This document shows positions 1-64,000 of a stretch of 64,000 nt of DNA, one piece after another. This DNA is from Thioclava sp. ES.031. GTDB taxonomy: Bacteria > Pseudomonadota > Alphaproteobacteria > Rhodobacterales > Rhodobacteraceae. The stretch covers positions 3,536,501 through 3,600,500 of the forward strand of contig NZ_PDJO01000001.1 of NCBI RefSeq assembly GCF_002563775.1. The letters run 5' to 3'. Numbering within the stretch: position 1 is the first letter of the stretch; each line of letters begins with the position of its first letter. Both the position numbers and the translations under genes were made by a program. Below the pieces are notes generated by a model. It made no database searches, had not been told where the DNA came from, and saw only the letters and a list, made by a program, of their open reading frames with translations.

Positions 1-496
1 GCCCGTGCACCGCCGCTTTCGCCGTCGCATAGGCCGGAAAGCCGCTGCCGGCCTCCCACCACGAATTCGATCCCATATTGATGATCGACCCCGCCCCTTT
101 TGAGATCATGTCCGGCGCAACCGTCTGGATCGCGAAGAACATGTGGCGCAGGTTGGTGTGCTGGCGCTCGTCCCAATATTCCGCGTCGATCTCGCGCCAG
201 TCGTGGCGGTCGTCGCGCGCGGCATTGTTCACCAGCACATCCGCCGGGCCGATCTTCTCGCGCAGCCGCCCCAGCGCCTCTTTCATCGCGGCGATGTCGC
301 GCAGGTCGCACAGCTCGTACTCGACGCCCAACCGTTTCGCGATCGCCGCGCTCCCCTCCGCATCGCGGTCGAGAAACCCGACCTTCGCCCCTTGCGCGGC
401 GAAGCCTTCGACGATCAACGCCCCGATCCCCGAGGCGCCCCCGGTCACGATTACGGATTTGCCCTTCAGGCTCGGATAAGTCGCGAAGTCCGGCAT
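1..496 (-). CDS. SDR-family dehydrogenase, sugar dehydrogenase-like (3' end outside window)
   Basis: This short-chain dehydrogenase/reductase should oxidise a hydroxyl group with NAD(P)+ in the cytoplasm. The start at 496 follows a GGAGGAG ribosome site. The N-terminus has the Rossmann motif TGGASGIG at about residues 19-26, then the NNAARDDRH stretch near residue 90, and the catalytic YxxxK (YATAK) near residue 160. The NNAxxDDRH wording recalls D-xylose and related aldose 1-dehydrogenases, so a sugar substrate is likely but not proven. The gene runs off the left edge after about 165 codons. The family is normally about 250 residues, so roughly one third is missing here only because of the window edge. 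Confidence 0.85.
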   Translation of the reverse strand, partial: MPDFATYPSLKGKSVIVTGGASGIGALIVEGFAAQGAKVGFLDRDAEGSAAIAKRLGVEYELCDLRDIAAMKEALGRLREKIGPADVLVNNAARDDRHDWREIDAEYWDERQHTNLRHMFFAIQTVAPDMISKGAGSIINMGSNSWWEAGSGFPAYATAKAAVHG

Positions 497-713
497 CTGC
501 TCCTCCTCTTTTCGCGGCGAGCATCGCGCCCGACGTCACGACTGTCCAGACGGCGGCGACAGGGCCTACGTCACAAATCCTTCGCCCCGGCGTCAGCGGG
601 CTGTCACAGCCCGGGGTAATATGACGCCCGAAGCCCCGAGCCGACGGCCTGCCGCCCGACGCGACACCTCGCCCTCAGGGCCTTCGTCATATCAAGTCAT
701 CTTGGGGGTATAC

Positions 714-1775
714 ATGCCACGCCTTTCCCGTTCGCTCACGCTTTCCGCAGCGCTCACCGCCGCCCTTCTCTCCACCGCGCTGGTGGCTCCGGCCCATGCA
801 CAATCCGCCTCCGACGCGGGCGTCCTGAAGGTCGCGCTCTGGGGCGACGAGTTCTACAGCAAGGATCCCGAGGAGAAGGCAAACTGGATCGACCAGACCG
901 TTGCCTCGATGAACGATCACGATCTCGATTTCACGATCTTCGCCGGCGACACCAAGAGCGGCAGCAGCGAATGCACCGATCAGGCGATCGGGGCGGACGT
1001 GCAGGCGATCTTCAACCGCCTCGACATGCCGACGCTCTACGCCCTCGGCGACAATGAATGGGTCGACTGCCACCGGACCAACAATGGCAGCTACGACCCG
1101 GTCGAGCGGCTTTCTTACCTGCGCAAGACCTTCTTCGATGCCGCAAAGTCACAGGGCTCGAACCCGATCGACGTCGAACGTCAGGGTGCCCCGGGCGAAG
1201 CCTATAGCGAGAACAGCCGCTTCGAGCGCAACGACGTGATGTTCGTGGCCCTCAACGTGCCCGGCAGCAACAACAACCTTGTGGTGACCGACAAGCAGTG
1301 CACCAAGAAGTCCGACCGCACGCAGGCCGATTGCGATGCCGCAACCGCGGAGTACGAGGCGCGCAACCCGAAGAATGTGGAATGGCTCAAGGAGTCCTTC
1401 GCAAAGGCACGCGAGAATAACGACGCGGGCATCCTGATCGACATTCAGGCCGACATCTTCTTCCCCTTCGAACTGAGCGGCGGCGGCTACAAAGACGATT
1501 TCCTGCCGACCCTCGACGACAAGAACGGCTTCACCGACTTCTACAAGACCCTCGTCGAGGAGACGCATAACTTCGACGGTCAGGTCCTGCTGGTTCACGG
1601 CGACTCGCATTACTTCAAGGTCGACAAGCCCATGCTCCAGCCCGATGGCCGCAGCACCGCGAACTTCACCCGCGTCGAGGTGTTCGGCAGCAGCGACAAC
1701 AGCTGGGTCGAGATGACGGTCGATCCGAAATCCGATGGCGTCTTCTCGTTCCAACCCGTGGTGCTGAAGCAGTAA
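714..1775 (+). CDS. Secreted metallophosphoesterase-like protein
   Basis: A protein of 353 residues with a clear Sec signal peptide (residues 1-30, ending AHAQ), so it acts in the periplasm or outside. After the signal come pieces that look like calcineurin-type metal-binding blocks: GDEF near 44, AGDT near 78, LGDNEW near 111-116 and HGDSHYF near 310. These fit a metallophosphoesterase fold, though the classic GD-x(n)-GNH(D/E) order is altered, with GDNE in place of GNHD. An upstream in-frame start at 621 exists, but 714 has the ribosome site GGGGGT and exposes the signal peptide. The substrate is unknown. A terminator follows at 1831-1867. Confidence 0.7.
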   Translation: MPRLSRSLTLSAALTAALLSTALVAPAHAQSASDAGVLKVALWGDEFYSKDPEEKANWIDQTVASMNDHDLDFTIFAGDTKSGSSECTDQAIGADVQAIFNRLDMPTLYALGDNEWVDCHRTNNGSYDPVERLSYLRKTFFDAAKSQGSNPIDVERQGAPGEAYSENSRFERNDVMFVALNVPGSNNNLVVTDKQCTKKSDRTQADCDAATAEYEARNPKNVEWLKESFAKARENNDAGILIDIQADIFFPFELSGGGYKDDFLPTLDDKNGFTDFYKTLVEETHNFDGQVLLVHGDSHYFKVDKPMLQPDGRSTANFTRVEVFGSSDNSWVEMTVDPKSDGVFSFQPVVLKQ

Positions 1776-1830
1776 GCTGCGCCTGTCGCGGGACTTGCCG
1801 GTTCTCCGGCAGCTCACTCCAACCTTAGAG

Positions 1831-1867
1831 ACGGGCGGCGGTTCATTCGTCGCCCGTGTTCCTTTTT
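1831..1867 (+). terminator. Rho-independent terminator of the phosphoesterase gene
   Basis: ACGGGCG (1831-1837) pairs with CGCCCGT (1851-1857), and the stem is followed by TTCCTTTTT. It sits about 55 bases after the stop codon. Confidence 0.75.
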
Positions 1868-1901
1868 CAGCCTCAACGACGCGAAGCGTCGCACCGCAAC
1901 G

Positions 1902-1929
1902 AAAAAGGCCGCCCCCGATGGAGCGGCCC
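1902..1929 (-). terminator. Rho-independent terminator of trcR
   Basis: Read on the minus strand, GGCCGC and GCGGCC form a stem with a ten-base loop, followed at once by TTTTT (AAAAA at 1902-1906 on the plus strand). It lies about 25 bases past the trcR stop. Confidence 0.8.
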
Positions 1930-1952
1930 TGATCATTCGCGACGACGACAGC

Positions 1953-2729
1953 TTACTTGCGGTTGTCGTCCTCATCCTCGTCGTCATCGTCCTCGGGCAG
2001 GTTGAAGAAGCTGTCCGCGTCCGAGTAATCGGCATTGTCCGCCGCGTCGTCCTCTTCCTCGTTCTCCTGCTTGAGATCGGAGGAGGAGAAGTTCTCCAGA
2101 CCGGCGATGCCGGAGGGCAGGCGCGGCTCATCGGGCATGCCCAGCGACTGCTCGGTCGAGACCAGCTTGCGACGCTCGTCATCGCTCATCACGCCTTCGG
2201 CGGCGGCTTTCTTCGCGGCCTTCTGCACTTCGATATCCAGCTCCGACTGGCGGCACAGACCCAGCGCGACCGGATCGATCGGGGTCATGTTCTGGATGTT
2301 CCAGTGCGTGCGCTCGCGGATCGACTGGATCGTGGGCTTGGTGGTGCCGACGAGACGCGCGATCTGCGCATCGGCCAGCTCCGGGTGGAATTTCACCAGC
2401 CACAGGATCGCGTTCGGACGGTCCTGACGCTTCGACAGCGGCGTGTAGCGCGGCCCGCGACGCTTATCCTCGCCGACGGCAGCTTTGTTGAACTTCAGCT
2501 TGAGCTTGTGCAGCGGGTCTTTCTCGGCCTTGTCGATCTCTTCCTGATCGAGCTGGCTCGAGGCGACCGGATCGAAGCCCTTCACGCCGGTTGCGACGTC
2601 ACCATCGGCGATGCCCTGCACTTCCAGTTCGTGCAGGCCACAGAAATCCGCGATCTGCTTGAAGCTGAGCGTCGTATTGTCCACCAGCCACACGGCGGTG
2701 GCCTTTGCCATCAGGGGCTTGTTCGTCAT
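1953..2729 (-). CDS. trcR: TrcR / DUF1013 cell-cycle transcriptional regulator
   Basis: A DUF1013 protein of 258 residues. This family is restricted to alphaproteobacteria and is annotated as the cell-cycle transcriptional regulator TrcR. The N-terminus (MTNKPLMAKATAVWLVDN) and the central stretch with LWLVKFHPELADAQIARL followed by a helix-turn-helix-like TKPTIQSIRER are characteristic. The C-terminal 50 residues are strongly acidic (runs of E and D) and probably disordered. An ATG nine bases upstream (2738) overlaps the AAAGGA ribosome site, so 2729 is preferred. The gene is divergent from the RNase T2 gene and ends at its own terminator. Confidence 0.88.
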   Translation of the reverse strand: MTNKPLMAKATAVWLVDNTTLSFKQIADFCGLHELEVQGIADGDVATGVKGFDPVASSQLDQEEIDKAEKDPLHKLKLKFNKAAVGEDKRRGPRYTPLSKRQDRPNAILWLVKFHPELADAQIARLVGTTKPTIQSIRERTHWNIQNMTPIDPVALGLCRQSELDIEVQKAAKKAAAEGVMSDDERRKLVSTEQSLGMPDEPRLPSGIAGLENFSSSDLKQENEEEDDAADNADYSDADSFFNLPEDDDDEDEDDNRK

Positions 2730-2861
2730 TGCAGCCATCCTTTACATATCTCTCCCGGGCCGAGAAATCGGCTGCGGCGCGGGAATTCCCTGCCGCGGTC
2801 CATTTCTGGAAGGGGAATTGCCGCCTCATATAGTCAATCGCGCGTCGGGAGAAAAGAGAAA

Positions 2862-3512
2862 ATGACTCGTTTGGGCCTTCTGGCCGCAGCCCTGCTTGCG
2901 CTTTCGACCGCTGCCCTGCCCGCCCATGCCGAAGGCGAGCGCGCGGGCGATTTCGACTATTACGTCCTCTCGCTCAGCTGGTCGCCCACTTGGTGCGCGC
3001 TGACGGGCGATGCGCGCAACTCGCCGCAATGCGATCCGAAGCACGATCATTCTTTCGTGCTGCACGGGCTTTGGCCGCAATTCGAGCGCGGCTGGCCCAG
3101 CTTTTGCCGCACGCCGCATCGCGATCCCTCGCGCCAGCAGACCGCCGCGATGGAAGATCTGACCGGCGCGCCGGGGCTGGCCTGGTACGAATGGAAGAAA
3201 CACGGGCGCTGCTCGGGCCTGTCGGCCACGGACTATTTCGCGCTGGAACGCGAAGCCTATGCCAGCATCGAAATCCCGGACGTACTGGCCAATCTCGACC
3301 GCGACGTGCGACTGCCCGCGAAGGTGGTGGAGCAGGCGTTTCTGGAGGTCAATCCCGGCCTCGATGCCGACGAGATCACCATCACCTGCAAATCGGGCCG
3401 CATTCAGGAGGCCCGCATCTGCCTGACCAAGGATCTCGAGCCGCGCAAATGCGGCTCCGATACGATCCGCGATTGCAGCCTGCCCAACGCACTGATGGAA
3501 AAGGTGCGCTGA
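2862..3512 (+). CDS. Periplasmic/secreted ribonuclease T2
   Basis: A 216-residue RNase T2 family endoribonuclease, cutting RNA through a 2',3'-cyclic phosphate. A signal peptide covers residues 1-23 (AHA cleavage motif). Both catalytic segments are present: FVLHGLWPQ with the active-site His at 68, and EWKKHGRCSG with Glu110 and His114. Cysteines (45, 57, 82, 117 and later pairs) fit the disulphides of an exported enzyme. The start follows a GA-rich ribosome site just downstream of the trcR divergent region. It likely scavenges extracellular RNA, as E. coli RNase I does. The next gene is convergent, four bases away. Confidence 0.93.
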   Translation: MTRLGLLAAALLALSTAALPAHAEGERAGDFDYYVLSLSWSPTWCALTGDARNSPQCDPKHDHSFVLHGLWPQFERGWPSFCRTPHRDPSRQQTAAMEDLTGAPGLAWYEWKKHGRCSGLSATDYFALEREAYASIEIPDVLANLDRDVRLPAKVVEQAFLEVNPGLDADEITITCKSGRIQEARICLTKDLEPRKCGSDTIRDCSLPNALMEKVR

Positions 3513-3516
3513 GGCG

Positions 3517-3981
3517 TCAGTCCTCTAGCGGCGGCTGCCGATCTTCCAACGTGGGCAGCTTGTGGCGCGCGGCGACGTCGTGGCTGTGGTCTTCGTCGGC
3601 CTTGCCTGCGGCGCAAATCCACGCCTTGGCCTGATCCAATTCACTCAAGCGGAACAGCTTGACCGTGCCGGGGATCATCGGCGCGAAGGCCTGTACGCCC
3701 CAACGGATCCAGTCGACATCGCTCACCAGCGCCACGGCGGCGAAATCGCCCAGATGCGACAGGCCCAGCTTGGTGTCGTCCCATGCCGCTTTCGCGGTGT
3801 AGCCGTCGAATGCGTCGCCGATGATATAGAGCAGCTTCACCTTGCCCTCGGCGGCGATCTTGGCCTCCACCGCCGGGATCAGGTGCTGCTCGTAAGCCTC
3901 CGCGCCGATCGTGCCCTTGGCCTCGAATGCCAGCACATCGGTCGGAAACCCGTCCAGAAATTCAAAGCGTCCTTCGCTCAT
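3517..3981 (-). CDS. SpoIIAA-like/STAS-type protein
   Basis: A 154-residue soluble protein of the SpoIIAA-like (DUF3478) group. The pattern of a beta strand, then IGAEAYEQHLIPAVEAKIA, then LLYIIGDAFDGYTAKAAWDDTKLG and a late VKLFRLSELDQAKAWI is typical. The fold is shared with anti-sigma-factor antagonists, but members outside Firmicutes have no agreed role and may bind lipophilic ligands. ATG 3981 is used because GGGGAGG lies just upstream; a longer frame reaching 4020 lacks one. The gene is convergent with the RNase gene and points away from the quinone oxidoreductase. Confidence 0.75.
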   Translation of the reverse strand: MSEGRFEFLDGFPTDVLAFEAKGTIGAEAYEQHLIPAVEAKIAAEGKVKLLYIIGDAFDGYTAKAAWDDTKLGLSHLGDFAAVALVSDVDWIRWGVQAFAPMIPGTVKLFRLSELDQAKAWICAAGKADEDHSHDVAARHKLPTLEDRQPPLED

Positions 3982-4046
3982 GACCGCCTCCCCTCGTTGG
4001 TCCGCGCACGCCGGAAGCATACACCCGGCGCACGCGGGACGAAAGT

Positions 4047-5048
4047 TCAGCCGCCTGCAACTTCCAACACGATCTTGCCAATATGCTGGCTCGTCTCCAT
4101 CCGCTCATGGGCTTTTGCAGCCTCGGCCAGCGGGAAAGTGCTGTCATGGATCACGCGCAGCTTGCCCGAATTGATCATCGGCCAGACATTGGCGCGCAAC
4201 TGCCGCGCAATCTCGGCCTTGGCGGCATCCGATTGCGGGCGCAGCGTGGCCCCGGTGATCGTGAGACGCTTCACCATGACCTGCGCGAAGTTGATCTCGG
4301 CCTTGGGTCCGCCAAGGAAGGCGATGAAGACGAGGCGCGCATCATTGGCCATCGCCTTGATATTGCGCGCGATATAGTCGCCGCCCACCATGTCGAGCAC
4401 GAGGTTCGCGCCGCCCTCGGCCTTCAGCACATCGACGAAATCGCCCGTCTTGTAGTTGATCGCCGTCGCGCCAAGCTCTTCGCAGACCGCGCATTTCTCG
4501 GGGCTACCGGCAGTGGTGAACACGCGTGCGCCCAGCGCCGTCGCGATCTGGATCGCGGTCGTGCCGATCCCGGAAGAGCCGCCATGCACCAGGAACCGCT
4601 CGCCCGCCTGCAACCCGCCGCGCATCACCATGGTCGACCAGACGGTGAAGCAGGTCTCGGGCAGACAGGCGGCCGATTTCAGATCAAGCCCCGCAGGCAC
4701 GGGCAGCGCATGTTCCGCCGGACAGGTCACATACTCGGCATAACCGCCACCGGGCAGCAGCGCGCAGACCGCGTCGCCCACTTCCCAATCCGTGACGCCC
4801 GGCCCGATCGCCGCGACCCGGCCCGAGCATTCCAGCCCCGGCAAATCCGACGCGCCCGGCGGCGGGTTGTAGGCGCCTGCACGCTGCAGCGCATCGGGGC
4901 GGTTCACCCCGGCATAGGCCACCTCGATCAGGATCTCCCCATGACCCGCAACCGGCACGGCACGGGTGACTTCTTTCAGCACCTCCGGCGCGCCATGTTC
5001 GGAAATCTCGACGCAGCGCATCTCGGTCGGCATCTCGACAGGTTTCAT
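4047..5048 (-). CDS. NAD(P)H-quinone oxidoreductase, zinc-independent MDR family
   Basis: A 333-residue medium-chain reductase of the zeta-crystallin/PIG3 type, expected to reduce quinones or activated enals with NADPH. It shows the N-terminal GroES-like domain (YAGVNRPDALQRAG) and the Rossmann dinucleotide site VHGGSSGIGTTAIQIA at about residues 142-157. The zinc-binding cysteines of true alcohol dehydrogenases are absent. ATG 5048 overlaps the COQ9 stop (TGATG), so the two genes are translationally coupled; a TTG one codon upstream is less likely. Pairing with COQ9 suggests a link to quinone metabolism, which is an inference from context. Confidence 0.87.
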   Translation of the reverse strand: MKPVEMPTEMRCVEISEHGAPEVLKEVTRAVPVAGHGEILIEVAYAGVNRPDALQRAGAYNPPPGASDLPGLECSGRVAAIGPGVTDWEVGDAVCALLPGGGYAEYVTCPAEHALPVPAGLDLKSAACLPETCFTVWSTMVMRGGLQAGERFLVHGGSSGIGTTAIQIATALGARVFTTAGSPEKCAVCEELGATAINYKTGDFVDVLKAEGGANLVLDMVGGDYIARNIKAMANDARLVFIAFLGGPKAEINFAQVMVKRLTITGATLRPQSDAAKAEIARQLRANVWPMINSGKLRVIHDSTFPLAEAAKAHERMETSQHIGKIVLEVAGG

Positions 5049-5716
5049 CAATGCGCCTCCCGGCCCGGCATGTCGTCAGTGCCTTTCGGCGCACGGATGC
5101 CGCCGAGAAGCTTCGGCAGGAAAGGCAGTTTCATCGCCGCACCCTTCACCTTTTCGAACTGCATCACATCCTCGATGCGGCGGTCGAGGAAGGCCCAGGT
5201 GTCGGCCTTGCCCTCGCTCTCATCGCCCATCCAGTACAGCACGGTCGAGCTATAGACCCCCGAAAGCGTCATCCGCTTCGTGTACCAGTTGTAATCCTCG
5301 CTGACGTCGCCCAGTGCGCGCCAGATCTTGTCCGAGGTCTCCCAGATCAGCTTCGAGCCGGTCGTGGCATTCTGCGGCAGCGCGAAGATCGCGGCCCCGC
5401 GGCGCACCAGTTCCGGATCGGCCTCTTCCAGACGGAAGCGCACGGCGGTCGCGATCCGGTCGCGGAACTTCATCCCCGACAGATCGGCCTCTTCCAGACG
5501 CTTGAGCATCGCGGCATCGCCCTCGCGGTGATAGGCCACCGCCAGATCGACGGCGCCGCGCGGACACACGACCCGCGCCAGCCCCGGATCGAGCCCCAGA
5601 TCGGAGACCGCGAGCTTGAAGGCCGGCTCGGACCAGCCGTCGAAAGGCACATGCGGCTTGATCGCCGCCAACAGCTCGGATCGCGTGCGGTCCATATCGA
5701 GATGGTCGTTTTTCAT
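5048..5716 (-). CDS. coq9: COQ9-family ubiquinone biosynthesis protein
   Basis: A 222-residue COQ9 homologue. COQ9 is an isoprenoid-binding helper that presents the ubiquinone precursor to the hydroxylase COQ7. The sequence is mostly helical, with the family stretch ETSDKIWRALGDVSEDYNWY followed by KRMTLSGVYSSTVLYW around residues 140-180. ATG 5716 is preceded by AGAGAGGAAA; a frame extending to 5749 has no such site. It is the first gene of a two-gene operon with the quinone oxidoreductase and is divergent from rpsU. Confidence 0.9.
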   Translation of the reverse strand: MKNDHLDMDRTRSELLAAIKPHVPFDGWSEPAFKLAVSDLGLDPGLARVVCPRGAVDLAVAYHREGDAAMLKRLEEADLSGMKFRDRIATAVRFRLEEADPELVRRGAAIFALPQNATTGSKLIWETSDKIWRALGDVSEDYNWYTKRMTLSGVYSSTVLYWMGDESEGKADTWAFLDRRIEDVMQFEKVKGAAMKLPFLPKLLGGIRAPKGTDDMPGREAH

Positions 5717-5823
5717 CGCGTTTCCTCTCTCAGCTTTGGCGGTAGACAAACCGCCTTTTGGTGACTATATGGAGCGCTCCTGCAAGCAACTGCAACTCTA
5801 ACTTAGGAAGGTGGTGACACCAC

Positions 5824-6030
5824 ATGCAGGTCAGCGTTCGCGACAACAACGTCGAACAGGCGCTCCGTGCTCTGAAGAAAAAGCTTCAGCGCGAGGGTGT
5901 GTTCCGCGAAATGAAGCTCAAGCAGCATTTCGAGAAACCCTCGGTCAAAAAAGCGCGCGAGAAAGCCGAAGCCGTCCGCCGTGCCCGTAAACTGGCACGT
6001 AAGAAGGCTCAGCGCGAAGGCGCGCTCTAA
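5824..6030 (+). CDS. rpsU: 30S ribosomal protein S21
   Basis: A complete 68-residue ribosomal protein S21: [20 protein letters not shown] at the start, then a Lys/Arg-rich helical tail ([20 protein letters not shown]). S21 binds the 30S platform near the anti-Shine-Dalgarno and helps initiation. The gene has its own leader with an AGGAAGGTGG ribosome site and ends at a strong terminator. It is therefore monocistronic and divergent from coq9. Confidence 0.97.
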
Positions 6031-6091
6031 GCGCACCGCTCCGCGTCTGAAAAGGCGCCTGAAAATGCTGGCGGGCTTGCCCGCACCGATG

Positions 6092-6120
6092 ACCCCCGAG
6101 GCTTGGCCGCGGGGGTTTTT
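6092..6120 (+). terminator. Rho-independent terminator of rpsU
   Basis: ACCCCCG (6092-6098) pairs with CGGGGGT (6110-6116), followed by TTTTT. A small GCGGGC-TT-GCCCGC hairpin lies just upstream at 6071-6084. Confidence 0.85.
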
Positions 6121-6236
6121 GGTTTCTGGAAGACACCTCCACAAGAAAGCGCAGACGACGCCGCTTTGATCTTGCCTAAAGCGCCGCGCCCCCTACCCTA
6201 GCGCCAGCACTTCGTTCTGGCGGGAACCGCTTTCAC

Positions 6237-7685
6237 ATGTCCGATATCCGGCCCGTCCTGCATCTCTTCGGCCTGATCCTCGCGGCCCTCGGGACCGCGA
6301 TGCTGGTGCCCGCGGCGCTGGACTTCAGCGACCTCAATCCGAACTGGCAGGAATTCTTCGAGGCGGCGGTCGAGACCGCGCTGATCGGGATGGTTCTCTC
6401 GCTCGCGACCCGAACCAAAAACGCGAATGGGCTCAACACGCGTCAGGCCTATCTGCTCACGGCGGCGATCTGGCTCGGCCTGCCGATCTTTGCAGCCCTG
6501 CCCTTCATCGAAGGCGCGCCGCATGCGACATGGACCAACGCCTATTTCGAGGCCGCCTCGGGCATCACCACCACCGGCTACACCGTCTTCGAACATCTCG
6601 ACACGTTGCCGCGCGGGGTGGTGCTGTGGCGCGGGATGCTGAACTGGTTCGGCGGGCTCGGGATCGCCTTCGTCGCGATGATCTTCCTGCCGGTGCTGCG
6701 GATCGGCGGGATGCGCTATTTTCAGGCCGAAGGATTCGACACGCTGGGCAAGGTGATGCCGCGTGCCCATAATATCGCGCGCTCGCTGCTCTGGGTCTAT
6801 GTCTCACTGACGCTGGCCTGCGCGATCAGCTATGCCGCCGCGGGCATGAGCTCCTTCGACGCGATCTGCTACGCGATGGCGACAATCGCGACGGGCGGCT
6901 TCGGCACGCATGACAGCTCCTTCGCGAGCTTCTCGCCGGGTGCGCAATATGCCGGTGTCATCTTCATGCTGGGCTCGGCCCTGCCCTTCATCCGCTATGT
7001 CCAGCTTGGCCGCGGCGACCTGCGCCCGTTCTGGGACGACCCGCAAATCCACGCCTTCCTGCGCTGGTTCGCCCTCGCGCTCGCCGCCCTCCTGATCTGG
7101 CGCTACACCCATGCGCCCGAGGGGATCGAACCCACCTTCCGTTCCGCCGCCTTCAACCTGTCCTCGATCATGACCGGCACCGGCTTCGGGACCGCCAATG
7201 TTGCGAATTGGGGGAGCTTCGCGATGGTGCTGGCCTATTGGGTCGGGCTGATCGGCGGCTGCACCGGGTCCAGCTCGGGCGCGCTCTCGGTCTTTCGCTT
7301 GCAGGCGCTTGGCGCGGTGATCCGCGCCGCCGTGCGCCGCCTGCAGATGCCGCATCGGGTGCTGCAACCGCGCCTTGGTGACAAGCTGCTGGAGGAGGAC
7401 GTGCTCTCCTCCCTGATCCTCTATTTTACCGGCTATATGCTGACGCTCGGCCTGATCTCGGTCGGGATTTCGATGACCGGGGCGGATTTCGTCTCGGCGC
7501 TCTTCGCGACATGGGGGGCGCTTGGCAATATCGGCTACGGGGTCGGCCCGCTGACCGATCGCACCGGCACGATGATCGACTTCAGCGACGCCGCGACATG
7601 GCTGCTGACGCTTGCGATGCTGCTGGGCCGGATCGGGATGCTCGCGATCCTCGTCGTGTTCCTGCCGCGCTTCTGGCGCGCTTAA
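6237..7685 (+). CDS. trkH: TrkH-family potassium uptake protein
   Basis: A 482-residue inner-membrane K+ transporter subunit with about ten hydrophobic segments. The four pore-loop filter signatures are visible: [15 protein letters not shown] near 106, TGGFGTHD near 220, [14 protein letters not shown] near 313 and [12 protein letters not shown] near 430. TrkH works with the cytoplasmic NAD-binding regulator TrkA, which is not in this window. The gene ends tail-to-tail with the lrp gene, the two stop codons overlapping at 7682-7685. The start at 6237 has only a weak upstream ribosome site. Confidence 0.92.
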
Positions 7686-8146
7686 ACCGGCATCGCCGTG
7701 GTCGAGACTACGCATTTGAGCGAGAAACTGGACTGGATTTGCGCCACGCCCGGAATGTTGGCGAGCTTCGCCCGGTGCAGCCGCGCGAAATCCTCGGCAT
7801 CGGCGGCGACCACCTTCAGCAGGTAATCCGCAGCCCCCGCCATCAGGTGACATTCGAGCACCTCGGGCACTTGCTGCACGCCCTTCTCGAACGCATCGAG
7901 CACCTCATCGGCCTGACTCGACAGCTTGATCTCGACATAGACCGTCGTGGTCCGCCCCAGCTTGCGCGGGTTCAGCAGGGCGACGTAATCGCGGATGTAG
8001 CCTTCCTCCTCCAGCCGCTGCACCCGGCGGTGGCAGGCCGAGGCCGACAGGTTCACCCGCTCGCTCAGCTCGGCATTGGAGATTCGCCCCTGCCGCTGCA
8101 AAACCTCCAGCAGCCGACGATCTGTCGCGTCCAGCTTGTCGCTCAT
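7682..8146 (-). CDS. Lrp/AsnC-family regulator, probably of the ald gene
   Basis: A 154-residue Lrp/AsnC protein. The N-terminal helix-turn-helix ([30 protein letters not shown]) is followed by the RAM ligand-binding domain with the GAADYLLKV and VQSSF-like motif (IQSSFSLK). It is transcribed divergently from alanine dehydrogenase, the classic arrangement for an alanine- or leucine-sensing activator of ald (AldR-like). The control target is inferred from position. Confidence 0.9.
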
Positions 8147-8222
8147 GCAATATCCTGCCGATCTTTGCGCATTTCATCGAAGATACGAGCGACCCACCCC
8201 ATCCACAACTGGCAAATTGGCA

Positions 8223-8234
8223 AAGCACTTGCTT
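8223..8234. promoter_or_regulatory. Candidate Lrp-type operator between lrp and ald
   Basis: AAGCACTTGCTT is a perfect palindrome of two five-base arms in the 144-bp divergent region, about 57 bases before ald. Position is the main support. Confidence 0.3.
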
Positions 8235-8290
8235 GTGACGGAGCGCATACTGGGGGCAGGACGTTTCCATTTTTTGGAGGAGGACACGCG

Positions 8291-9415
8291 ATGAAGATCG
8301 GAACGGTGCGCGAGATCAAGGCGCAGGAATTCCGCGTCGGGCTGACCCCGGCTGCGGCACAAGAAGCGGTCGCCCATGGCCACGAGGTGCTGGTCGAAAC
8401 CGGGGCAGGTCAGGGCGCGGGCTTCGCAGACAGCGATTACGAGGCGGCTGGCGCGAAGATCCTCGGCGATGCGGCGGATGTGTTCGCCCAGGCCGAGATG
8501 ATCGTGAAAGTGAAAGAGCCGCAGGCCTCCGAACGCGCGATGCTGCGCGAGGGCCAGCTTCTCTTCACCTATCTGCATCTGGCCGCCGACCCGGCGCAGA
8601 CCCATGACCTGATGAAATCGGGCGCGACCTGCATCGCCTATGAGACGGTCACCGCGAAGGACGGCACCCTACCGCTGCTCGCGCCGATGTCCGAAGTGGC
8701 CGGCCGCCTCGCGCCGCAGATGGGTGCCTGGACGCTGCAGAAAGCCAATGGCGGGCGCGGCGTGCTGATGGGCGGCGTGCCGGGCGTGTCGCCCGCGAAG
8801 GTCGTCGTGATCGGCGGCGGCGTCGTGGGCACCAACGCCGCGCGCGTAGCTGCCGGGATGGGCGCGGATGTGACCGTGCTCGACAAGTCGCTGCCGCGTC
8901 TGCGCTATCTCGATGACACATTCGGGGGCACCTTCCGCACGGCCTATGCCTCGAAAGCCGAGACCGAGGCACTGGTTGCAGCCTCCGATCTGGTGATCGG
9001 CGCGGTGCTGATCCCCGGGGCCGCCGCCCCGAAACTGGTCACCCGCGAGATGCTGAAGACGATGAAGCCCGGCGCGGCGATCGTCGATGTCGCGATCGAT
9101 CAGGGCGGCTGCGTCGAGACCTCGCATCCCACGACCCATGACGACCCGATCTACGAGGTCGAGGGCGTGATGCATTACTGCGTGGCCAATATGCCCGGCG
9201 CGGTCGCGCGCACCGCAACCCTCGCCCTGTCGAACGCGACGCAGCCCTTCCTGCTGGCGCTCGCCGACAAAGGGTGGGAGCGCGCCTGCGCCGAGGATCC
9301 GCATCTGGCCGCGGGCCTCAACGTCCATGCGGGCAAGGTGACTTACAAGGCTGTGGCCGAAGCGCTCGACCTGCCGCTCGACACCCCCGAGGCGGTGATG
9401 CACGCGGCCGAATAA
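8291..9415 (+). CDS. ald: Alanine dehydrogenase
   Basis: A 374-residue NAD-dependent L-alanine dehydrogenase, interconverting alanine and pyruvate plus ammonia. The start [20 protein letters not shown] holds the substrate-binding Arg of the family. Lys in VKVKEPQ (about 75), His in FTYLHLAAD (about 96) and the NAD site [19 protein letters not shown] (about 170-188) follow, with the conserved C-terminal [16 protein letters not shown]. The full length matches the family. A GGAGGA ribosome site precedes the ATG. Regulation by the divergent Lrp protein is likely. Confidence 0.97.
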
Positions 9416-9438
9416 GGGCCACCCTGCCCGCGAATGAA

Positions 9439-9467
9439 ACGGCCCGGAGCGTCGCCCCGGGCCGTTC
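9439..9467. terminator. Hairpin between convergent ald and mscL
   Basis: ACGGCCCGG (9439-9447) pairs perfectly with CCGGGCCGT (9457-9465). The T-tracts on either side are short (TCTCAT on plus, TTTCATT on minus), so it may serve both genes weakly. Confidence 0.6.
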
Positions 9468-9508
9468 TCATATCTGCCTGCGACGTCTGCCTGAGACGTC
9501 CCACGCCG

Positions 9509-9937
9509 TCACTCCCGAAGCGCGTCGCGGATCTCAAGCAGCACGTCGAGCTGGCTCGGCCCGGTCGGCACCTCCGGCGCGACATCGTCCGGCTTCTCCG
9601 CCGCGGCCTTCACGCGGTTGACCATCTTCACGAGCATGAAGACCACGAAGGCGATGATGAGGAAATTGATCACCGCCATCACGAAGGCCCCATAGGCGAA
9701 GATCGACGCCCCCGCCTTGCGCGCCTCTTCGAGGCTGGCGCCAGCGGGCACCTCCCCGGACAGAACGGCATAATTGTTGGTGAAATTGACCCCGCCCGTG
9801 AACAGGCCGATGATCGGGTTGATGATGTCGCCGACGAGCGACGTGACGATCGCGGTGAAGGCCGCGCCGATGATGATGCCCACCGCCATGTCCATGACAT
9901 TGCCCTTGGCGATGAAATCCTTGAATTCCTGAATCAT
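9509..9937 (-). CDS. mscL: Large-conductance mechanosensitive channel MscL
   Basis: A 142-residue MscL that opens under membrane tension to release solutes during osmotic downshock. The N-terminal amphipathic helix [20 protein letters not shown] leads into TM1 ([21 protein letters not shown]) and TM2 ([22 protein letters not shown]), with the cytoplasmic helix at the end (LLEIRDALR). ATG 9937 follows AGAGGG; the frame continues upstream to 10057 without a suitable site. It is convergent with ald. Confidence 0.95.
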
Positions 9938-10050
9938 TTCAGACCCTCTTTGCGATGCGCCTTTTGCGCCGCAACAGGCTAACACGATCTTGCGGTCTGC
10001 ATAGTCTCCAACAGCGGGCTCCGTGGGACGCATCCGGGCGGGATCGCGGC

Positions 10051-10713
10051 TCAGCAAAGTCTCCGGCGCGCATCCTCGACAAGGCGGCGGGCGACCTGCG
10101 CCGCCGTCGTCCCCGTGTCACCGCCGCGGCGAGGCGAAAGGGCCGAGGCGACCGGCAGGGCCGCAAAGCCGTCGCTGAGACGGGCGCGCGCCTCCTGTCG
10201 TGCAATATCGGCGATGGCTTCGGCATCGAAGCGAAGCGCCTGCTGGATCTGATCCGCCGCGTCCTCGCACGGCCCTGCCCCAGCGCGGCCACACGCGCAG
10301 GCACAGCCGAAATGGTCGGGCATCTGGGAAATGTTGCGCAGGCGGCGCTGCGCGGCGCGGATGCGATCGCAGGCCGCGTCGCGCTGATCGGCGCGCAGGG
10401 AAAGCTCGAGCGGCAAGGTCTCTGCCAGAGTCGCACGCTCTTCCTGAAGCCCTTCGGCCGCCGCGCGCAGGGCCGCTGCCGTGTCTGGCTCGGCCGTCTT
10501 CGCATCCTCAAAGCAACCCGAAATCATCTCGTCCAGAAACGCGACCCGGTGACGTGCGATCAGGTCGGCCGCCTCGGCAAAAGCGAGATCGGAGACCGCC
10601 TGCCGCAATTCCTCCAACGCGCGTTCGACGGCGCAATCGCCCGCCCCGCGCAGCGCAGTCAATGCGCGCTGTTCAAGCGCGAGTGACGCGGACCCGTATT
10701 CCTGTCCAACCAT
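10051..10713 (-). CDS. Uncharacterised helical protein
   Basis: A 220-residue protein I do not recognise. It is Ala/Arg/Glu-rich and looks almost wholly alpha-helical or coiled-coil, with no signal peptide or membrane segment. A cysteine cluster, [13 protein letters not shown], lies near residue 145 and could bind a metal. ATG 10713 follows AGAAAGGGATG, which is why the longer frame to 10797 was not used. It stands alone between mscL and suhB. Codon use is like its neighbours, so a real gene is likely, but function is unknown. Confidence 0.6.
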
Positions 10714-10817
10714 GGCGGCATCCCTTTCTGGTAACCGCATCAGGCTGGCACAACGGAATGAACGAAAGGTGAACCTCCATCCGCCTTTCACCGCCACATC
10801 TAAATTTCAGTGATTTC

Positions 10818-11609
10818 TCAGTCGCTTGACCGAAGCGCCTTCGTGAGAGCCGGGAACATTTCGGCATTCGACGCGATCACCGAACCCGATTCGAGAACCT
10901 CGCGCCCTTCGCGCACGGCTTCCACGAAACCGCCCGCTTCCTTCACGAGGAGCATGCCCGCAGCCACGTCCCACGCGTTCAGCCCGCGCTCCCAATAGCC
11001 TTCGTAGCGGCCCGCCGCGACATAGGCCAGATCGAGCGAGGCCGCGCCCCAGCGCCGGACGCCAGCGCATTGCGGCATCAGCTTGGCAAGATCCTTCAGC
11101 GTCGCCGGAAGGGTCGATTTACCACCGAAGGGCACGCCGGTCGCGAAGACCGATTCGATCATCTTGTGACGGCCCGAAACCCGCAGACGGGTGTCGTTCA
11201 TGTAAGCGCCAAGGCCCTTCTCGGCGAAATACATCTCGTCTTTCGCGGCATCGAACACCACGGCCGCGATGATTTCGCCTTTATGCTCCAGCGCGATCGA
11301 GATCGCCCAGTGCGGCAACCCGTGCAGGAAGTTCGTGGTGCCGTCGAGCGGGTCGACGATCCAGCGGCGCGTCGGGTCGTCGCCTGCCTCTTCGCCGGTT
11401 TCCTCGCCGAGCCAGCCATAGGAGGGGCGCGCGCCGCGCAGCTCGTCCTTGATGATCTTCTCGGCTTCGCGGTCGGCCTTCGAGACGAAATCGCCCGGCC
11501 CCTTCGAGGAGACCTGAAGGTTCTCGACCTCGCGGAAATCCTTGACCAGCGAGCGGCCTGCCTTGCGGGCGGCCTTGATCATCAGGTTGAGGTTTGCGCT
11601 GCCTTGCAT
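10818..11609 (-). CDS. suhB: Inositol-1-monophosphatase family protein SuhB
   Basis: A 263-residue member of the Mg2+-dependent inositol monophosphatase family. Both metal/phosphate motifs are intact: GEETGE near 68-73 with WIVDPLDGTTNFLHG near 83-97, and the C-terminal LNAWDVAAGMLLVKEAGG near 212-229. In bacteria SuhB also helps ribosomal RNA antitermination, so its role need not be inositol metabolism. ATG 11609 has AAGGAG upstream. Confidence 0.93.
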   Translation of the reverse strand: MQGSANLNLMIKAARKAGRSLVKDFREVENLQVSSKGPGDFVSKADREAEKIIKDELRGARPSYGWLGEETGEEAGDDPTRRWIVDPLDGTTNFLHGLPHWAISIALEHKGEIIAAVVFDAAKDEMYFAEKGLGAYMNDTRLRVSGRHKMIESVFATGVPFGGKSTLPATLKDLAKLMPQCAGVRRWGAASLDLAYVAAGRYEGYWERGLNAWDVAAGMLLVKEAGGFVEAVREGREVLESGSVIASNAEMFPALTKALRSSD

Positions 11610-11690
11610 CTCTGGGCTCCTTCGCGTTTCAAGCGGTCGCCTTACAGGGGTTGCGTGGAAAATCCAAGACCTTTGGCGCGTCAGGCGAAC

Positions 11691-11751
11691 TGAGGAGGGG
11701 CTCTGCCCCGCTCGCTGCGCGAGCCCCCGGGATATTTCGGTCGAGAAGAAG
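11691..11751. repeat. Intergenic palindromic element
   Basis: The stretch holds two hairpins, GGGGCTCTGCCCC and GCTCGCTGCGCGAGC, followed by CCCCGGGATATTTCGG and an AGAAGAAGG tail. From memory this layout resembles a short intergenic sequence repeated in many Rhodobacterales genomes; only this copy is seen here. It lies between the LysR stop and suhB start and may end the transcripts. Confidence 0.5.
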
Positions 11752-11753
11752 GC

Positions 11754-12659
11754 TCAGGCGCGCTGAAGCTTCACCGGCTCGGTGCGCGCAAGCCGCAGGA
11801 AATGCGCCATGAAGGGCTGAGTGGCATCTTCGGAGCGCGTCGCGGCATAGAGCCGCTTGGTCAGCCCGTGTTCGGTCACCGGCTTGGTGATATAATCGGG
11901 CTGGTATTTCACCTCGCGCAGAACCCAGTCGGGCAGCACCGCGACGCCGCGATTCGAGGCGACCAGCATCAGGATCACCGCGGTCAGCTCCACCTGCCGC
12001 ACGGCTTTCGGCTCGACCCGGGCGGGGGTGAGCAGCTGCGTGAAGATGTCCGAGCGCCCCCGGTCGATCGGATAGGTGATCAGCGTCTGATCCGCGAAAT
12101 CCTGCGCCTCGATATAGGGTTTCGCGGCCAGCGGCGAATTCGCGGCGGCGATAAAGGTCGGCGCATAGTCGAAGAGCGGGTTGAAGGTGACGCCGTCGAT
12201 CTTCTCCGGATCCGACGAGATCACCAGATCGACCTCTTCGCGGCTCAGCGCGGGCAAGGCGTTGAAGGCCAGACCGGGCCGGATATCCACGTCGATATCG
12301 GGCCAGGCGTGGCGGAAACGCTCCAACACCGGGAACAGCCAGTCGAAACAGGCGTGGCACTCGATCGCGATATGCAGACGGCCCGCGCGGCCTGAGCGCA
12401 GCGCCTCGAACTCGGCCTCGGTCGCGGCGATCTCGGGCAGGATGCGTTCGGCCAGCCGCAACAGCTTTTGTCCCGCCGCCGACAGTTTCAGCGGCTTCGA
12501 GCGACGCACGAACAGCTCCACCCCGGTCTGATCTTCCAGCCCTTTGATTTGGTGCGACAGCGCCGATTGTGTTATGTGCAGCACGTCCGCTGCCTTCGCG
12601 AGCCCCCCGGCATCGTGAATCGCCTTGATTGTGCGCAGGTGACGGAACTCGAGATGCAT
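11754..12659 (-). CDS. metR: LysR-family regulator, MetR-like, divergent from metF
   Basis: A 301-residue LysR-type regulator. The winged helix-turn-helix (MHLEFRHLRTIKAIHDAGGL, then AADVLHITQSALSHQIKGLE) is followed by the periplasmic-binding-protein-like effector domain. AIECHACFDWLFPVLERFR near 95 is the wording seen in MetR proteins that sense homocysteine. It is divergent from metF, a known MetR target, which supports the assignment. The ATG at 12659 is only 93 bases from metF. Confidence 0.85.
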   Translation of the reverse strand: MHLEFRHLRTIKAIHDAGGLAKAADVLHITQSALSHQIKGLEDQTGVELFVRRSKPLKLSAAGQKLLRLAERILPEIAATEAEFEALRSGRAGRLHIAIECHACFDWLFPVLERFRHAWPDIDVDIRPGLAFNALPALSREEVDLVISSDPEKIDGVTFNPLFDYAPTFIAAANSPLAAKPYIEAQDFADQTLITYPIDRGRSDIFTQLLTPARVEPKAVRQVELTAVILMLVASNRGVAVLPDWVLREVKYQPDYITKPVTEHGLTKRLYAATRSEDATQPFMAHFLRLARTEPVKLQRA

Positions 12660-12670
12660 CTTGCTGTTAC

Positions 12671-12698
12671 ACTCATAACCATTTTGAGGATTATGAGT
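12671..12698. promoter_or_regulatory. Candidate LysR/MetR operator
   Basis: ACTCATAA (12671-12678) and TTATGAGT (12691-12698) form a perfect eight-base inverted repeat with 12 bases between, in the metR-metF divergent region. It differs from the enterobacterial MetR box but has the right place and size. Confidence 0.45.
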
Positions 12699-12752
12699 TT
12701 GTCTCACAAAGCCCGATCTGGCACAAGAGAGCGAACGAAAGGACAGATTCCC

Positions 12753-13619
12753 ATGACGACGCCCAAGGTCAGCTTCGAATTTTTCCCGCCGAAGACGCTC
12801 GATGCGTCGTTCCGGCTGTGGGAAACCGCGCAGGTTCTGGCACCGCTGAAACCCGAGTTTACCTCCGTGACCTATGGTGCGGGCGGCACGACGCGCAAGC
12901 TGACCCATGAGGCGGTCGGCACGATCCACAAGAATTACGGCCTCAATGTCGCCGCCCACCTGACCTGCGTGGAAGCGACCAAGGCCGAGACGATGGAGAT
13001 CGTGGACGCCTATGCCGAGGTCGGCGTGACCGAGATCGTGGCGCTGCGGGGCGATCCGCCGCAGGGTGCTGCGCATTTCACGCCGCATCCCGAGGGCTTC
13101 GCCTCTTCGGTCGAGCTGATCGAGGCACTGGCCGAGGATGGCCGCTTCACGATCCGCGCGGGCGCCTATCCCGAGCCGCATCCCGACGCCGCCGACAATA
13201 TGGCCGATGTGCGCTGGCTCAAGCGCAAGGTCGAAGCGGGCGCGACCTCGGCGATCACCCAGTTCTTCTTCGAGCCGGAAACCTTCTTCCGCTTCCGCGA
13301 TGCCTGCGAAAAGGAAGGGATCGACGCGAAGATCATCCCCGGCATCCTGCCGATCCAGTCGTGGAAAGGCGCCAAGAAATTCGCGCAAAGCTGCGGCACC
13401 TCCATCCCCGCATGGGTCGAGGAAGCGTTCGAGCCCGCGATCCGCGACGGGCGCGAGCATCTTCTGGCGACCGCGCTGTGCACCGAGCTGTGCGACAAGC
13501 TGATCGAGGGCGGCGTGGAAGACCTGCATTTCTACACGCTCAACCGCCCCGGCCTGACCCGCGACGTCTGCCACGCGCTGGGTGTGACGCCCGATACGGT
13601 GCTGGAGAAAGTGGCCTGA
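12753..13619 (+). CDS. metF: Methylenetetrahydrofolate reductase
   Basis: A 288-residue flavoprotein reducing 5,10-methylene- to 5-methyl-tetrahydrofolate for methionine synthesis. The TIM-barrel start KVSFEFFPPKT, the TSVTYGAGGTTR strand-loop near residue 40, ALRGDPPQG near 98 and AITQFFFEPETFFRF near 166 are all family marks. A ribosome site (AAAGGA) lies about ten bases upstream. The gene is controlled, very probably, by the divergent MetR-like protein and ends at a strong terminator. Confidence 0.97.
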   Translation: MTTPKVSFEFFPPKTLDASFRLWETAQVLAPLKPEFTSVTYGAGGTTRKLTHEAVGTIHKNYGLNVAAHLTCVEATKAETMEIVDAYAEVGVTEIVALRGDPPQGAAHFTPHPEGFASSVELIEALAEDGRFTIRAGAYPEPHPDAADNMADVRWLKRKVEAGATSAITQFFFEPETFFRFRDACEKEGIDAKIIPGILPIQSWKGAKKFAQSCGTSIPAWVEEAFEPAIRDGREHLLATALCTELCDKLIEGGVEDLHFYTLNRPGLTRDVCHALGVTPDTVLEKVA

Positions 13620-13645
13620 AAGGGCGCTCAAATGGATTGAACGGA

Positions 13646-13672
13646 GGGGCCCGGCTGGGCCCCTTTTCTTTT
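13646..13672 (+). terminator. Rho-independent terminator of metF
   Basis: GGGGCCC (13646-13652) pairs with GGGCCCC (13657-13663) around a GGCT loop, followed by TTTTCTTTT. Confidence 0.9.
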
Positions 13673-13693
13673 GCGCCGGGTGGCCGCCCGGTC

Positions 13694-14626
13694 TCAGTCG
13701 AAGGAAATGGGCGACTGCTTGGCTCGGTTGACGTTGAGAGTGAAAACATCCGGCCGGGCGTAATGACCGCTTACATCGAATTTGCGGCGTGAAGCCCTGG
13801 CGGCATCCACGTCCACCGTCGCGACCAACAGCCCCTTTTCCTTCCTCATCGGGCCTGCGTGCAAACTGCCGAAGGGCTTGTAGACGACCCCATCGCCGGG
13901 ATTGATCCACTCATTGTCGTCAGGGAAAAGCTCATCGCGATAGGGGAGACCCGCCGGCACATCGCTTGCCTCGAGCGACGTGGCACAGCCGAGGACCCAA
14001 CACCCCCCTTCGCGCGCGATGTGCTGCATTGTCGCCAGCCAGGTATCGCCGCTGTCCCAGGTCGGTGCGCAATAGATGTCGATATTCTGGGCATAGAGCG
14101 CGAAACGCGCGAGAGGCATGTAGTTTTCCCAGCAGATCAGGGCGCCCACGCGCCCGACAGCGGTCTCGACGACCTTGAGGGTCGAGCCGTCTCCGAACCC
14201 CCAGACCATACGCTCCGGGTTTGTCGGCATCAGCTTTCGATGGTTGTTCAGAAGGGTTCCGTCGGCGTCGATGATCGCTGCGCTGTTGAACAGCGTGCTG
14301 CCGCTGACCGCTCCGTCCACCTCCTGATGGCCCATCACGACCACCATCGAATGTTCTTTTGCCGCTTCCTTTATCGGCGCAAGATCGTCTTTGCTGAGAT
14401 TGATCGAATTGGCCTGCGAAAGCGCGAAGAGATCGTCGGTCTTCTTCATCCCTGCCCCCGGCGGGAGCCGCCAGACGAAAGTAGGGTAGCCCGGCAACCA
14501 TGTCTCGGGAAACACGATCAGTCGGCACGCCTGAGAGGCCGCCTCGGCCACCAGTTCGACCGCTCGCTCCAGAGACGCCGTCTTGTTCATGTAGACCGGC
14601 GGTTGCTGTACGATAGCAATTTGCAT
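13694..14626 (-). CDS. Nitrilase-type carbon-nitrogen hydrolase
   Basis: A 310-residue cytoplasmic nitrilase-superfamily enzyme. The catalytic triad is readable: Glu41 in VFPETWLPGYP, Lys131 in HRKLMPT and Cys165 in ICWENYMPLAR. The CWENYMPL wording is that of true nitrilases (nitrile to carboxylic acid and ammonia) rather than amidases or carbamoylases. The length is slightly below the usual 330-370 because the C-terminal tail is short. ATG 14626 follows GGGAGGACG. It stands alone, so no substrate can be inferred from neighbours. Confidence 0.88.
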   Translation of the reverse strand: MQIAIVQQPPVYMNKTASLERAVELVAEAASQACRLIVFPETWLPGYPTFVWRLPPGAGMKKTDDLFALSQANSINLSKDDLAPIKEAAKEHSMVVVMGHQEVDGAVSGSTLFNSAAIIDADGTLLNNHRKLMPTNPERMVWGFGDGSTLKVVETAVGRVGALICWENYMPLARFALYAQNIDIYCAPTWDSGDTWLATMQHIAREGGCWVLGCATSLEASDVPAGLPYRDELFPDDNEWINPGDGVVYKPFGSLHAGPMRKEKGLLVATVDVDAARASRRKFDVSGHYARPDVFTLNVNRAKQSPISFD

Positions 14627-14892
14627 GAGATCGTCCTCCCAATGGCTGTCCGGCGCGCGGCCATCAAAACGGAAGACGGTCAAGACGCCCCACTCCGTCC
14701 TCGGAGTGATGTTCGAGAATAGCACAAGACGCCCATCCACCGGAGAAAACCCGCAAGCATCCTTGGACCGCAGTGCCTCGCGATGTTGGCTCCGAGGGCA
14801 ATGCCGCCCTTTGCGGGACGGATCGCAAACGCTCCCCCTTCCCTTTCCGGCCCATCGCGATAGCTTGTCGCCCGACCCAACAGGAGCCAGAC

Positions 14893-15384
14893 ATGCCCGA
14901 TCAATATTTCGCCGAAGGCCCGGAAGATTTCCTCCCGCTGGAGGAGGTGCTTTCGATGTCGGGGCTCGAATACATCCGCAAGATGGTCTCTGGCGACGTC
15001 CCCTCGCCCACCGTGCAGAACCTGATGGCCTATCGGATCACCGAGGCCGAGGAAGGCCGCGTCACCTGTCGCGGCACGCCGGGGCACCCGCAGACCAATG
15101 GCTATGGCGGCATTCACGGCGGCTGGTATGCGATGATGCTCGATACGGTGATGACCTGCTCGGTGATCACTGGGCTGAAGAAGGGTCAGACGCAAACGAC
15201 GCTCGAATTCAAGGTGAACCTGATCCGCGCGATCAAGCCCGGCACCGAGGTGATCGGCACAGGCCAGCTCGATCATATCGGGCGGTCAACTGGCGTCGCG
15301 CGGGGTGAGATCCGAGGCGCCGAGGACGGACGTCTCTACGCGACCGGCACCGCCACCTGTTTCGTCATGACGCCCGAGCTCTGA
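14893..15384 (+). CDS. PaaI-type hotdog thioesterase
   Basis: A 163-residue single hotdog-fold thioesterase, probably hydrolysing acyl- or aroyl-CoA. The PaaI motif appears as GYGGIHGGWYAMMLDTVM (near 73-90), followed by TTLEFKVNLIRAIKPGTEV and a late strand pair. The ribosome site is CAGGAG. Its 3' end overlaps the end of the convergent DUF2235 gene by 99 bases, which is unusually long; both frames look coding there. Confidence 0.85.
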   Translation: MPDQYFAEGPEDFLPLEEVLSMSGLEYIRKMVSGDVPSPTVQNLMAYRITEAEEGRVTCRGTPGHPQTNGYGGIHGGWYAMMLDTVMTCSVITGLKKGQTQTTLEFKVNLIRAIKPGTEVIGTGQLDHIGRSTGVARGEIRGAEDGRLYATGTATCFVMTPEL

Positions 15385-16506
15385 GGTCGGCGCGGACCCG
15401 CGCGCGAGGCGACGGATTTCGGGGCGCAGGATGCGCGGTCGGAAAATTGCGCGCGAGCCTTCGGGCAAAACGACGCTCTCATGCAGCCCTTCCGAGGGAT
15501 CGCGACCGACGACACGCGGCGCACGCAGCCAGAACAGCTTACCCCACCCAGTCCATGTGCCGACGGACGGCGCATTCGGATCGCGCGGGAACTCCGCCTG
15601 CCAGCCGGGCGGCAGGCTCAAGCCCAGCGACTCGGCGCGTTCCAGCATCCACACGAGCGGAATATTGGCGAGCGGGCGGGCATCGCCGAAATGGCCAAGC
15701 ATCCCGCCGACATCGCCATGCGCACCGCGAAACCAGCGCTGCTCGATCCGGGTCGCTGGGGCATCCGCCTCCGAAGCCCCCTCGTCGCTTTCCCACAAGA
15801 GCGGCTCCAGCACCGAGCGCCGCTCGTCGAGCGCGAGCGCCTGAAACCCGTGGCGCACGTGATCGCTCAGGTGGTGGTCGTGAAACCGCACGCGCTCTTC
15901 GCTGACGATCCAGAAGAACGGCACGCGGATGCCCAGCGCCTGCACCGTGTCGAAGGCGCCGACCATCTCGATCTCGACGTTCTCGTGGCACAGGCTGTTG
16001 CGAAAGCTTTGCAGGATGTCTGCGGGCGTCTCTTCCTCGTAATGGCGCCATGCGAGGCGGGTATTCCGCTCGATCGCATGTTCGGGACGCAAGAGACCAA
16101 TCCGCCCGATCATCCCGGCCAGCGAGCGCGCCGCGAAGGCGCCCCGAGAATAGCCGATCAGGAAAATCCGGTCGCCCGGACGGTAGCGCATCGCGAGCCA
16201 GCCATAGGCGCGCGAGATCTGCTGGTTCACGCCCCAGCCGAACCAGACATCCGACATGTCGTGCCAGTCCCGCCAGCGCAGCCCGCGCCCGTAATAGACC
16301 GACACTTTCGGCGCGGCCCGGCGCAGGAAGCGATAGATCAGCCCGATCGAGGTGAGGCGGTCGGGCCGCAGCGAGCCGAGCGTCCCGTCGAGCAGCACAA
16401 CATGATCCACCGGCCCGCGGCCTGCACCTGCTGCCGCGCGCGCCTCGGCCCGTTCCGGGCTGCGGCGACGCAGGGCAGAGATCACACGCTCGAAGAGACC
16501 GCGCAT
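15286..16506 (-). CDS. DUF2235 alpha/beta hydrolase (Tle1-like phospholipase fold)
   Basis: A 406-residue DUF2235 protein. The nucleophile elbow FLIGYSRGAFAARSLAGMI near residue 120 is of the GxSxG type with Ser as nucleophile. HGDVGGML near 265 carries a likely acid and metal-contact site. The family includes type VI secretion phospholipase effectors, but stand-alone versions are common in Rhodobacterales and no secretion genes are near. ATG 16506 follows GAGGAGCG; an ATG further upstream (16578) would run through the operator-like repeats. The last 33 codons overlap the thioesterase gene. Confidence 0.82.
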   Translation of the reverse strand: MRGLFERVISALRRRSPERAEARAAAGAGRGPVDHVVLLDGTLGSLRPDRLTSIGLIYRFLRRAAPKVSVYYGRGLRWRDWHDMSDVWFGWGVNQQISRAYGWLAMRYRPGDRIFLIGYSRGAFAARSLAGMIGRIGLLRPEHAIERNTRLAWRHYEEETPADILQSFRNSLCHENVEIEMVGAFDTVQALGIRVPFFWIVSEERVRFHDHHLSDHVRHGFQALALDERRSVLEPLLWESDEGASEADAPATRIEQRWFRGAHGDVGGMLGHFGDARPLANIPLVWMLERAESLGLSLPPGWQAEFPRDPNAPSVGTWTGWGKLFWLRAPRVVGRDPSEGLHESVVLPEGSRAIFRPRILRPEIRRLARGSAPTSELGRHDETGGGAGRVETSVLGASDLTPRDAS

Positions 16507-16521
16507 ATCAGCGCTCCTCAG

Positions 16522-16567
16522 ATAAGTTGGGCTTATACTATCCAATGTAGGATAAGTTTCTCTTATC
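16522..16567. promoter_or_regulatory. Paired ATAAG palindromes upstream of the DUF2235 gene
   Basis: ATAAG-N5-CTTAT (16522-16536) and GATAAG-N5-CTTATC (16551-16567) are two similar palindromes with centres 30 bases apart, about three helical turns. They lie 16 bases before the DUF2235 start and about 130 before valS. They look like a double operator for an unidentified dimeric repressor. Confidence 0.45.
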
Positions 16568-16696
16568 TTCATGGGCAATCGCGGCAGTTTGTTGACCCGA
16601 TCGTGCCCGCCGCGCTTTTTAGACCGGCGCGCACGGGGTTTTCCTTGTCGCCTGCGCGGGCTAAACAGCCCTCAAGCCGAGCCAAGGATGCCTGAC

Positions 16697-19600
16697 ATGA
16701 CGATGGACAAGACTTTCGATGCCGCGAGCGCCGAGCCGCGGATCTACGCGAAATGGGAAGAGGCCGGAGCCTTCAAGGCCGGGGCCAACGCATCGCGCGA
16801 CGAGACCTTCTGCGTAATGATCCCGCCGCCCAACGTGACGGGCGCGCTGCATGTGGGCCACGCCTTCAACAACACCGTGCAGGATATCCTCGTGCGCTGG
16901 CACCGGATGCGCGGTTTCGACACGCTCTGGCAGCCGGGTCAGGACCATGCGGGCATCGCGACCCAGCTGATGGTCGAGAAGGAACTGGCCAAGACCCAGC
17001 AGCCCAAGCGGGTGGAACTGGGCCGCGAGAAATTCCTCGAGAAGGTCTGGGAGTGGAAGGGCGAATACGGCTCGACCATCATCAACCAGCTCAAGCGTCT
17101 GGGCTCGAGCTGCGACTGGTCGCGCAACGCCTTCACCATGTCGGGCGCGCCCGGTGCACCGGAAGGCAACGAGGGCAATTTCCATGACGCCGTGATCAAG
17201 GTCTTCGTCGACATGTACGAGAAGGGCCTGATCTATCGCGGCAAGCGGCTGGTGAACTGGGATCCCCATTTCGAGACCGCGATCTCCGATCTCGAAGTGG
17301 AGAATATCGAAGTCGCCGGTCACATGTGGCACTTCAAATATCCGCTCGCGGGCGGCGAGACCTATACCTATGTCGAGAAGGACGAGGACGGGAATGTCCT
17401 CTTCACCGAAGAGCGCGACTACATCTCGATCGCGACCACCCGCCCCGAGACGATGCTGGGCGATGGCGCGGTTGCGGTGCACCCCTCGGACGAGCGTTAC
17501 GCGCCGATCGTCGGCAAGCTTTGCGAGATCCCGGTGGGCCCGAAAGAGCACCGCCGCCTGATCCCGATCATCACCGATCAATACCCCGATCCCGAATTCG
17601 GCTCGGGCGCGGTGAAGATCACCGGCGCGCATGACTTCAACGACTACATGGTCGCCAAGCGCGGCGGCATTCCGATGTATCGCCTGATGGACACCAAGGG
17701 CGCGATGCGCACCGACGGGCTGTCCTATGAGGAATGCGCCGCCCGTGCGATGGACATCTCGAAAGGGGCCGAATTCACCGAGGCCGAGATCGACGCGCTC
17801 AACCTCGTGCCCGAGGAACTGCGCGGGCTCGACCGGTTCGAGGCGCGTGAGGCCGTGATCCGTCAGATCACCGAGGAAGGCCTCGCGGTGACGACCACGA
17901 AGACCGTCACCGATGACGAGGGCAACGAGACGGAAACCACCGTTCCCTACGTCGAAGACAAGCCGATCATGCAGCCCTTCGGCGATCGCTCGAAAGTGGT
18001 GATCGAGCCGATGCTGACCGATCAGTGGTTCGTCGATGCCGAAAAGATCGTGGGCAAGGCGCTGGATGCGGTGCGCAACGGCGACACGGTGATCATGCCC
18101 GAGGCCGGCGAGAAGACCTATTTCCACTGGCTGGAAAACATCGAGCCGTGGTGCATCTCGCGCCAGCTCTGGTGGGGTCACCAGATCCCGGTCTGGTACG
18201 GTCTGGACATGGACGCGCCCGATTTCCGCGATGACGAAGGCGACGGCACGATCGACCTTGTGGAGATGGGCCGCCTGCTCGTCGAGACCAAGATGGTCCA
18301 TCGCGACGACCGCTATCACTGCGCCTCGGATTTCGAGAGCGTCATCGGCTGGTTCAAGGCGCAGAATGCCGAGCTGCCGACGCCGCTCAACGCCGCGCGC
18401 ATCGTCGAGGTCGAAGACCGCCACAAGGCAATCGAAGTGCTCGCCGCGAGCCTCGCGCAATACGAGATGACCGAGGACCCGACGCAGCTCGTATATCCGG
18501 TCTGGCGCGATGCCGATGTGCTCGACACCTGGTTCTCGTCGGGGCTCTGGCCGATCGGCACGCTGGGCTGGCCCGAGGATACCGAGGAGATGCGCAAGTA
18601 TTTCCCGACCGACGTCCTCGTGACCGGCTTCGACATCCTGTTCTTCTGGGTGGCGCGGATGATGATGATGCAGCTGGCCGTCATGGATCAGGTGCCCTTC
18701 CACACCGTCTACCTGCACCAGCTCGTCCGCGACGAGAAGGGCAAGAAGATGTCGAAGACGACGGGCAACGTGATCGACCCGCTCGAGATCATCGACGCTT
18801 ACGGCGCGGATGCGCTGCGCTTCACCAATGCCGCGATGGCGGCGATGGGCGGCGTGCTGAAGCTCTCCGAGGAGCGCATCAAAGGCTACCGGAACTTCGG
18901 CACGAAGATCTGGAACGCGACGCGCTTCGCCGAGATGAACGGCGTGTTCGAAGGCCCGGTCGTGACCGAGATCCCGCAGCCCACCCACACGGTGAACCGC
19001 TGGATCATCGGCGAGACCGCGAAGATCCGCGAGCAGGTGGACGAGGCCTTCGCCGCCTACCGCTTCAATGATGCGGCGCTCGGGCTTTACGGCTTCGTCT
19101 GGGGCAAGGTCTGCGACTGGTATGTCGAGTTCGCCAAGCCGCTGTTCGACGGCGAGCATGCCGAGGAAACCCGCGCCACGATGCGTTGGGTTCTCGATCA
19201 GTGCTACACGCTGCTGCATCCGATCATGCCCTTCATCACCGAAGAGCTGTGGGAGCTGACCGCGCCGCAGGGCGACCGCGCGAAGATGCTCGTCCATGCC
19301 GACTGGCCGGATTACAAAGCCGCCGATCTGGTGGACGAGGCCGCCGACCGCGAGATGAACTGGGTGATCGAACTGATCGAGGCGATCCGCTCCTCGCGCA
19401 CCCAGATGGGCGTGCCGGTGGGTCTGAAACTGCCGATGGTTCTGGCCGAAGCCGATGACGCCGCGCGTGCAGCGCTCGCCAATAACGAGGCGCTGATCTT
19501 CAAACTGGCGCGCATCGAGAGCATCACCGAGGCACCGATCCCGAAAGGCGCGATCTCGATCCCGGCGCAGGGCGCGCTGTTCGGGCTGCCGCTGGAAGGC

Positions 19601-19816
19601 GTGATCGACATCGCCAAGGAGAAGGCGCGTCTGGAGAAAGCTCTGGGCAAGATGGAGAAGGAAATCGGCGGCATGAAGGGCCGTCTGAACAATCCGAAAT
19701 TCATCGCCAATGCCGATCCCGAGGTCGTCGTGGAAACCCGCGAGAACCTCGCGCGCGCCGAGGAAGAGGCCGAGAAAGTGCGTCAGGCCGTGGCGCGTCT
19801 GGCCGAGCTGGGCTGA
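16697..19816 (+). CDS. valS: Valyl-tRNA synthetase
   Basis: A 1039-residue class I synthetase charging tRNA-Val. The HIGH motif reads [15 protein letters not shown] near residue 45 and the KMSKS motif [14 protein letters not shown] near 685. The editing domain ([12 protein letters not shown] near 250) and a C-terminal coiled coil ([20 protein letters not shown]) are present. A lineage-type insertion lies between the editing domain and the [14 protein letters not shown] block. ATG 16697 is chosen over 16688 because the AAGGA site overlaps the upstream ATG. Confidence 0.97.
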
Positions 19817-19822
19817 AGAACC

Positions 19823-19854
19823 GGCGCGGCCCAAACAGTGTTTAGGGCCGCGCC
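19823..19854 (+). terminator. Strong hairpin after valS, no T-tract
   Basis: GGCGCGGCCC (19823-19832) pairs perfectly with GGGCCGCGCC (19845-19854) five bases after the valS stop. The usual run of T is missing, so it may only protect the 3' end. Confidence 0.5.
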
Positions 19855-20016
19855 CGACCCTTGGGTGGGCGCTTCAGGACATATGCGGTCATCGCTTTAT
19901 CTCGAAAGCCCGCAAGTCACCCGTGCCCGCGCTGACATCGCCAATGCGCCCTCCCGGGGGGAGGGTCGGGCGCGGCCCGGGGCTGGTCGCCCCGCGCCAT
20001 GAGCTGATCGGAGACC

Positions 20017-21312
20017 TTACTCCGACACTTCCTTCATCGTGAAGGCCACGCCCGAGGCGACCACGCAGATCCCCGCATAGACGATCAGCACCATTTCCGG
20101 CCCCGCCATCGCGAGCGCCGAGCTTGCCGCACCGAAAGCCAGCAGCATCACCCCCACGGTCGTGTTCGACACCGCCGTATAGGCCGCGCGGTCATCCTTG
20201 GGCGACATATCCACCAGATAGGTCGAGCGGCCCAGCCGCACCCCCTGATAGCCGATCATCAGCCCGAACAGCGCCACCGGCGAGGCCCAGATCGTGCCCA
20301 TCAGCCCCGACCAGCCCAACACCACCGCCAGCGCCAGAAACGCGGCCGCGACCAGCCCGGTGAAGATCAGCACCTTGCGCGAGGAGCGATCCGCCAGCCG
20401 CCCCCAGATATAGGAGCTCAGCAGCGAGGCCAGCGCCGAGGCCAGCACCATCGCCCCCAGCGCCCCGAACCGGTTATCGCCCGCCTGAGCCGCGAGCAGC
20501 ACGATATAGGGCGGCGCGAGCGCGGTCGGCAGCAGCAGCACCCGCGCGATCACGAACTTGCCCAGATCGGCGTCTTTCCAAAGCAGGCTCAGCTCGGACA
20601 GGCCGATGCTGCCCTTGTCTTCGCCCGGCTGGTCTTCCTCGCGCAGCGTCGAGAACAGCGCCGCCGCCGCCACCCAGAGCACGGCGGCCAGCGAGATCGC
20701 TCCGATCACGAGGCTCATCCGCTCCACCACCCCGGTCATCAGGACGATCGCGAACAGGATCACCCCGGCGGCTGAGACGCTCGTCGCGATCCCGGTCGTC
20801 GTGCCGCGCCGCGTCCGGTCCACGGTCTTGCCCAGCACATCCTTGTAGCTCACCGAGGACAGCGAGCGCGCAATCGCCAGCACGCCCAGCGCCACCAGCA
20901 TCGCAAGCCCCGCGGCCATCCCCTGCATCGTCAGCGCGATCACCACGATCGCCGCCGCGGCCAGCCCCTGAATCAAACTCCCCGCCGCCCAGGCCCATTT
21001 GCGCTGCGGCATCTTGCGCACATGCGGCGCGGTAAACAGCTGCGGCAAAAGCGAGCCGGACTCGCGCACCGGCACCAGCCAGCTGACGAGCGCGGCGGGC
21101 GCGCCCACCGCCTGCATCAGCCAGCTCAGCACCAGTTTCGGATCGATTAGCCCGTCGGCCAGCTTGGTCATCGACAGCGAGCCGACATGACGCAGGAAAC
21201 TGCCGGGTTCGTGCTGCGCCGCGCTGTCGCTGAGCTCTTTTACGTTCCCCGGCGCATCTCCGGTCAGGGTCTCGAACAGGGAGGTGGAAAAAGAGGTGTC
21301 GCTGGCGCTCAT
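20017..21312 (-). CDS. MFS-type transporter
   Basis: A 431-residue membrane protein with about twelve hydrophobic segments and an N-terminal soluble leader of some 50 residues. Halves are joined by a charged loop around residue 220 (STLREEDQPGED), and RLADRSSRKVLIFTG near 310 resembles the loop 8-9 motif of the major facilitator superfamily. The substrate is unknown. ATG 21312 starts the protein MSASDTSFS; the ribosome site is weak. It is divergent from hisC and convergent with valS. Confidence 0.75.
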   Translation of the reverse strand: MSASDTSFSTSLFETLTGDAPGNVKELSDSAAQHEPGSFLRHVGSLSMTKLADGLIDPKLVLSWLMQAVGAPAALVSWLVPVRESGSLLPQLFTAPHVRKMPQRKWAWAAGSLIQGLAAAAIVVIALTMQGMAAGLAMLVALGVLAIARSLSSVSYKDVLGKTVDRTRRGTTTGIATSVSAAGVILFAIVLMTGVVERMSLVIGAISLAAVLWVAAAALFSTLREEDQPGEDKGSIGLSELSLLWKDADLGKFVIARVLLLPTALAPPYIVLLAAQAGDNRFGALGAMVLASALASLLSSYIWGRLADRSSRKVLIFTGLVAAAFLALAVVLGWSGLMGTIWASPVALFGLMIGYQGVRLGRSTYLVDMSPKDDRAAYTAVSNTTVGVMLLAFGAASSALAMAGPEMVLIVYAGICVVASGVAFTMKEVSE

Positions 21313-21450
21313 CGGCTGGCTTCCCAAACTTATGTCATTTCACGATATTACGCAGGGAAAAGCATTTGGCCCAGTCCCCGGTTCCGCCGCGATCGCGCCA
21401 ACCGACGCGCCCTCTTGCCGCACCCGCGCTTTGCGCTTACGCCTGTAGCC

Positions 21451-22560
21451 ATGACCGGACCCCGTTACACAAAACTGATCGACAGCCTTCCCGCCACCGT
21501 GCCTTTCGTCGGGCCCGAGGAACAGGAGCGCCGTGCCGGCCGCCCCTTCGCCGCGCGGCTGGGGGCCAATGAAAACGGCTTCGGCCCCTCCCCGCGCGCG
21601 ATTGCCGCGATGGCGGCGGCAGCGGGCGATGTCTGGAAATACGGCGACTCGGCCAGTTTCGATCTGCGCGCGGCGATTGCCGAGCATCACGGGGTCGCAG
21701 TCGAGAACGTGCTGGTCGGCGAAGGGATCGACGGGCTTCTGGGATATCTGTGCCGTCTGGTGATCGAACAGGGCGACGCGGTCGTGACCTCGGACGGGGC
21801 CTATCCGACCTTCAACTACCATGTGGCGGGCTTTGGCGGGGTGCTGCACAAGGTGCCCTATGCCGATGACCACGAAGACCCGCAGGCGCTGATCGCGAAG
21901 GCGGCGGAGGTGGGAGCGAAGCTCGTCTATATCGCGAACCCCGACAATCCGATGGGCACCCATCACCCGCGCGAGACGATCGAGGCGATGATCGAGGCGG
22001 TGCCCGAAGGCACGCTGATGGTGCTGGACGAGGCCTATGTGGAATTCGCCGAAGACGGGACCGAGGCGCGCATCAAAGCCGACGATCCCCGCGTGATCCG
22101 GATGCGCACCTTCTCGAAGGCGCATGGGATGGCAGGCGCGCGTGTGGGCTATGCTTTGGCCGCGCCCGAGCTGATCGCGGCCTTCGACAAGATCCGCAAT
22201 CATTTCGGCATGTGCCGCATCTCTCAGGCGGGCGCGCTGGCCGCGCTGCAGGACAAAACTTGGGCCGCCTATATGCGCCTTCTGGTGGCAGGCGCGCGCG
22301 ACCGGATCGACACCATCGCGCGCGAGAACGGGCTGACCACCCTGCCCTCGGCCACGAATTTCGTCGCCATCGACTGTGGGCAGGACGGTGAGTTTGCGCG
22401 GGCCGTGCTGCGGGAACTCGATGCGCGCGGCGTGTTCGTGCGGATGCCTTTCGTCGCGCCGCAAGACCGCTGCATCCGGGTTTCGGTCGGGCCAGACGCC
22501 GAACTCGACGCGCTCGCTGCGGCCCTGCCCGACGCGCTGGAAGCCGCCCGCCCGCGCTGA
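21451..22560 (+). CDS. hisC: Histidinol-phosphate aminotransferase-like enzyme
   Basis: A 369-residue fold-type I PLP aminotransferase. Family marks are the early LGANENGFGPSP, IANPDNPMGTHH (near 165), VLDEAYVEF (near 192), and the PLP lysine in TFSKAHGMAGARVGYAL (near 222). These fit HisC, which converts imidazole acetol phosphate with glutamate, though the paralogous aromatic aminotransferases look alike. No other his gene is in the window, so a second HisC paralogue acting on aromatic amino acids is possible. Confidence 0.82.
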   Translation: MTGPRYTKLIDSLPATVPFVGPEEQERRAGRPFAARLGANENGFGPSPRAIAAMAAAAGDVWKYGDSASFDLRAAIAEHHGVAVENVLVGEGIDGLLGYLCRLVIEQGDAVVTSDGAYPTFNYHVAGFGGVLHKVPYADDHEDPQALIAKAAEVGAKLVYIANPDNPMGTHHPRETIEAMIEAVPEGTLMVLDEAYVEFAEDGTEARIKADDPRVIRMRTFSKAHGMAGARVGYALAAPELIAAFDKIRNHFGMCRISQAGALAALQDKTWAAYMRLLVAGARDRIDTIARENGLTTLPSATNFVAIDCGQDGEFARAVLRELDARGVFVRMPFVAPQDRCIRVSVGPDAELDALAAALPDALEAARPR

Positions 22561-22695
22561 TCGGGGCACCCTCTCGAACACAATTCCGCCGATGAGATCG
22601 GCGAAAAAGCACCGGCCTCAGCGCATCTCGCCGCAAGGTGAGTTGCGCCGACTCGGGGGCGCTCCCATGTTTTGCTCAACAACAGGAGCAGACCC

Positions 22696-22902
22696 ATGAG
22701 CCGCAAGACTCGCAACGCCCGTATCGCAATGCTTAGCCCGCTGGCCTTTGCCTTGGCCTTCGGCGCTTATGCAGGCATGACCCAATCCAGCCGCGAGATG
22801 AAGCTCTCGACCTCGCGCACCGAAGCCCCGCAAGTGTCGCGCGAAGCCTCGGAAGAGGTCGAACAGCTCACCGACTGGCTGGAGCGTCACGGTCAGGCCT
22901 GA
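22696..22902 (+). CDS. Small protein with one hydrophobic N-terminal segment
   Basis: A 68-residue protein of unknown function. A basic start (MSRKTRNARIA) leads into a hydrophobic stretch of about 18 residues (MLSPLAFALAFGAYAGM), then a polar, acidic tail. It could be a single-pass membrane or exported peptide. An AGGAG ribosome site lies eight bases before the ATG. Its last ten bases overlap the convergent aminotransferase gene. Confidence 0.55.
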   Translation: MSRKTRNARIAMLSPLAFALAFGAYAGMTQSSREMKLSTSRTEAPQVSREASEEVEQLTDWLERHGQA

Positions 22903-24104
22903 CCGGCGCCTTTCGCGATAGCCCCCGCCGCCGCGGCGATGCCGCCGGGGTTGTGCGGGATTTTCAGCGCCTGCATCCCGGCCTCCATCGTCGCCAGCGC
23001 GCCCAGCGTCATATGGGCGTTCACATGGCCCATATGGGCGACTCGCAGGAAATCGTTGGCCTCGGGCGTGCCGGGTTCGGCCATCCCGAGCCCGATACCC
23101 AGCGTCACCCCCGCCTCGCGTTCGAGCCAGCTGCGCAGCCGCTGGGCATTACCGCCGCCGATCCGCGCCGCCGTCACCGAATGGGCGCGATGGGCCGGGT
23201 TCGCGATATTGAGCGCGATGTCACCCTCCTGCCCCCAGGTCTCGAAAGCGGCCCAGACGGCGGAGGCGAGCGTCGCGTGACGCGCCCAGATATGGGTCAG
23301 CCCCTCTTCCTCGAGGATCATCTTGAGCGATTCATCGAGGCCGAAGAGGTGATGGGTCGGCGAGGTCCCCCCGAAATACTGATAGACCATCTCGGGGAAG
23401 GCGCGCGGCTGCCAATCCCAATAGGGCGTGACCAGATCGGCCTCGCGGCTGGCGGCCAGCGCCTTGTCGGAGAACCACACGAAGCCCAGACCCGGCGGCA
23501 CCATCAGGCCCTTCTGGCTGGCGGCGACCATCACGTCGACGCCCCAGTCATCCATCCGGAACTCGTCGCAACCGAGCGAGGCGATACAATCGACCATCAA
23601 GAGCGCCGGGTGGCCCGCCGCGTCGATCGCCGCACGGATCGCCGGCACGTCATTGACCACCGAGGTCGCGGTATCGACATGGGTGAGCAGCACGGCCTTG
23701 ATCTCGTGATCCTTGTCGGCCCGCAGCGCCTCTTCGACGCGGGCCGGATCGGCCGGTGCCTTGATGCCGAATTCCAGCCGCTCAACCTGAACGCCCATCG
23801 TGGCCGCGTTGCGCGCCCAGATATTGCCGAAGCGCCCGGTCACGAGGCTCAGCGCCTTGTCGCCGCGTGAGAACACGTTGGAGATCGACGCCTCCCAGGC
23901 CCCGTGCCCGTTGGCGATATAGATCGCGACATGGGACGAGGACATCGCCACCCGACGCAGGTTCGCCGCGACCCTAGCCGCGATCTCCTCGATCTCGCCT
24001 TCATAGATATTGGGCGCGGGACGATGCATCGCGGCCAGAACACGGTCAGGCATCGTCGAGGGGCCGGGAATGGCGAGGTAGGGGCGACCTTGGGCAAGGC
24101 TCAT
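22893..24104 (-). CDS. Class V aminotransferase, serine-glyoxylate aminotransferase-like
   Basis: A 403-residue PLP enzyme of the small-molecule class V group (serine-glyoxylate, alanine-glyoxylate or ureidoglycine-glyoxylate type). The start GRPYLAIPGPSTMPDRVL, the LLTHVDTATSVVND strand near 140, VDCIASLGCDEFRMDDWGVD near 171 and the PLP lysine in VAASQKGLMVPPGLGF near 195 are clear. It probably moves amino groups to glyoxylate; the exact donor is not settled by the sequence. It is divergent from the ABC exporter. Confidence 0.85.
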   Translation of the reverse strand: MSLAQGRPYLAIPGPSTMPDRVLAAMHRPAPNIYEGEIEEIAARVAANLRRVAMSSSHVAIYIANGHGAWEASISNVFSRGDKALSLVTGRFGNIWARNAATMGVQVERLEFGIKAPADPARVEEALRADKDHEIKAVLLTHVDTATSVVNDVPAIRAAIDAAGHPALLMVDCIASLGCDEFRMDDWGVDVMVAASQKGLMVPPGLGFVWFSDKALAASREADLVTPYWDWQPRAFPEMVYQYFGGTSPTHHLFGLDESLKMILEEEGLTHIWARHATLASAVWAAFETWGQEGDIALNIANPAHRAHSVTAARIGGGNAQRLRSWLEREAGVTLGIGLGMAEPGTPEANDFLRVAHMGHVNAHMTLGALATMEAGMQALKIPHNPGGIAAAAGAIAKGAGQA

Positions 24105-24252
24105 CGGGTATCTCCGTCTGGCACAACGGACAATCGGTAATCCCGCCCGCGCGCCGCGTCAATCTCGCGCCCGGCTTGCACGCGCCCCCTATCTCGCGGT
24201 ACTTCACGGGCTTAACCGCGCGCCGACAGGCGCGCCTATCGCATGGTGCCTC

Positions 24253-26001
24253 GTGGCCAAGACTGCAAACCCTTACACGTCGAAACACCTCGCAGGCCGG
24301 ATGTGGCGCGACTATCTGCGCAAGCACCTGCCGATGATCGGCGTGTCGATGGTCCTTCTGATGATCGAAGGCTCGACGCTGGGCGCGCTGAGCTGGATGC
24401 TCAAGCCGCTCTTCGACAAGGTCTTCGTGCAGGGCGAGAGCGAGTTGATCTGGTGGGTCGGCGCCGCGATCTTCGGGCTGTTCCTGATCCGCGCGACGAC
24501 CTCTGTGGCCTCGCGTACGGTGATGACGAGCGTCTCGCTGCGCACTTCGAGCGATATGCAGACCGATCTCTTCCGCCACATGCTGCGGCTCGACCAGCAC
24601 TTCTATCAGGCCAACCCGCCCGGCGCGCTGATCGAACGGGTTCAGGGCGACACCGCCGCCGTGCAGAACGTGTGGAAGATCTTCATCTCCAGCACCGGGC
24701 GCGATGCGGTTTCGCTGATCTCGCTGTTCGCCGTGGCGGTCGCCATCGATCCCGGCTGGACGCTGGGCGCGGTGATCGGCGCGCCGCTCCTGATCCTGCC
24801 GGTCGCGATGGCGCAACGCTATATCCGGCGCAAGACCCGCCAGATGCGCGAAAGCTCGTCCGAGCGCGCGACCCGGCTCGACGAGGTCTTCCACGGCATC
24901 GCCGCCGTGAAGCTCAACGGGATCGAGGAATACCAGGCGGGGCGTTTCTCCCGACTGGTGAACGAAGTCCGCGTGGCGCAGATCAAGACCACCTTCATCT
25001 CGGGCCTCGTGCCCGCGATGATCGACATCATCACCGGTCTGGGCTTCTTCGTGGTCCTGATCCTCGGCGGCCAGCAGATTCTGGCGGGCGAGCGGTCGGT
25101 CGGCGATTTCATGTCCTTCTTCACCGCGATGGCGCTGGCCTTCCAGCCGCTGCGCCGCCTCGCGAATTCAGCGGGCGCATGGCAAACGGCGGCGGCGAGC
25201 CTCGAGCGGATCTATCGCCTGTTCGATACGCAACCCGCGATTACCTCGCCCGCGCAGCCTGCCGCCCTGCCCGAGACCACGCGGATCGAGTTCGACGACG
25301 TGCATCTGCATTACGGCGACAAGCACGTCCTGCGCGGTCTCAGCTTCGTTGCCGAACCCGGCCAGACCACCGCGCTTGTCGGCCCCTCGGGTGCGGGCAA
25401 GACCACCGTGTTCAACCTGCTAACCCGGCTCGTCGATCCCGATAGCGGGCGCATCACGCTGGGCGGCACGCCGCTGAACGATCTCGGCCTTGCCGAACTG
25501 CGCCAGCATTTCTCGACCGTGTCGCAGGATTCCGCGCTGTTCGACGAAACGATCCGCGAAAACGTTCTGCTCGGGCGGCAGGAGGTCGATCCCGACCATA
25601 TCCAGACCGCGCTCGAAGCGGCTCATGTGACGGAATTCACCGACCTTCTGCAAAACGGCATCAATACCGGCGCAGGCCCGCGCGGCTCGGCGCTCTCGGG
25701 CGGGCAGCGCCAGCGGGTCGCCATCGCGCGCGCGGTGCTGCGCGACGCGCCGATCCTGCTGCTCGACGAGGCGACCTCCGCCCTCGACACCGTCTCCGAG
25801 GCCAAGGTCGCGCAGGCACTGGCGGACCTGAGCCAGGGCCGCACGACGCTGGTGATCGCCCACCGCCTGTCAACCGTGCGCAATGCCGACAAGATCGTCG
25901 TGGTGGTCGAAGGTCAGGTCGTGGAACAGGGCACGCATGACGAGCTGCTGGCCAAGAACGGGCCCTATGCGGGGCTGTGCCGGATGCAGCTTCTCGATTG
26001 A
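24253..26001 (+). CDS. ABC exporter, MsbA-type (membrane-ATPase fusion)
   Basis: A 582-residue half-transporter with six N-terminal membrane segments fused to an ATPase. The ATPase has Walker A GPSGAGKTT (about 377), signature LSGGQRQRVAIARA (about 481) and Walker B ILLLDEATSALD (about 503). Such homodimers flip lipid A, other lipids or drugs; the MsbA-like layout hints at lipid A core export. The frame opens with GTG at 24253; the ATG at 24243 is in a different frame. It is followed 50 bases later by ygfZ. Confidence 0.9.
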   Translation: MAKTANPYTSKHLAGRMWRDYLRKHLPMIGVSMVLLMIEGSTLGALSWMLKPLFDKVFVQGESELIWWVGAAIFGLFLIRATTSVASRTVMTSVSLRTSSDMQTDLFRHMLRLDQHFYQANPPGALIERVQGDTAAVQNVWKIFISSTGRDAVSLISLFAVAVAIDPGWTLGAVIGAPLLILPVAMAQRYIRRKTRQMRESSSERATRLDEVFHGIAAVKLNGIEEYQAGRFSRLVNEVRVAQIKTTFISGLVPAMIDIITGLGFFVVLILGGQQILAGERSVGDFMSFFTAMALAFQPLRRLANSAGAWQTAAASLERIYRLFDTQPAITSPAQPAALPETTRIEFDDVHLHYGDKHVLRGLSFVAEPGQTTALVGPSGAGKTTVFNLLTRLVDPDSGRITLGGTPLNDLGLAELRQHFSTVSQDSALFDETIRENVLLGRQEVDPDHIQTALEAAHVTEFTDLLQNGINTGAGPRGSALSGGQRQRVAIARAVLRDAPILLLDEATSALDTVSEAKVAQALADLSQGRTTLVIAHRLSTVRNADKIVVVVEGQVVEQGTHDELLAKNGPYAGLCRMQLLD

Positions 26002-26051
26002 GTTGGCATTCCCGTCCCGGCTGCCTACATGGGCGGGGAAAGGAGACCTCC

Positions 26052-26783
26052 ATGGCCGAGCGCATTCTCTACGAGATCACCGGTGCGGATCGCGAGCACT
26101 TCCTGCAAGGGCTGGTGACGAACGACGTGAGCCACGTGAAAGACGGGCTGGTTTATACCGCCCTGCTGACGCCGCAGGGCAAATACCTTGCTGATTTCTT
26201 CCTGCTGGCGCGGGGCGAGGCGATCGTGCTCGATATCGACGCCAGCATCGCCGAGGCGACGATCAAGCGGTTGGGCATGTACAAGCTGCGTGCGGATGTC
26301 GCGATCGCCCCCTCGGAGCTGAATGTCTATCGCGGCACCGGACCGGCGCCCGAGGGCGCACTGGCCGATCCGCGCCATCCCGACATGGGCTGGCGGCTCT
26401 ACGGGGACGAAGCGGGCGATGACGGCACCGATTGGGACGCGATCCGGGTTGCGCATTGCATCCCTGAGACCGGTGTCGAACTGACCCCCGACACGTTCAT
26501 CCTCGAGGCCGGGTTCGATCGGTTAGCCGGCGTGGATTTCCGCAAAGGCTGCTATGTCGGCCAGGAAGTCACCGCGCGGATGAAGCACAAGACCGAGCTG
26601 CGCAAAGGCTTCGTCACGGTCGATGTCAAAGGTCCCGCCGCGCCGGGAACCGAGATCACCTCGGACGGGCGCAGCGTCGGGCGTCTTTTCACCCGTTCGG
26701 GCGATCGCGCGATCGCCTATCTGCGCCTCGGACGCGCAACGGGCGAGATGTCGGCGGGTGACGCATCGGTCACTTATTTATGA
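26052..26783 (+). CDS. ygfZ: Folate-binding YgfZ/GcvT-type protein
   Basis: A 243-residue protein related to the glycine-cleavage T protein. The diagnostic KGCYVGQEVTARMKHK lies near residues 173-188; the Cys there is needed for iron-sulphur cluster assembly or repair with folate in the YgfZ family. The N-terminal region (FLQGLVTNDV, LTPQGKYLADFF) also matches. An AAAGGAG ribosome site precedes the ATG. The small spacing to the ABC exporter suggests cotranscription. Confidence 0.92.
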   Translation: MAERILYEITGADREHFLQGLVTNDVSHVKDGLVYTALLTPQGKYLADFFLLARGEAIVLDIDASIAEATIKRLGMYKLRADVAIAPSELNVYRGTGPAPEGALADPRHPDMGWRLYGDEAGDDGTDWDAIRVAHCIPETGVELTPDTFILEAGFDRLAGVDFRKGCYVGQEVTARMKHKTELRKGFVTVDVKGPAAPGTEITSDGRSVGRLFTRSGDRAIAYLRLGRATGEMSAGDASVTYL

Positions 26784-27180
26784 CCAACGAGGATCAAATG
26801 TTTCAAAAAGCGCAAGCCCCGCGGCTGCGTTTTGCGAGACATCGTGACGCGCAAGAAACGGCAGAGAAAATTCTTCGTATATCGAATGATTTCCCACTGC
26901 CGTCCTCGCGAAAATAAGAAGCATTTTCTGATGCTTACGCGGCATATTCGGCTTTTTGAGGTTCGCACTTTGCGAATACCTGCCCTTGAATTTCGTCAGC
27001 GCGCCCTTAATTCGCGTCAAGTGCGATCCCTTTCAGGGGGGCAGGTTTTGACGACGGGCAAGGGTGCCATGCGCATAGCGCATAGCTGCCATGTGACCCA
27101 AGGCATATCGAATCGGGGGCCGAACGGCCTAGATGGCCCTCACGCCAGGAAACGCAAGAGCAATAACAAAGGACGGAAGA
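26784..27180. other. 397-bp intergenic region, no gene recognised
   Basis: The stretch is visibly more AT-rich than its neighbours in its first half. Open frames on both strands show no coding features and were not called. Near the downstream gene are short repeats (GCGCATAGCGCATAGC; GGCCGAACGGCC), and an AAAGGACGG ribosome site sits just before 27181. A long leader or a small RNA for the downstream gene is possible but not shown. Confidence 0.4.
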
Positions 27181-27513
27181 ATGCGCGATTTCGTTGACGG
27201 CTCGGCCTTCAATTACGAGCAGGGCCAACGAGCCCGCAAACTGTTCGCCGCTGTGGTTCTCGCGGCGCTGGATGATGCGATTGCAGACGACAAGAAATAC
27301 GGCAACGGTCCCGAGCAGATCGCCCGCTGGGCACGCTCGCGCGATGGTCGTGAAGTTCTGTCCTGCGCCGGCATCGATCCGAACGAGCGCGTCGTCCGGG
27401 GTTTGATGGAATTCGTCGGCAAAGGTGTCCGCACGTCGGTCGCCCTGTCGCGCGAAGAAAGCGAACGCCGTCTCGCCGCGATTTCGGATGAGCACGAGGC
27501 CGAAGCCGCCTGA
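27181..27513 (+). CDS. DUF6280-like conserved protein
   Basis: A 110-residue soluble protein that opens MRDFVDGSAFNYEQGQRARK. It is helical, with a basic patch (RWARSRDGREVL) and a final acidic tail. I recall this as a Rhodobacterales-restricted family (DUF6280) without a known role; that match is from memory. It is monocistronic, with a long upstream region, a good ribosome site and a strong terminator. This layout suggests independent, possibly high expression. Confidence 0.7.
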   Translation: MRDFVDGSAFNYEQGQRARKLFAAVVLAALDDAIADDKKYGNGPEQIARWARSRDGREVLSCAGIDPNERVVRGLMEFVGKGVRTSVALSREESERRLAAISDEHEAEAA

Positions 27514-27547
27514 TCCTGTCAGGTGCCACGGCGACAGTTGGATACAC

Positions 27548-27580
27548 AAAACGGCGCGTCCGTCGGGGCGCGCCGTTTTG
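27548..27580 (+). terminator. Rho-independent terminator
   Basis: AAAACGGCGCG pairs with CGCGCCGTTTT around a ten-base loop. The AAAA and TTTT flanks let it work in both directions. Confidence 0.88.
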
Positions 27581-27730
27581 AATTTCTGGGGCTTGTCTTC
27601 GGTAGCAGTCTAAGCCGCGTCTTGGGACCGTGCCTTCGATTTGGCGTTGTTTGCGACTGCGCGCGGCATGGTGGGGCAGCCAACACGTCGCGCCCGCGAC
27701 GGGCCGTGGCACAGTCCCGAATGGGAAAGG

Positions 27731-29050
27731 TCAGTCCAGATCGCGGCTCATCAGCGCGCGCTGCACTTCGCGACGCACCATCTTGCGCAGGTTACGCGTG
27801 ATCTTCGCGCCGAGCGCGCCCTGGAGCTCTTCGCGCAGCAGCGACGAAACGAGCTGCCGAAGCTGGGTCTCGGTCATCGATTGCGCCAGCGGATGCAAGG
27901 CGGCATCGGGCTGGTCCGACGTGGACGCAAGCTCGGCCTCGAGCGCGGCGATCTCATCAGCCTCGAAATCTTCCTCGAGCGTCGCACGCAGCTCCGCATA
28001 GCTGGAGGTCCGCGGCTCCGGCTCAGGGGCACGCGCCCCGGCATCACTGAGATGCAGGCGACGCGGCGGCGTGTCCGCCTCCGGGTCGCTCGCCTGCATG
28101 AACGCGGATGCACTGTCAGTGTCGTCGCCCATCTCCGGCGTGAGATCTTCCCAATCCTGCACTGCGGTGGCGTCCTGCAGCGGCTCAGGCTCCGCCTCGG
28201 CCCCCGGCGGCACGTCGAAGCCGATCACGGCCTCGGTCGCGAGGGGTTCATCGTCGGTGCTGATGGCTTCCGGCTCGATCTCTGCGGGAGCGGCGTCATC
28301 GAAATCGAGCCCCGCCAGAGGGTCATCCTCGGCGGACGTATCGTTCTCGGCGCTCTCCAGCATATCGGCGGCAGCGTCCGCGTCACCGTCCGACGCGCCG
28401 GCTTCCGGCGCTTGGGGCGCGACGAAACCGGCCACGTCTTCCCACTCGGCGCTGGTGAAGGTCCGCTCCGGATCGGCGCCCTGATCCCAAACCGGCGTAA
28501 AACTTTCGGGTAGTTCGGTCAGCGGCGCGGTGCCTGCCGGTTCGAACCTGTCGCCCGTCTCGGATTCATAATCGGAACCATCGCGCGCCACTTCTGCCTC
28601 AAGCTGGGCGAGCGAGCCCTCCAGCCGCTTGAGCTCATCGTCAAAGCTGCTCTGCGGCAGCTCCGCTTCCGACGGCCAGGGCTCCGCCTCGGCATCATCG
28701 AATTCGGGTTCAAAATTCTGCGGCTTGCGACGCGCCTCGGACAGCGGTGCGGGCTCCGCCGACTCGGCGGGCGCCTCCGACAGATCGGCCGCGTCATCCT
28801 GCGCCGCCTCGGCTTCCTCTTCCGCAGAAACACCCGGCGCGGACCATTCGAGATCGTGGATATCGCCTTTCGGTTCCGCCTGAGTGTCCGACACGAGATG
28901 CGCGGGCGTCAAAACCAGCGGATCGGGCGTCGAGCCCTCCCCTTTCGAGGTCGGATAGCTCTCGGCCACACGCGGGCTGTCCTGCGACACCAGTCGCCGG
29001 ATCGATGCCAGCACATCTTCGATTTCGGGTCTGGGTCGCGTATCAGCCAT
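27731..29050 (-). CDS. PopZ/DUF2497-like acidic scaffold candidate
   Basis: A 439-residue, strongly acidic, low-complexity protein. A short N-terminal helix (PEIEDVLASIRRLVSQDSP) is followed by about 340 residues rich in D, E, A, P and S, probably disordered. The C-terminal 45 residues form basic amphipathic helices (LRQLVSSLLREELQGALG, NLRKMVRREVQRAL). This is the architecture of the polar organiser PopZ: short N helix, acidic linker, C-terminal oligomerisation helices. Identity at the residue level is modest by eye, so PopZ function is an inference. ATG 29050 follows AGGATGGAG. Confidence 0.6.
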   Translation of the reverse strand: MADTRPRPEIEDVLASIRRLVSQDSPRVAESYPTSKGEGSTPDPLVLTPAHLVSDTQAEPKGDIHDLEWSAPGVSAEEEAEAAQDDAADLSEAPAESAEPAPLSEARRKPQNFEPEFDDAEAEPWPSEAELPQSSFDDELKRLEGSLAQLEAEVARDGSDYESETGDRFEPAGTAPLTELPESFTPVWDQGADPERTFTSAEWEDVAGFVAPQAPEAGASDGDADAAADMLESAENDTSAEDDPLAGLDFDDAAPAEIEPEAISTDDEPLATEAVIGFDVPPGAEAEPEPLQDATAVQDWEDLTPEMGDDTDSASAFMQASDPEADTPPRRLHLSDAGARAPEPEPRTSSYAELRATLEEDFEADEIAALEAELASTSDQPDAALHPLAQSMTETQLRQLVSSLLREELQGALGAKITRNLRKMVRREVQRALMSRDLD

Positions 29051-29193
29051 GATCACTCCATCCTGCAGCGCGCACGCGCGCCTGTCCAGCCGTGACGGAC
29101 CCGAAACTGCGAGGGACACCCGGAGGCTGCGATGCCTGCGCCACATCGGCGCGGCAGGCGGGCCCAAAAGCCCGCCGAAACACCGTTCGGTCG

Positions 29194-30555
29194 TTACTGG
29201 CCGATGGCCTTGAGCACGCGATCAAGACGCTTGCCCTGCGGGCTGAGCGTGAGGGGCGCGGAGCGGACCGAGTTGTAATAGGCCGCGGGATCATAGGTCG
29301 GAATTCCAAGCTTCAGGTTTTCTACCGTCAACAGACCCATAGCGGACAAAAGTTGATAATAAGCTACCTGCAGAGTGGCCGCCGCGTCGATCCGGCCCGC
29401 CTGCGCATCCAGCAGGTCCTGTTCGGCCGAGAGCACGTCGAGCGTGGTGCGCGCGCCCAGAAGCGCCTCTTCCTTGACGCCCTGATAGGCGGTGCGCGCT
29501 GCGCTGACCTGCTGGTCGTAAGCCGAAATCTGCGCCTTCGCGATATCGATCGCCGCCCATGCGTTGGCCACGTTCTGCGAGACCGTCACGCCGGCCTGGC
29601 TCAGCTGCGCGCGGGCCGATTGATCGTTCGCCACGGCCTGACGCTGCGCTGACATCAGCGCGCCACCCGAATAGAGCGTCTGGTTCAGCTCGATCCCGGC
29701 GGATTGCGTCTGCACGCCCTGCTCTTCCTGTCTCAGGCCAAGCGAACCGGTGATTCTCGGCAGGCGATTGGCGCGGGCGTAATCCACGCCGAGGTCATAG
29801 ACCGCGACCGTGTGCTGCAGCTGCTTGATGCTCGGATGGGTGCGCAGCGCGATGTCGCGCGCCGCATCGAGCGAGCCCGGCAGAGACGGACGCTTCGGGA
29901 AGGCCGCGAGGTTGCTCGGATAATGGCCGGTCGCCGCCTTGTAGGCTTCGCGTGCGGAGCGCAGGTTGCCCTGTGCCGCAGCGAGCGAGGCGCGGGCGGA
30001 TGCGAGCTGCGCCTGTGCGAGCGACACGTCGGTCTTGGTGACTTCGCCCACTTCGAACCGGTCGTTCGAGGCCTTGAGTTCTTCGTTCAGGACGCGCGCC
30101 GAATTCTGGTTGATGGCGACCTGCTCGGAGGCCGATTTCACGTCCGAATAGGCCTGGATCGCCGACAGCAGCACGTTTTGCTCGACCGAACGCAGACCCT
30201 CGCGGGTGGCCAGAACGGTCTCTTTCTTCATCGAGACATTGAGCTTGTTGCGACCGAAATCGAACAGCGTCATCGACGCGCCGAGCGAGGTCGAGGCGCT
30301 CTGCGAGATCGCCCCCGTCGCGTCGGAATTGAGGTAGTCGTAGCTCGCGGTCCATTGCAGGACCGGGCGCAGATTCGCGACGGCTTGCGCAACGTCTTCA
30401 TCGGCGGCCCGCAGCGCGGCCCGGTTCTGCTCCAGCAGGTTCGAATTGCGATATGCCGAAACCAGAGCGTCAGCGAGCGTCTCTGCCCCTGCCGCGACCG
30501 GCCCAAAAGCGGTTGCCGCGACCAAAGCGGTCAAAGTCAGTGTCTTGCGCAGCAT
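29194..30555 (-). CDS. tolC: TolC-family outer-membrane efflux protein
   Basis: A 453-residue outer-membrane channel subunit with a signal peptide (residues 1-24, AGA). It shows the two homologous alpha-barrel repeats of TolC, each with long Ala/Gln-rich helices (AQAQLASARASLAAAQGNL; SAEQDLLDAQAGRIDAAATL). The trimer would span the periplasm and serve type I secretion or multidrug pumps. It lies downstream of the isoaspartate methyltransferase-like gene on the same strand, an arrangement common in this group. Confidence 0.93.
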   Translation of the reverse strand: MLRKTLTLTALVAATAFGPVAAGAETLADALVSAYRNSNLLEQNRAALRAADEDVAQAVANLRPVLQWTASYDYLNSDATGAISQSASTSLGASMTLFDFGRNKLNVSMKKETVLATREGLRSVEQNVLLSAIQAYSDVKSASEQVAINQNSARVLNEELKASNDRFEVGEVTKTDVSLAQAQLASARASLAAAQGNLRSAREAYKAATGHYPSNLAAFPKRPSLPGSLDAARDIALRTHPSIKQLQHTVAVYDLGVDYARANRLPRITGSLGLRQEEQGVQTQSAGIELNQTLYSGGALMSAQRQAVANDQSARAQLSQAGVTVSQNVANAWAAIDIAKAQISAYDQQVSAARTAYQGVKEEALLGARTTLDVLSAEQDLLDAQAGRIDAAATLQVAYYQLLSAMGLLTVENLKLGIPTYDPAAYYNSVRSAPLTLSPQGKRLDRVLKAIGQ

Positions 30556-30688
30556 CGAATATCCCTCGTTTCCAGTACCGCCGCAGATGCAGGTGTCCCT
30601 CTGCCGCCGGGCGCGATTGCTTCAAATTCTACCGGCTCAGCGCCCGATTGCATATCCTGCAAAACAGCTAGCCTATTCGATGTGCTCC

Positions 30689-31339
30689 TCAGAGCACGAA
30701 TTCACGCGGCTTCACGAACCCCTGGAGGACAGGTGCGGTGCCATTGAAAAGATCGCGCCAGCTCATCGCACCGTCGATCTTGTAACCGATCCGAGCGACC
30801 CCGAGAGCGCCTTCCATGAAAATCGCGGTGATCCGGCCGCCTTCCTTGAGCTGCTCGATCAGCGCGGCGGGAACGGTTTCGACCGCCCCTTCGATCAGGA
30901 TCGCGTCATAGGGGCCGTGCTGGGCCGCGCCATCGGTCAGCGCGCCGGTGACGACGGCGACATTGTCGGACCCAGCCTCTGCCAGCGCAGACTCTGCCTG
31001 CGAGGCCATCTCTTCCTCTTCGAGCGCGACGACCGCCTCGGCCATCCGCGCGATCACGGCGGAGGAATAGCCGAGCCCCGCGCCCACATCGAGGACCAGA
31101 TCGTCGGGCTGGATGTCGAGCGCATCGAGCATCTTCGCGAAATTGCGCGGCTCGAGCAGGACGCGGCCCGGCGCCAGTTCGAGGTTTTCCCCGATATAGG
31201 CGGCTTCGCGCTTGGCCGCGGGCACGAATTGCTCGCGCGGCACATGCAGCATCGCCGCGATGATCGGGAATTTGGTCACATCGCTGGGACGGACCTGCGT
31301 GTCGACCATCATGGTGCGGCGCGTAGCGAAATCTTGCAT
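30689..31339 (-). CDS. Protein-L-isoaspartate O-methyltransferase-like protein
   Basis: A 216-residue SAM-dependent methyltransferase of the PCMT family. The SAM motif [20 protein letters not shown] lies near residues 81-100 and the [14 protein letters not shown] strand near 146. The N-terminus reads [20 protein letters not shown]. Many alphaproteobacterial homologues lack confirmed isoaspartate repair activity. ATG 31339 is used; the frame opens further to 31384 without a ribosome site. It points away from tRNA-Cys. Confidence 0.85.
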
Positions 31340-31533
31340 GTCGAGAACTCTTCGGTAGCAAACCCTTGTGGCCGGTTTTGCCACAGAAGCAGGGTCTGAG
31401 CAAGTTGTGCGAGAGGGCCTTCGGACCTGCCCTTGCGCTCAGAGCCGACGTCGCCTGCGCACAATGCATCGTGGGTGCAACTCACCTCTTGCGCGGGCGC
31501 TTCCGATACCGTATCTCACGCCAACACCACGGC

Positions 31534-31607
31534 GGCGAGTTGGCGGAGTGGTGACGCAGCGGATTGCAAATCCGTGTACACCGGTTCGATTCCGGTACTC
31601 GCCTCCA
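31534..31607 (+). tRNA. trnC: tRNA-Cys (GCA)
   Basis: A 74-base tRNA: acceptor arms GGCGAGT and ACTCGCC with discriminator and encoded CCA (TCCA), D arm GGCGGAGTGGTGACGCA, anticodon stem GCGGA-TTGCAAA-TCCGT with anticodon GCA, and TPsiC arm CCGGTTCGATTCCGG. Its 3' part is the probable integration site of the island that follows. Confidence 0.97.
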
Positions 31608-31612
31608 CTACT
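31561..31612 (+). repeat. Left attachment-site repeat (within tRNA-Cys)
   Basis: The 52 bases from the anticodon stem to five bases past the tRNA end (ending CTCCACTACT) recur at 61117-61168. The only mismatch is G31574 against T61130. The intact tRNA is on this side, as expected when an element restores the 3' end on insertion. Confidence 0.9.
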
Positions 31613-31717
31613 TAGCCGAAAATCGGGGCTCTGGTTTACAGGTTGGTTTACAGGACCAACCCGACAGTCGGCTTTTCTGCTGACATTTCAGATGACCAAT
31701 CGTGGCCTGACGCCATG

Positions 31718-31867
31718 TTAGGCGGGGTTTGGAGTGAGGCGGAAAACGCCGCGATCGACTTCCAAGGGGCGCGCGAGCCCGTTCTGCATGAACTTTCCCG
31801 GTGCGGTGTATTGCCACGCGATCCGGCGCTCGGAGCGCCACTGGGACCAGGCACTGCAAACGCCCCC
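31718..31867 (-). pseudogene. IS3-family transposase (OrfB) C-terminal fragment
   Basis: A 49-codon open stretch with no start, read on the minus strand, contains WRSERRIAWQYTAPGKFMQN followed by GLAR. This closely matches the IEWHYIAPGKPMQNGFVES block of IS3-family DDE transposases. Downstream of it the frame decays, and no terminal repeats or OrfA are found. The 31,613-31,940 interval holds nothing else recognisable. Confidence 0.7.
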
Positions 31868-31940
31868 TCAGCGCTCTCAAGAGAGGCGATAGCCTATTCG
31901 GGCCAAGCACCTGCCTGCCCCGAAGCCTTCGCGCAAAAGA

Positions 31941-33035
31941 TCATTCCGCGACGAGTTCGCCGTTTTCGATCTGCTCACGCTCGATCGACTCGAAGAGCGC
32001 CTTGAAGTTACCTTCGCCGAACCCGTCATCGCCCTTGCGCTGGATGAATTCGAAGAAGATCGGCCCGATCACCGTCTTCGAGAAGATCTGCAGCAGGATC
32101 TTCGTCTCGCCGCCGCCAAGGACACCTTCGCCGTCGATCAGGATACCGTGCTTCTTCATTCGCTCGACCGGCTCCTCGTGCCCGGTCACGCGGTCATGGC
32201 TCAGCTCGTAATAGGTCTCGGGCGGGGCCGGCATGAAGCGGATGCCGCGATCGGCGATCGCGCCGGCCGCCTCGTAGATGTCGCGCGCGCCCACGGCGAT
32301 GTGCTGGATGCCCTCGCCCTTGTATTTCTTGAGATAAGAGACGATCTGCCCGGTCTCGCCGCGATCCTCGTTGATCGGGATGCGAATCCGCCCGCAGGGC
32401 GAGGTCAGCGCCCGGGAATAGAGACCGGTATATTTCCCCTCGATATCGAAGAACCGGATCTCGCGGAAATTGAACAGATCGCCATAGAAGTTGAACCACT
32501 TGTCCATGTTGCCCTTGAAGACATTGTGGGTCAGGTGGTCGAGGTAATAGAAGCCCACGCCTTTCGGCTTCGACGTCTTCAGCCAGTCGAATTCCGCGTT
32601 ATAGGGTGAGGTGTCGTAATATTGGTCGGTGAAATAGATCAGGCTGCCGCCGATCCCCTTGATCGCGGGCCAGTCGACTGTCTTGTCGGCCCCTTCATAT
32701 GGCTCCGCACCGTTCTTCACCGCGTGATCGAAGGCGTGCTGCGCATCGACAACGCGCCATGCCATCGAGGGTGCGCAGGGCCCGTGCTCCTCCACGAAAC
32801 GGGCCGCGAAACTGTCGGGGTCGGCGTTGAGAACGTAGGTGATGTCGCCCTGCTGCCAAAGCTCGACCGGCTTGGATTTATGGCTGGCGACATGCTCATA
32901 GCCCATCTTCGCGAAAAGATCGCGCAGCTCTTGCGGATCGGGATGGGCGAATTCGACGAATTCGAACCCGTCCGTGCCGGCGGGGTTCTCCTCGGTGATG
33001 GTCGATTGCGGGGCATCGTGCGGGAACGGTCCCAT
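31941..33035 (-). CDS. hpd: 4-Hydroxyphenylpyruvate dioxygenase
   Basis: A 364-residue Fe(II) enzyme converting 4-hydroxyphenylpyruvate (from tyrosine) to homogentisate. The VOC-fold C-terminal domain shows the metal ligands: His167 in LDHLTHNVFKGNM, His245 in GIQHIAVGARD and Glu329 in FFEFIQRKGDDGFGEGNF. Length and motifs match the bacterial HPPD group. A GGAGGAG ribosome site precedes ATG 33035. It is divergent from an Lrp-type regulator and supplies the substrate of the hmgA operon about 17 kb away in the same island. Confidence 0.96.
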   Translation of the reverse strand: MGPFPHDAPQSTITEENPAGTDGFEFVEFAHPDPQELRDLFAKMGYEHVASHKSKPVELWQQGDITYVLNADPDSFAARFVEEHGPCAPSMAWRVVDAQHAFDHAVKNGAEPYEGADKTVDWPAIKGIGGSLIYFTDQYYDTSPYNAEFDWLKTSKPKGVGFYYLDHLTHNVFKGNMDKWFNFYGDLFNFREIRFFDIEGKYTGLYSRALTSPCGRIRIPINEDRGETGQIVSYLKKYKGEGIQHIAVGARDIYEAAGAIADRGIRFMPAPPETYYELSHDRVTGHEEPVERMKKHGILIDGEGVLGGGETKILLQIFSKTVIGPIFFEFIQRKGDDGFGEGNFKALFESIEREQIENGELVAE

Positions 33036-33123
33036 GAGTCTCTCCTCCTGTTTGCGCTGCGAAGAGGATAGCCCGGGACGGATGCTCGTTCCGCGCGAAG
33101 TCGCGCATATAATCCCTAAGATT

Positions 33124-33169
33124 TGCGGGAATATTGCACCTTCTTACAAATGGGCGCAAACTTCCCGCA
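33124..33169. promoter_or_regulatory. Inverted repeat in hpd-lrp divergent region
   Basis: TGCGGGAA (33124-33131) and TTCCCGCA (33162-33169) are perfect inverted copies 30 bases apart; the second touches the lrp start codon. Binding there would let the Lrp protein repress itself and control hpd. Confidence 0.45.
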
Positions 33170-33624
33170 TGATCGACGATATCGACAAACGCCTGCTCGC
33201 GGAATTGCAGCAGAATGCACAGCTGACCTCGCAGGATTTGAGCGAGCGACTGAACCTGTCACCAAGTCAGGTGGGACGCAGGCGGCAGCGGCTCGAGGCC
33301 GAGGGGCTGATCCGCGGCTATGGCGCGCGGCTCGACGCGGCGCGGCTTGGGCTTGCGGTTCAGGCCTTCGTGCAGGTGCAGATGCTGCGCCACGGGGCGG
33401 AGTCCGCGCAACAATTCTCGCGCCTCGTCTCCTTGCAGCCCGAGATAACCTCGGCCTGGACCCTTACCGGGGAGGCCGATTATCTGCTGCGGGTCTATTG
33501 CGCGGATCTGGCCGCGCTGCACCGGCTGATCCACGACGTGCTGCTGGCCCACCCTGCCGTCGCACGGGTGCAGAGCCAGATCGTCATGCATCAGTTCAAG
33601 CAGGATGCGCCATTGCCGATCTGA
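33169..33624 (+). CDS. Lrp/AsnC-family regulator of tyrosine catabolism
   Basis: A 151-residue Lrp-type protein. The start IDDIDKRLLAELQQNAQLTSQ leads into a helix-turn-helix (DLSERLNLSPSQVGRRRQRLE), then the RAM domain with TGEADYLLRVYC and VQSQIVMHQF. Divergent pairing of such a gene with hpd is common in proteobacteria and suggests that it responds to an aromatic amino acid or keto acid. ATG 33169 was chosen; the long frame upstream overlaps the hpd promoter. Confidence 0.88.
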   Translation: MIDDIDKRLLAELQQNAQLTSQDLSERLNLSPSQVGRRRQRLEAEGLIRGYGARLDAARLGLAVQAFVQVQMLRHGAESAQQFSRLVSLQPEITSAWTLTGEADYLLRVYCADLAALHRLIHDVLLAHPAVARVQSQIVMHQFKQDAPLPI

Positions 33625-33688
33625 TTGCGGAGCGCACTCTGGAACGTCATGTCATCACACGTGACCCCGGGCCCGCCTGCACGCGCCG

Positions 33689-34438
33689 TCAGCCGAGAGT
33701 GAGCCCCTTGCGCAGGGCGATCAGGTCGATGTCACGTGAGACGAAGACGGCACCGGCCTCGAGCGCACGCTGATAGACCTCATCGTCGGTGGTGAGAATA
33801 CCCGGCGGCAGGCCCGCGGCGCGGATGCGCGCGATCGCGTCGAGCACCGCCGCAGTGGTCTCGGGGTGCGAAGGCTCGCCCGGATGCCCAAGTGAGGCCG
33901 CCAAATCCGCAGGCCCGACGAAAATCCCGTCCACCCCGGGCACGGCGGCGATCTCCTCGAGATTGGAGAGCCCCTCGACACTCTCGATCTGTACGACGAG
34001 ACAAATCTCTTCCCGGGCGATCTTGTGGTAACCGGGAATCTTGGCGAAGCGCGTGGCGCGGTTCATGCCGGAAACCCCACGCATGCCCTGCGGCGGATAT
34101 TCGACCGCCGCCACCGCCGCGCGTGCCATCTCTGCATCGTGCACCATCGGCACGAGGATCGTCTGCGCGCCGAGGTCGAGTATTTTCTTGATCTCCGCCG
34201 CGTCGAGGGATCCGGGCCGCACGATCGGCGAAACAGGATAAGGGGCCACCGCCTGCAACAGCGGCAAGACACTGCGCGCATCGAGCGCCGAATGCTCGGT
34301 GTCGAACATCATCCAGTCGTAACCGCAGCCAGCGATCAGCTCGGTGGCAAGCGGGTCGCTCATCGTGCACCAACAGCCACGCTGGACCTCGAAGGCTTTC
34401 AGCGCCGCTTTGAACGAATTTCTTGGCAGATCGACCAT
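33689..34438 (-). CDS. hpaI: 4-Hydroxy-2-oxoheptane-1,7-dioate aldolase
   Basis: A 249-residue class II HpcH/HpaI aldolase, splitting the last meta-pathway intermediate into pyruvate and succinate semialdehyde. Seen are FDTEHSALDARSV near 45, PIVRPGS with the catalytic Arg near 70, VQIESVEGLSNLEEIAAVPG with the metal Glu near 148, and VDGIFVGPADLAASLG. It is the last gene of the hpa operon, separated by 141 bases from hpaH. AAGGAAG precedes the ATG. Confidence 0.92.
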   Translation of the reverse strand: MVDLPRNSFKAALKAFEVQRGCWCTMSDPLATELIAGCGYDWMMFDTEHSALDARSVLPLLQAVAPYPVSPIVRPGSLDAAEIKKILDLGAQTILVPMVHDAEMARAAVAAVEYPPQGMRGVSGMNRATRFAKIPGYHKIAREEICLVVQIESVEGLSNLEEIAAVPGVDGIFVGPADLAASLGHPGEPSHPETTAAVLDAIARIRAAGLPPGILTTDDEVYQRALEAGAVFVSRDIDLIALRKGLTLG

Positions 34439-34579
34439 CGTGATTTTCTTCCTTATTGACCTCGGCACCCGCGGAACGGACGCGCGGGGCCGTCCGTAAA
34501 AGGTGCTTGAGCTTATTCGAAACGGACGCCGATCGCACCTCGCGAACAGCAATCCGCCGGACTGGCATGACCTGCCGCC

Positions 34580-35380
34580 TCAATCGAAGGCGATGGACAC
34601 GTCCCCGAAAGCGCCGAAATCGGCCTCGATCCGGGTCCCCGGGGGGCACTCGATCGGTGCGATGAACGACCCCGACAGGATCACCTGCCCCGCCTCGATC
34701 CGCTGGCCGTACTGGCCCATTCGCCGCGCCAGCCAGACAAGCCCCTGCGCTGGATCGTCCAACACCGCCGCGCCTAGCCCGGTCGTCTCGACCTCGCCAT
34801 CCTTGCGCAGGATCGCTCCGGTCCAGCGCAGATCAACCCGAGATGGATCGTGACGCGCCTCGCCCAGCACGATCCCCGCATTCGCCGCATTGTCCGACAC
34901 GGTATCGACGATCACACGCGCCTGCCCGGTCGCGGGATCGGCGCGCAGAATGCGGGTGTCGAGGATCTCCAGCGACGGGGTCACGTAATCGGTCGCGGCC
35001 AGCACCGCCGCGCGATCCGCCGTAGCGTCGAGCGGCGCTTTCATGACGAAGGCGATCTCGGCTTCGACTCGCGGCTGGATGAAACGCCCGGCAGGCACCG
35101 TCGCCCCGCTGGCAAACAGCATATCGTCATAGAGCACGCCAGAATCCGGCGTGTCGATCTTGAGCGCGGCCTGCATCACCTTCGAGGTCAGCCCGATCTT
35201 CCAGCCAAGGATCGAACGTCCCGCCGCCAGCTTGCGCGCCATCTGCGCCGACTGGATTGCATAGGCGTCGTCCAGCGTCATGCCGCGATGGCGCAGGCTC
35301 AACAGCCCGATCTGTTTACTCGCTTCTTCGGCGGCCAGCAGGTCATCGGCGGCCTGCGCGATCTGATCGGAGCTCAGCAT
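34580..35380 (-). CDS. hpaH: 2-Oxohept-4-ene-1,7-dioate hydratase
   Basis: A 266-residue hydratase of the MhpD/HpaH group, adding water to 2-oxohept-4-ene-1,7-dioate. The block LGWKIGLTSKVMQAALKI near 60, RVEAEIAFVM near 105 and the closing VILSGSFIAPIECPPGTRIEADF are typical. Its start overlaps the end of hpaG by seven bases, so the two are translationally coupled. Confidence 0.93.
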   Translation of the reverse strand: MLSSDQIAQAADDLLAAEEASKQIGLLSLRHRGMTLDDAYAIQSAQMARKLAAGRSILGWKIGLTSKVMQAALKIDTPDSGVLYDDMLFASGATVPAGRFIQPRVEAEIAFVMKAPLDATADRAAVLAATDYVTPSLEILDTRILRADPATGQARVIVDTVSDNAANAGIVLGEARHDPSRVDLRWTGAILRKDGEVETTGLGAAVLDDPAQGLVWLARRMGQYGQRIEAGQVILSGSFIAPIECPPGTRIEADFGAFGDVSIAFD

Positions 35381-36255
35381 GTCGGCTCATCCGCAACGGT
35401 GTTGCGCAGCAGGCCGATGCCTTCAGCCTCGACTTCGATCACGTCGCCCGGTTGCAGCCAGATCGGAGGATCGAACCGCGCCCCTGCCCCGGTCGGCGTG
35501 CCGCACACGATCACGTCGCCCGGCACCAGCGTCGTGAAAGTGGATACGTAATTCACGATATAGCGGAAATCGAAGATCATCCGACCTGTGCGATCGTTTT
35601 GGCGAACCTCGCCATTCACGCGCGTGGTCAGCTCGATATCGTCCAGCTGGGTCGCGTCGCGGAACGGCACCAACCACGGGCCCATCGCGCCGGAGCGGTC
35701 CCAGTTCTTGCCCTGCGTTACGTTGAATTTCGCATGGCGCACCCAGTCGCGGATCGTGCCCTCGTTGCACAGGGTCAGCGCGGCGATGTGATCGTAGGCG
35801 TCTTCCTTCGCGATCCGGCGCCCCGCCTTTCCGATCACGATCACCACCTCGCCCTCGTAGTCGAGCTGCGGGCTTTCCGGCGGACGGATCAGCGGCTGGC
35901 CATGCCCGGTGAAGCTGCGCGGGAAGCGGATGAACATCGACGGATAAGGCGGCGCGGCCTGCCCGTCTTTGTATTCGGCGTTTCGGTCGGGAAAGTTCAC
36001 CCCGATACAGATCAGCTTTTCCGGAGCCGCCATCGGGATCAGGAACTCGACCTCGTCGATGCGATAATCAGACGCGCGGCCCTCCGCCGCCGCGATCACC
36101 TCTTCCAGCGCGCCGGCCTCTATGACCTGCTGAAGGGTCGCGAACCGCGCGCCGAACTCTGGAGTGAGATCCACGATGCCGCCATCCTGCACCACGCCGT
36201 AGCGATCCGTGCCACCGATGCGAAACGCCGCGATGCGCGGCAGTGCCAGAGTCAT
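35374..36255 (-). CDS. hpaG: FAH-family isomerase/decarboxylase of the homoprotocatechuate pathway
   Basis: A 293-residue fumarylacetoacetate-hydrolase-fold protein. Visible are KLICIGVNFPDRNAEY near 81, LDYEGEVVIVIGKAGR with metal Glu residues near 130, and VPGDVIVCGTPTGAGARFDPP near 245. In this operon it should be the 5-oxopent-3-ene-1,2,5-tricarboxylate decarboxylase (HpaG). E. coli HpaG is a fused double domain that also isomerises; this one is a single domain, so it may do one step only. ATGA overlap links it to the decarboxylase gene upstream. Confidence 0.85.
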   Translation of the reverse strand: MTLALPRIAAFRIGGTDRYGVVQDGGIVDLTPEFGARFATLQQVIEAGALEEVIAAAEGRASDYRIDEVEFLIPMAAPEKLICIGVNFPDRNAEYKDGQAAPPYPSMFIRFPRSFTGHGQPLIRPPESPQLDYEGEVVIVIGKAGRRIAKEDAYDHIAALTLCNEGTIRDWVRHAKFNVTQGKNWDRSGAMGPWLVPFRDATQLDDIELTTRVNGEVRQNDRTGRMIFDFRYIVNYVSTFTTLVPGDVIVCGTPTGAGARFDPPIWLQPGDVIEVEAEGIGLLRNTVADEPTC

Positions 36256-37664
36256 GACAGTCCCTCCTGTGAAAGTCCCAGCCCGTCGAGAATGGCGCTA
36301 TAGGCGATGTCGATATCGGATTCGCTCATCGCAAAGGACCCGGCCTGAAAGCGGATCGCAAGCCGGTTGCCGACCCGCGTTTGGGTGAGATAGATGCGCC
36401 CGTCATCGTTGATCGCGCTCACATGCGAGATCGTGTCGTCATCCGATGCGCCCGCCCGGCGAAACGAGAACAGCGACAGCACCGGGGCGGTCACGATCTC
36501 AATGCCCGGGGTCCCAGCCAGCCGGTCATGCAACATCCCCGCCCAGCGAACGTGATCGCGGATCATCGCGCGCAGCCCCTCAAGCCCATGAAAGCGCAGC
36601 AGGAACCACAGCTTGAGCGCGCGGAAACGGCGTCCCAGCGGTACGGACCATTCGGAATAGTTGACGATCCCGTCGCGACCATGGGTCTTGAGATACTCGG
36701 GCTGGATCGCCAGCGTGCGCACCAGCATCTCGGGGTCGCGAATGAAATGGGCCGAACAGTCGAAGGACGCGCCCAGCCATTTATGCGGATTGAAGACGAC
36801 GGAATCCGCACCCTCGATTCCGGCCCAAAGCGTGCGGAACTCCGGACAGATCATTGCAGAACCGGCCCACGCTGCATCGACATGGATCAACAGATCATGG
36901 GCATGCGCGACCGCCACCAGTGCTCCGATATCGTCGCATGCCCCGGTGCTGGTCGCCCCCACGCAGCCGATTACCCCAGCGGGCTGATACCCGGCCGCCA
37001 GATCCGCGCGGATCGCCGCCTCCAGCGCTTCGGGCGGGAGCGCGCCGCTGCGCGGATCGGCGGGCAGTTTCACAAGGTTGTCCTGCCCGATCCCCGCGAT
37101 CCAGATCGCCCGGTCAATCGAGGAATGCACCTGATCCGAGCAGTAGATCCGCAAGCGCGGCGCTTGGCTGAGCCCCGCGCGATTGCCCTGCCAGTCCAGC
37201 GCACGCTCACGCATCATCAAGACCGCCGCCAGCGTCGCAGACGAGGCGCTGTCCTGAATGACGCCCGAGAACGCTTCGGACAGCCCCAGCGCGTCGCGCA
37301 GCCATTCCATCATCCGGGTTTCCAGCTCGGTCGCCGCCGGAGAGGTCTGCCAGAGCATGCATTGCGCGGCCATAGCGGTGACCAGATATTCCGCCACCAC
37401 CGACACGGGGGCTGCATTGCTGGGAAAGTAAGCGAAGAAGCGCGGATGCTGCCAATGGGTCATGCCCGGCTCGATCAGGCTCTCGAACTCGTCAAAGATC
37501 CGCTCCATTTCGCAGCCGGTTTCGGGCGGCTTGGGCGGGATCGCGCGGTAGATCTCGCCGGGCGTCGTGCGCGCGCGCACCGGGCGGGCATCGAGTGTTT
37601 CGCGATATTTCACACCCCATGACGCCGCGCGCCGCGACCATGTCTCGAAGTCCTGAACATCCAT
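36252..37664 (-). CDS. PLP-dependent aromatic amino acid decarboxylase
   Basis: A 470-residue group II decarboxylase. The early THWQHPRFFAYFPSNAAPVS (near 70), the SASSATLAAVLMMRERAL block, VDAAWAGSAMICPEFR (near 265) and the PLP lysine in VFNPHKWLGASFDCSA (near 298) match animal and bacterial tyrosine/DOPA/tryptophan decarboxylases. It lies inside the homoprotocatechuate operon, coupled to hpaG by an ATGA overlap. It could release an aromatic amine (for example tyramine or dopamine) that, once oxidised, feeds this pathway; that link is an inference. AGGAG (GCAGGAGAAACAGG) precedes ATG 37664. Confidence 0.9.
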   Translation of the reverse strand: MDVQDFETWSRRAASWGVKYRETLDARPVRARTTPGEIYRAIPPKPPETGCEMERIFDEFESLIEPGMTHWQHPRFFAYFPSNAAPVSVVAEYLVTAMAAQCMLWQTSPAATELETRMMEWLRDALGLSEAFSGVIQDSASSATLAAVLMMRERALDWQGNRAGLSQAPRLRIYCSDQVHSSIDRAIWIAGIGQDNLVKLPADPRSGALPPEALEAAIRADLAAGYQPAGVIGCVGATSTGACDDIGALVAVAHAHDLLIHVDAAWAGSAMICPEFRTLWAGIEGADSVVFNPHKWLGASFDCSAHFIRDPEMLVRTLAIQPEYLKTHGRDGIVNYSEWSVPLGRRFRALKLWFLLRFHGLEGLRAMIRDHVRWAGMLHDRLAGTPGIEIVTAPVLSLFSFRRAGASDDDTISHVSAINDDGRIYLTQTRVGNRLAIRFQAGSFAMSESDIDIAYSAILDGLGLSQEGLS

Positions 37665-37702
37665 CCTGTTTCTCCTGCAAGGGCTTGCGTGCGGGGACCC
37701 GC

Positions 37703-38683
37703 TCACGGCGCGATGATCGGAGTGGCCTTCATGTCGCTGGCGACCGGCTCGACATCTTGGAACAGCGAGCCATGCTCGAACCACGAGCGCGGCGCGGGCG
37801 CCCCCCACAGCGTCTGGCGCTGCGGGTCCTTCAGGTCCCAGCGGATCGCCTCGAGATCGGGATCCACGGTCTGATAATCCGAGCAGTAGATCTCGATCCG
37901 GTGACCATCGGGATCGAGGATATACAGGAAGAAAGCGTTCGAAATGCCGTGACGGCCCGGCCCGCGCTCGATATTGGCGACATAGCCGGTGGTCGACATC
38001 AGATCGAGCAGATCGATGATGTTGAGCGGCGTCGGCACCCAGAACGCGGTGTGATGCAACCGCGGACCAAGCCCGTTCGTGAAGGCGATGTCATGCACCC
38101 CGCCCTTGCGATGGGTCCATGCCGCCCAAAGCCGTCCGCTCTCTTCATCTTCGGTATATTCGGTGACGCGGAAGCCGATGCGATTGTAGAATTCGACCGC
38201 CTTATCGACATCGCTGGCAAAGCAATTGAAATGGTCGATCCGGAGCGGCTTCACGCCGTGATAGAGCGCGTATTTCTGGTGGATCGGTTCCAGACGGTCC
38301 ATCTGGAAATAGAACTCGATCGGCATTCCGAAACAGTCATGGGTGCGCAGGGTGCGGCCCTGATAGGGGCGCTCGACCCATTCGACCGAATGCCCCTCGG
38401 ACTTGAACCAGTCATGCGCCTTGTCCAGCTCGCCCTCGTCGAAGAGCTTGAAGGCGAGCGAGCGCACATTGGCCTCGGGCGTCTTGACCAGAACGACCGA
38501 GTGATGCCCGCGCTCTTCCATCGCACGAAGAAAGATATGACGGTCGTCCTCGTCGGTCACCTGAAGCCCCAGCGTATCGACATAGAAGGCGCGGCTGGCG
38601 GCCAGATCGGTCACGCCGAAGACGACATGGCTGAGGCGGATGATATTGAACGGCGGATACAGGTTCGGGGCCGGAATGGGCAT
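37703..38683 (-). CDS. hpaD: 3,4-Dihydroxyphenylacetate 2,3-dioxygenase (extradiol, VOC type)
   Basis: A 326-residue type I extradiol dioxygenase opening the homoprotocatechuate ring. Two VOC modules are seen, the N-terminal one starting at LSHVVFGVTDLAASRAFYVD. The catalytic second module has metal ligands His in RIDHFNCFASDVD (near 150), His in LHHTAFWVPT (near 210) and Glu in GHRIEIYCSDYQT (near 263). This is the Brevibacterium/Arthrobacter-like type, unlike the type III HpaD of E. coli. Its operon partners fix the substrate. Confidence 0.92.
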   Translation of the reverse strand: MPIPAPNLYPPFNIIRLSHVVFGVTDLAASRAFYVDTLGLQVTDEDDRHIFLRAMEERGHHSVVLVKTPEANVRSLAFKLFDEGELDKAHDWFKSEGHSVEWVERPYQGRTLRTHDCFGMPIEFYFQMDRLEPIHQKYALYHGVKPLRIDHFNCFASDVDKAVEFYNRIGFRVTEYTEDEESGRLWAAWTHRKGGVHDIAFTNGLGPRLHHTAFWVPTPLNIIDLLDLMSTTGYVANIERGPGRHGISNAFFLYILDPDGHRIEIYCSDYQTVDPDLEAIRWDLKDPQRQTLWGAPAPRSWFEHGSLFQDVEPVASDMKATPIIAP

Positions 38684-38737
38684 GTCTCGCTCCCTTGAGG
38701 AAAGATCGGGGCGGCCTCCTCCGACCGCCCGCTGTCG

Positions 38738-40245
<1,508 letters not shown>

Positions 40246-40246
<1 letters not shown>

Positions 40247-40644
40247 CACTTACCCTTGGCTCGGCCCGACAGGCGGGCGTGAATCGGTGTCTGCTTCCAG
40301 CTCAGCTCCGGGTCGATCACCCGGATTTCGAGCGAGAGCGCGAAATGTTCGGTGGCCAGCGGACCGGCAAACGCGGTCTGGGCGGCGGCAAAAATCGCAT
40401 CCCCCCCCGCGCGCAAGATCGCCGTGTCGCGCCCCGCCCCCACTGAAAGCGTCAGTGCGGCGAAATCGTTTTCCGGCAGCCCGTCGGCCACGATCGCATG
40501 ATCGGCGCAATAGGCGCGCACCCGAATTCCGGCCACCGGGAACAGACCACATTCGACCATCGCGGCATGCAGTGCATGGCAGACCGCCGAGATATCGACG
40601 CGCTCCGCCAGCCCTGCGGAATATTCGATCTTGAGATGCGGCAC
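40246..40644 (-). CDS. hpaF: 5-Carboxymethyl-2-hydroxymuconate delta-isomerase
   Basis: A 132-residue tautomerase-fold isomerase that begins MPHLKIEYSAGLAERVDI, giving the N-terminal proline used as catalytic base in this superfamily. Later blocks are VRAYCADHAIVADG and the final SLEIRVIDPELSWKQ. It is the first gene of the operon hpaF-E-D-decarboxylase-G-H-I. The start lies 22 bases downstream of the HpaR-like palindrome. Confidence 0.92.
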
Positions 40645-40666
40645 GATTCTCCTCCCGCGCTTTTCA

Positions 40667-40678
40667 TTAACATGTTAA
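40667..40678. promoter_or_regulatory. HpaR-type operator, hpaF-hpaR intergenic region
   Basis: TTAACATGTTAA is a perfect 12-base palindrome between the divergent hpaF and hpaR starts. It differs by one base from TTAACGTGTTAA before the TRAP genes (44607-44618). Confidence 0.7.
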
Positions 40679-40748
40679 GCTTATCCAGACTTGTCAACTG
40701 CTCCAAACCCTCCGATTTTGCCCGCCACCTGACAGGAACGAGGTTTCG

Positions 40749-41231
40749 ATGCCCCAAGACAGCGCCCCCCGACAGCGGCCGGACGGGTTCGAGTTGAACG
40801 CCCCGCGTCGCTCCTTGCCGATCGCCCTGCTGCGGGCGCGGGAATTGGTGATGGAGCGTTTCCGCCCGATGCTCAACGCGCATGACGTGACCGAGCAGCA
40901 ATGGCGCGTGTTGCGAGTGCTGCGCGAAAGCGGGCCGCTCGATGCTTCGATGCTTGCCGAACGTGCCTGCGTTCTAGCCCCTTCGCTGACGCGCATGTTG
41001 CGCGCGCTCGAGACTCGTGGACTGATCGAAATCCGCCGCGACGGCGAAGACCGCAGGCGCGCCAGCGTCGGGCTGAGCGAGGCTGGCACCGCCTTCCTCC
41101 GCGACGTCTCGCCCCAAAGCGCCGAAATCTATGCCAAGCTCGAGGCCGAAATCGGCGCAGAGCGGATCACCCGGCTTCTCGACGAGCTCGAGGCCTTCGT
41201 CGCTGCCCTGGAGCATGACGATCGCGCGTGA
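40749..41231 (+). CDS. hpaR: HpaR, MarR-family regulator of homoprotocatechuate degradation
   Basis: A 160-residue MarR protein close to E. coli HpaR. It shows SLPIALLRARELVMERFRPM, then the winged helix (EQQWRVLRVLRESGPLDASM, LAERACVLAPSLTRMLRALE, RRDGEDRRRASVGL). HpaR represses the meta-cleavage operon until the aromatic acid binds. Divergence from hpaF across a perfect palindrome supports this role and self-regulation. Confidence 0.93.
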   Translation: MPQDSAPRQRPDGFELNAPRRSLPIALLRARELVMERFRPMLNAHDVTEQQWRVLRVLRESGPLDASMLAERACVLAPSLTRMLRALETRGLIEIRRDGEDRRRASVGLSEAGTAFLRDVSPQSAEIYAKLEAEIGAERITRLLDELEAFVAALEHDDRA

Positions 41232-41240
41232 GATAAGTCA

Positions 41241-41257
41241 TTTCATTGCGAACGAAA
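41241..41257. promoter_or_regulatory. Candidate MarR operator before the second MarR gene
   Basis: TTTCATTGCGAACGAAA is an imperfect 17-base palindrome 35 bases before the MarR start. It closely resembles TTTCATTCGCAACGAAG at 50053-50069, before hmgA. Confidence 0.55.
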
Positions 41258-41292
41258 CGGTCGTAGGGTTGGGTGTGTAAATCGGAGACTGC

Positions 41293-41751
41293 ATGAAGCT
41301 CGAAGAGTTCTTTCCCTACCGTCTGGCCGTTGCGGCAGAAGCCTTCTCCCGTCGTCTGCAGGATGTCTACTCGCGCGAATATGGCCTGACGCGCGAGGAA
41401 TGGCGGCTCATGTCGATCCTTGACGGGGTCGGTCGGATCAGCTCGCTCGACATCGCGCGGCGCACCACGCTCGACAAGGTGCAGGTGAGCCGTGCGGCGA
41501 CCCGGCTTGAAGCGCGGGGGCTGATCGAACGGTTCGTGCCCGACAGCGACAGACGACTGCGGGAGTACGAATGCACGCCGGAGGGCCGCGCCCTCTATGC
41601 CGAAGCGCGACCAAAGGTGAACGCGCGCGCGAAGGCGATGCTGTCGGCGATGCCCCCCGAAGCGCAGGTCGCCCTCGAACACGGGGTCAACAGCCTGATC
41701 GACTCGCTCGCTCTCGATATCGAGACCCGGAACGAGAGCGCCGAGACCTGA
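41293..41751 (+). CDS. MarR-family regulator (paralogue 1)
   Basis: A 152-residue MarR protein. MKLEEFFPYRLAVAAEAFSR and the YSREYGLTREEWRLMSIL helix are shared with the other two MarR proteins of the island. The recognition helix is LDKVQVSRAATRLEARGLIE and the wing is DSDRRLREYECT. It ends tail-to-tail with dctM. Its target is probably the homogentisate genes or the TRAP genes, judging by the shared operator type. Confidence 0.85.
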   Translation: MKLEEFFPYRLAVAAEAFSRRLQDVYSREYGLTREEWRLMSILDGVGRISSLDIARRTTLDKVQVSRAATRLEARGLIERFVPDSDRRLREYECTPEGRALYAEARPKVNARAKAMLSAMPPEAQVALEHGVNSLIDSLALDIETRNESAET

Positions 41752-41759
41752 CCAGCAGC

Positions 41760-41777
41760 CGGGCCCGTCAGGGCCCG
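41760..41777. terminator. Hairpin between convergent MarR and dctM genes
   Basis: CGGGCCC (41760-41766) and GGGCCCG (41771-41777) form a tight stem around GTCA, which includes the dctM stop. No T-tract follows, so termination is only likely. Confidence 0.45.
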
Positions 41778-43081
41778 ACCAGCCAGAGCGAGATCGCCGG
41801 GAAGGCGATGATTAGCACGATGCGCACGATATCCGCGACCCAAAACCACAAGATACCGCGGAACATCGTCATCAGCGGCACATCGGGCAAAACCGAGCGC
41901 AGCACGAAGACGTTCATGCCAACTGGCGGGGTGATCAAGGAGATCTCCGTCGCCACCACCACGATCACTGCAAACCAGATCAAAGCGTTATCGGGATTGG
42001 CGAGAACGCCCGAGCCGAAATCGAGTTGGTAAATCAGCGGATAGAAGATCGGCACCGTCAGCAGGATCATCGACAGGCTCTCGAGCACCATGCCAAGGAG
42101 CATATAGATCAGCACGATGATGATGATCACCTCGAAGCCGCCAAGTCCCAGATTGTAGACGATATCGGCCAGCGCGTCGGGCAGGCCGGCAAACGTGACG
42201 AAATTCCCGAAGATCTCGGCCCCGATTATGATCGCGAAGATCATCGCAGAGGCGATCGCGGCATCCTTCAGCGCCTCCCAGAGCGCGCGCATCTTCAGCC
42301 CGCCTACAGCTGCCGCGATCACCACAGCAGCCGCAGCCCCCATGCCCGCAGCCTCGATCGGCGTGAAGAAGCCGCCATAAATCCCGACCATGATGAAGAC
42401 GAACAGCGCCAAGGTCGCGAGAACGCCGATGAAATCGGTGCGCTTCATCGGCAGTGGCTCCCGCACCTCGGGGGCGAGTTTCGGGTTCAGCCGCACTGCG
42501 ACCATGACGGAAACGAGATACAGGCCGATGCCCAGAACACCGGGAATGATCCCCGCGATGAACAGCTTGCCGATGTCGCTTTCGGTCAGCAGGCCGAAGA
42601 TGATCATGATGACCGAGGGCGGGATCAGAATGCCCAGCGTGCCGCCCGCGGCAATTGCGCCCGTGGCGATCGAGTCGTGGTAGCCGAAGCGGCGCATCGA
42701 GGGCATCGCGACCTTCGACATCGTGGCCGCCGTCGCCAGAGACGAGCCGCAAACCGCCGAGAAACCGCCGCAGCTGAGGATCGTGGCCATCGCGAGACCG
42801 CCGCGCATCCGCCCGAACACCCGGTCGGCACCGGTGAATAGTCCGCTGGCGATGCCGGACCCGGCAAGCACGTTGCCCATGAAGATGAAGAGCGGCACGA
42901 CGGAGAGCGAGTAGTTCATCCCGGTCTCGAAGACGGCGCTGCCGACCATCGAGCCTGCGGCATCTGCCCCGCGCATCCACGCGAACCCTGCGCCGCCGAC
43001 AAGCGCCATCGCGAAGGCGATCGGCACGCGCAGAAAGACGAGGGCCAGAAGAATGGCAAAGGCGATCAGAGAAATTGTCAT
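41768..43081 (-). CDS. dctM: TRAP transporter large membrane subunit DctM
   Basis: A 437-residue membrane protein of about twelve segments. Typical DctM blocks are PLFIFMGNVLAGSGIASGLF, CGGFSAVCGSSLATAATM, GAIAAGGTLGILIPPSVIMI and EISLITPPVGMNVFVL. It carries the Na+-coupled transport path. The start (ATG 43081) overlaps the dctQ stop by four bases. Confidence 0.95.
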   Translation of the reverse strand: MTISLIAFAILLALVFLRVPIAFAMALVGGAGFAWMRGADAAGSMVGSAVFETGMNYSLSVVPLFIFMGNVLAGSGIASGLFTGADRVFGRMRGGLAMATILSCGGFSAVCGSSLATAATMSKVAMPSMRRFGYHDSIATGAIAAGGTLGILIPPSVIMIIFGLLTESDIGKLFIAGIIPGVLGIGLYLVSVMVAVRLNPKLAPEVREPLPMKRTDFIGVLATLALFVFIMVGIYGGFFTPIEAAGMGAAAAVVIAAAVGGLKMRALWEALKDAAIASAMIFAIIIGAEIFGNFVTFAGLPDALADIVYNLGLGGFEVIIIIVLIYMLLGMVLESLSMILLTVPIFYPLIYQLDFGSGVLANPDNALIWFAVIVVVATEISLITPPVGMNVFVLRSVLPDVPLMTMFRGILWFWVADIVRIVLIIAFPAISLWLVGP

Positions 43082-43524
43082 TCCGGTCTCCGGAGCAGGG
43101 CGACCACGGCGGAGGCGGCAAAGCTGACGATGCCGATCACGCCGAAATACCACAGCTTGATTCCAAGGCCCGAGGTTGCGAGCTGGGTGTGGAACTGATC
43201 CTCGGCCAGGATCACGAGGCGCCATGCGAAATAGCCCATGACGAGGGCTGCCACCACGCCGCCAGTCCGCCCCAGCGCCCGGCGGACCGCCGTAGGCAGA
43301 AGCGGCATCAGCAGGTCCACCTCGACATGGCCGCCTTTGCCCGTGGTCAGCGGCATCGCCACAAAGACCAGCGCGCCCAACAAGACCTGCGTGATCTCAT
43401 AGGCGCCGGTCAGCGGATTATTGAACAGGTAGCGGCCGACCACGTCGACGCAGGTGACGAGGATCAACCCCGTCACCAACCCGGCCGCGATCGCCTCGAG
43501 AACGAAGCGGGCGCGTGCAATCAT
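43078..43524 (-). CDS. dctQ: TRAP transporter small membrane subunit DctQ
   Basis: A 148-residue four-segment membrane protein. VDVVGRYLFNNPLTGAYEIT and KGGHVEVDLLMPLLP are the usual DctQ marks. It joins DctM to form the membrane part of the carrier, and both its ends overlap the neighbours by four bases (ATGA), so the three genes form one translation-coupled operon. Confidence 0.93.
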   Translation of the reverse strand: MIARARFVLEAIAAGLVTGLILVTCVDVVGRYLFNNPLTGAYEITQVLLGALVFVAMPLTTGKGGHVEVDLLMPLLPTAVRRALGRTGGVVAALVMGYFAWRLVILAEDQFHTQLATSGLGIKLWYFGVIGIVSFAASAVVALLRRPE

Positions 43525-44561
43525 GCGGACACGCCGGTCTGCTTGCGGAACTCTTCCAGCGCCGCGCGCCCGTCATAGTCACCGCCCAGGCTATCGGCCC
43601 ACTGCCCTTCGAGGACGGCGGCCTGCTCCTTGATCGCATCGAGCACGCCCTGCGGCGCGGTCTCGGCGACCATACCGCCATCGGCCGCGGCCTTCTTGCC
43701 GCGCTCATCCGCACCATTCCACGCCTTGCCGACGCGGGTCGCGAAGGCGAGACCCGAGAGCTTGTTGATCGCCTCCTGATCGGCCGGGGAGATCGCATCC
43801 CACTTGCCGGAATTCATCACGAGGAACCACGTGGTGTTGTAGATGCCGCCCGGGATCGTCGTGGTGTATTTCAGGTAATCCGCGAGGTTGAACGAGGCGA
43901 TCGCGTCATAGGGGAAAGTGACCCCATCGACGACACCGCGCGAGAGTTTCTCATAGACTTCGCCCGAGGGGGTGAAGATCGTCTCGACCCCGAAATGGCT
44001 CATCAGATCGGCGATGTAGCCGCCCGGCACACGCATCTTCAGACCCTGCAGGTCTTCGATCTTGTTGATCGGGCGCTTGTTGTTGTGGATCATCCCGGGT
44101 CCGTGGTTGAACAGGCCCAGCAGGTGGGTGCCGGCATGCTCCTCCTTGGCACCGAGCTTCTCGGTGTAGACCGTCCAGAAGGCTTCCGACATCGACACGG
44201 CGTCATTGCCGAGGAAGCTGAACTGACCCACGCGCGAGTTCTTGAAGCGGTCGTCCTGCGTGAAGCTGTGCAGACCGTAGGTGATGTCGGCCACACCGTC
44301 GCGCGCCATGTCGAAATGCGCAGGCGGCGAGCCCAGCGGCTTGGCGAGGACGCGGACGCGCACACGGCCTTCGGTCGCAGCCTCGATATCCTTCGCCCAG
44401 GGCTTGATCGCGTCCACCACGATCGGGTGGCGCGGCGGCAGCCAGCTGGACAGTACGAGGTCCACACCCTCTGCCCGCGCCGGAATCGCCGGGAGCGCAA
44501 GGCTGGCCCCGGCAAGTGCCGCGGTGCCGAGCATCGAACGTCTGGTCAGTTTGGTCGTCAT
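43521..44561 (-). CDS. dctP: TRAP transporter solute-binding protein DctP
   Basis: A 346-residue periplasmic binding protein. The N-terminus TKLTRRSMLGTAALAGASLA holds a twin-arginine motif, so export is probably by Tat. The mature part has the ligand-anion Arg region (GLKMRVPGGYIADL near 180) and a long C-terminal linker helix. The ligand is not fixed by sequence; an aromatic carboxylate is likely from the setting and the HpaR-like box upstream. GAGG precedes ATG 44561. Confidence 0.92.
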   Translation of the reverse strand: MTTKLTRRSMLGTAALAGASLALPAIPARAEGVDLVLSSWLPPRHPIVVDAIKPWAKDIEAATEGRVRVRVLAKPLGSPPAHFDMARDGVADITYGLHSFTQDDRFKNSRVGQFSFLGNDAVSMSEAFWTVYTEKLGAKEEHAGTHLLGLFNHGPGMIHNNKRPINKIEDLQGLKMRVPGGYIADLMSHFGVETIFTPSGEVYEKLSRGVVDGVTFPYDAIASFNLADYLKYTTTIPGGIYNTTWFLVMNSGKWDAISPADQEAINKLSGLAFATRVGKAWNGADERGKKAAADGGMVAETAPQGVLDAIKEQAAVLEGQWADSLGGDYDGRAALEEFRKQTGVSA

Positions 44562-44601
44562 TTTTTCCTCCCCTGATGACGAAGCCTCGGGCCGAGCCCG
44601 A

Positions 44602-44847
44602 TTAACTTAACGTGTTAACTTCATTCGCAGTCGTGTCACTTGTCAACTTCGCCTTGCGTCCGCTTTGCCGTGCGAGCGCAAAAGCTTCTTCCAGAACCTC
44701 CGGATCGCCGACGTGATTCATCAAGATCAGAACGAGCCGCGCGTTGAGTGCTGCACTCTCCGCTTCCGTCAGCCCTTTATGCGTCGCGATCAATTTCTCG
44801 TAGAGCGCGTCGTGATCCTTGATATTGAGTTCGGTCTGCAAGCTCAT
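44602..44847 (-). CDS. DUF2783 protein, candidate coupling protein of the flavin hydroxylase
   Basis: An 81-residue acidic, helical protein of the DUF2783 family (THKGLTEAESAALNARLVLI followed by LMNHVGD). Its ATG overlaps the stop of the flavoprotein monooxygenase gene. In Pseudomonas putida U, 3-hydroxyphenylacetate 6-hydroxylase is a flavoprotein (MhaA) with a small coupling protein (MhaB). The same pairing here suggests this is an MhaB-like partner; the equivalence is inferred from size, neighbour and pathway. The last codons contain the HpaR-like palindrome. Confidence 0.75.
   Translation of the reverse strand: MSLQTELNIKDHDALYEKLIATHKGLTEAESAALNARLVLILMNHVGDPEVLEEAFALARQSGRKAKLTSDTTANEVNTLS
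44607..44618. promoter_or_regulatory. HpaR-type operator upstream of dctPQM
   Basis: TTAACGTGTTAA lies 46 bases before dctP, within the last codons of the DUF2783 gene. One base separates it from the perfect palindrome before hpaF. Confidence 0.6.
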
Positions 44848-46400
44848 GCCCGTCCCTCCTTGATCGCGGTGAGATGGTCGATGATCTGGGCGGGCTCTGC
44901 AGTTTCCCAGCGCGCCGCGATGATCTGGTCGGGGCGGATCAGGTAAAGCCCTGTCGTGGCCTGCCCGAGATAGCGCGCGCTCAGCTCCGGCGTGGCCTCG
45001 AGCGCGAGCGTAATCAGCCCATCGACCTCAGGCGCCTTGCAGCCAATCGCGAGCAGGGTGAACTGGCCCGCAAGCTTTTGCAGGAGCCATTCATTCCCGA
45101 GCGGTGCGTCCGGCGCGACTTTCCCGGGGCGGCTCACATCCGGCATCGCCGCGACGTTCGGCGCAGCTTCGAGCGGATAGCAACACGGAAGGCTGAGCCG
45201 CCCGGAATTGACCATCGGCCGCGCAAAAGGCGCATGTTCCGAAAGCGCCAGAACCGCGTCGCGGAACCAGCGCTCAGCGCCGGCACGAGGCGACATGAAC
45301 CGTGTCGTCCGGCTGGAATTGGTCAGGTTCTCATCCGAGCCATAGGTCCGTTCCGCATCGTAGCGCTCAAGAAGTTCCGGGCTCGCTCCATCATTGATAA
45401 TCGCGGCAAGGCGCCAACCGAGCGCGTCGACATCCTGCAGGCCGCCATTGCCGCCACGTGCGCCGAACGGGGAAACGACATGGGCGCTATCGCCCACGAA
45501 GATTACACGATCATGCACGAACTTTTCGAGCCTGCGGCACTGGAACGTGTAGATCGACGTCCAGTCGAGCTTGAAGTTCGAATGACCCACTGCCTTCTCG
45601 ATACGCGGGATGATCCGCTCGGGTTTGCGCTCTTCCTCCGGGTCCGCTTCCCAACCGAGCTGAAGGTCGATGCGGTAGATATTGTCGGGCTGCTTGTGCA
45701 GAAGCGCCGACTGCCCGGCGTGGAATTCCGGCTCGAACCAGAACCACCGCTCGGACGGGAAATCGGCCTGCATTTCGATATCGGCAATGAGGAAACGCTC
45801 CTCGAACAGCTCACCTTCGAAATCGAGCCCCATCATCTGGCGAATGGGTGAACGCGCCCCGTCGCAGGCCAGCAGATAGTCTGCTTCAAGCACGTACTCA
45901 CCATCGGGCGTTTCGATCTGCACAACCGCACAATCGTCGGTCTGGCTCAGCCCGGTGACCTTGTTCTTGAAACGGAGGTCGATCAGCGGATTGGCCAACG
46001 CCGCCTCGACCAGATACTCCTCGACATAGTATTGCTGCAGGTTCACGAAAGCGGGCATCTTGTGGCCGTCTTCAGGCAGCAGGTCGAAGTTGAAGACCTC
46101 GCGCGCGCCGTGCCGGGTGCGCCCGACCTTCCAGGTCACGCCTTTCTGCACGCAGGCATCGCCCACACCGAGACGGTCGAGAATTTCGAGCGAGCGTTTC
46201 GACCAGCAGATCGCGCGGCTGCCGACCGAAACGACATTGTTGTCATCGAGGATGACGGAGCCCACGCCGTGGTTCGCAAGCTCGATCGCAGCCGCAAGAC
46301 CAATCGGCCCAGCGCCCACGATGATGACCTTGTGGCGTGCCTCCGGCCCCGAAAGGCCGGGAGGCGCTACATAGTCGAACGGTTTGTAATCATACGGCAT
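44844..46400 (-). CDS. Class A FAD-dependent aromatic hydroxylase (MhaA/MhpA-like)
   Basis: A 518-residue single-component-type flavin monooxygenase. Family marks are the FAD motif VIIVGAGPIGLAAAIELANHG near residues 25-45, the DG motif LLACDGARSPIRQMMGL near 188-204, and VIFVGDSAHVVSPFGARGGNGG near 300. It sits in the homogentisate operon with a DUF2783 gene, so the best guess is hydroxylation of 3-hydroxyphenylacetate (or a related phenol) to homogentisate. MhpA-type hydroxylation of another phenolic acid cannot be excluded. It is followed by the DUF2783 gene with ATGA overlap. Confidence 0.85.
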   Translation of the reverse strand: MPYDYKPFDYVAPPGLSGPEARHKVIIVGAGPIGLAAAIELANHGVGSVILDDNNVVSVGSRAICWSKRSLEILDRLGVGDACVQKGVTWKVGRTRHGAREVFNFDLLPEDGHKMPAFVNLQQYYVEEYLVEAALANPLIDLRFKNKVTGLSQTDDCAVVQIETPDGEYVLEADYLLACDGARSPIRQMMGLDFEGELFEERFLIADIEMQADFPSERWFWFEPEFHAGQSALLHKQPDNIYRIDLQLGWEADPEEERKPERIIPRIEKAVGHSNFKLDWTSIYTFQCRRLEKFVHDRVIFVGDSAHVVSPFGARGGNGGLQDVDALGWRLAAIINDGASPELLERYDAERTYGSDENLTNSSRTTRFMSPRAGAERWFRDAVLALSEHAPFARPMVNSGRLSLPCCYPLEAAPNVAAMPDVSRPGKVAPDAPLGNEWLLQKLAGQFTLLAIGCKAPEVDGLITLALEATPELSARYLGQATTGLYLIRPDQIIAARWETAEPAQIIDHLTAIKEGRA

Positions 46401-46424
46401 GGCTCTCCTCCCTCCCGGCTCTCC

Positions 46425-47375
46425 TCAGCCTTGCAAAGCGTTCCACATTTCCTGATCGCGCTCAGCCGTCCAGACACGCGGGGTGTCGATGCCGCGGGCC
46501 TCGTCATAGGCGCGCGCCACGTTGAACGGCAGGCAATGTTCGTAGATCGCGTAATCGGCGAATTTCGGATCGCAGGCTTCGCGCACCGCGTCCCATGCCT
46601 CTTTCAGGGTGCCGCCGCGGGCCACCACACGTTCCACCGGCTTGTAGCTCGAGCGGATGAAGTCGGCGGTGTTTTCCAGCGCCTCGGTGACCATCTTCTC
46701 ACCGACCAGCGCATCGCCCCGACCGGGCGCAATCGCCTTGGGCTCGAAAGCCGCGATATTGGCAAGCGTCTCCGGCCAGTCCTGATAGTGCCCGTCGCCG
46801 CAATAGCAGGCCGAGTGATACTCGACGATGTCACCGGTGAACATGACCTCCTGATCCGGAACCCAGATCACCGCGTCGCCTGCGGTATGGGCGCGGCCGA
46901 GATGCATGATATCGACGCGGCGGTTGCCCAGATAAACCGTCATCTGGTCGGAGAAGGTCGTGGTCGGCCACGTCAGACCCGGGATTTCCTCATGGCCTTG
47001 GAACAGGCGCGGGAAACGACCGAATTCACTGTCCCAGTCTTCCTGACCGCGTTCGGCGACCTGAGCGCGCGAGGTATCGGACATGATGACTTCGCGGGCA
47101 CCGTAGGCCGATGCGCCGAGAACGCGCACGGCATGGTAGTGGGTGAGCACGAGGTGGCTGATCGGTTTGTCGGTCACCGAGCGGACGCATTCGATCACCT
47201 TGCGCGCAAGGCGCGGAGTGGCCTGCGCCTCAACGATCATCACGCTGTCGTCGCCGATGATCACACCGGTGTTGGGGTCACCTTCCGCGGTGAAGGCATA
47301 CAGCCCCTCGCCCACCTGGGTGAAGCTGATTTTCTTGTCTTCCATGTCGCCTTGCGACGCGAATGCCTTGGCCAT
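46425..47375 (-). CDS. Metallo-beta-lactamase-fold protein with altered metal motif
   Basis: A 316-residue MBL-fold protein. The usual HxHxDH motif reads H79-Y-H81-A-V83-R84, so the Asp and third His are replaced by Val and Arg. Other positions survive: HLGRAHTAGDAVI (third His region near 180) and VMFTGDIVEYHS (bridging Asp). A one-metal or re-purposed site is likely. It has no signal peptide. It lies 12 bases upstream... on the same strand of fahA's end and before the hydroxylase, so a role in homogentisate use, perhaps hydrolysing a lactone or thioester, is inferred. Confidence 0.85.
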   Translation of the reverse strand: MAKAFASQGDMEDKKISFTQVGEGLYAFTAEGDPNTGVIIGDDSVMIVEAQATPRLARKVIECVRSVTDKPISHLVLTHYHAVRVLGASAYGAREVIMSDTSRAQVAERGQEDWDSEFGRFPRLFQGHEEIPGLTWPTTTFSDQMTVYLGNRRVDIMHLGRAHTAGDAVIWVPDQEVMFTGDIVEYHSACYCGDGHYQDWPETLANIAAFEPKAIAPGRGDALVGEKMVTEALENTADFIRSSYKPVERVVARGGTLKEAWDAVREACDPKFADYAIYEHCLPFNVARAYDEARGIDTPRVWTAERDQEMWNALQG

Positions 47376-47386
47376 GAGATGCCTCC

Positions 47387-48625
47387 TTATTCCTTAGCCC
47401 AGTCCGGCAAGGCGCGGGCGGGCAGTACCTGCCCCGCGCAATCACCGAACCCGATGCGGTATCCTTCACCCTGCGCAGCACCGCGCAGGGTCAGCGTGTC
47501 ACCATCCTCGATGAAGCTGCGGGTCGAGCCATCGGGAAGTTCCAGCGGCTCCTTGCCCGACCAGCTGAGTTCGAGCAGCGAGCCCCGGCTGTCTTTCTCG
47601 GTGCCCGAGATCGTGCCCGAGCCCAGCAGATCGCCTACGCGCATGGCGCAGCCCGACGTGGTGTGATGGGCCAGCTGCTGCGCGGCAGAGTAGTAGAGCA
47701 TCGCGGTATTGGTGCGCGAAATCACCGCTTCCTCGCCGCCCTCGGGGCGCAAAGCGACCTCCAGGTCGATGTCGTAATTCATCGGCCCCGGCTCGCGCAG
47801 ATACGGCAGAAGCGGTCGCTCGCGCTCGGGCGTCGAGACCCGGAACGGCTCCAGCGCTGCGCGAGTCACGATCCACGGGCTGATCGTGGTCGCGGTCGCC
47901 TTGGCCTGGAACGGACCGAGCGGCACGTATTCCCAAGCCTGGATGTCGCGCGCCGACCAGTCGTTGAGCAGCACATAGCCGAAGATCATGTCATCGGCTT
48001 GACCGACCGAGATCATGCCTTCGGAGGGCTGGCCGACGATCGCGCCGAATTCCAGTTCGATGTCGAAGCGCGCCGAGGGGGCGAAACGCGGCAGATCCTC
48101 GTTCGGACCTTTCACCTGCCCGTTGGGGCGGGTGACCGGCGTGCCCGAGACGACGACCGACGAGGCGCGGCCGTTATAGCCGATCGGGATCGACAGCCAG
48201 TTCGCGGGCAGCGCGTTTTCCGCCCCCCGGAAGATCGTGCCGACATTGGTCGCGTGGTTTTTGCCTGCGTAGAAATCCGTGTACTCGGCCACGCGGAACG
48301 GCATCAGCATCTTCGCGCCGGACTGCGGCACCAGATGCGGCTCGACCGCCGACTTATGCGCCTCGTCGGAGAGAAGCTCGGTCAGGCGCGCGCGCAGCTT
48401 GGTCCAGATCTCCGGGCCGGCTTCCATGACACGGTTCCATGCGGGCTCGGCAAAGAGCTCCGCCGAAAGCCCGTGATCCACCTTGGCCACATCAAGTATC
48501 ATATCCCCGATCGCGACACCCATCCGCGCGCCCTTGCCGTCGTCGAAGACGCCGTAGGGCAGGTTCTGGATCGGAAAGTCGGTGTCGCCCTGTGCGGACG
48601 AAACCCAGCTGGTCTTGTCGGTCAT
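47387..48625 (-). CDS. fahA: Fumarylacetoacetase
   Basis: A 412-residue fumarylacetoacetate hydrolase, the last step from homogentisate to fumarate and acetoacetate. The catalytic block [20 protein letters not shown] (His near 130), [13 protein letters not shown] with metal Glu residues, and [20 protein letters not shown] with the metal Asp are all there. ATG 48625 overlaps the hmgA stop by four bases. Length agrees with bacterial and mammalian enzymes. Confidence 0.96.
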
Positions 48626-49983
48626 TTGATCCCCGGTTTTCCGTCGAATTTCTTCTCGATGCTGTCCCAACAGTCGATGTAATCGTCCTGAAGGGGCGCT
48701 TCCTTCGCCGCAAATTCGGTCAGCATCTGCGGGAAGCGCGTCTCGAACATGAATTGCATCGTGTCGGCCTGATAGACCGGCTCCATCGGCTCGTTCGATG
48801 CATGTTCGAAGGCGTTGCGATCCGGCCCGTGCGGCAGCATCATGTTGTGCAGGCTCATCCCGCCCGGCACGAAGCCCTGCGGCTTGGCGTCGTAGATGCC
48901 GTAGATGTTGCCCATCAGCTCGGACATGATGTTCTTGTGATACCACGGCGGACGGAAGGTGTGCTCCGCAACCATCCAACGCTCGCGGAACAGCACGAAA
49001 TCGATATTCGCGGTACCTTCCTGCCCCGAGGGCGCGGTGAGCACGGTGAAGATCGAGGGATCGGGGTGATCGAACAGGATCGCGCCGACTGGGCTGTAGG
49101 TGCGCAGGTCGTATTTATAGGCGCAGTAGTTGCCGTGCCATGCCACCACGTCGAGCGGGCTGTGGCCGATGAACGTCTCGTGGAACTGCCCGCACCACTT
49201 GATGACGACCCGGCTTTTCGCATCACGGTCTTCGAAGGCCGCGACCGGGCATTTGAAGTCGCGCGGGTTGGCAAGGCAGTTTGCGCCGATCGGACCTCGG
49301 CCCGGCAGGTCGAACTTCTGACCGTAGTTTTCGCAGACAAAGCCGCGTGCAGGCCCGTCGAGAAGCTCGACGCGATACACGAGGCCGCGCGGCAGGATCG
49401 CGATTTCCTTGGGCTCGAGATCGATGATCCCGAGCTCGGTGCAAAAGCGCAGACGCCCCTCCTGCGGAACCACCAGCAATTCGCTGTCGGCCGAAAAGAA
49501 ATACTCGTCTTCCATCGATTTGGTGACGAGGTAGATATGGCTCGCCATACCGACCTGAGTGTTCACGTCTCCGGCCGTGGTGACCGTGCGCATCCCGGTG
49601 ATCCAGGTCAGCTCTTCGTCGGTATGCGGTACCGGATCCCAGCGATACTGACCAAGGCTGATCACGTCGGGGTCGATATTGGGCGCCGATTTCCAATACG
49701 GCACGTCGATCTTCTCGAACCGACCGGTGTGCTTCACCGAGGGTCGGATACGGTAGCACCACGTGCGCTCGTTCTGGCCGCGCGGTGCAGTGAATGCGGT
49801 GCCCGAAAGCTGCTCGGCATAGAGGCCATATTCGACCTTCTGCGGGCTGTTCTGCCCCTGAGGCAGAGCGCCGGGCAGCGCCTCGGTTTCGAAGTCATTG
49901 CCAAAACCGGGCATATAACCTTCATGCGTGCCGGTGGTGCCGGTCGCGCGGATCATGCCCTTCGGAAGCGCCTGATCGGTCAT
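48622..49983 (-). CDS. hmgA: Homogentisate 1,2-dioxygenase
   Basis: A 453-residue Fe(II) dioxygenase that opens homogentisate to maleylacetoacetate. [20 protein letters not shown] at the start and the iron-site blocks [20 protein letters not shown] (His and Glu ligands) and [17 protein letters not shown] (His) are diagnostic. A GGAGG site precedes ATG 49983. It is first in the operon hmgA-fahA-MBL-hydroxylase-DUF2783 and is divergent from a MarR gene across two operator-like repeats. Confidence 0.97.
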
Positions 49984-50052
49984 GAGATCCTCCAATTCCT
50001 TGGTCACGGGCAGCGCGGAAAGCTGCAGTTTCGAACCTGGCCTGATTTTTCG

Positions 50053-50095
50053 TTTCATTCGCAACGAAGTCAAGGATATTTATTGCACTCGCAAT
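50053..50095. promoter_or_regulatory. Two candidate MarR operators, hmgA-MarR divergent region
   Basis: Site one is TTTCATTCGCAACGAAG (50053-50069). Site two is ATTGC-ACTC-GCAAT (50082-50095), a perfect inverted repeat. Both lie between the divergent hmgA and MarR starts and share the TTGC/GCAA core. Confidence 0.6.
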
Positions 50096-50158
50096 GAATT
50101 CACCGCTGTATTATGATGGTGCGGATATAAAAACATGCGCGAAAGCAGGGGGTTGAGG

Positions 50159-50641
50159 ATGTCTGAAGATGCAGCTGAGATGCCCGAATTTGATCTCTAC
50201 AGCTTTACCCCCTACCGGCTGGCCGTAGCCGCCGAGAAACTTTCGGAGCGGCTCGCCCGGCAATATCGAGACCGGTTCGGCATCTCGATTCCCGAATGGC
50301 GTGTCCTCGTCCATCTCGCACAGAGCGATGACGTATCGGTGCGGGACATCGAAGCGCGGGTGGCGATGGAAAAATCCAAGGTCTCGCGCGCGGCGTCCCG
50401 GCTGGAGGCCAGCGGGCTGATCGCGAAGACCCGCCACGAAGGCGACAAACGACTGGTCAAGCTGCGACTTACCGCGAAACGACTGGTCAAGCTGCGACTT
50501 ACCGCGAATGGCCGCGCAATGATGGCGGAGCTTCTGGTGCTGGCGAACGCCTTCCAAGCGGAATTGGTGGCGGAACTCGGCGACGCGGCCACAAAACTGG
50601 AGACCGGTCTGGACCGGCTTCTCGCACTCCCACCACGGTAA
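50159..50641 (+). CDS. MarR-family regulator of the homogentisate operon (paralogue 2, with 30-bp duplication)
   Basis: A 160-residue MarR protein, divergent from hmgA. FTPYRLAVAAEKLSERLARQ and IPEWRVLVHLAQSDDVSVRD precede the recognition helix MEKSKVSRAASRLEASGLI. The wing then contains KRLVKLRLTA twice in a row because of an exact 30-base tandem duplication (50447-50506). The reading frame is kept. This adds ten residues in the DNA-contacting hairpin, which may weaken or abolish binding. An alternative ATG at 50135 would add eight residues; AGGGGG sits eight bases before 50159. Confidence 0.85.
   Translation: MSEDAAEMPEFDLYSFTPYRLAVAAEKLSERLARQYRDRFGISIPEWRVLVHLAQSDDVSVRDIEARVAMEKSKVSRAASRLEASGLIAKTRHEGDKRLVKLRLTAKRLVKLRLTANGRAMMAELLVLANAFQAELVAELGDAATKLETGLDRLLALPPR
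50447..50506 (+). repeat. Perfect 30-bp tandem duplication inside a MarR gene
   Basis: Copies at 50447-50476 and 50477-50506 are identical (each starts AAACGACTGGTCAAG and ends ACTTACCGCG). Perfect identity implies a recent event. It is in frame and encodes KRLVKLRLTA twice. Confidence 0.97.
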
Positions 50642-50696
50642 ACGACATGGCTTCCCGGTCGTTTGGCGCAGTCGACTGCACGTCGCCGCCGCTTTA

Positions 50697-50746
50697 TCGT
50701 TGCAAATGAAACGTGTTTTGTGCTTCTTTGTTGCAAGCGCAACAAA
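50697..50746. promoter_or_regulatory. Candidate operators before the third MarR gene and maiA
   Basis: TCGTTGCAAATGAAACG (50697-50713) is nearly identical to TCGTTGCAACTGAAACG before tctC (54721-54737). TTTGTTGC-AAGC-GCAACAAA (50727-50746) is a perfect eight-base inverted repeat ending 20 bases before the MarR start. Confidence 0.65.
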
Positions 50747-50766
50747 ACACAGATGCCCACGCGACG

Positions 50767-51225
50767 ATGACCCGACACGAGACCGATACGCCGCTGCCCG
50801 AGTTCCAGCTCGATGATTTCCTGCCCTATCTGATGGCGGAGATCGCGACGAAGCTGAGCGACGAGTTGGCTCAGGGCTATCGCGAAGCCGGGCTGAGCAT
50901 GCCGCAATGGCGAGTGATGGTTCACCTCAGCCATGCCGGGCCGGTGTCGGTGCGCGATATCGAACGGCGCGTCTCGCTGGAGCGGCCCAAGGTCAGCCGG
51001 GCCGCGGCGGCGCTGGAACAGGCGGGGCTTGTGACGAAACGCCCCGACCCTTCCGACGGACGCCTGATCGCGCTCAGCCTGACCCCGGCCGGACGCGAGT
51101 TGATGGCTAAACTGCTTCCGCGTGCCATCGCCTATCAATCGGATCTGGAGGCACTTCTGAGCCGCGATCTGGCGGGGCTGCGACGCGGCATGGATAAACT
51201 GCTTACAAAGAAGGCGGCACAATGA
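50767..51225 (+). CDS. MarR-family regulator (paralogue 3), coupled to maiA
   Basis: A 152-residue MarR protein. FLPYLMAEIATKLSDELAQG and LSMPQWRVMVHLSHAGPVSV are homologous to the other two island MarR proteins. The recognition helix is LERPKVSRAAAALEQAGLV and the wing PDPSDGRLIALS is of normal length, unlike its duplicated neighbour. Its stop overlaps the maiA start by four bases, so it and maiA form one operon. ATG 50767 is used rather than the upstream 50713 ATG, which would place the operators inside the gene. Confidence 0.87.
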   Translation: MTRHETDTPLPEFQLDDFLPYLMAEIATKLSDELAQGYREAGLSMPQWRVMVHLSHAGPVSVRDIERRVSLERPKVSRAAAALEQAGLVTKRPDPSDGRLIALSLTPAGRELMAKLLPRAIAYQSDLEALLSRDLAGLRRGMDKLLTKKAAQ

Positions 51226-51839
51226 CGGTGCTCTATGATTACTGGCGGTCCTCGGCGAGTTACCGGGTGCGGATCGCCCTCGGTCTGGCCGGAATGGACT
51301 GGACGAGCGTTTCCGTCGACTTGACCAAGGGCGAGCAGACCGAGCCCGCGCATCTTACGCGCAATCCGCAAGGGCTGGTTCCTGCGATTGAACTCGACGG
51401 AAAGTGCTTCACCCAATCCCTGGCGATCCTCGAATATCTCGATGAGACGCGTGATCTGAACCTGCTGCCCGGCGATGCCGCTGAACGAGCCAATATCCGC
51501 GCTCTCGCCCATGCCGTCGCCATCGATATTCACCCGATCTGCAACCTTCGCGTCGCCAAACACGCAGTCGCCGCCTCTGAGGGAGCGATCACGATGGAGG
51601 GCTGGATGCAGGCGTTTATCGGGCCCGGCCTACAGGCGCTGGAAGCGATGGTGGATGCAGGCGATTACTGCCACGGATCGTCGGTCACTCTGGCCGATCT
51701 GTGCCTCGTGCCGCAGCTCTACAATGCGCAGCGCTGGAAGGTCGACCTGACAGGGATGCCGAAACTGACCCGGATCGGCGCGCATCTCGAAAGCCTGCCC
51801 GCCTTCGCCGCAGCGCATCCCGACAAGACCCCGCATTGA
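51222..51839 (+). CDS. maiA: Maleylacetoacetate isomerase
   Basis: A 205-residue zeta-class glutathione transferase, isomerising maleylacetoacetate to fumarylacetoacetate. The glutathione-site motif reads YWRSSASYRVRIAL, with Ala in place of the Cys of the SSCS form. The late block YCHGSSVTLADLCLVPQLYNA is the typical C-terminal domain. It joins hmgA and fahA products in the pathway although transcribed separately. A strong terminator follows. Confidence 0.95.
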   Translation: MTVLYDYWRSSASYRVRIALGLAGMDWTSVSVDLTKGEQTEPAHLTRNPQGLVPAIELDGKCFTQSLAILEYLDETRDLNLLPGDAAERANIRALAHAVAIDIHPICNLRVAKHAVAASEGAITMEGWMQAFIGPGLQALEAMVDAGDYCHGSSVTLADLCLVPQLYNAQRWKVDLTGMPKLTRIGAHLESLPAFAAAHPDKTPH

Positions 51840-51864
51840 GGCGCATACAGACAGCTTGAATGCA

Positions 51865-51895
51865 CCCGGCCCGCAGATGCAGGCCGGGCTTTTTC
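51865..51895 (+). terminator. Rho-independent terminator of the marR-maiA operon
   Basis: CCCGGCC (51865-51871) pairs with GGCCGGG (51882-51888), followed by CTTTTT. It also ends just before the convergent aminotransferase stop. Confidence 0.88.
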
Positions 51896-51896
51896 G

Positions 51897-53249
51897 TCAG
51901 ACCGCCGACAGCCCTGCGTCGAGCGCGCCGAGGATCGTGGCGATGTTCCCTTCGGTCACGATCAGCGAGGGGGACAGGATCACGTTATTGCCCGAGATCC
52001 GAACCATCGCGCCCGTCTCGTAGGCACCGCGATGAACCTTGGCGATGCTGGCCTTGTCGATCGGCGCCTTGGTCGCGCGATCCGAGACCAGTTCCAGCGC
52101 GCACATGAGACCACGTCCGCCACGCACGTCACCCACGATGTCGTGCTTTTTCTTGAGATCGAACAACCCTTCATAGAGCTGGGCCCCACGCGCGGCGGCG
52201 TTGTCCTTGACGTTGAGCGCCTGCGTCTCTTTCAGGCAGGCAATGGCCGCTGCCGCGCCGACCGGATGGCCCGAATAGGTGTAGCCCGAGCCGATCGCCG
52301 CCTTGCCGGTGGTATCGGATTCGAACACTTCGGCCACGCGGCCCGAAATCATCACGGCGCCGAAGGGGAAATACCCGTTCGTGATCGCCTTGGCGGTCGT
52401 CATCATATCCGGCTGCACACCCCAGAGCCGCGAGCCCGACCAGGCCCCCGTGCGACCGAAGGCGGTGATCACCTCATCGGCGACCAGCAGAATGCCGTAT
52501 TTGTCGCAGATCGCCCGCACGCCGGGCATGAAACTCTCATGCGGCACGATCACGCCCCCTGCCCCGAGGATCGGCTCCATGATCATTGCGGCGATTGTCT
52601 CGGCGCCCTGGAACTTGATCTCGTCTTCCAGCGCGGCGAGGCAGAGCTGCGCCAGCTTCTCAGGATCGGATTCGTTGAAGGGGTTGCGGTAGGTATAGGG
52701 CGCCGGGATGTGGTAGCAGCCCGGCATCAGCGGTTCGTACTGAGTGCGGAAATTGGAGTTGCCGTTGACGCTTGCGCCCAGCGTATGGGTGCCGTGATAG
52801 CCCTTCTTGAGCGAGAGGTATTTCACCCGGCCCGCCTCGCCGCGCAGCTTGTGATATTGCCGCGCAAGACGCAGCGCGATCTCGACCGAATCCGAACCGC
52901 CCGAGGTGTAGAACGCGCGCTCCAGCCCGTCGGGGGCGAAGAACTCGGCCAGCATCTCCCCCAGTTCGATCACCGCGTCATTCGTGGTGCCGCGAAAGAT
53001 CGAGTAATAGGGCAGACGGTCGAGCTGTGCGGCAATGGCGTCCTTCACCGGCTGGCACGAGAACCCAAGATTGACGTTCCAAAGCCCGCCCACACCGTCG
53101 ACCGTCTTGTGGCCATCGACATCGGTGATCGTCACACCGTCGCCCGCCACGATGATCTCGGGCAGATTCTTCTGGCTGTCCGCCGGGTGAGCCATCGGGT
53201 GCCAGATCGAACGGGCGTTGCGCTCTTTCAGGAAATTCTCGTCTTTCAT
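51897..53249 (-). CDS. Class III omega-aminotransferase
   Basis: A 450-residue fold-type I class III aminotransferase of the omega-amino acid/amine:pyruvate type. AFYTSGGSDSVEIALRLARQ (near 112), YHGTHTLGASVNG, the PLP Asp in GILLVADEVITAFGRTG (near 250) and the PLP lysine in TTAKAITNGYFPFGAVMIS (near 282) are clear. The amine donor is unknown; a diamine, beta-amino acid or arylalkyl amine is possible. ATG 53249 has AGGAC upstream; two ATGs at 53261-53264 overlap the HAD stop and are alternatives. Confidence 0.9.
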   Translation of the reverse strand: MKDENFLKERNARSIWHPMAHPADSQKNLPEIIVAGDGVTITDVDGHKTVDGVGGLWNVNLGFSCQPVKDAIAAQLDRLPYYSIFRGTTNDAVIELGEMLAEFFAPDGLERAFYTSGGSDSVEIALRLARQYHKLRGEAGRVKYLSLKKGYHGTHTLGASVNGNSNFRTQYEPLMPGCYHIPAPYTYRNPFNESDPEKLAQLCLAALEDEIKFQGAETIAAMIMEPILGAGGVIVPHESFMPGVRAICDKYGILLVADEVITAFGRTGAWSGSRLWGVQPDMMTTAKAITNGYFPFGAVMISGRVAEVFESDTTGKAAIGSGYTYSGHPVGAAAAIACLKETQALNVKDNAAARGAQLYEGLFDLKKKHDIVGDVRGGRGLMCALELVSDRATKAPIDKASIAKVHRGAYETGAMVRISGNNVILSPSLIVTEGNIATILGALDAGLSAV

Positions 53250-53260
53250 GTCGGTCCTCA

Positions 53261-53908
53261 TCATAGGCCCAGCAGGCGCAGCGCGGTGGCGTAGCCCTGA
53301 GCGGGAGATTGCACATCGAAGTGAACGGGGATCATGCCGACGGCCTCGGCGCCGCGAATGTTGCGCAGCTGGTCATCGACGAAAACGCAGGCTTCGGCCG
53401 GAAGGTCGAGCGCCTCAAGCACACCATGATAGGCGCGCGGATCGGGTTTCAGAATCTTGGTATAGGTCGCGTCGATCACAGCATCGAACCGGCGAAGGAA
53501 GGGCAGCTTCTCGCGAAAATCCGCGCCGTAGAACAGATCGAGCTCGTTGGACAGGATCGCGAGGCAGCACCCTGCAGCCTCAGCCTTGTCGATCGCTGCT
53601 AGGAATTCCGGGCGGATCACATCGGCAGAGCTCGCCCCGCGCGCCGCGCGCACGAAATCGGACATCTCGCTCCAGTCGCGTCCGACCAGAGCCGCCACTT
53701 CCTGCGTGCGCTGACGCCAATAGTCGCGCTCCGAGATTTCATCCGCCTGCATCGCGCGCCAGAGCGGGTCGGTCTGAGGCTCGAACGGACCGCGCCAGGT
53801 CAAGCTTCCCGACGCAAGACCCAACGCAGCCTCGGTCAGATCATGCGTTTCGAACAGCGTGCGTGAGATCACGCCACCGAAGTCGAGCACGAGCGCGCGC
53901 TCAGCCAT
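53261..53908 (-). CDS. HAD-family hydrolase
   Basis: A 215-residue haloacid-dehalogenase-like hydrolase. All four motifs can be read: LDFGGVI near 8-14 (Asp nucleophile; the second Asp is replaced by Gly), LSNE near 118, KILKPDPRAY near 150 and FVDDQLRNIRGAEAVGM near 173. The DFGGV form of motif I is like epoxide-hydrolase/dehalogenase N-domains rather than classic phosphatases. It overlaps iclR at one end and abuts the aminotransferase at the other, forming one operon. Confidence 0.85.
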   Translation of the reverse strand: MAERALVLDFGGVISRTLFETHDLTEAALGLASGSLTWRGPFEPQTDPLWRAMQADEISERDYWRQRTQEVAALVGRDWSEMSDFVRAARGASSADVIRPEFLAAIDKAEAAGCCLAILSNELDLFYGADFREKLPFLRRFDAVIDATYTKILKPDPRAYHGVLEALDLPAEACVFVDDQLRNIRGAEAVGMIPVHFDVQSPAQGYATALRLLGL

Positions 53909-54686
53909 GCGTCACCTCGCGTTGTTGATAATCCGCAGGAAGCGAACCGCCCATGAGCTCGGACAGTCGGGGCACCCATTTTCGCAGAGCCTCCACCATA
54001 GCTGCGCGCTTCTCGGACCCCGCGCGCGACGAAGGAACCGCGATCGAAACCGCGCCGATCACCGCACCGCCAAGCCCGAAGATCGGACCAGCAAGGGAGG
54101 AAACCTCGTCGTCGAAGCCCTTCTCCACCCACACACTGCCATTGGCACGGCATTCCGCCAGCTTTTCGCGCAGGCTATCAGGGTCGACGACGGTCTGGGC
54201 GGTGAAGCTCTCCAGCGGCGCATCCAGAACCCGCGCCCGCAGATCGTCTCCGCCGAAGCAAAGCATCACCAAGCCAGAGGCTGTCGCGTGCAGAGGCAGA
54301 AGCTGCGACTCGTCGAAAGCGACCTGCGTCCCGTGCAGGCGCGGATCATGATGCACGACCGGCGAAAGCTGCTGGCCTTGCAACAGAGAGACATGGACCA
54401 GCTCGCCGACTTCCTGCGCCATCCCTTCGATAAAAGGACGCAACACCGAACGCAGCGGCATATTCGCCTCGCGCACCCCGTAGAGACGCAGAATCGCGGG
54501 GCCCAGCCGATAGCCACGGGTCTCCGGGTTCTGTTCGAGAAAGCCGCATTCGGCCAATTCGACGAGATGACGGTGCACCGTAGCCTTATCGCGCTGCGTG
54601 AGACGAACATATTCGCTGAGCCCGATCTCGGGGCGCTGAGTGGAGATATAATTCAGCAATTCCAATGCCTTTGTGATCGTTCCCAT
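53901..54686 (-). CDS. IclR-family regulator of the tct module
   Basis: A 261-residue IclR protein. The winged helix (ALELLNYISTQRPEIGLSEY, RLTQRDKATVHRHLVELAEC) is followed by the GAF-like effector domain with LHATASGLVMLCFG near 130. It is divergent from tctC and is followed by HAD and aminotransferase genes, so it probably controls uptake and breakdown of the same compound. ATG 54686 was chosen; the open frame extends to 54803 without a ribosome site. Confidence 0.9.
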   Translation of the reverse strand: MGTITKALELLNYISTQRPEIGLSEYVRLTQRDKATVHRHLVELAECGFLEQNPETRGYRLGPAILRLYGVREANMPLRSVLRPFIEGMAQEVGELVHVSLLQGQQLSPVVHHDPRLHGTQVAFDESQLLPLHATASGLVMLCFGGDDLRARVLDAPLESFTAQTVVDPDSLREKLAECRANGSVWVEKGFDDEVSSLAGPIFGLGGAVIGAVSIAVPSSRAGSEKRAAMVEALRKWVPRLSELMGGSLPADYQQREVTHG

Positions 54687-54720
54687 CGCGCCCTTTGGCA
54701 GCCTCCCGTAAAAATTCCGT

Positions 54721-54737
54721 TCGTTGCAACTGAAACG
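54721..54737. promoter_or_regulatory. MarR-type operator copy in iclR-tctC region
   Basis: TCGTTGCAACTGAAACG matches 16 of 17 bases of the site at 50697-50713 before the third MarR gene. Confidence 0.55.
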
Positions 54738-54766
54738 TTGACAGAAAAGAAAACCCGATGCAAGAA

Positions 54767-54790
54767 TATTTGACACCAACGGTTCAAATA
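54767..54790. promoter_or_regulatory. Candidate IclR operator
   Basis: TATTTGA (54767-54773) and TCAAATA (54784-54790) are perfect seven-base inverted arms with ten bases between, 26 bases before tctC. Confidence 0.45.
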
Positions 54791-54815
54791 ATAAACCACT
54801 CAACAGGAGAGCTTC

Positions 54816-55769
54816 ATGACTTCGACCTTCAAGCTGCTGGCAGGGGCGCTCGCCCTCGGCCTCCCGCTTGCCGCGGGCCTGCCCGCGCAGGCCGAATACC
54901 CCGAGAAACCCGTCGAATTCGTCGTCCCGTTCCCGCCGGGCGATCTGGAAGACGTGCTGACCCGGATGATCGCGGACGAGTTCCAGAAGACCTATGGCGT
55001 TCCCGCTGCGGTGGTGAACAAGCCCGGCGGCGGCGGCGGCCCCTTCCCCGGCGCGGCCGAAGTCGCGCAGGCTCCGGCCGATGGCTACACGGTCGGCTCG
55101 TTCGTGATTGACGTGCCCGTGGTCGGCCCCTCGGTTGGCATCCCCGCGCTCAGCCCCGATCCTTTCGAGCCGGTGGGCATTTTCCTGACCTACCCGTTCG
55201 TCATCGCCGCCTCAAAGGACGCACCCTATGCAACGATCGACGAGCTGGCCGGCTATGCGAAGGACCACGACGTCGCACTCGGCCACTTCGGCTCTTTCCT
55301 GATCCCGACGCAGGTGACCTTCGCACTCGCGAAGAAAAAGGGCTTCGATTTCGGATCCGAAGCGGCGTTCGACGCGCTTGACTGCAACACGCTGGCTTCG
55401 GGCGACGCGGACGTGATCAACACCACCCTGCAACTGATCCTGCCCTGCCTCGGCGATGTGAACGTGATGGCCTCGATCGGCGAAAAGCGTATTCCGCTGA
55501 CGCCCGACACGCCGACGGTCGGTGAATTGGAACCGGATCTCGACCTGGCGCTGTGGGATGGCCTCTTCGTCAAGAAAGGCACTCCTGAGGACGTGCGCGA
55601 AAAGATCGCTGCCGTCGCCGAAAAAGTCATGAGCTCGGACAAGGCCAAGGAGCTGGCCGATCAAACGGGTGCGCTGATCTACTGGCAAGATGCCGCGACC
55701 GCGACCCAGCGCATCGCCCATGACAGTGAAACCCTCGGCACGATCGATGGTCTCATCAATGGCGAATGA
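54816..55769 (+). CDS. tctC: TctC/Bug-type tricarboxylate-family binding protein
   Basis: A 317-residue periplasmic binding protein with a signal peptide (residues 1-26, AQA). The YPEKPVEFVVPFPPGDLEDV strand-loop after it and NKPGGGGGPFPGAAEVAQA near 70 are the Bug-family ligand-pyrophosphate-like contacts. Ligands range from citrate to aromatic acids and are not set by sequence. An AGGAG ribosome site precedes the ATG. Operon: tctC-tctB-tctA-aldehyde dehydrogenase-UPF0261. Confidence 0.93.
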   Translation: MTSTFKLLAGALALGLPLAAGLPAQAEYPEKPVEFVVPFPPGDLEDVLTRMIADEFQKTYGVPAAVVNKPGGGGGPFPGAAEVAQAPADGYTVGSFVIDVPVVGPSVGIPALSPDPFEPVGIFLTYPFVIAASKDAPYATIDELAGYAKDHDVALGHFGSFLIPTQVTFALAKKKGFDFGSEAAFDALDCNTLASGDADVINTTLQLILPCLGDVNVMASIGEKRIPLTPDTPTVGELEPDLDLALWDGLFVKKGTPEDVREKIAAVAEKVMSSDKAKELADQTGALIYWQDAATATQRIAHDSETLGTIDGLINGE

Positions 55770-56370
55770 GCCATCCTCTCCAGGCCCCGCGCGCGAGACC
55801 CCTCCGCGCGCGGGCGCCCGCTTTGCTCGGGCGATCCGCACCAAGAACCTGGAGGATCTGTTCAAGCGCTATCGCCGTCCCGGTGACATGGCCTTCGCCG
55901 TGCTGTTCTTCGCGCTCTCCATCGGTTTGTTGATCGCCCTGCCGTGGCAGACCGAATGGGTCAAGCGCACGAAGACCTACGCGCAACCCGCCTTCTGGCC
56001 GATGATCTCGATCATCGCGATGGTTGTATTCAGCATGTTTCACCTTCTCGGCTCGTTCGTCTCGGAGCGCATTCCCGGCCGATGGCGCGAAGTCATGCAA
56101 TGGCTACGCTCGCTCGAATATGCGGTGTGGTTCATGGCCTATGTCGCGCTGGTCCCGCTCATCGGATACCTGCCCGCCACGATCCTCTTCAGCTGCGCGA
56201 TGACGCTGCGTCTGGGATACCGCGGCTGGCGCTGGATGCTGATCTCTGTCCTGTTCTCGGTCGTCGTCGTGGTGCTTTTCAAAAGCTTCCTGCAAGTCAA
56301 AATCCCCGCCGGGCTGATTTACGAGGCCGCCCCTGCGCCCTTCCGCGCAATTCTAATGACCTACTTCTAA
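55759..56370 (+). CDS. tctB: TctB-type small membrane subunit
   Basis: A 203-residue protein with about four to five hydrophobic segments after a polar N-terminus of 45 residues. It is weakly conserved, as TctB proteins are; its position between tctC and tctA is decisive. The start overlaps the tctC end by 11 bases, so translation is coupled. The N-terminal PRAGARFARAIRTK stretch is basic and cytoplasmic. Confidence 0.85.
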   Translation: MANEPSSPGPARETPPRAGARFARAIRTKNLEDLFKRYRRPGDMAFAVLFFALSIGLLIALPWQTEWVKRTKTYAQPAFWPMISIIAMVVFSMFHLLGSFVSERIPGRWREVMQWLRSLEYAVWFMAYVALVPLIGYLPATILFSCAMTLRLGYRGWRWMLISVLFSVVVVVLFKSFLQVKIPAGLIYEAAPAPFRAILMTYF

Positions 56371-56382
56371 GGAGCGTCCCTC

Positions 56383-57906
56383 ATGGACATGCTGCTTTCC
56401 GGCGCAGAGATGCTGATGCGCCTCGACGTTATGGTCGCTCTCTTGATCGGTTCGATTGGCGGGGTGATCATCGGTGCGATCCCCGGCGTCGGCCCGGCCG
56501 TCGCAATCGCCATCCTGCTGCCCGCGACCTTTGCGATGCCGCCGCTGGTCGGCTTGACCATGCTTCTGGGCATCTACGGGTCGTCAATGTTCGGCGGGTC
56601 GCTGCCCGCAATCCTGATCAACACGCCCGGCACGGCGGTCAACGCGCTGACCACCTATGACGGTCACCCGATGACGAAGAAGGGCGAGGCGTTGCGCGCG
56701 CTTGGCCTCGCCTATGGAGCCTCGTTCTTCGGCGGCGTCGCCTCAATCATCGCTCTGATCCTGCTCTCACCGGTGCTGGCGAAAGTCGCACCGATGTTCG
56801 GCTCGCGCGAGATTTTCCTGGCCGCACTTCTGGGCATCGTCCTGGTGATCCTCGCCCATCGCGGCCAGACCTTCGCGGCCGGAATGTTGGCGGCCTTCGG
56901 AATCTTTCTGCAGACCGTCGGACTGGAGCCCGTCAAATACACGATGCGCTTCACCTTTGGTTTCGACTTCCTGAATTCGGGCTTTGATCTGATCGTGGTG
57001 GTTCTGGGGCTTTTCGCGCTGAGCCAAGCCTTCCTCCTGCTGATCGAGCCGGAATCGGCACCGCATGCGCAACGCATCGAAGGCTCGATGGGACGGGCGA
57101 TGATGGGCGTCCTACGCCACAAAAGGGTGGCGGGCTTTGCTGCCAGCTGCGGCGTGATGATGGGGATGATCCCCGGCGTCGGCGAGTTCACCGCGCAGTT
57201 CCTGTCCTACACCTACGCACAGAAAACCTCGATGACGCCCGAGGAATTCGGCAAAGGCAGCCCCGAAGGCCTGATCGCCTCGGAGGCCGCCAACAACGCG
57301 GTGCCTGCCGCTGCGATGATCCCGCTGCTGGCGCTCGGCATCCCGGGCGAAGCGCTCACCGCGATGATGCTGTCGGTCTTCTACGTCCACAACGTGATCC
57401 CCGGCCCGCAGCTGTTCCAGAACAAGCTCGATTTCGTCTACGCGCTCTATATCGCGATGATCCTGCTCAACATCATCGTGGTGCTGTTCATGCTCGTCTC
57501 GTCGAACTGGCTACTCAAGATCATCCAGATTCCGACGCGTTTCCTTGGCATGATGATCCTCGTTCTTAGCTTCGTCGGCGTCTATTCACTGCGCAACTCG
57601 ATTGTGGACTGCGCGATTGCTGCGGCATTTGGCGTCCTCGGACTGATCCTGAAACGGCAAAACCTGCCGATCGTCCCGATCGTTCTGGGCATGGTCCTGG
57701 GCGGCATCATGGAGACCAAGTTGCGGTCGTCGATGGCGCGCGTGCACGTGCCGATCGACTTCTTCGACCGTCCGATCGCGGCAATCCTCGGATTGGCCAT
57801 CGGCGGACTTCTGATCGCCCATTTCGCGAGCCTTTACCGCGAGCGCCAGAACCGCGAGCCAGAGAGCGTGCACGATCACGACATGCATGACAGTTTCACG
57901 AGGTAA
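56383..57906 (+). CDS. tctA: TctA-type large membrane subunit
   Basis: A 507-residue membrane protein of about eleven to twelve segments. IPGVGPAVAIAILLPATFAM near 33 and the inverted-repeat partner MGMIPGVGEFTAQFLSYTYA near 265 are the conserved TctA pore motifs; GIYGSSMFGGSLPAILINTP and NAVPAAAMIPLLALGIPGEA also match. It forms the cation-driven transport path with TctB. AAGGAG lies before ATG 56383. Confidence 0.95.
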   Translation: MDMLLSGAEMLMRLDVMVALLIGSIGGVIIGAIPGVGPAVAIAILLPATFAMPPLVGLTMLLGIYGSSMFGGSLPAILINTPGTAVNALTTYDGHPMTKKGEALRALGLAYGASFFGGVASIIALILLSPVLAKVAPMFGSREIFLAALLGIVLVILAHRGQTFAAGMLAAFGIFLQTVGLEPVKYTMRFTFGFDFLNSGFDLIVVVLGLFALSQAFLLLIEPESAPHAQRIEGSMGRAMMGVLRHKRVAGFAASCGVMMGMIPGVGEFTAQFLSYTYAQKTSMTPEEFGKGSPEGLIASEAANNAVPAAAMIPLLALGIPGEALTAMMLSVFYVHNVIPGPQLFQNKLDFVYALYIAMILLNIIVVLFMLVSSNWLLKIIQIPTRFLGMMILVLSFVGVYSLRNSIVDCAIAAAFGVLGLILKRQNLPIVPIVLGMVLGGIMETKLRSSMARVHVPIDFFDRPIAAILGLAIGGLLIAHFASLYRERQNREPESVHDHDMHDSFTR

Positions 57907-57909
57907 GCA

Positions 57910-59394
57910 ATGCTCGATACTGACAAGATCGCGGCGCTGCGTAGCGCCGACATCCCCCCTGCCCTGCATCTGATCGAGGGCGCGGCACAGCCCGCCTCGG
58001 ACGGTGGCACATTGGCGGTGATCTCACCGCTCGACGGGCGCGAGATCACCACGCTGGCGCGCGGCACGACCACCGATGCCGAAGCCGCAATCGCCAGCGC
58101 ACGCGCAGCCTTCGATGACGGGCGCTGGTCGGGGCTGGCCCCGGCTGCACGCAAGGCAGTGCTGCTGAAATGGGCCGCGTTGATCGAGGCCAACGCGCTG
58201 AAGCTTGCCGTTCTCGGCGTGCGCGACAACGGCACCGAGATCGGCATGGCACTGAAGGCCGAGCCGTTCTCCGCCGCCGCAACGATCCGCTACTATGCCG
58301 AGGCCATCGACAAGATTTATGGCGAGATAGCCCCCACCGCGCCCGATGCGTTGGGGCTGGTGCATCGCGAACCGGTGGGCGTGGTCGGCGCGATCGTACC
58401 ATGGAACTTCCCGCTGATGATCGGCGCATGGAAGCTGGGCCCGGCGCTGGCGGCGGGAAATACGGTCGTTCTGAAACCGGCCGAGACCGCGTCGCTCACG
58501 TTGCGCCGCATCGCCGACCTGGCGCTCGAGGCCGGGATGCCGCCGGGCGTGTTCAACGTCGTGCTGGGCGAAGGAGCGGTGGTCGGCGAAGCGATGGCTC
58601 TGTCGATGCAGATCGACGTGATGGTGTTCACCGGCTCGGGTCCGGTCGGGCGGCGTCTGCTGGAGAACGCCGCGAAATCGAACCTCAAACGCGTCTTTCT
58701 GGAACTGGGTGGCAAATCGCCCAATATCGTCTTTGCCGATGCGCCCGATCTGGACACGGCGGTGAAGGTCGCGGCCAACGGCATCTTCCGCAATTCCGGC
58801 CAAGTCTGCATCGCGGGGTCTCGGCTGCTGGTCGAGCGGTCGATCCATGACGCCTTCGTCGAGAAGCTGCGTGCCTTCACCGAGACGATGCAGGTGGGCG
58901 ATCCGCTCGATCCGGCGACGCAGGCCGGAGCGGTGAACTCCGCCCGCCAGCTGGAACAGAACCTCCGCTTCGTCAGCGAGGCCGAAGCCGCGGGCCGGCA
59001 GGTCTACGGCGGCAAGCGCATCCGTGAAGAGACAGGCGGGTTCTTCATGGAGCCCACGATCGTCACCGGGGTCGCCCCCGACGATCCGATCGCACAGCGC
59101 GAAGTCTTCGGCCCGGTTCTGGCAGTGATCCCGTTCGACACCGAAGAAGAGGCCCTGCGCATCGCCAACGGCACCGATTACGGGCTGGCCGCGGCCGTCT
59201 GGACCGCAGACCTGAGCCGCGCGCACCGGATGATCCGGGGCATCCACGCGGGCGTCGTGCATGTGAACACCTATGGCGGATCCGACCTGACCGTGCCCTT
59301 GGGCGGGGTCAAGCAGTCGGGAAACGGGCATGACAAGTCACTGCATGCGTTCGATAAATATCTCGATCTGAAAACCGCTTGGATCAAACTGTAA
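57910..59394 (+). CDS. NAD(P)-dependent aldehyde dehydrogenase (PuuC-like)
   Basis: A 494-residue aldehyde dehydrogenase. Motifs: GAIVPWNFPLMIGAWKLGPA near 160, catalytic-base Glu in FLELGGKSPNIVF near 265, and catalytic Cys in FRNSGQVCIAGSRLLVE near 300. It groups by wording with gamma-glutamyl-gamma-aminobutyraldehyde/betaine aldehyde dehydrogenases. With the class III aminotransferase across the divergent region, an amine-to-aldehyde-to-acid route is plausible. It starts four bases after tctA. Confidence 0.92.
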   Translation: MLDTDKIAALRSADIPPALHLIEGAAQPASDGGTLAVISPLDGREITTLARGTTTDAEAAIASARAAFDDGRWSGLAPAARKAVLLKWAALIEANALKLAVLGVRDNGTEIGMALKAEPFSAAATIRYYAEAIDKIYGEIAPTAPDALGLVHREPVGVVGAIVPWNFPLMIGAWKLGPALAAGNTVVLKPAETASLTLRRIADLALEAGMPPGVFNVVLGEGAVVGEAMALSMQIDVMVFTGSGPVGRRLLENAAKSNLKRVFLELGGKSPNIVFADAPDLDTAVKVAANGIFRNSGQVCIAGSRLLVERSIHDAFVEKLRAFTETMQVGDPLDPATQAGAVNSARQLEQNLRFVSEAEAAGRQVYGGKRIREETGGFFMEPTIVTGVAPDDPIAQREVFGPVLAVIPFDTEEEALRIANGTDYGLAAAVWTADLSRAHRMIRGIHAGVVHVNTYGGSDLTVPLGGVKQSGNGHDKSLHAFDKYLDLKTAWIKL

Positions 59395-59404
59395 GGGGGC
59401 GCGT

Positions 59405-60637
59405 ATGACTGATCGCACCATTCTCGTTGTCGGCACTTACGACACCAAGGACGATGAACTGACCTATCTGCGCGAGGCAATCGAGGCACAGGGCGGGCGT
59501 GTCCTGCGTATGGACGTCTCGGTTCTCGGCGCCCCCTCGACCCCGGTCGAATACAGCAAGCATCAGGTGGCCGAAGCGGGCGGCTCTTCTATAGAGGCTG
59601 CGATTGCGAGCGGCGACGAAAACCATGCGATGCAGATCATGGCGCGCGGGGGCGCGACGCTGGTCGCGCAACTCCACGCCGAGGGCCTGTTCGACGGAAT
59701 GGTCGTGCTGGGCGGAACGATGGGCACCGATCTGGCGCTCGACCTATGTGCGGCGCTGCCGATCGGGGTGCCGAAATATATCGTCTCGACGGTCTCTTTC
59801 TCACCGCTTCTGCCGCCCGAACGGATCGCGGCGGATGTCCAGATGATCCTCTGGGCGGGCGGGCTTTACGGGCTGAACTCGATCTGCAAAGCCTCGCTCA
59901 GTCAGGCGGCGGGCGCGGTTCTGGGCGCGGCCCGAGCGGTGGAACGGCCCGATCGTTCGAAACCGCTGATCGGGATGACGTCCTTCGGGAAATCCTTCCT
60001 GAAATACATGGTCACGCTGAAGCCCGAACTCGAAGCGCGCGGCTACGAGGTCGCGGTATTTCACGCCACGGGCATGGGCGGGCGCGCCTTTGAGAGCCTC
60101 GCGGCACAGGGGGCCTTTGCTTGCGTCTTCGACTTTGCCACGCAGGAAATCGGCAACCACCTGCATGGCTCGTCCATCAGCGCGGGTGCCGACCGGATGA
60201 CGAATGCAGGCGCCTCGGGCACGCCGCAGATCGTCGCCCCTGCCTGTCACGATCTGGTCGATATGGTCGGCTGGCAGCCCCTGCCCGACAAATGGAAAGA
60301 TCATCCGAGTCACGCGCATAACCGGCTGCTGACCTCGGTCGTGCTCGATAATGCGGAGCGCCGGGCGGTGGCGCGTGCGCATTGCGAGAAATTGGCTGGG
60401 GCAAGGGGACCGACCGCGCTGCTGCTGCCCTTGGGCGGGGTGCACGAACTGGACCGCCCCGGCCACGATCTGCACGACCCCGAGGGGCTGGCGGGCTTTT
60501 TCGACGAAATCCGCGCCTGCGCGCCCGACAATGTCGCATTGCACGAGGTGAAGGCCCATATCAACGACCCCGACTTCCCCGCAGCCGCGCTTGAGATCTT
60601 CGACGCGTGGCGCGAGGAGGGGCTGGTTAAGGGCTGA
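59405..60637 (+). CDS. UPF0261 / Tm-1-like ATP-binding domain protein
   Basis: A 410-residue protein of the UPF0261 family. TILVVGTYDTKDDELTYLRE at the start, MVVLGGTMGTDLALDLCAAL near 100 and FHATGMGGRAFESLAAQGAF near 215 are family marks. The N-terminal half resembles the ATP-binding part of the plant Tm-1 resistance protein. The enzymatic role is unknown. It is the last gene of the tct operon and often lies beside catabolic genes in other proteobacteria, so it may act on the imported compound. Confidence 0.9.
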   Translation: MTDRTILVVGTYDTKDDELTYLREAIEAQGGRVLRMDVSVLGAPSTPVEYSKHQVAEAGGSSIEAAIASGDENHAMQIMARGGATLVAQLHAEGLFDGMVVLGGTMGTDLALDLCAALPIGVPKYIVSTVSFSPLLPPERIAADVQMILWAGGLYGLNSICKASLSQAAGAVLGAARAVERPDRSKPLIGMTSFGKSFLKYMVTLKPELEARGYEVAVFHATGMGGRAFESLAAQGAFACVFDFATQEIGNHLHGSSISAGADRMTNAGASGTPQIVAPACHDLVDMVGWQPLPDKWKDHPSHAHNRLLTSVVLDNAERRAVARAHCEKLAGARGPTALLLPLGGVHELDRPGHDLHDPEGLAGFFDEIRACAPDNVALHEVKAHINDPDFPAAALEIFDAWREEGLVKG

Positions 60638-60687
60638 GTTAGAGCAGCATGGGCCGCAGGTTTCGTGAGATAGCTTCCTGGGTGAGG

Positions 60688-61042
60688 TCAGACGGACAGG
60701 AAACCACCATCGACCGGCAACACAGCACCGGTGAGCAAACCGGCCTCGTCGGAGAGCAATAGCGCGATTGCAGGTGCGACCTCCTCGGCCTCCGCAATAG
60801 CTCTCGCCGCTACGATCATCTATTGGCTATACGTCCTGAGCCTAGTCGGGGAAGCAACTTCGAATTGTCGACCCAGAGGGATGTCCAACTCGAGCGGAAA
60901 CTTGTCGCCTGAAGGCGCGGTCCGGTACCGGTCACCGATCTCAGCCTCGATGCTAAACAGTTTTGCCGGGCGCGATACACCGAACATAGCCGATACCGAC
61001 CCAATATTCGCTACAAGCCCGGGAGGTTTACAACTCGCCCTT
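60688..61042 (-). pseudogene. Short-chain dehydrogenase remnant at the island's right end
   Basis: Minus-strand frames preserve pieces of one SDR gene. PGLVANIGSVSAMFGVSRPA (catalytic Ser region) comes first, then EIGDRYRTAPSGDKFPLELD and IPLGR. An in-frame stop (TAG near 60822) follows, and then AEEVAPAIALLLSDEAGLLT with GAVLPVDGGFLSV to the stop at 60688. The nucleotide-binding N-terminus and the YxxxK motif are missing, and there are internal deletions. The remaining bases of 60,638-61,116 hold nothing else recognisable. Confidence 0.8.
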
Positions 61043-61116
61043 TAAGTCATTGAAATTCCAGCAAGCCAAACTCACTTAGCTTACAAGAAAATTCAATGAA
61101 ATCAGCGACAAAGCTG

Positions 61117-61168
61117 GGATTGCAAATCCTTGTACACCGGTTCGATTCCGGTACTCGCCTCCACTACT
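61117..61168 (+). repeat. Right attachment-site repeat (tRNA-Cys 3' fragment)
   Basis: 52 bases repeat 31561-31612 with a single mismatch (T61130 for G). The fragment starts at the anticodon stem, so it cannot make a tRNA. It marks the displaced original 3' end of the target gene. Confidence 0.92.
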
Positions 61169-61491
61169 GCATTTCCGACAAGTCACCAGAAATCTTGGCC
61201 GTGTCAGGCCACAGAGTTCATTGGAAAACAGGCGACGGCGCGCCTTCCCCGGCCCAGGATCCACTGATTTCACGCCGGTCGCGTGACGGCCTGATCGCTG
61301 GCACCAGGACCCGCATCCGGGAAAGCTGCACCTCGGGCGTCGAGATCGCGGGAGTCTGCACATCGGCGGACACCCCGCGCAGGCACCGACGACCGACGAC
61401 ACTGCGGCCCATGCTTCACCTTTCCCGAAGGTACGAAATAGCAAGGCGAGGGCAGCGCCTGCCGCCCCCGCCTGCCCAACCTGATCCCCGA
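61169..61491. other. 323-bp region after pcaG with no recognisable gene
   Basis: Several short open frames exist on both strands but none reads like a known protein. pcaB would be expected downstream of pcaG in many relatives; I could not recognise any pcaB piece here. Confidence 0.4.
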
Positions 61492-62091
61492 TCAGAGGTC
61501 GAGGAACACCGTCTCGCCCTCACCCTGAAGCCGGATGTCGAAGCGGTAACGCCCCGGACCTTCCTTCTTCGCGATCAGGGTCTCGACTCGCGGGCGCTGC
61601 TCGATCCGGGCCAGAAGCGGATCCGCGGAGTTGTCCTCATCCTCGAAATAGATCCGGGTGTTGAGGCCGATATTGATCCCGCGTGCCACGATCCAGAGCG
61701 AAATATGCGGCGCGCTCACCTTGCCGCCGCGCCCCTTGACCGCGCCGGGCTTGACCGTGCGCAGGGTGAATTCGCCACTCTCGGCATCCGCCGCGAACCG
61801 GCACAGGCCCAGGACCGCCGGATCGGCGCCTTCCTGACCGGGGAAGCGGCCCTCTGCGTCGGGTTGCCAGCTTTCGATCATCGCGTCGCGCAACGCCCAG
61901 CCGGTGCCATCATAGACCGAGCCTACGATTTCGATGACTTCGCCCTGCACGCCCTCGGCGATCGGGCTTTCGCCGATCTCTTGGTCGTAGGCGCCCGCAT
62001 TGCCCGCATAGGTCGGCATCAGCCCGATATGGACGTAAGGCCCTGCGGTCTGCGACGGGGTTTCTTGAAGCGTTTCGAGTTTCTGGACCAT
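61492..62091 (-). CDS. pcaG: Protocatechuate 3,4-dioxygenase alpha subunit
   Basis: A 199-residue alpha subunit of the intradiol dioxygenase. TPSQTAGPYVHIGLMP near 11-26 and the barrel stretch ESWQPDAEGRFPG, then APHISLWIVARGINIGLNTR near 128-147 are typical. It lacks the iron ligands, which the beta subunit supplies. The start lies just after the pcaH stop, one base apart. The length matches the family and it looks intact. Confidence 0.95.
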   Translation of the reverse strand: MVQKLETLQETPSQTAGPYVHIGLMPTYAGNAGAYDQEIGESPIAEGVQGEVIEIVGSVYDGTGWALRDAMIESWQPDAEGRFPGQEGADPAVLGLCRFAADAESGEFTLRTVKPGAVKGRGGKVSAPHISLWIVARGINIGLNTRIYFEDEDNSADPLLARIEQRPRVETLIAKKEGPGRYRFDIRLQGEGETVFLDL

Positions 62092-62092
62092 A

Positions 62093-62821
62093 TCACATGC
62101 CCTCCAGCTTGTTTTCGAACATGGTCTGGCGGCGGCCCCGCAGCACGATGTCGAATTTGTAGGCGAGGAAATCGAGCGGGCGCGAATGCGCCAGATCGAG
62201 CGGCGCGACCAGCCGGTCGAGCTGCGATCGCGACTTGATCGTCGCCGCGATCGGGCAATGGTCGATCAGCGGATCGCCTTCGAAATACATCTGGGTGATC
62301 AGCCGCTGGCCGAAGCTGTGACCGTAGACCGAAATGTGGATATGCATCGGACGCCAGTCATTGCCGCGGTTCGGCCACGGGTAGGCGCCGGGACGTATCG
62401 TGAGGAACTGGTAATAGCCGTTCTCGTCGGTCATCGTGCGCCCGCAGCCACCGAAATTCGGATCGAGCGGCGCGAAATAGGTGTCCTTCTTGTGCCGGTA
62501 GCGGCCGCCCGCATTGGCCTGCCAGATCTCGATCAGCGTGTTGGGCACCGGACGCGCATTCTCGTCGAGGACACGGCCATGCATCATGATCCGTTCCCCC
62601 ACCGCAGGCGCCGCTCCCTTGGTCCAGTTCAGGATCAGGTTGTTGTCGAGCGCACCGAAGCGGTTGTGCCCGAAGGTCGGCCCGGTCTCTTCGGAGGGGC
62701 TGCTCTCCATCGACAGCAGCGGCAGGTTGGGCGAGCGCGACACGCTCGTCTTATAAGCCGGATCATAGGGGGTCGGGTGGATCGCGCGGTTGCGCGGGAT
62801 CAGGGGGCCTAGGTCATTCAT
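62093..62821 (-). CDS. pcaH: Protocatechuate 3,4-dioxygenase beta subunit
   Basis: A 242-residue catalytic subunit opening protocatechuate to 3-carboxy-cis,cis-muconate. The Fe(III) ligands can be placed: Tyr in NAGGRYRHKKD, Tyr in RPGAYPWPN and the His pair in WRPMHIHISVYG. ATG 62821 follows GGAGGAG and overlaps the remnant pcaC end; a longer frame to 62845 exists in the same phase. The enzyme should be active, although the next pathway genes beside it are broken. Confidence 0.96.
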   Translation of the reverse strand: MNDLGPLIPRNRAIHPTPYDPAYKTSVSRSPNLPLLSMESSPSEETGPTFGHNRFGALDNNLILNWTKGAAPAVGERIMMHGRVLDENARPVPNTLIEIWQANAGGRYRHKKDTYFAPLDPNFGGCGRTMTDENGYYQFLTIRPGAYPWPNRGNDWRPMHIHISVYGHSFGQRLITQMYFEGDPLIDHCPIAATIKSRSQLDRLVAPLDLAHSRPLDFLAYKFDIVLRGRRQTMFENKLEGM

Positions 62822-63096
62822 CGGCGGTCTCCTCCATTTCCGCATAGGTCTGTTTGGCGAGTTTCAAAGCGTGGTTGGCGCGCGGTGGACCGGACATCCA
62901 TCGGGACTTCGTCAAAGTTACCGGTCGCGGCGAACCGCGCCAAGGTCAGCATTGAGCGCGCGCGCTGGTCGATCCGGTCCGAAGTATCCTGAAACGGCTC
63001 GTCGAGTGACGTGCGCACGGCTGCGGCGCGGTTCACATGCGGATGGCCCAGAATGGTGCGGCGCAGCTCCATGCCTTTATCGAGACGGTCTTTCAT
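62814..63096 (-). pseudogene. pcaC: 4-Carboxymuconolactone decarboxylase, degraded
   Basis: The start is a good PcaC N-terminus (MKDRLDKGMELRRTILGHPH). After FDEPFQ-like LDEPFQ a block of about a dozen residues is missing before RARSMLTLARFAATGNFDEV. After that the AFQHVAIYAGVP block is lost and the frame shifts. The true C-terminus (RANHALKLAKQTYAEMEETA) survives in another frame and ends at 62814, eight bases inside pcaH. About 94 codons remain of a protein that is usually about 125-130 residues, so activity is very unlikely. Confidence 0.88.
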
Positions 63097-63233
63097 TCAA
63101 GGGATCCTTTCGACACAGGCAGCAAACGCGCCAGCTCGGATGCACGACTGCGCAATGAATACGGCCCGGCCGTCGCACAGTGCCGCGTTTCGAGACTGCA
63201 AACTGCAACCGGATGGGGCGTGGTTACCTGCAT
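63093..63233 (-). pseudogene. 46-codon scar, probable pcaD remnant
   Basis: A short frame starts with ATG after GCAGGAGGATCC and ends with a stop that overlaps the pcaC start (ATGA). Its place between the PcaQ box and pcaC, and its coupling to pcaC, are those of pcaD (3-oxoadipate enol-lactonase, about 260 residues). The sequence MQVTTPHPVAVCSLE then SELARLLP is compatible with the two ends of an alpha/beta hydrolase fused by deletion, but the match is weak. Confidence 0.4.
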
Positions 63234-63299
63234 GGATCCTCCTGCCTCAGGTATACGCTGGCGGGCAGCGCGTAGAAATTATATTATTCATCGCCTGAC

Positions 63300-63315
63300 T
63301 TAACTTCAGGGTTAT
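63300..63315 (-). promoter_or_regulatory. PcaQ operator
   Basis: Read on the minus strand, ATAACC-CTGA-AGTTAA matches the rhizobial PcaQ consensus ATAACC-N4-GGTTAA with one mismatch. It sits between pcaQ and the pcaD-C-H-G operon. Confidence 0.65.
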
Positions 63316-63318
63316 GCA

Positions 63319-64000
63319 TTGCTCGATCCCCTTCTCCGGCTACGCCATCTGCGCGTGTTTCTCGAGACCGCCCGGCGCGGGTCGCTTTCGGCAGCGGCCG
63401 AGGCGCTGCATGTCAGCCAGCCCGCCGCCTCCAAGACGATACGCGAGCTTGAGGAGCTGCTTGGCGCCGCCTTGTTCGATCGCACGGGGCGGCGGCTGGT
63501 TCTGACCCCCGCGGGCAAGATTTTCGCCACCCGCGCGGGCGCGGCGCTTGCCGATCTGGAAGAGGCGCAGCGGCTCGTCGTGTCTCCGCCCGCTCCGCGC
63601 CCGAAACTCGCGCTCGGCTTGCTTCCAACCGCTGCGGGGGCGCTGGCGCCGCGCGCCGTCATGGCCTTCAAAGAGGCCCATCCCGACTGCCTCCTGCGTG
63701 TGGCCACCGGGCCGAACTGGCTGCTGCTGTCGCAACTGCGCGAACGCAGCCTCGACCTCGTGGTCGGGCGAATGCCGCCTGAGGGCAATATCGAGGGGCT
63801 GGTCTTTCGCCAGTTGTTCTGGGAGCGGGTCCTGCCGGTGGTGCGCCCCGGCCACCCGCTGCTGCGGTCCGACTGGTCGGTGGGCGAGTTGGCGCGCCAC
63901 CCGCTGATGCTGCCGCCCAAAGGGGCGATGATTGCCGGTCAGGTGCACGCCTGGCTGCATTCGGTCGGGCTCAGCGACCCCGGCCCCGAATACGAGAATG
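63319..64000 (+). CDS. pcaQ: PcaQ, LysR-type activator (3' end outside window)
   Basis: The first 227 codons of a LysR-type regulator. The helix-turn-helix reads LRHLRVFLETARRGSLSAAA then EALHVSQPAASKTIRELEEL, followed by GAALFDRTGRRLVLTPAG. The divergent position to the pca operon and the PcaQ box identify it. No ATG is in frame near the start; TTG 63319 with AGGG seven bases upstream is the best choice. Effector in relatives is beta-carboxymuconate or 3-oxoadipate. It looks intact as far as it can be read. Confidence 0.85.
   Translation, partial: MLDPLLRLRHLRVFLETARRGSLSAAAEALHVSQPAASKTIRELEELLGAALFDRTGRRLVLTPAGKIFATRAGAALADLEEAQRLVVSPPAPRPKLALGLLPTAAGALAPRAVMAFKEAHPDCLLRVATGPNWLLLSQLRERSLDLVVGRMPPEGNIEGLVFRQLFWERVLPVVRPGHPLLRSDWSVGELARHPLMLPPKGAMIAGQVHAWLHSVGLSDPGPEYEN

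Follow-up and report, generated by a model that had tools for sequence, protein, structure and literature searches.

A probable decayed genomic island behind tRNA-Cys in Thioclava sp. ES.031 and its probably genus-resident catabolic cargo

In the marine bacterium Thioclava sp. ES.031, a long block of catabolic genes lies between an intact tRNA-Cys gene and a partial copy of the same tRNA. Such an arrangement raises two questions: whether the block entered as a site-specific element that has since lost its integrase, and whether the catabolic genes themselves are foreign. We analyzed a 64,000-nucleotide stretch of DNA around this locus (hereafter the window, to which coordinates refer unless stated otherwise) and compared it with other Thioclava genomes and with 90 genomes of the family. 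The features of the locus are listed in the table.

The two repeat copies are identical at 51 of 52 bases and start 29,556 bases apart, as the sequence-only reading had described. They contain an exact 38-base run, the longest direct repeat of the window, while the longest direct repeats in 20 first-order Markov controls have 15-18 bases. The left copy starts at base 28 of the tRNA, and the 29-base pattern of the tRNA-Cys 3' end, with at most three mismatches allowed, occurs only twice in the 4,019,144-base single-contig genome. The repeat does begin within tRNA-Cys and recurs downstream as a fragment: a direct repeat of a tRNA 3' end is present on both sides of the block, and the tRNA itself is left intact.

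Table. Features of the tRNA-Cys locus in the window
Feature	Position	Strand	Evidence
tRNA-Cys(GCA), intact; integration target	31534..31607	+	ARAGORN
Left repeat copy (attL-like), inside tRNA-Cys plus 5 bases	31561..31612	+	repeat alignment, Markov controls
Left-end remnant of integrase-bearing G012 arrangement	31613..31756	+	alignment to G012 contig C2
IS3-family transposase scrap, presumed deletion junction	31779..31841	.	similarity to IS3 transposases
hppD, 4-hydroxyphenylpyruvate dioxygenase	31941..33035	-	TIGR01263 over cut-off
HpaI-type aldolase	33689..34552	-	TIGR02311 305.5 bits, below cut-off 368.8; PF03328 over cut-off
hpaH-type hydratase	34580..35380	-	TIGR02312 346.7 bits, just below cut-off 351.5
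FAH-family protein (HpaG-like)	35374..36255	-	profile matches below cut-offs
PLP-dependent decarboxylase, aromatic amino acid type	36252..37808	-	PF00282
hpaD, homoprotocatechuate 2,3-dioxygenase	37703..38683	-	TIGR02295 over cut-off
hpaE dehydrogenase	38738..40249	-	TIGR02299 over cut-off
hpaF isomerase-like	40246..40644	-	NF011605, below cut-off
hpaR, MarR-type regulator	40749..41231	+	TIGR02337 over cut-off
Second MarR-type regulator	41293..41751	+	below cut-offs
TRAP transporter (DctM, DctQ, DctP)	41768..44561	-	TIGR00786, NF037995 over cut-off; DctQ by position
FAD monooxygenase, MBL-fold protein, fahA, hmgA	44844..50073	-	NF006002, TIGR01266 over cut-off; PF00753
MarR-type regulator and maiA	50713..51839	+	regulator below cut-offs; maiA TIGR01262 over cut-off
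Class-III aminotransferase, HAD hydrolase, IclR-type regulator	51897..54803	-	NF005683, TIGR01509 over cut-off; IclR below cut-offs
TTT transporter TctCBA, aldehyde dehydrogenase, UPF0261	54816..60637	+	PF03401, PF07331, PF01970, PF06792
SDR gene scrap (60688-60797) and IS5 transposase scrap (60790-60855)	60688..60855	.	SDR C-terminus PF13561
Element-end sequence, 50.6% G+C, common to window and G012	60856..61116	.	comparison with G012
Right repeat copy (attR-like), 3' part of tRNA-Cys	61117..61168	+	repeat alignment, tRNA 3'-end pattern search

The gene content of the block is as first described: hppD, the hpa cluster, a TRAP transporter, fahA/hmgA/maiA, a class-III aminotransferase, a TTT transporter, an aldehyde dehydrogenase and a UPF0261 protein. 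The hmgA gene was assigned by tblastn to an annotated hmgA, the aldehyde dehydrogenase is below the profile cut-offs shown, and the true start of the HpaI-type aldolase is probably further in. The cargo probably degrades tyrosine via homogentisate. Among solved structures, the top sequence match of the PLP-dependent decarboxylase is DOPA decarboxylase 7xin, and that of the class-III aminotransferase is an omega-transaminase. Judged from gene families and neighbourhoods, the cargo could also convert L-DOPA to dopamine by decarboxylation, followed by transamination, oxidation and homoprotocatechuate meta-cleavage. The carboxylate module previously described as unknown may channel L-DOPA or dopamine toward homoprotocatechuate.

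In the family, the tRNA-Cys 3' end is a hotspot of integration. An extra tRNA-Cys 3' fragment was found in 26 of the 90 genomes, that of the window included (26 being a count by eye), and in 17 of these 26 it lies on the same contig and strand as the tRNA, 2.4-92 kb downstream. No site-specific integrase is encoded between the repeats in the window: all 11 PF00589 matches of the genome fall elsewhere, and no recombinase was found among the island proteins scanned (with NCBIfam, and in part with Pfam). The same scan detected neither the relaxase and type IV secretion genes of an ICE nor the structural or packaging genes of a prophage.

A candidate for the missing enzyme was found in the sister genome of Thioclava sp. 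JE_KL1 (G012), where a PF00589 tyrosine recombinase (37.8 bits, cut-off 27.1) adjoins tRNA-Cys; it has no match in the genome of the window at E<=1e-20. Its relatives comprise 19 matches in 17 of the 90 family genomes. Thirteen of the 15 relatives with at least 38% identity are encoded on the strand opposite to tRNA-Cys, 52-217 bp behind it, and another one follows an extra repeat copy at a distance of 1.9 kb; the four relatives with at most 31% identity all lie on contigs that have no tRNA-Cys. Four of the 15 contain stop codons, and the copy in G077 is partial. The earlier claim that the integrase was lost gains support from these data, as the window has none and the island-bearing sister keeps a recombinase beside tRNA-Cys.

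The sister genome matches the island at positions 31898-61166 with 97.4% identity and has the same right repeat. Its tRNA-Cys and block are on separate contigs, with IS66 and IS5 sequence toward the two contig ends, and we infer that these contigs are joined. The left end of the island in the window (31613-31897) is composite. For 144 bp it follows contig C2 of G012, which carries a NOV_C gene and the PF00589 gene; the match ends at codon 14 of NOV_C, the first element gene there (ATG at 31715 in the window), an IS3 scrap comes next, and then the cargo. The scrap is ~80% identical to plasmid genes annotated as IS3 transposases and to copies found in other Thioclava, and its frame has no Pfam match. 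Being made of a remnant of the G012-type arrangement and an IS3 scrap, the left end is not a simple attL. Probably, an IS-associated deletion at this end took the integrase. A composite transposon, flanked by copies of a single IS type, was considered as well; the 144 bases available of the IS5 that ends the G012 contig show no match to the scrap at the right junction, which is a weak exclusion.

The repeat, the hotspot, the recombinase of the sister genome, its relatives behind tRNA-Cys and the IS-marked left end together support a tRNA-Cys island minus its integrase. We consider it likely that the locus represents a decayed genomic island inserted at the tRNA-Cys 3' end, with a deleted integrase and a cargo that is probably genus-resident. 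A tyrosine recombinase of the tRNA-Cys lineage would have integrated the element, rebuilding the tRNA on the left and leaving the 52-bp fragment at the right end; this step is suggested by the repeat, the hotspot and the placement of the recombinases. The element would have carried or acquired the catabolic block (hppD-hpa-TRAP-hmg-TTT). In the lineage of the window, an IS3-marked deletion would then have removed the integrase along with all else between codon 15 of the element's first gene and the block edge, and the island is therefore expected to be immobile now. The sister lineage would have kept the recombinase next to tRNA-Cys, with the block still adjoining the right repeat.

The same remains could also derive from two tandem elements, an integrase-bearing one at tRNA-Cys and a block-bearing one behind it with its own repeat, fused by the deletion in the window. 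More than one extra repeat copy does occur behind tRNA-Cys in G006, G022, G077 and G088, and the contig gap of G012 falls where a middle copy would be. However, a search of G012 returned the tRNA-Cys copy, the copy on contig C141 and an unlike match to the 5' half, with no middle copy, and we regard this scenario as unlikely.

The sequence-only reading predicted an empty site in relatives. The predicted form, with tRNA-Cys leading directly into the sequence at 61169, was not found in the 16 Thioclava genomes. In G009, pcm and tRNA-Cys are followed by a homolog of genome position 64325-65122 without any island, and this junction differs from the sequence at 61169. None of the genomes examined combines an integrase-bearing element, no block and the exact empty site. 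The hotspot, the sister's recombinase and a relative that has the site without the island support the proposal of a site-specific element at tRNA-Cys.

The origin of the cargo is a separate matter. The sequence-only reading saw a foreign mobile catabolic unit brought in whole by the element. The patchy distribution of the block would fit such an import: at >=87% identity, hpaD is present in five, hmgA in seven and UPF0261 in four of the 16 Thioclava genomes, and all three are absent from the close relatives G006 and G014. So would the divergence within G009, where the hmg/TRAP part is 86.7% identical to the window, compared with 93.6% for the hpa part and 92.5% for pcm; accordingly, the parts of the block need not share one history. 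Yet the block is complete and collinear at a non-tRNA site in G002, and occurs in part at other sites in G013, G009, G008 and G005. The hpa and hmg trees of the seven block-bearing genomes are broadly congruent, sharing the backbone of pcm, the single gene that represents the host phylogeny; they depart from it in how G002, G005 and G008 are ordered, and one pcm node is weak (0.43). The G+C content is ordinary (63.1% vs 63.8%). These observations make wholesale import improbable. The block looks long established in the genus and relocated, rather than recently imported from outside, and the genus probably already owned it at other sites.

Conversely, the block might always have resided beside tRNA-Cys, the repeat being a leftover of an unrelated event. 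It adjoins the tRNA-Cys repeat in the two sister genomes, but in the other five it is found elsewhere, as far as the fetched flanks show. Moreover, tblastn (E<=1e-10) of the 2.8-20 kb behind tRNA-Cys in other genomes yielded no block genes apart from an aminotransferase at 34% in G003 and TRAP paralogs at 25-26% in G006, which leaves this explanation very improbable.

A conserved ancestral location of the block was rejected. The flanks compared (6.9-25 kb; for G005, a single side of 2.3 kb) share no DNA among G002, G013, the two loci of G009, G005 and G008, save for one stretch of 201 bp that G008 and G013 have in common at 70% identity. Proteins common to these flanks are at paralog level (45-52% identity). 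The left flank of G009 locus b has a long match in G005 alone, at 71% and on a different contig. The block lies 1.2 kb behind tRNA-Gly(CCC) in G008 and 0.6 kb behind tRNA-Ser(GCT) in G005; we left these tRNA associations as coincidence. The sole other tRNA-Gly match in G008 (80%) belongs to a type also met with in other genomes, and was taken as another tRNA-Gly gene.

In one species, the block is split into complementary halves at two loci. We tentatively speculate, while holding it somewhat less probable than its opposite, that elements at tRNA hotspots act as shuttles that re-site genes the genus already owned: one block, inherited largely with its hosts, would have come to stand in different surroundings in almost all the genomes that retain it, down to the species with divided halves.

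An island can thus mimic imported cargo and yet hold probably genus-resident genes. The two sister species represent two stages of island decay, with the recombinase retained in G012 and lost in the window. The tRNA-Cys-associated integrase lineage offers a marker for locating similar islands throughout the family, and the putative L-DOPA/dopamine route is testable in marine bacteria.

Our literature search returned nothing direct on Thioclava islands, tRNA-Cys islands of Rhodobacter(ales) or dopamine clusters; related systems are known from other hosts. The Paracoccus prophage vB_PspS_PD42 is listed in tRNA-Cys(GCA) (PMC6536676). Like such tRNA-borne islands and prophages, the Thioclava island has the same target gene, relatives that carry a tyrosine recombinase lineage at this site, and a 3' tRNA fragment at the far end; unlike the prophages, it has no integrase, its cargo is catabolic, and no phage or conjugation gene occurs among the proteins scanned. 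Partial tRNA copies were likewise ascribed to integrating elements in a survey centred on 20 genomes of Thermococcaceae, a different host group (PMC9897764). The 3,4-dihydroxyphenylacetate catabolon of Pseudomonas putida U serves tyramine and dopamine (Arcos 2010, via PMC12718150). The same central meta-cleavage route for aromatic amines is proposed here, where entry into it would be by way of a decarboxylase plus a class-III transaminase.

The sequence-only reading had described a 52-base repeat with one mismatch at the ends of the island, and the two copies do agree at 51/52 bases; their longest exact run, 38 bases, exceeds that of all 20 Markov controls (15-18 bases). The tRNA-Cys gene in the window is intact, and the window's own genome, G000 (one contig, 4,019,144 bases), contains just two instances of a 29-base pattern taken from the 3' end of that gene. 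The further proposal that a tRNA-Cys element had lost its integrase is supported by the sister genome Thioclava sp. JE_KL1 (G012). There the island is found on contig C141, which starts inside an IS5-family element and reads through to the same repeat. On contig C2, tRNA-Cys is separated by ~150 bp from a NOV_C gene, which is followed by a gene for a PF00589 recombinase; an IS66 transposase gene lies close to the end of the contig. No match to this recombinase was found in G000 at E<=1e-20. The left junction of the window consists of the C2-type left end, an IS3-like stretch whose frame has no Pfam match, and then homology to the G012 block; an IS-associated deletion, in which the integrase would have been lost, explains this most simply.

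Coordinates of the island, its junctions and related loci
Feature	Location	Detail
Left repeat	window 31561-31612	
C2-type left end	window 31613-31756	up to NOV_C codon 14
IS3 transposase match	window 31779-31841	~80%
Homology to G012 C141	window 31898-61166	97.4% identity
Tandem duplication	window 50447-50506	perfect, 30-base
Right junction	window 60638-61120	common with G012 at 96.5%; SDR and IS5 scraps
Right repeat	window 61117-61168	
Whole block, hppD to UPF0261	G002:C94:76778-104670	same order
Block halves	G009:C1:1060944-1072714 and 3223519-3240072	complementary; at 1.06 and 3.22 Mb
Stretches flanking hpa/TTT half (L073, L074)	G009:C1:3222283-3222668 and 3242379-3242738	78% and 91% to G006
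tRNA-Gly(CCC) site	G000:C1:2576735-2624910	outside window

A search of 90 family genomes with the G012 recombinase found relatives in 17 of them, with 19 matches in all at E<=1e-20. We regard the lineage as tRNA-Cys-associated: 13 of the 15 with >=38% identity lie on the strand opposite to tRNA-Cys, 52-217 bp behind it. Of the other two, that of G077 follows an extra repeat copy at a distance of 1.9 kb and that of G128 is on a contig without tRNA-Cys, as are all four relatives at 31% identity or less; stop codons occur in 4/15 of the closer group.

The 3' end of tRNA-Cys is an integration hotspot. In six of 16 Thioclava genomes (G004, G006, G007, G008, G012 and G014) tRNA-Cys is followed by the gene for a tyrosine recombinase, called in G014 from 99% identity with a recombinase of G006; four more (G001, G002, G005, G010) have a recombinase fragment there. 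G015 has a candidate integrase-looking frame, and searches behind tRNA-Cys found none in G000, G003, G009, G011 and G013. Extra tRNA-Cys 3' fragments are present in six of the 16 (G000, G004, G006 with two, G007, G012, G014). In the family set, where a match had to start at query position 18 or later and extend to at least 62, a count by eye gave 26/90 genomes including G000. Seventeen of the 26 have the fragment downstream of tRNA-Cys on the same contig and strand, eight on another contig (among them G071, in which no full-length tRNA-Cys match was found), and one (G094, 88%) far away on the same contig. 5' fragments occur in 6/90 genomes, ~10 kb upstream of the full tRNA-Cys in G104 and G116. 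G000 has a second integration site at tRNA-Gly(CCC), whose 3' part recurs as a fragment 48 kb downstream with an integrase adjoining it.

Behind the right repeat of G012, and likewise behind the last repeat of G006, comes a diverged copy of the post-tRNA-Cys flank. The G014 stretch has related DNA at its position 93789. The pattern looks as if older elements had been pushed outward. The window instead has pcaGH after the right repeat. This pcaGH, the sole match in G000, is 82% identical to a G013 copy; in the closer relatives G009, G014, G012 and G006 the copies stand at other places and are 70-71% identical to it.

The suggestion that the cargo is a foreign mobile unit is not supported. The catabolic block (hppD-hpa-TRAP-hmg-TTT) is collinear in G002 and partial in four other genomes. 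G013 has it from hpaI to maiA. In G008 the hmg part and hppD are accompanied by fragments of hpaE, the fah-like gene and hpaI, and G005 has, at the end of a contig, the hmg part together with hpaI. The two halves in G009 look as if the block had been duplicated, then reciprocally deleted. Trees of pcm, the gene upstream of tRNA-Cys (7 genomes), six hmg/TRAP-part genes (7 genomes) and four hpa-part genes (5 genomes) share a backbone of G000 and G012 with G009 versus G013 with G002/G008/G005; they disagree within G002/G008/G005, and one pcm node is supported at only 0.43. A single shared history is weakened by G009: compared with the window, its hpa part matches at 93.6% and its pcm at 92.5%, but its hmg/TRAP part at 86.7%. 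Flanks of copies outside tRNA-Cys are essentially unrelated over the lengths compared. Given these copies, backbone and flanks, the block is probably resident in Thioclava and was re-sited, with losses; it is probably older than its tRNA-Cys position. The short stretches beside the G009 hpa/TTT half match G006 DNA behind tRNA-Cys, the first also being found in G014, and are perhaps shared mobile DNA.

By sequence, hppD, hmgA, fahA and maiA are predicted to break down tyrosine through homogentisate, and the hpa genes, several scoring below curated cut-offs, to provide homoprotocatechuate meta-cleavage. No HpaB/HpaC-type hydroxylase was found among the island proteins scanned. Among solved structures, the decarboxylase is nearest in sequence to DOPA decarboxylase and the aminotransferase to an omega-transaminase. 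Of the best-scoring 80 of at least 567 confirmed hpaD loci (up to 10 kb each side, some cut by contig ends), 15 have two or more of the aminotransferase, HAD, TctA, ALDH and UPF0261 genes near hpaD, and 16, including G012 and G013, have the decarboxylase at >=50% identity. This co-occurrence supports a shared pathway, for which L-DOPA/dopamine to homoprotocatechuate would be the leading candidate. The aminotransferase/HAD/TTT/ALDH/UPF0261 module adjoins hpaD repeatedly in Rhodobacterales and Rhizobium (L085-L160), a hint that UPF0261 may act in aromatic amine catabolism. The tandem duplication lies upstream of the third MarR-type regulator.

In sum, this is an island at tRNA-Cys in a state of decay. 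Its kind is ordinary, but two twists make it useful: a sister species still has the right kind of recombinase at tRNA-Cys, and the cargo is probably a resident of the genus and not foreign.
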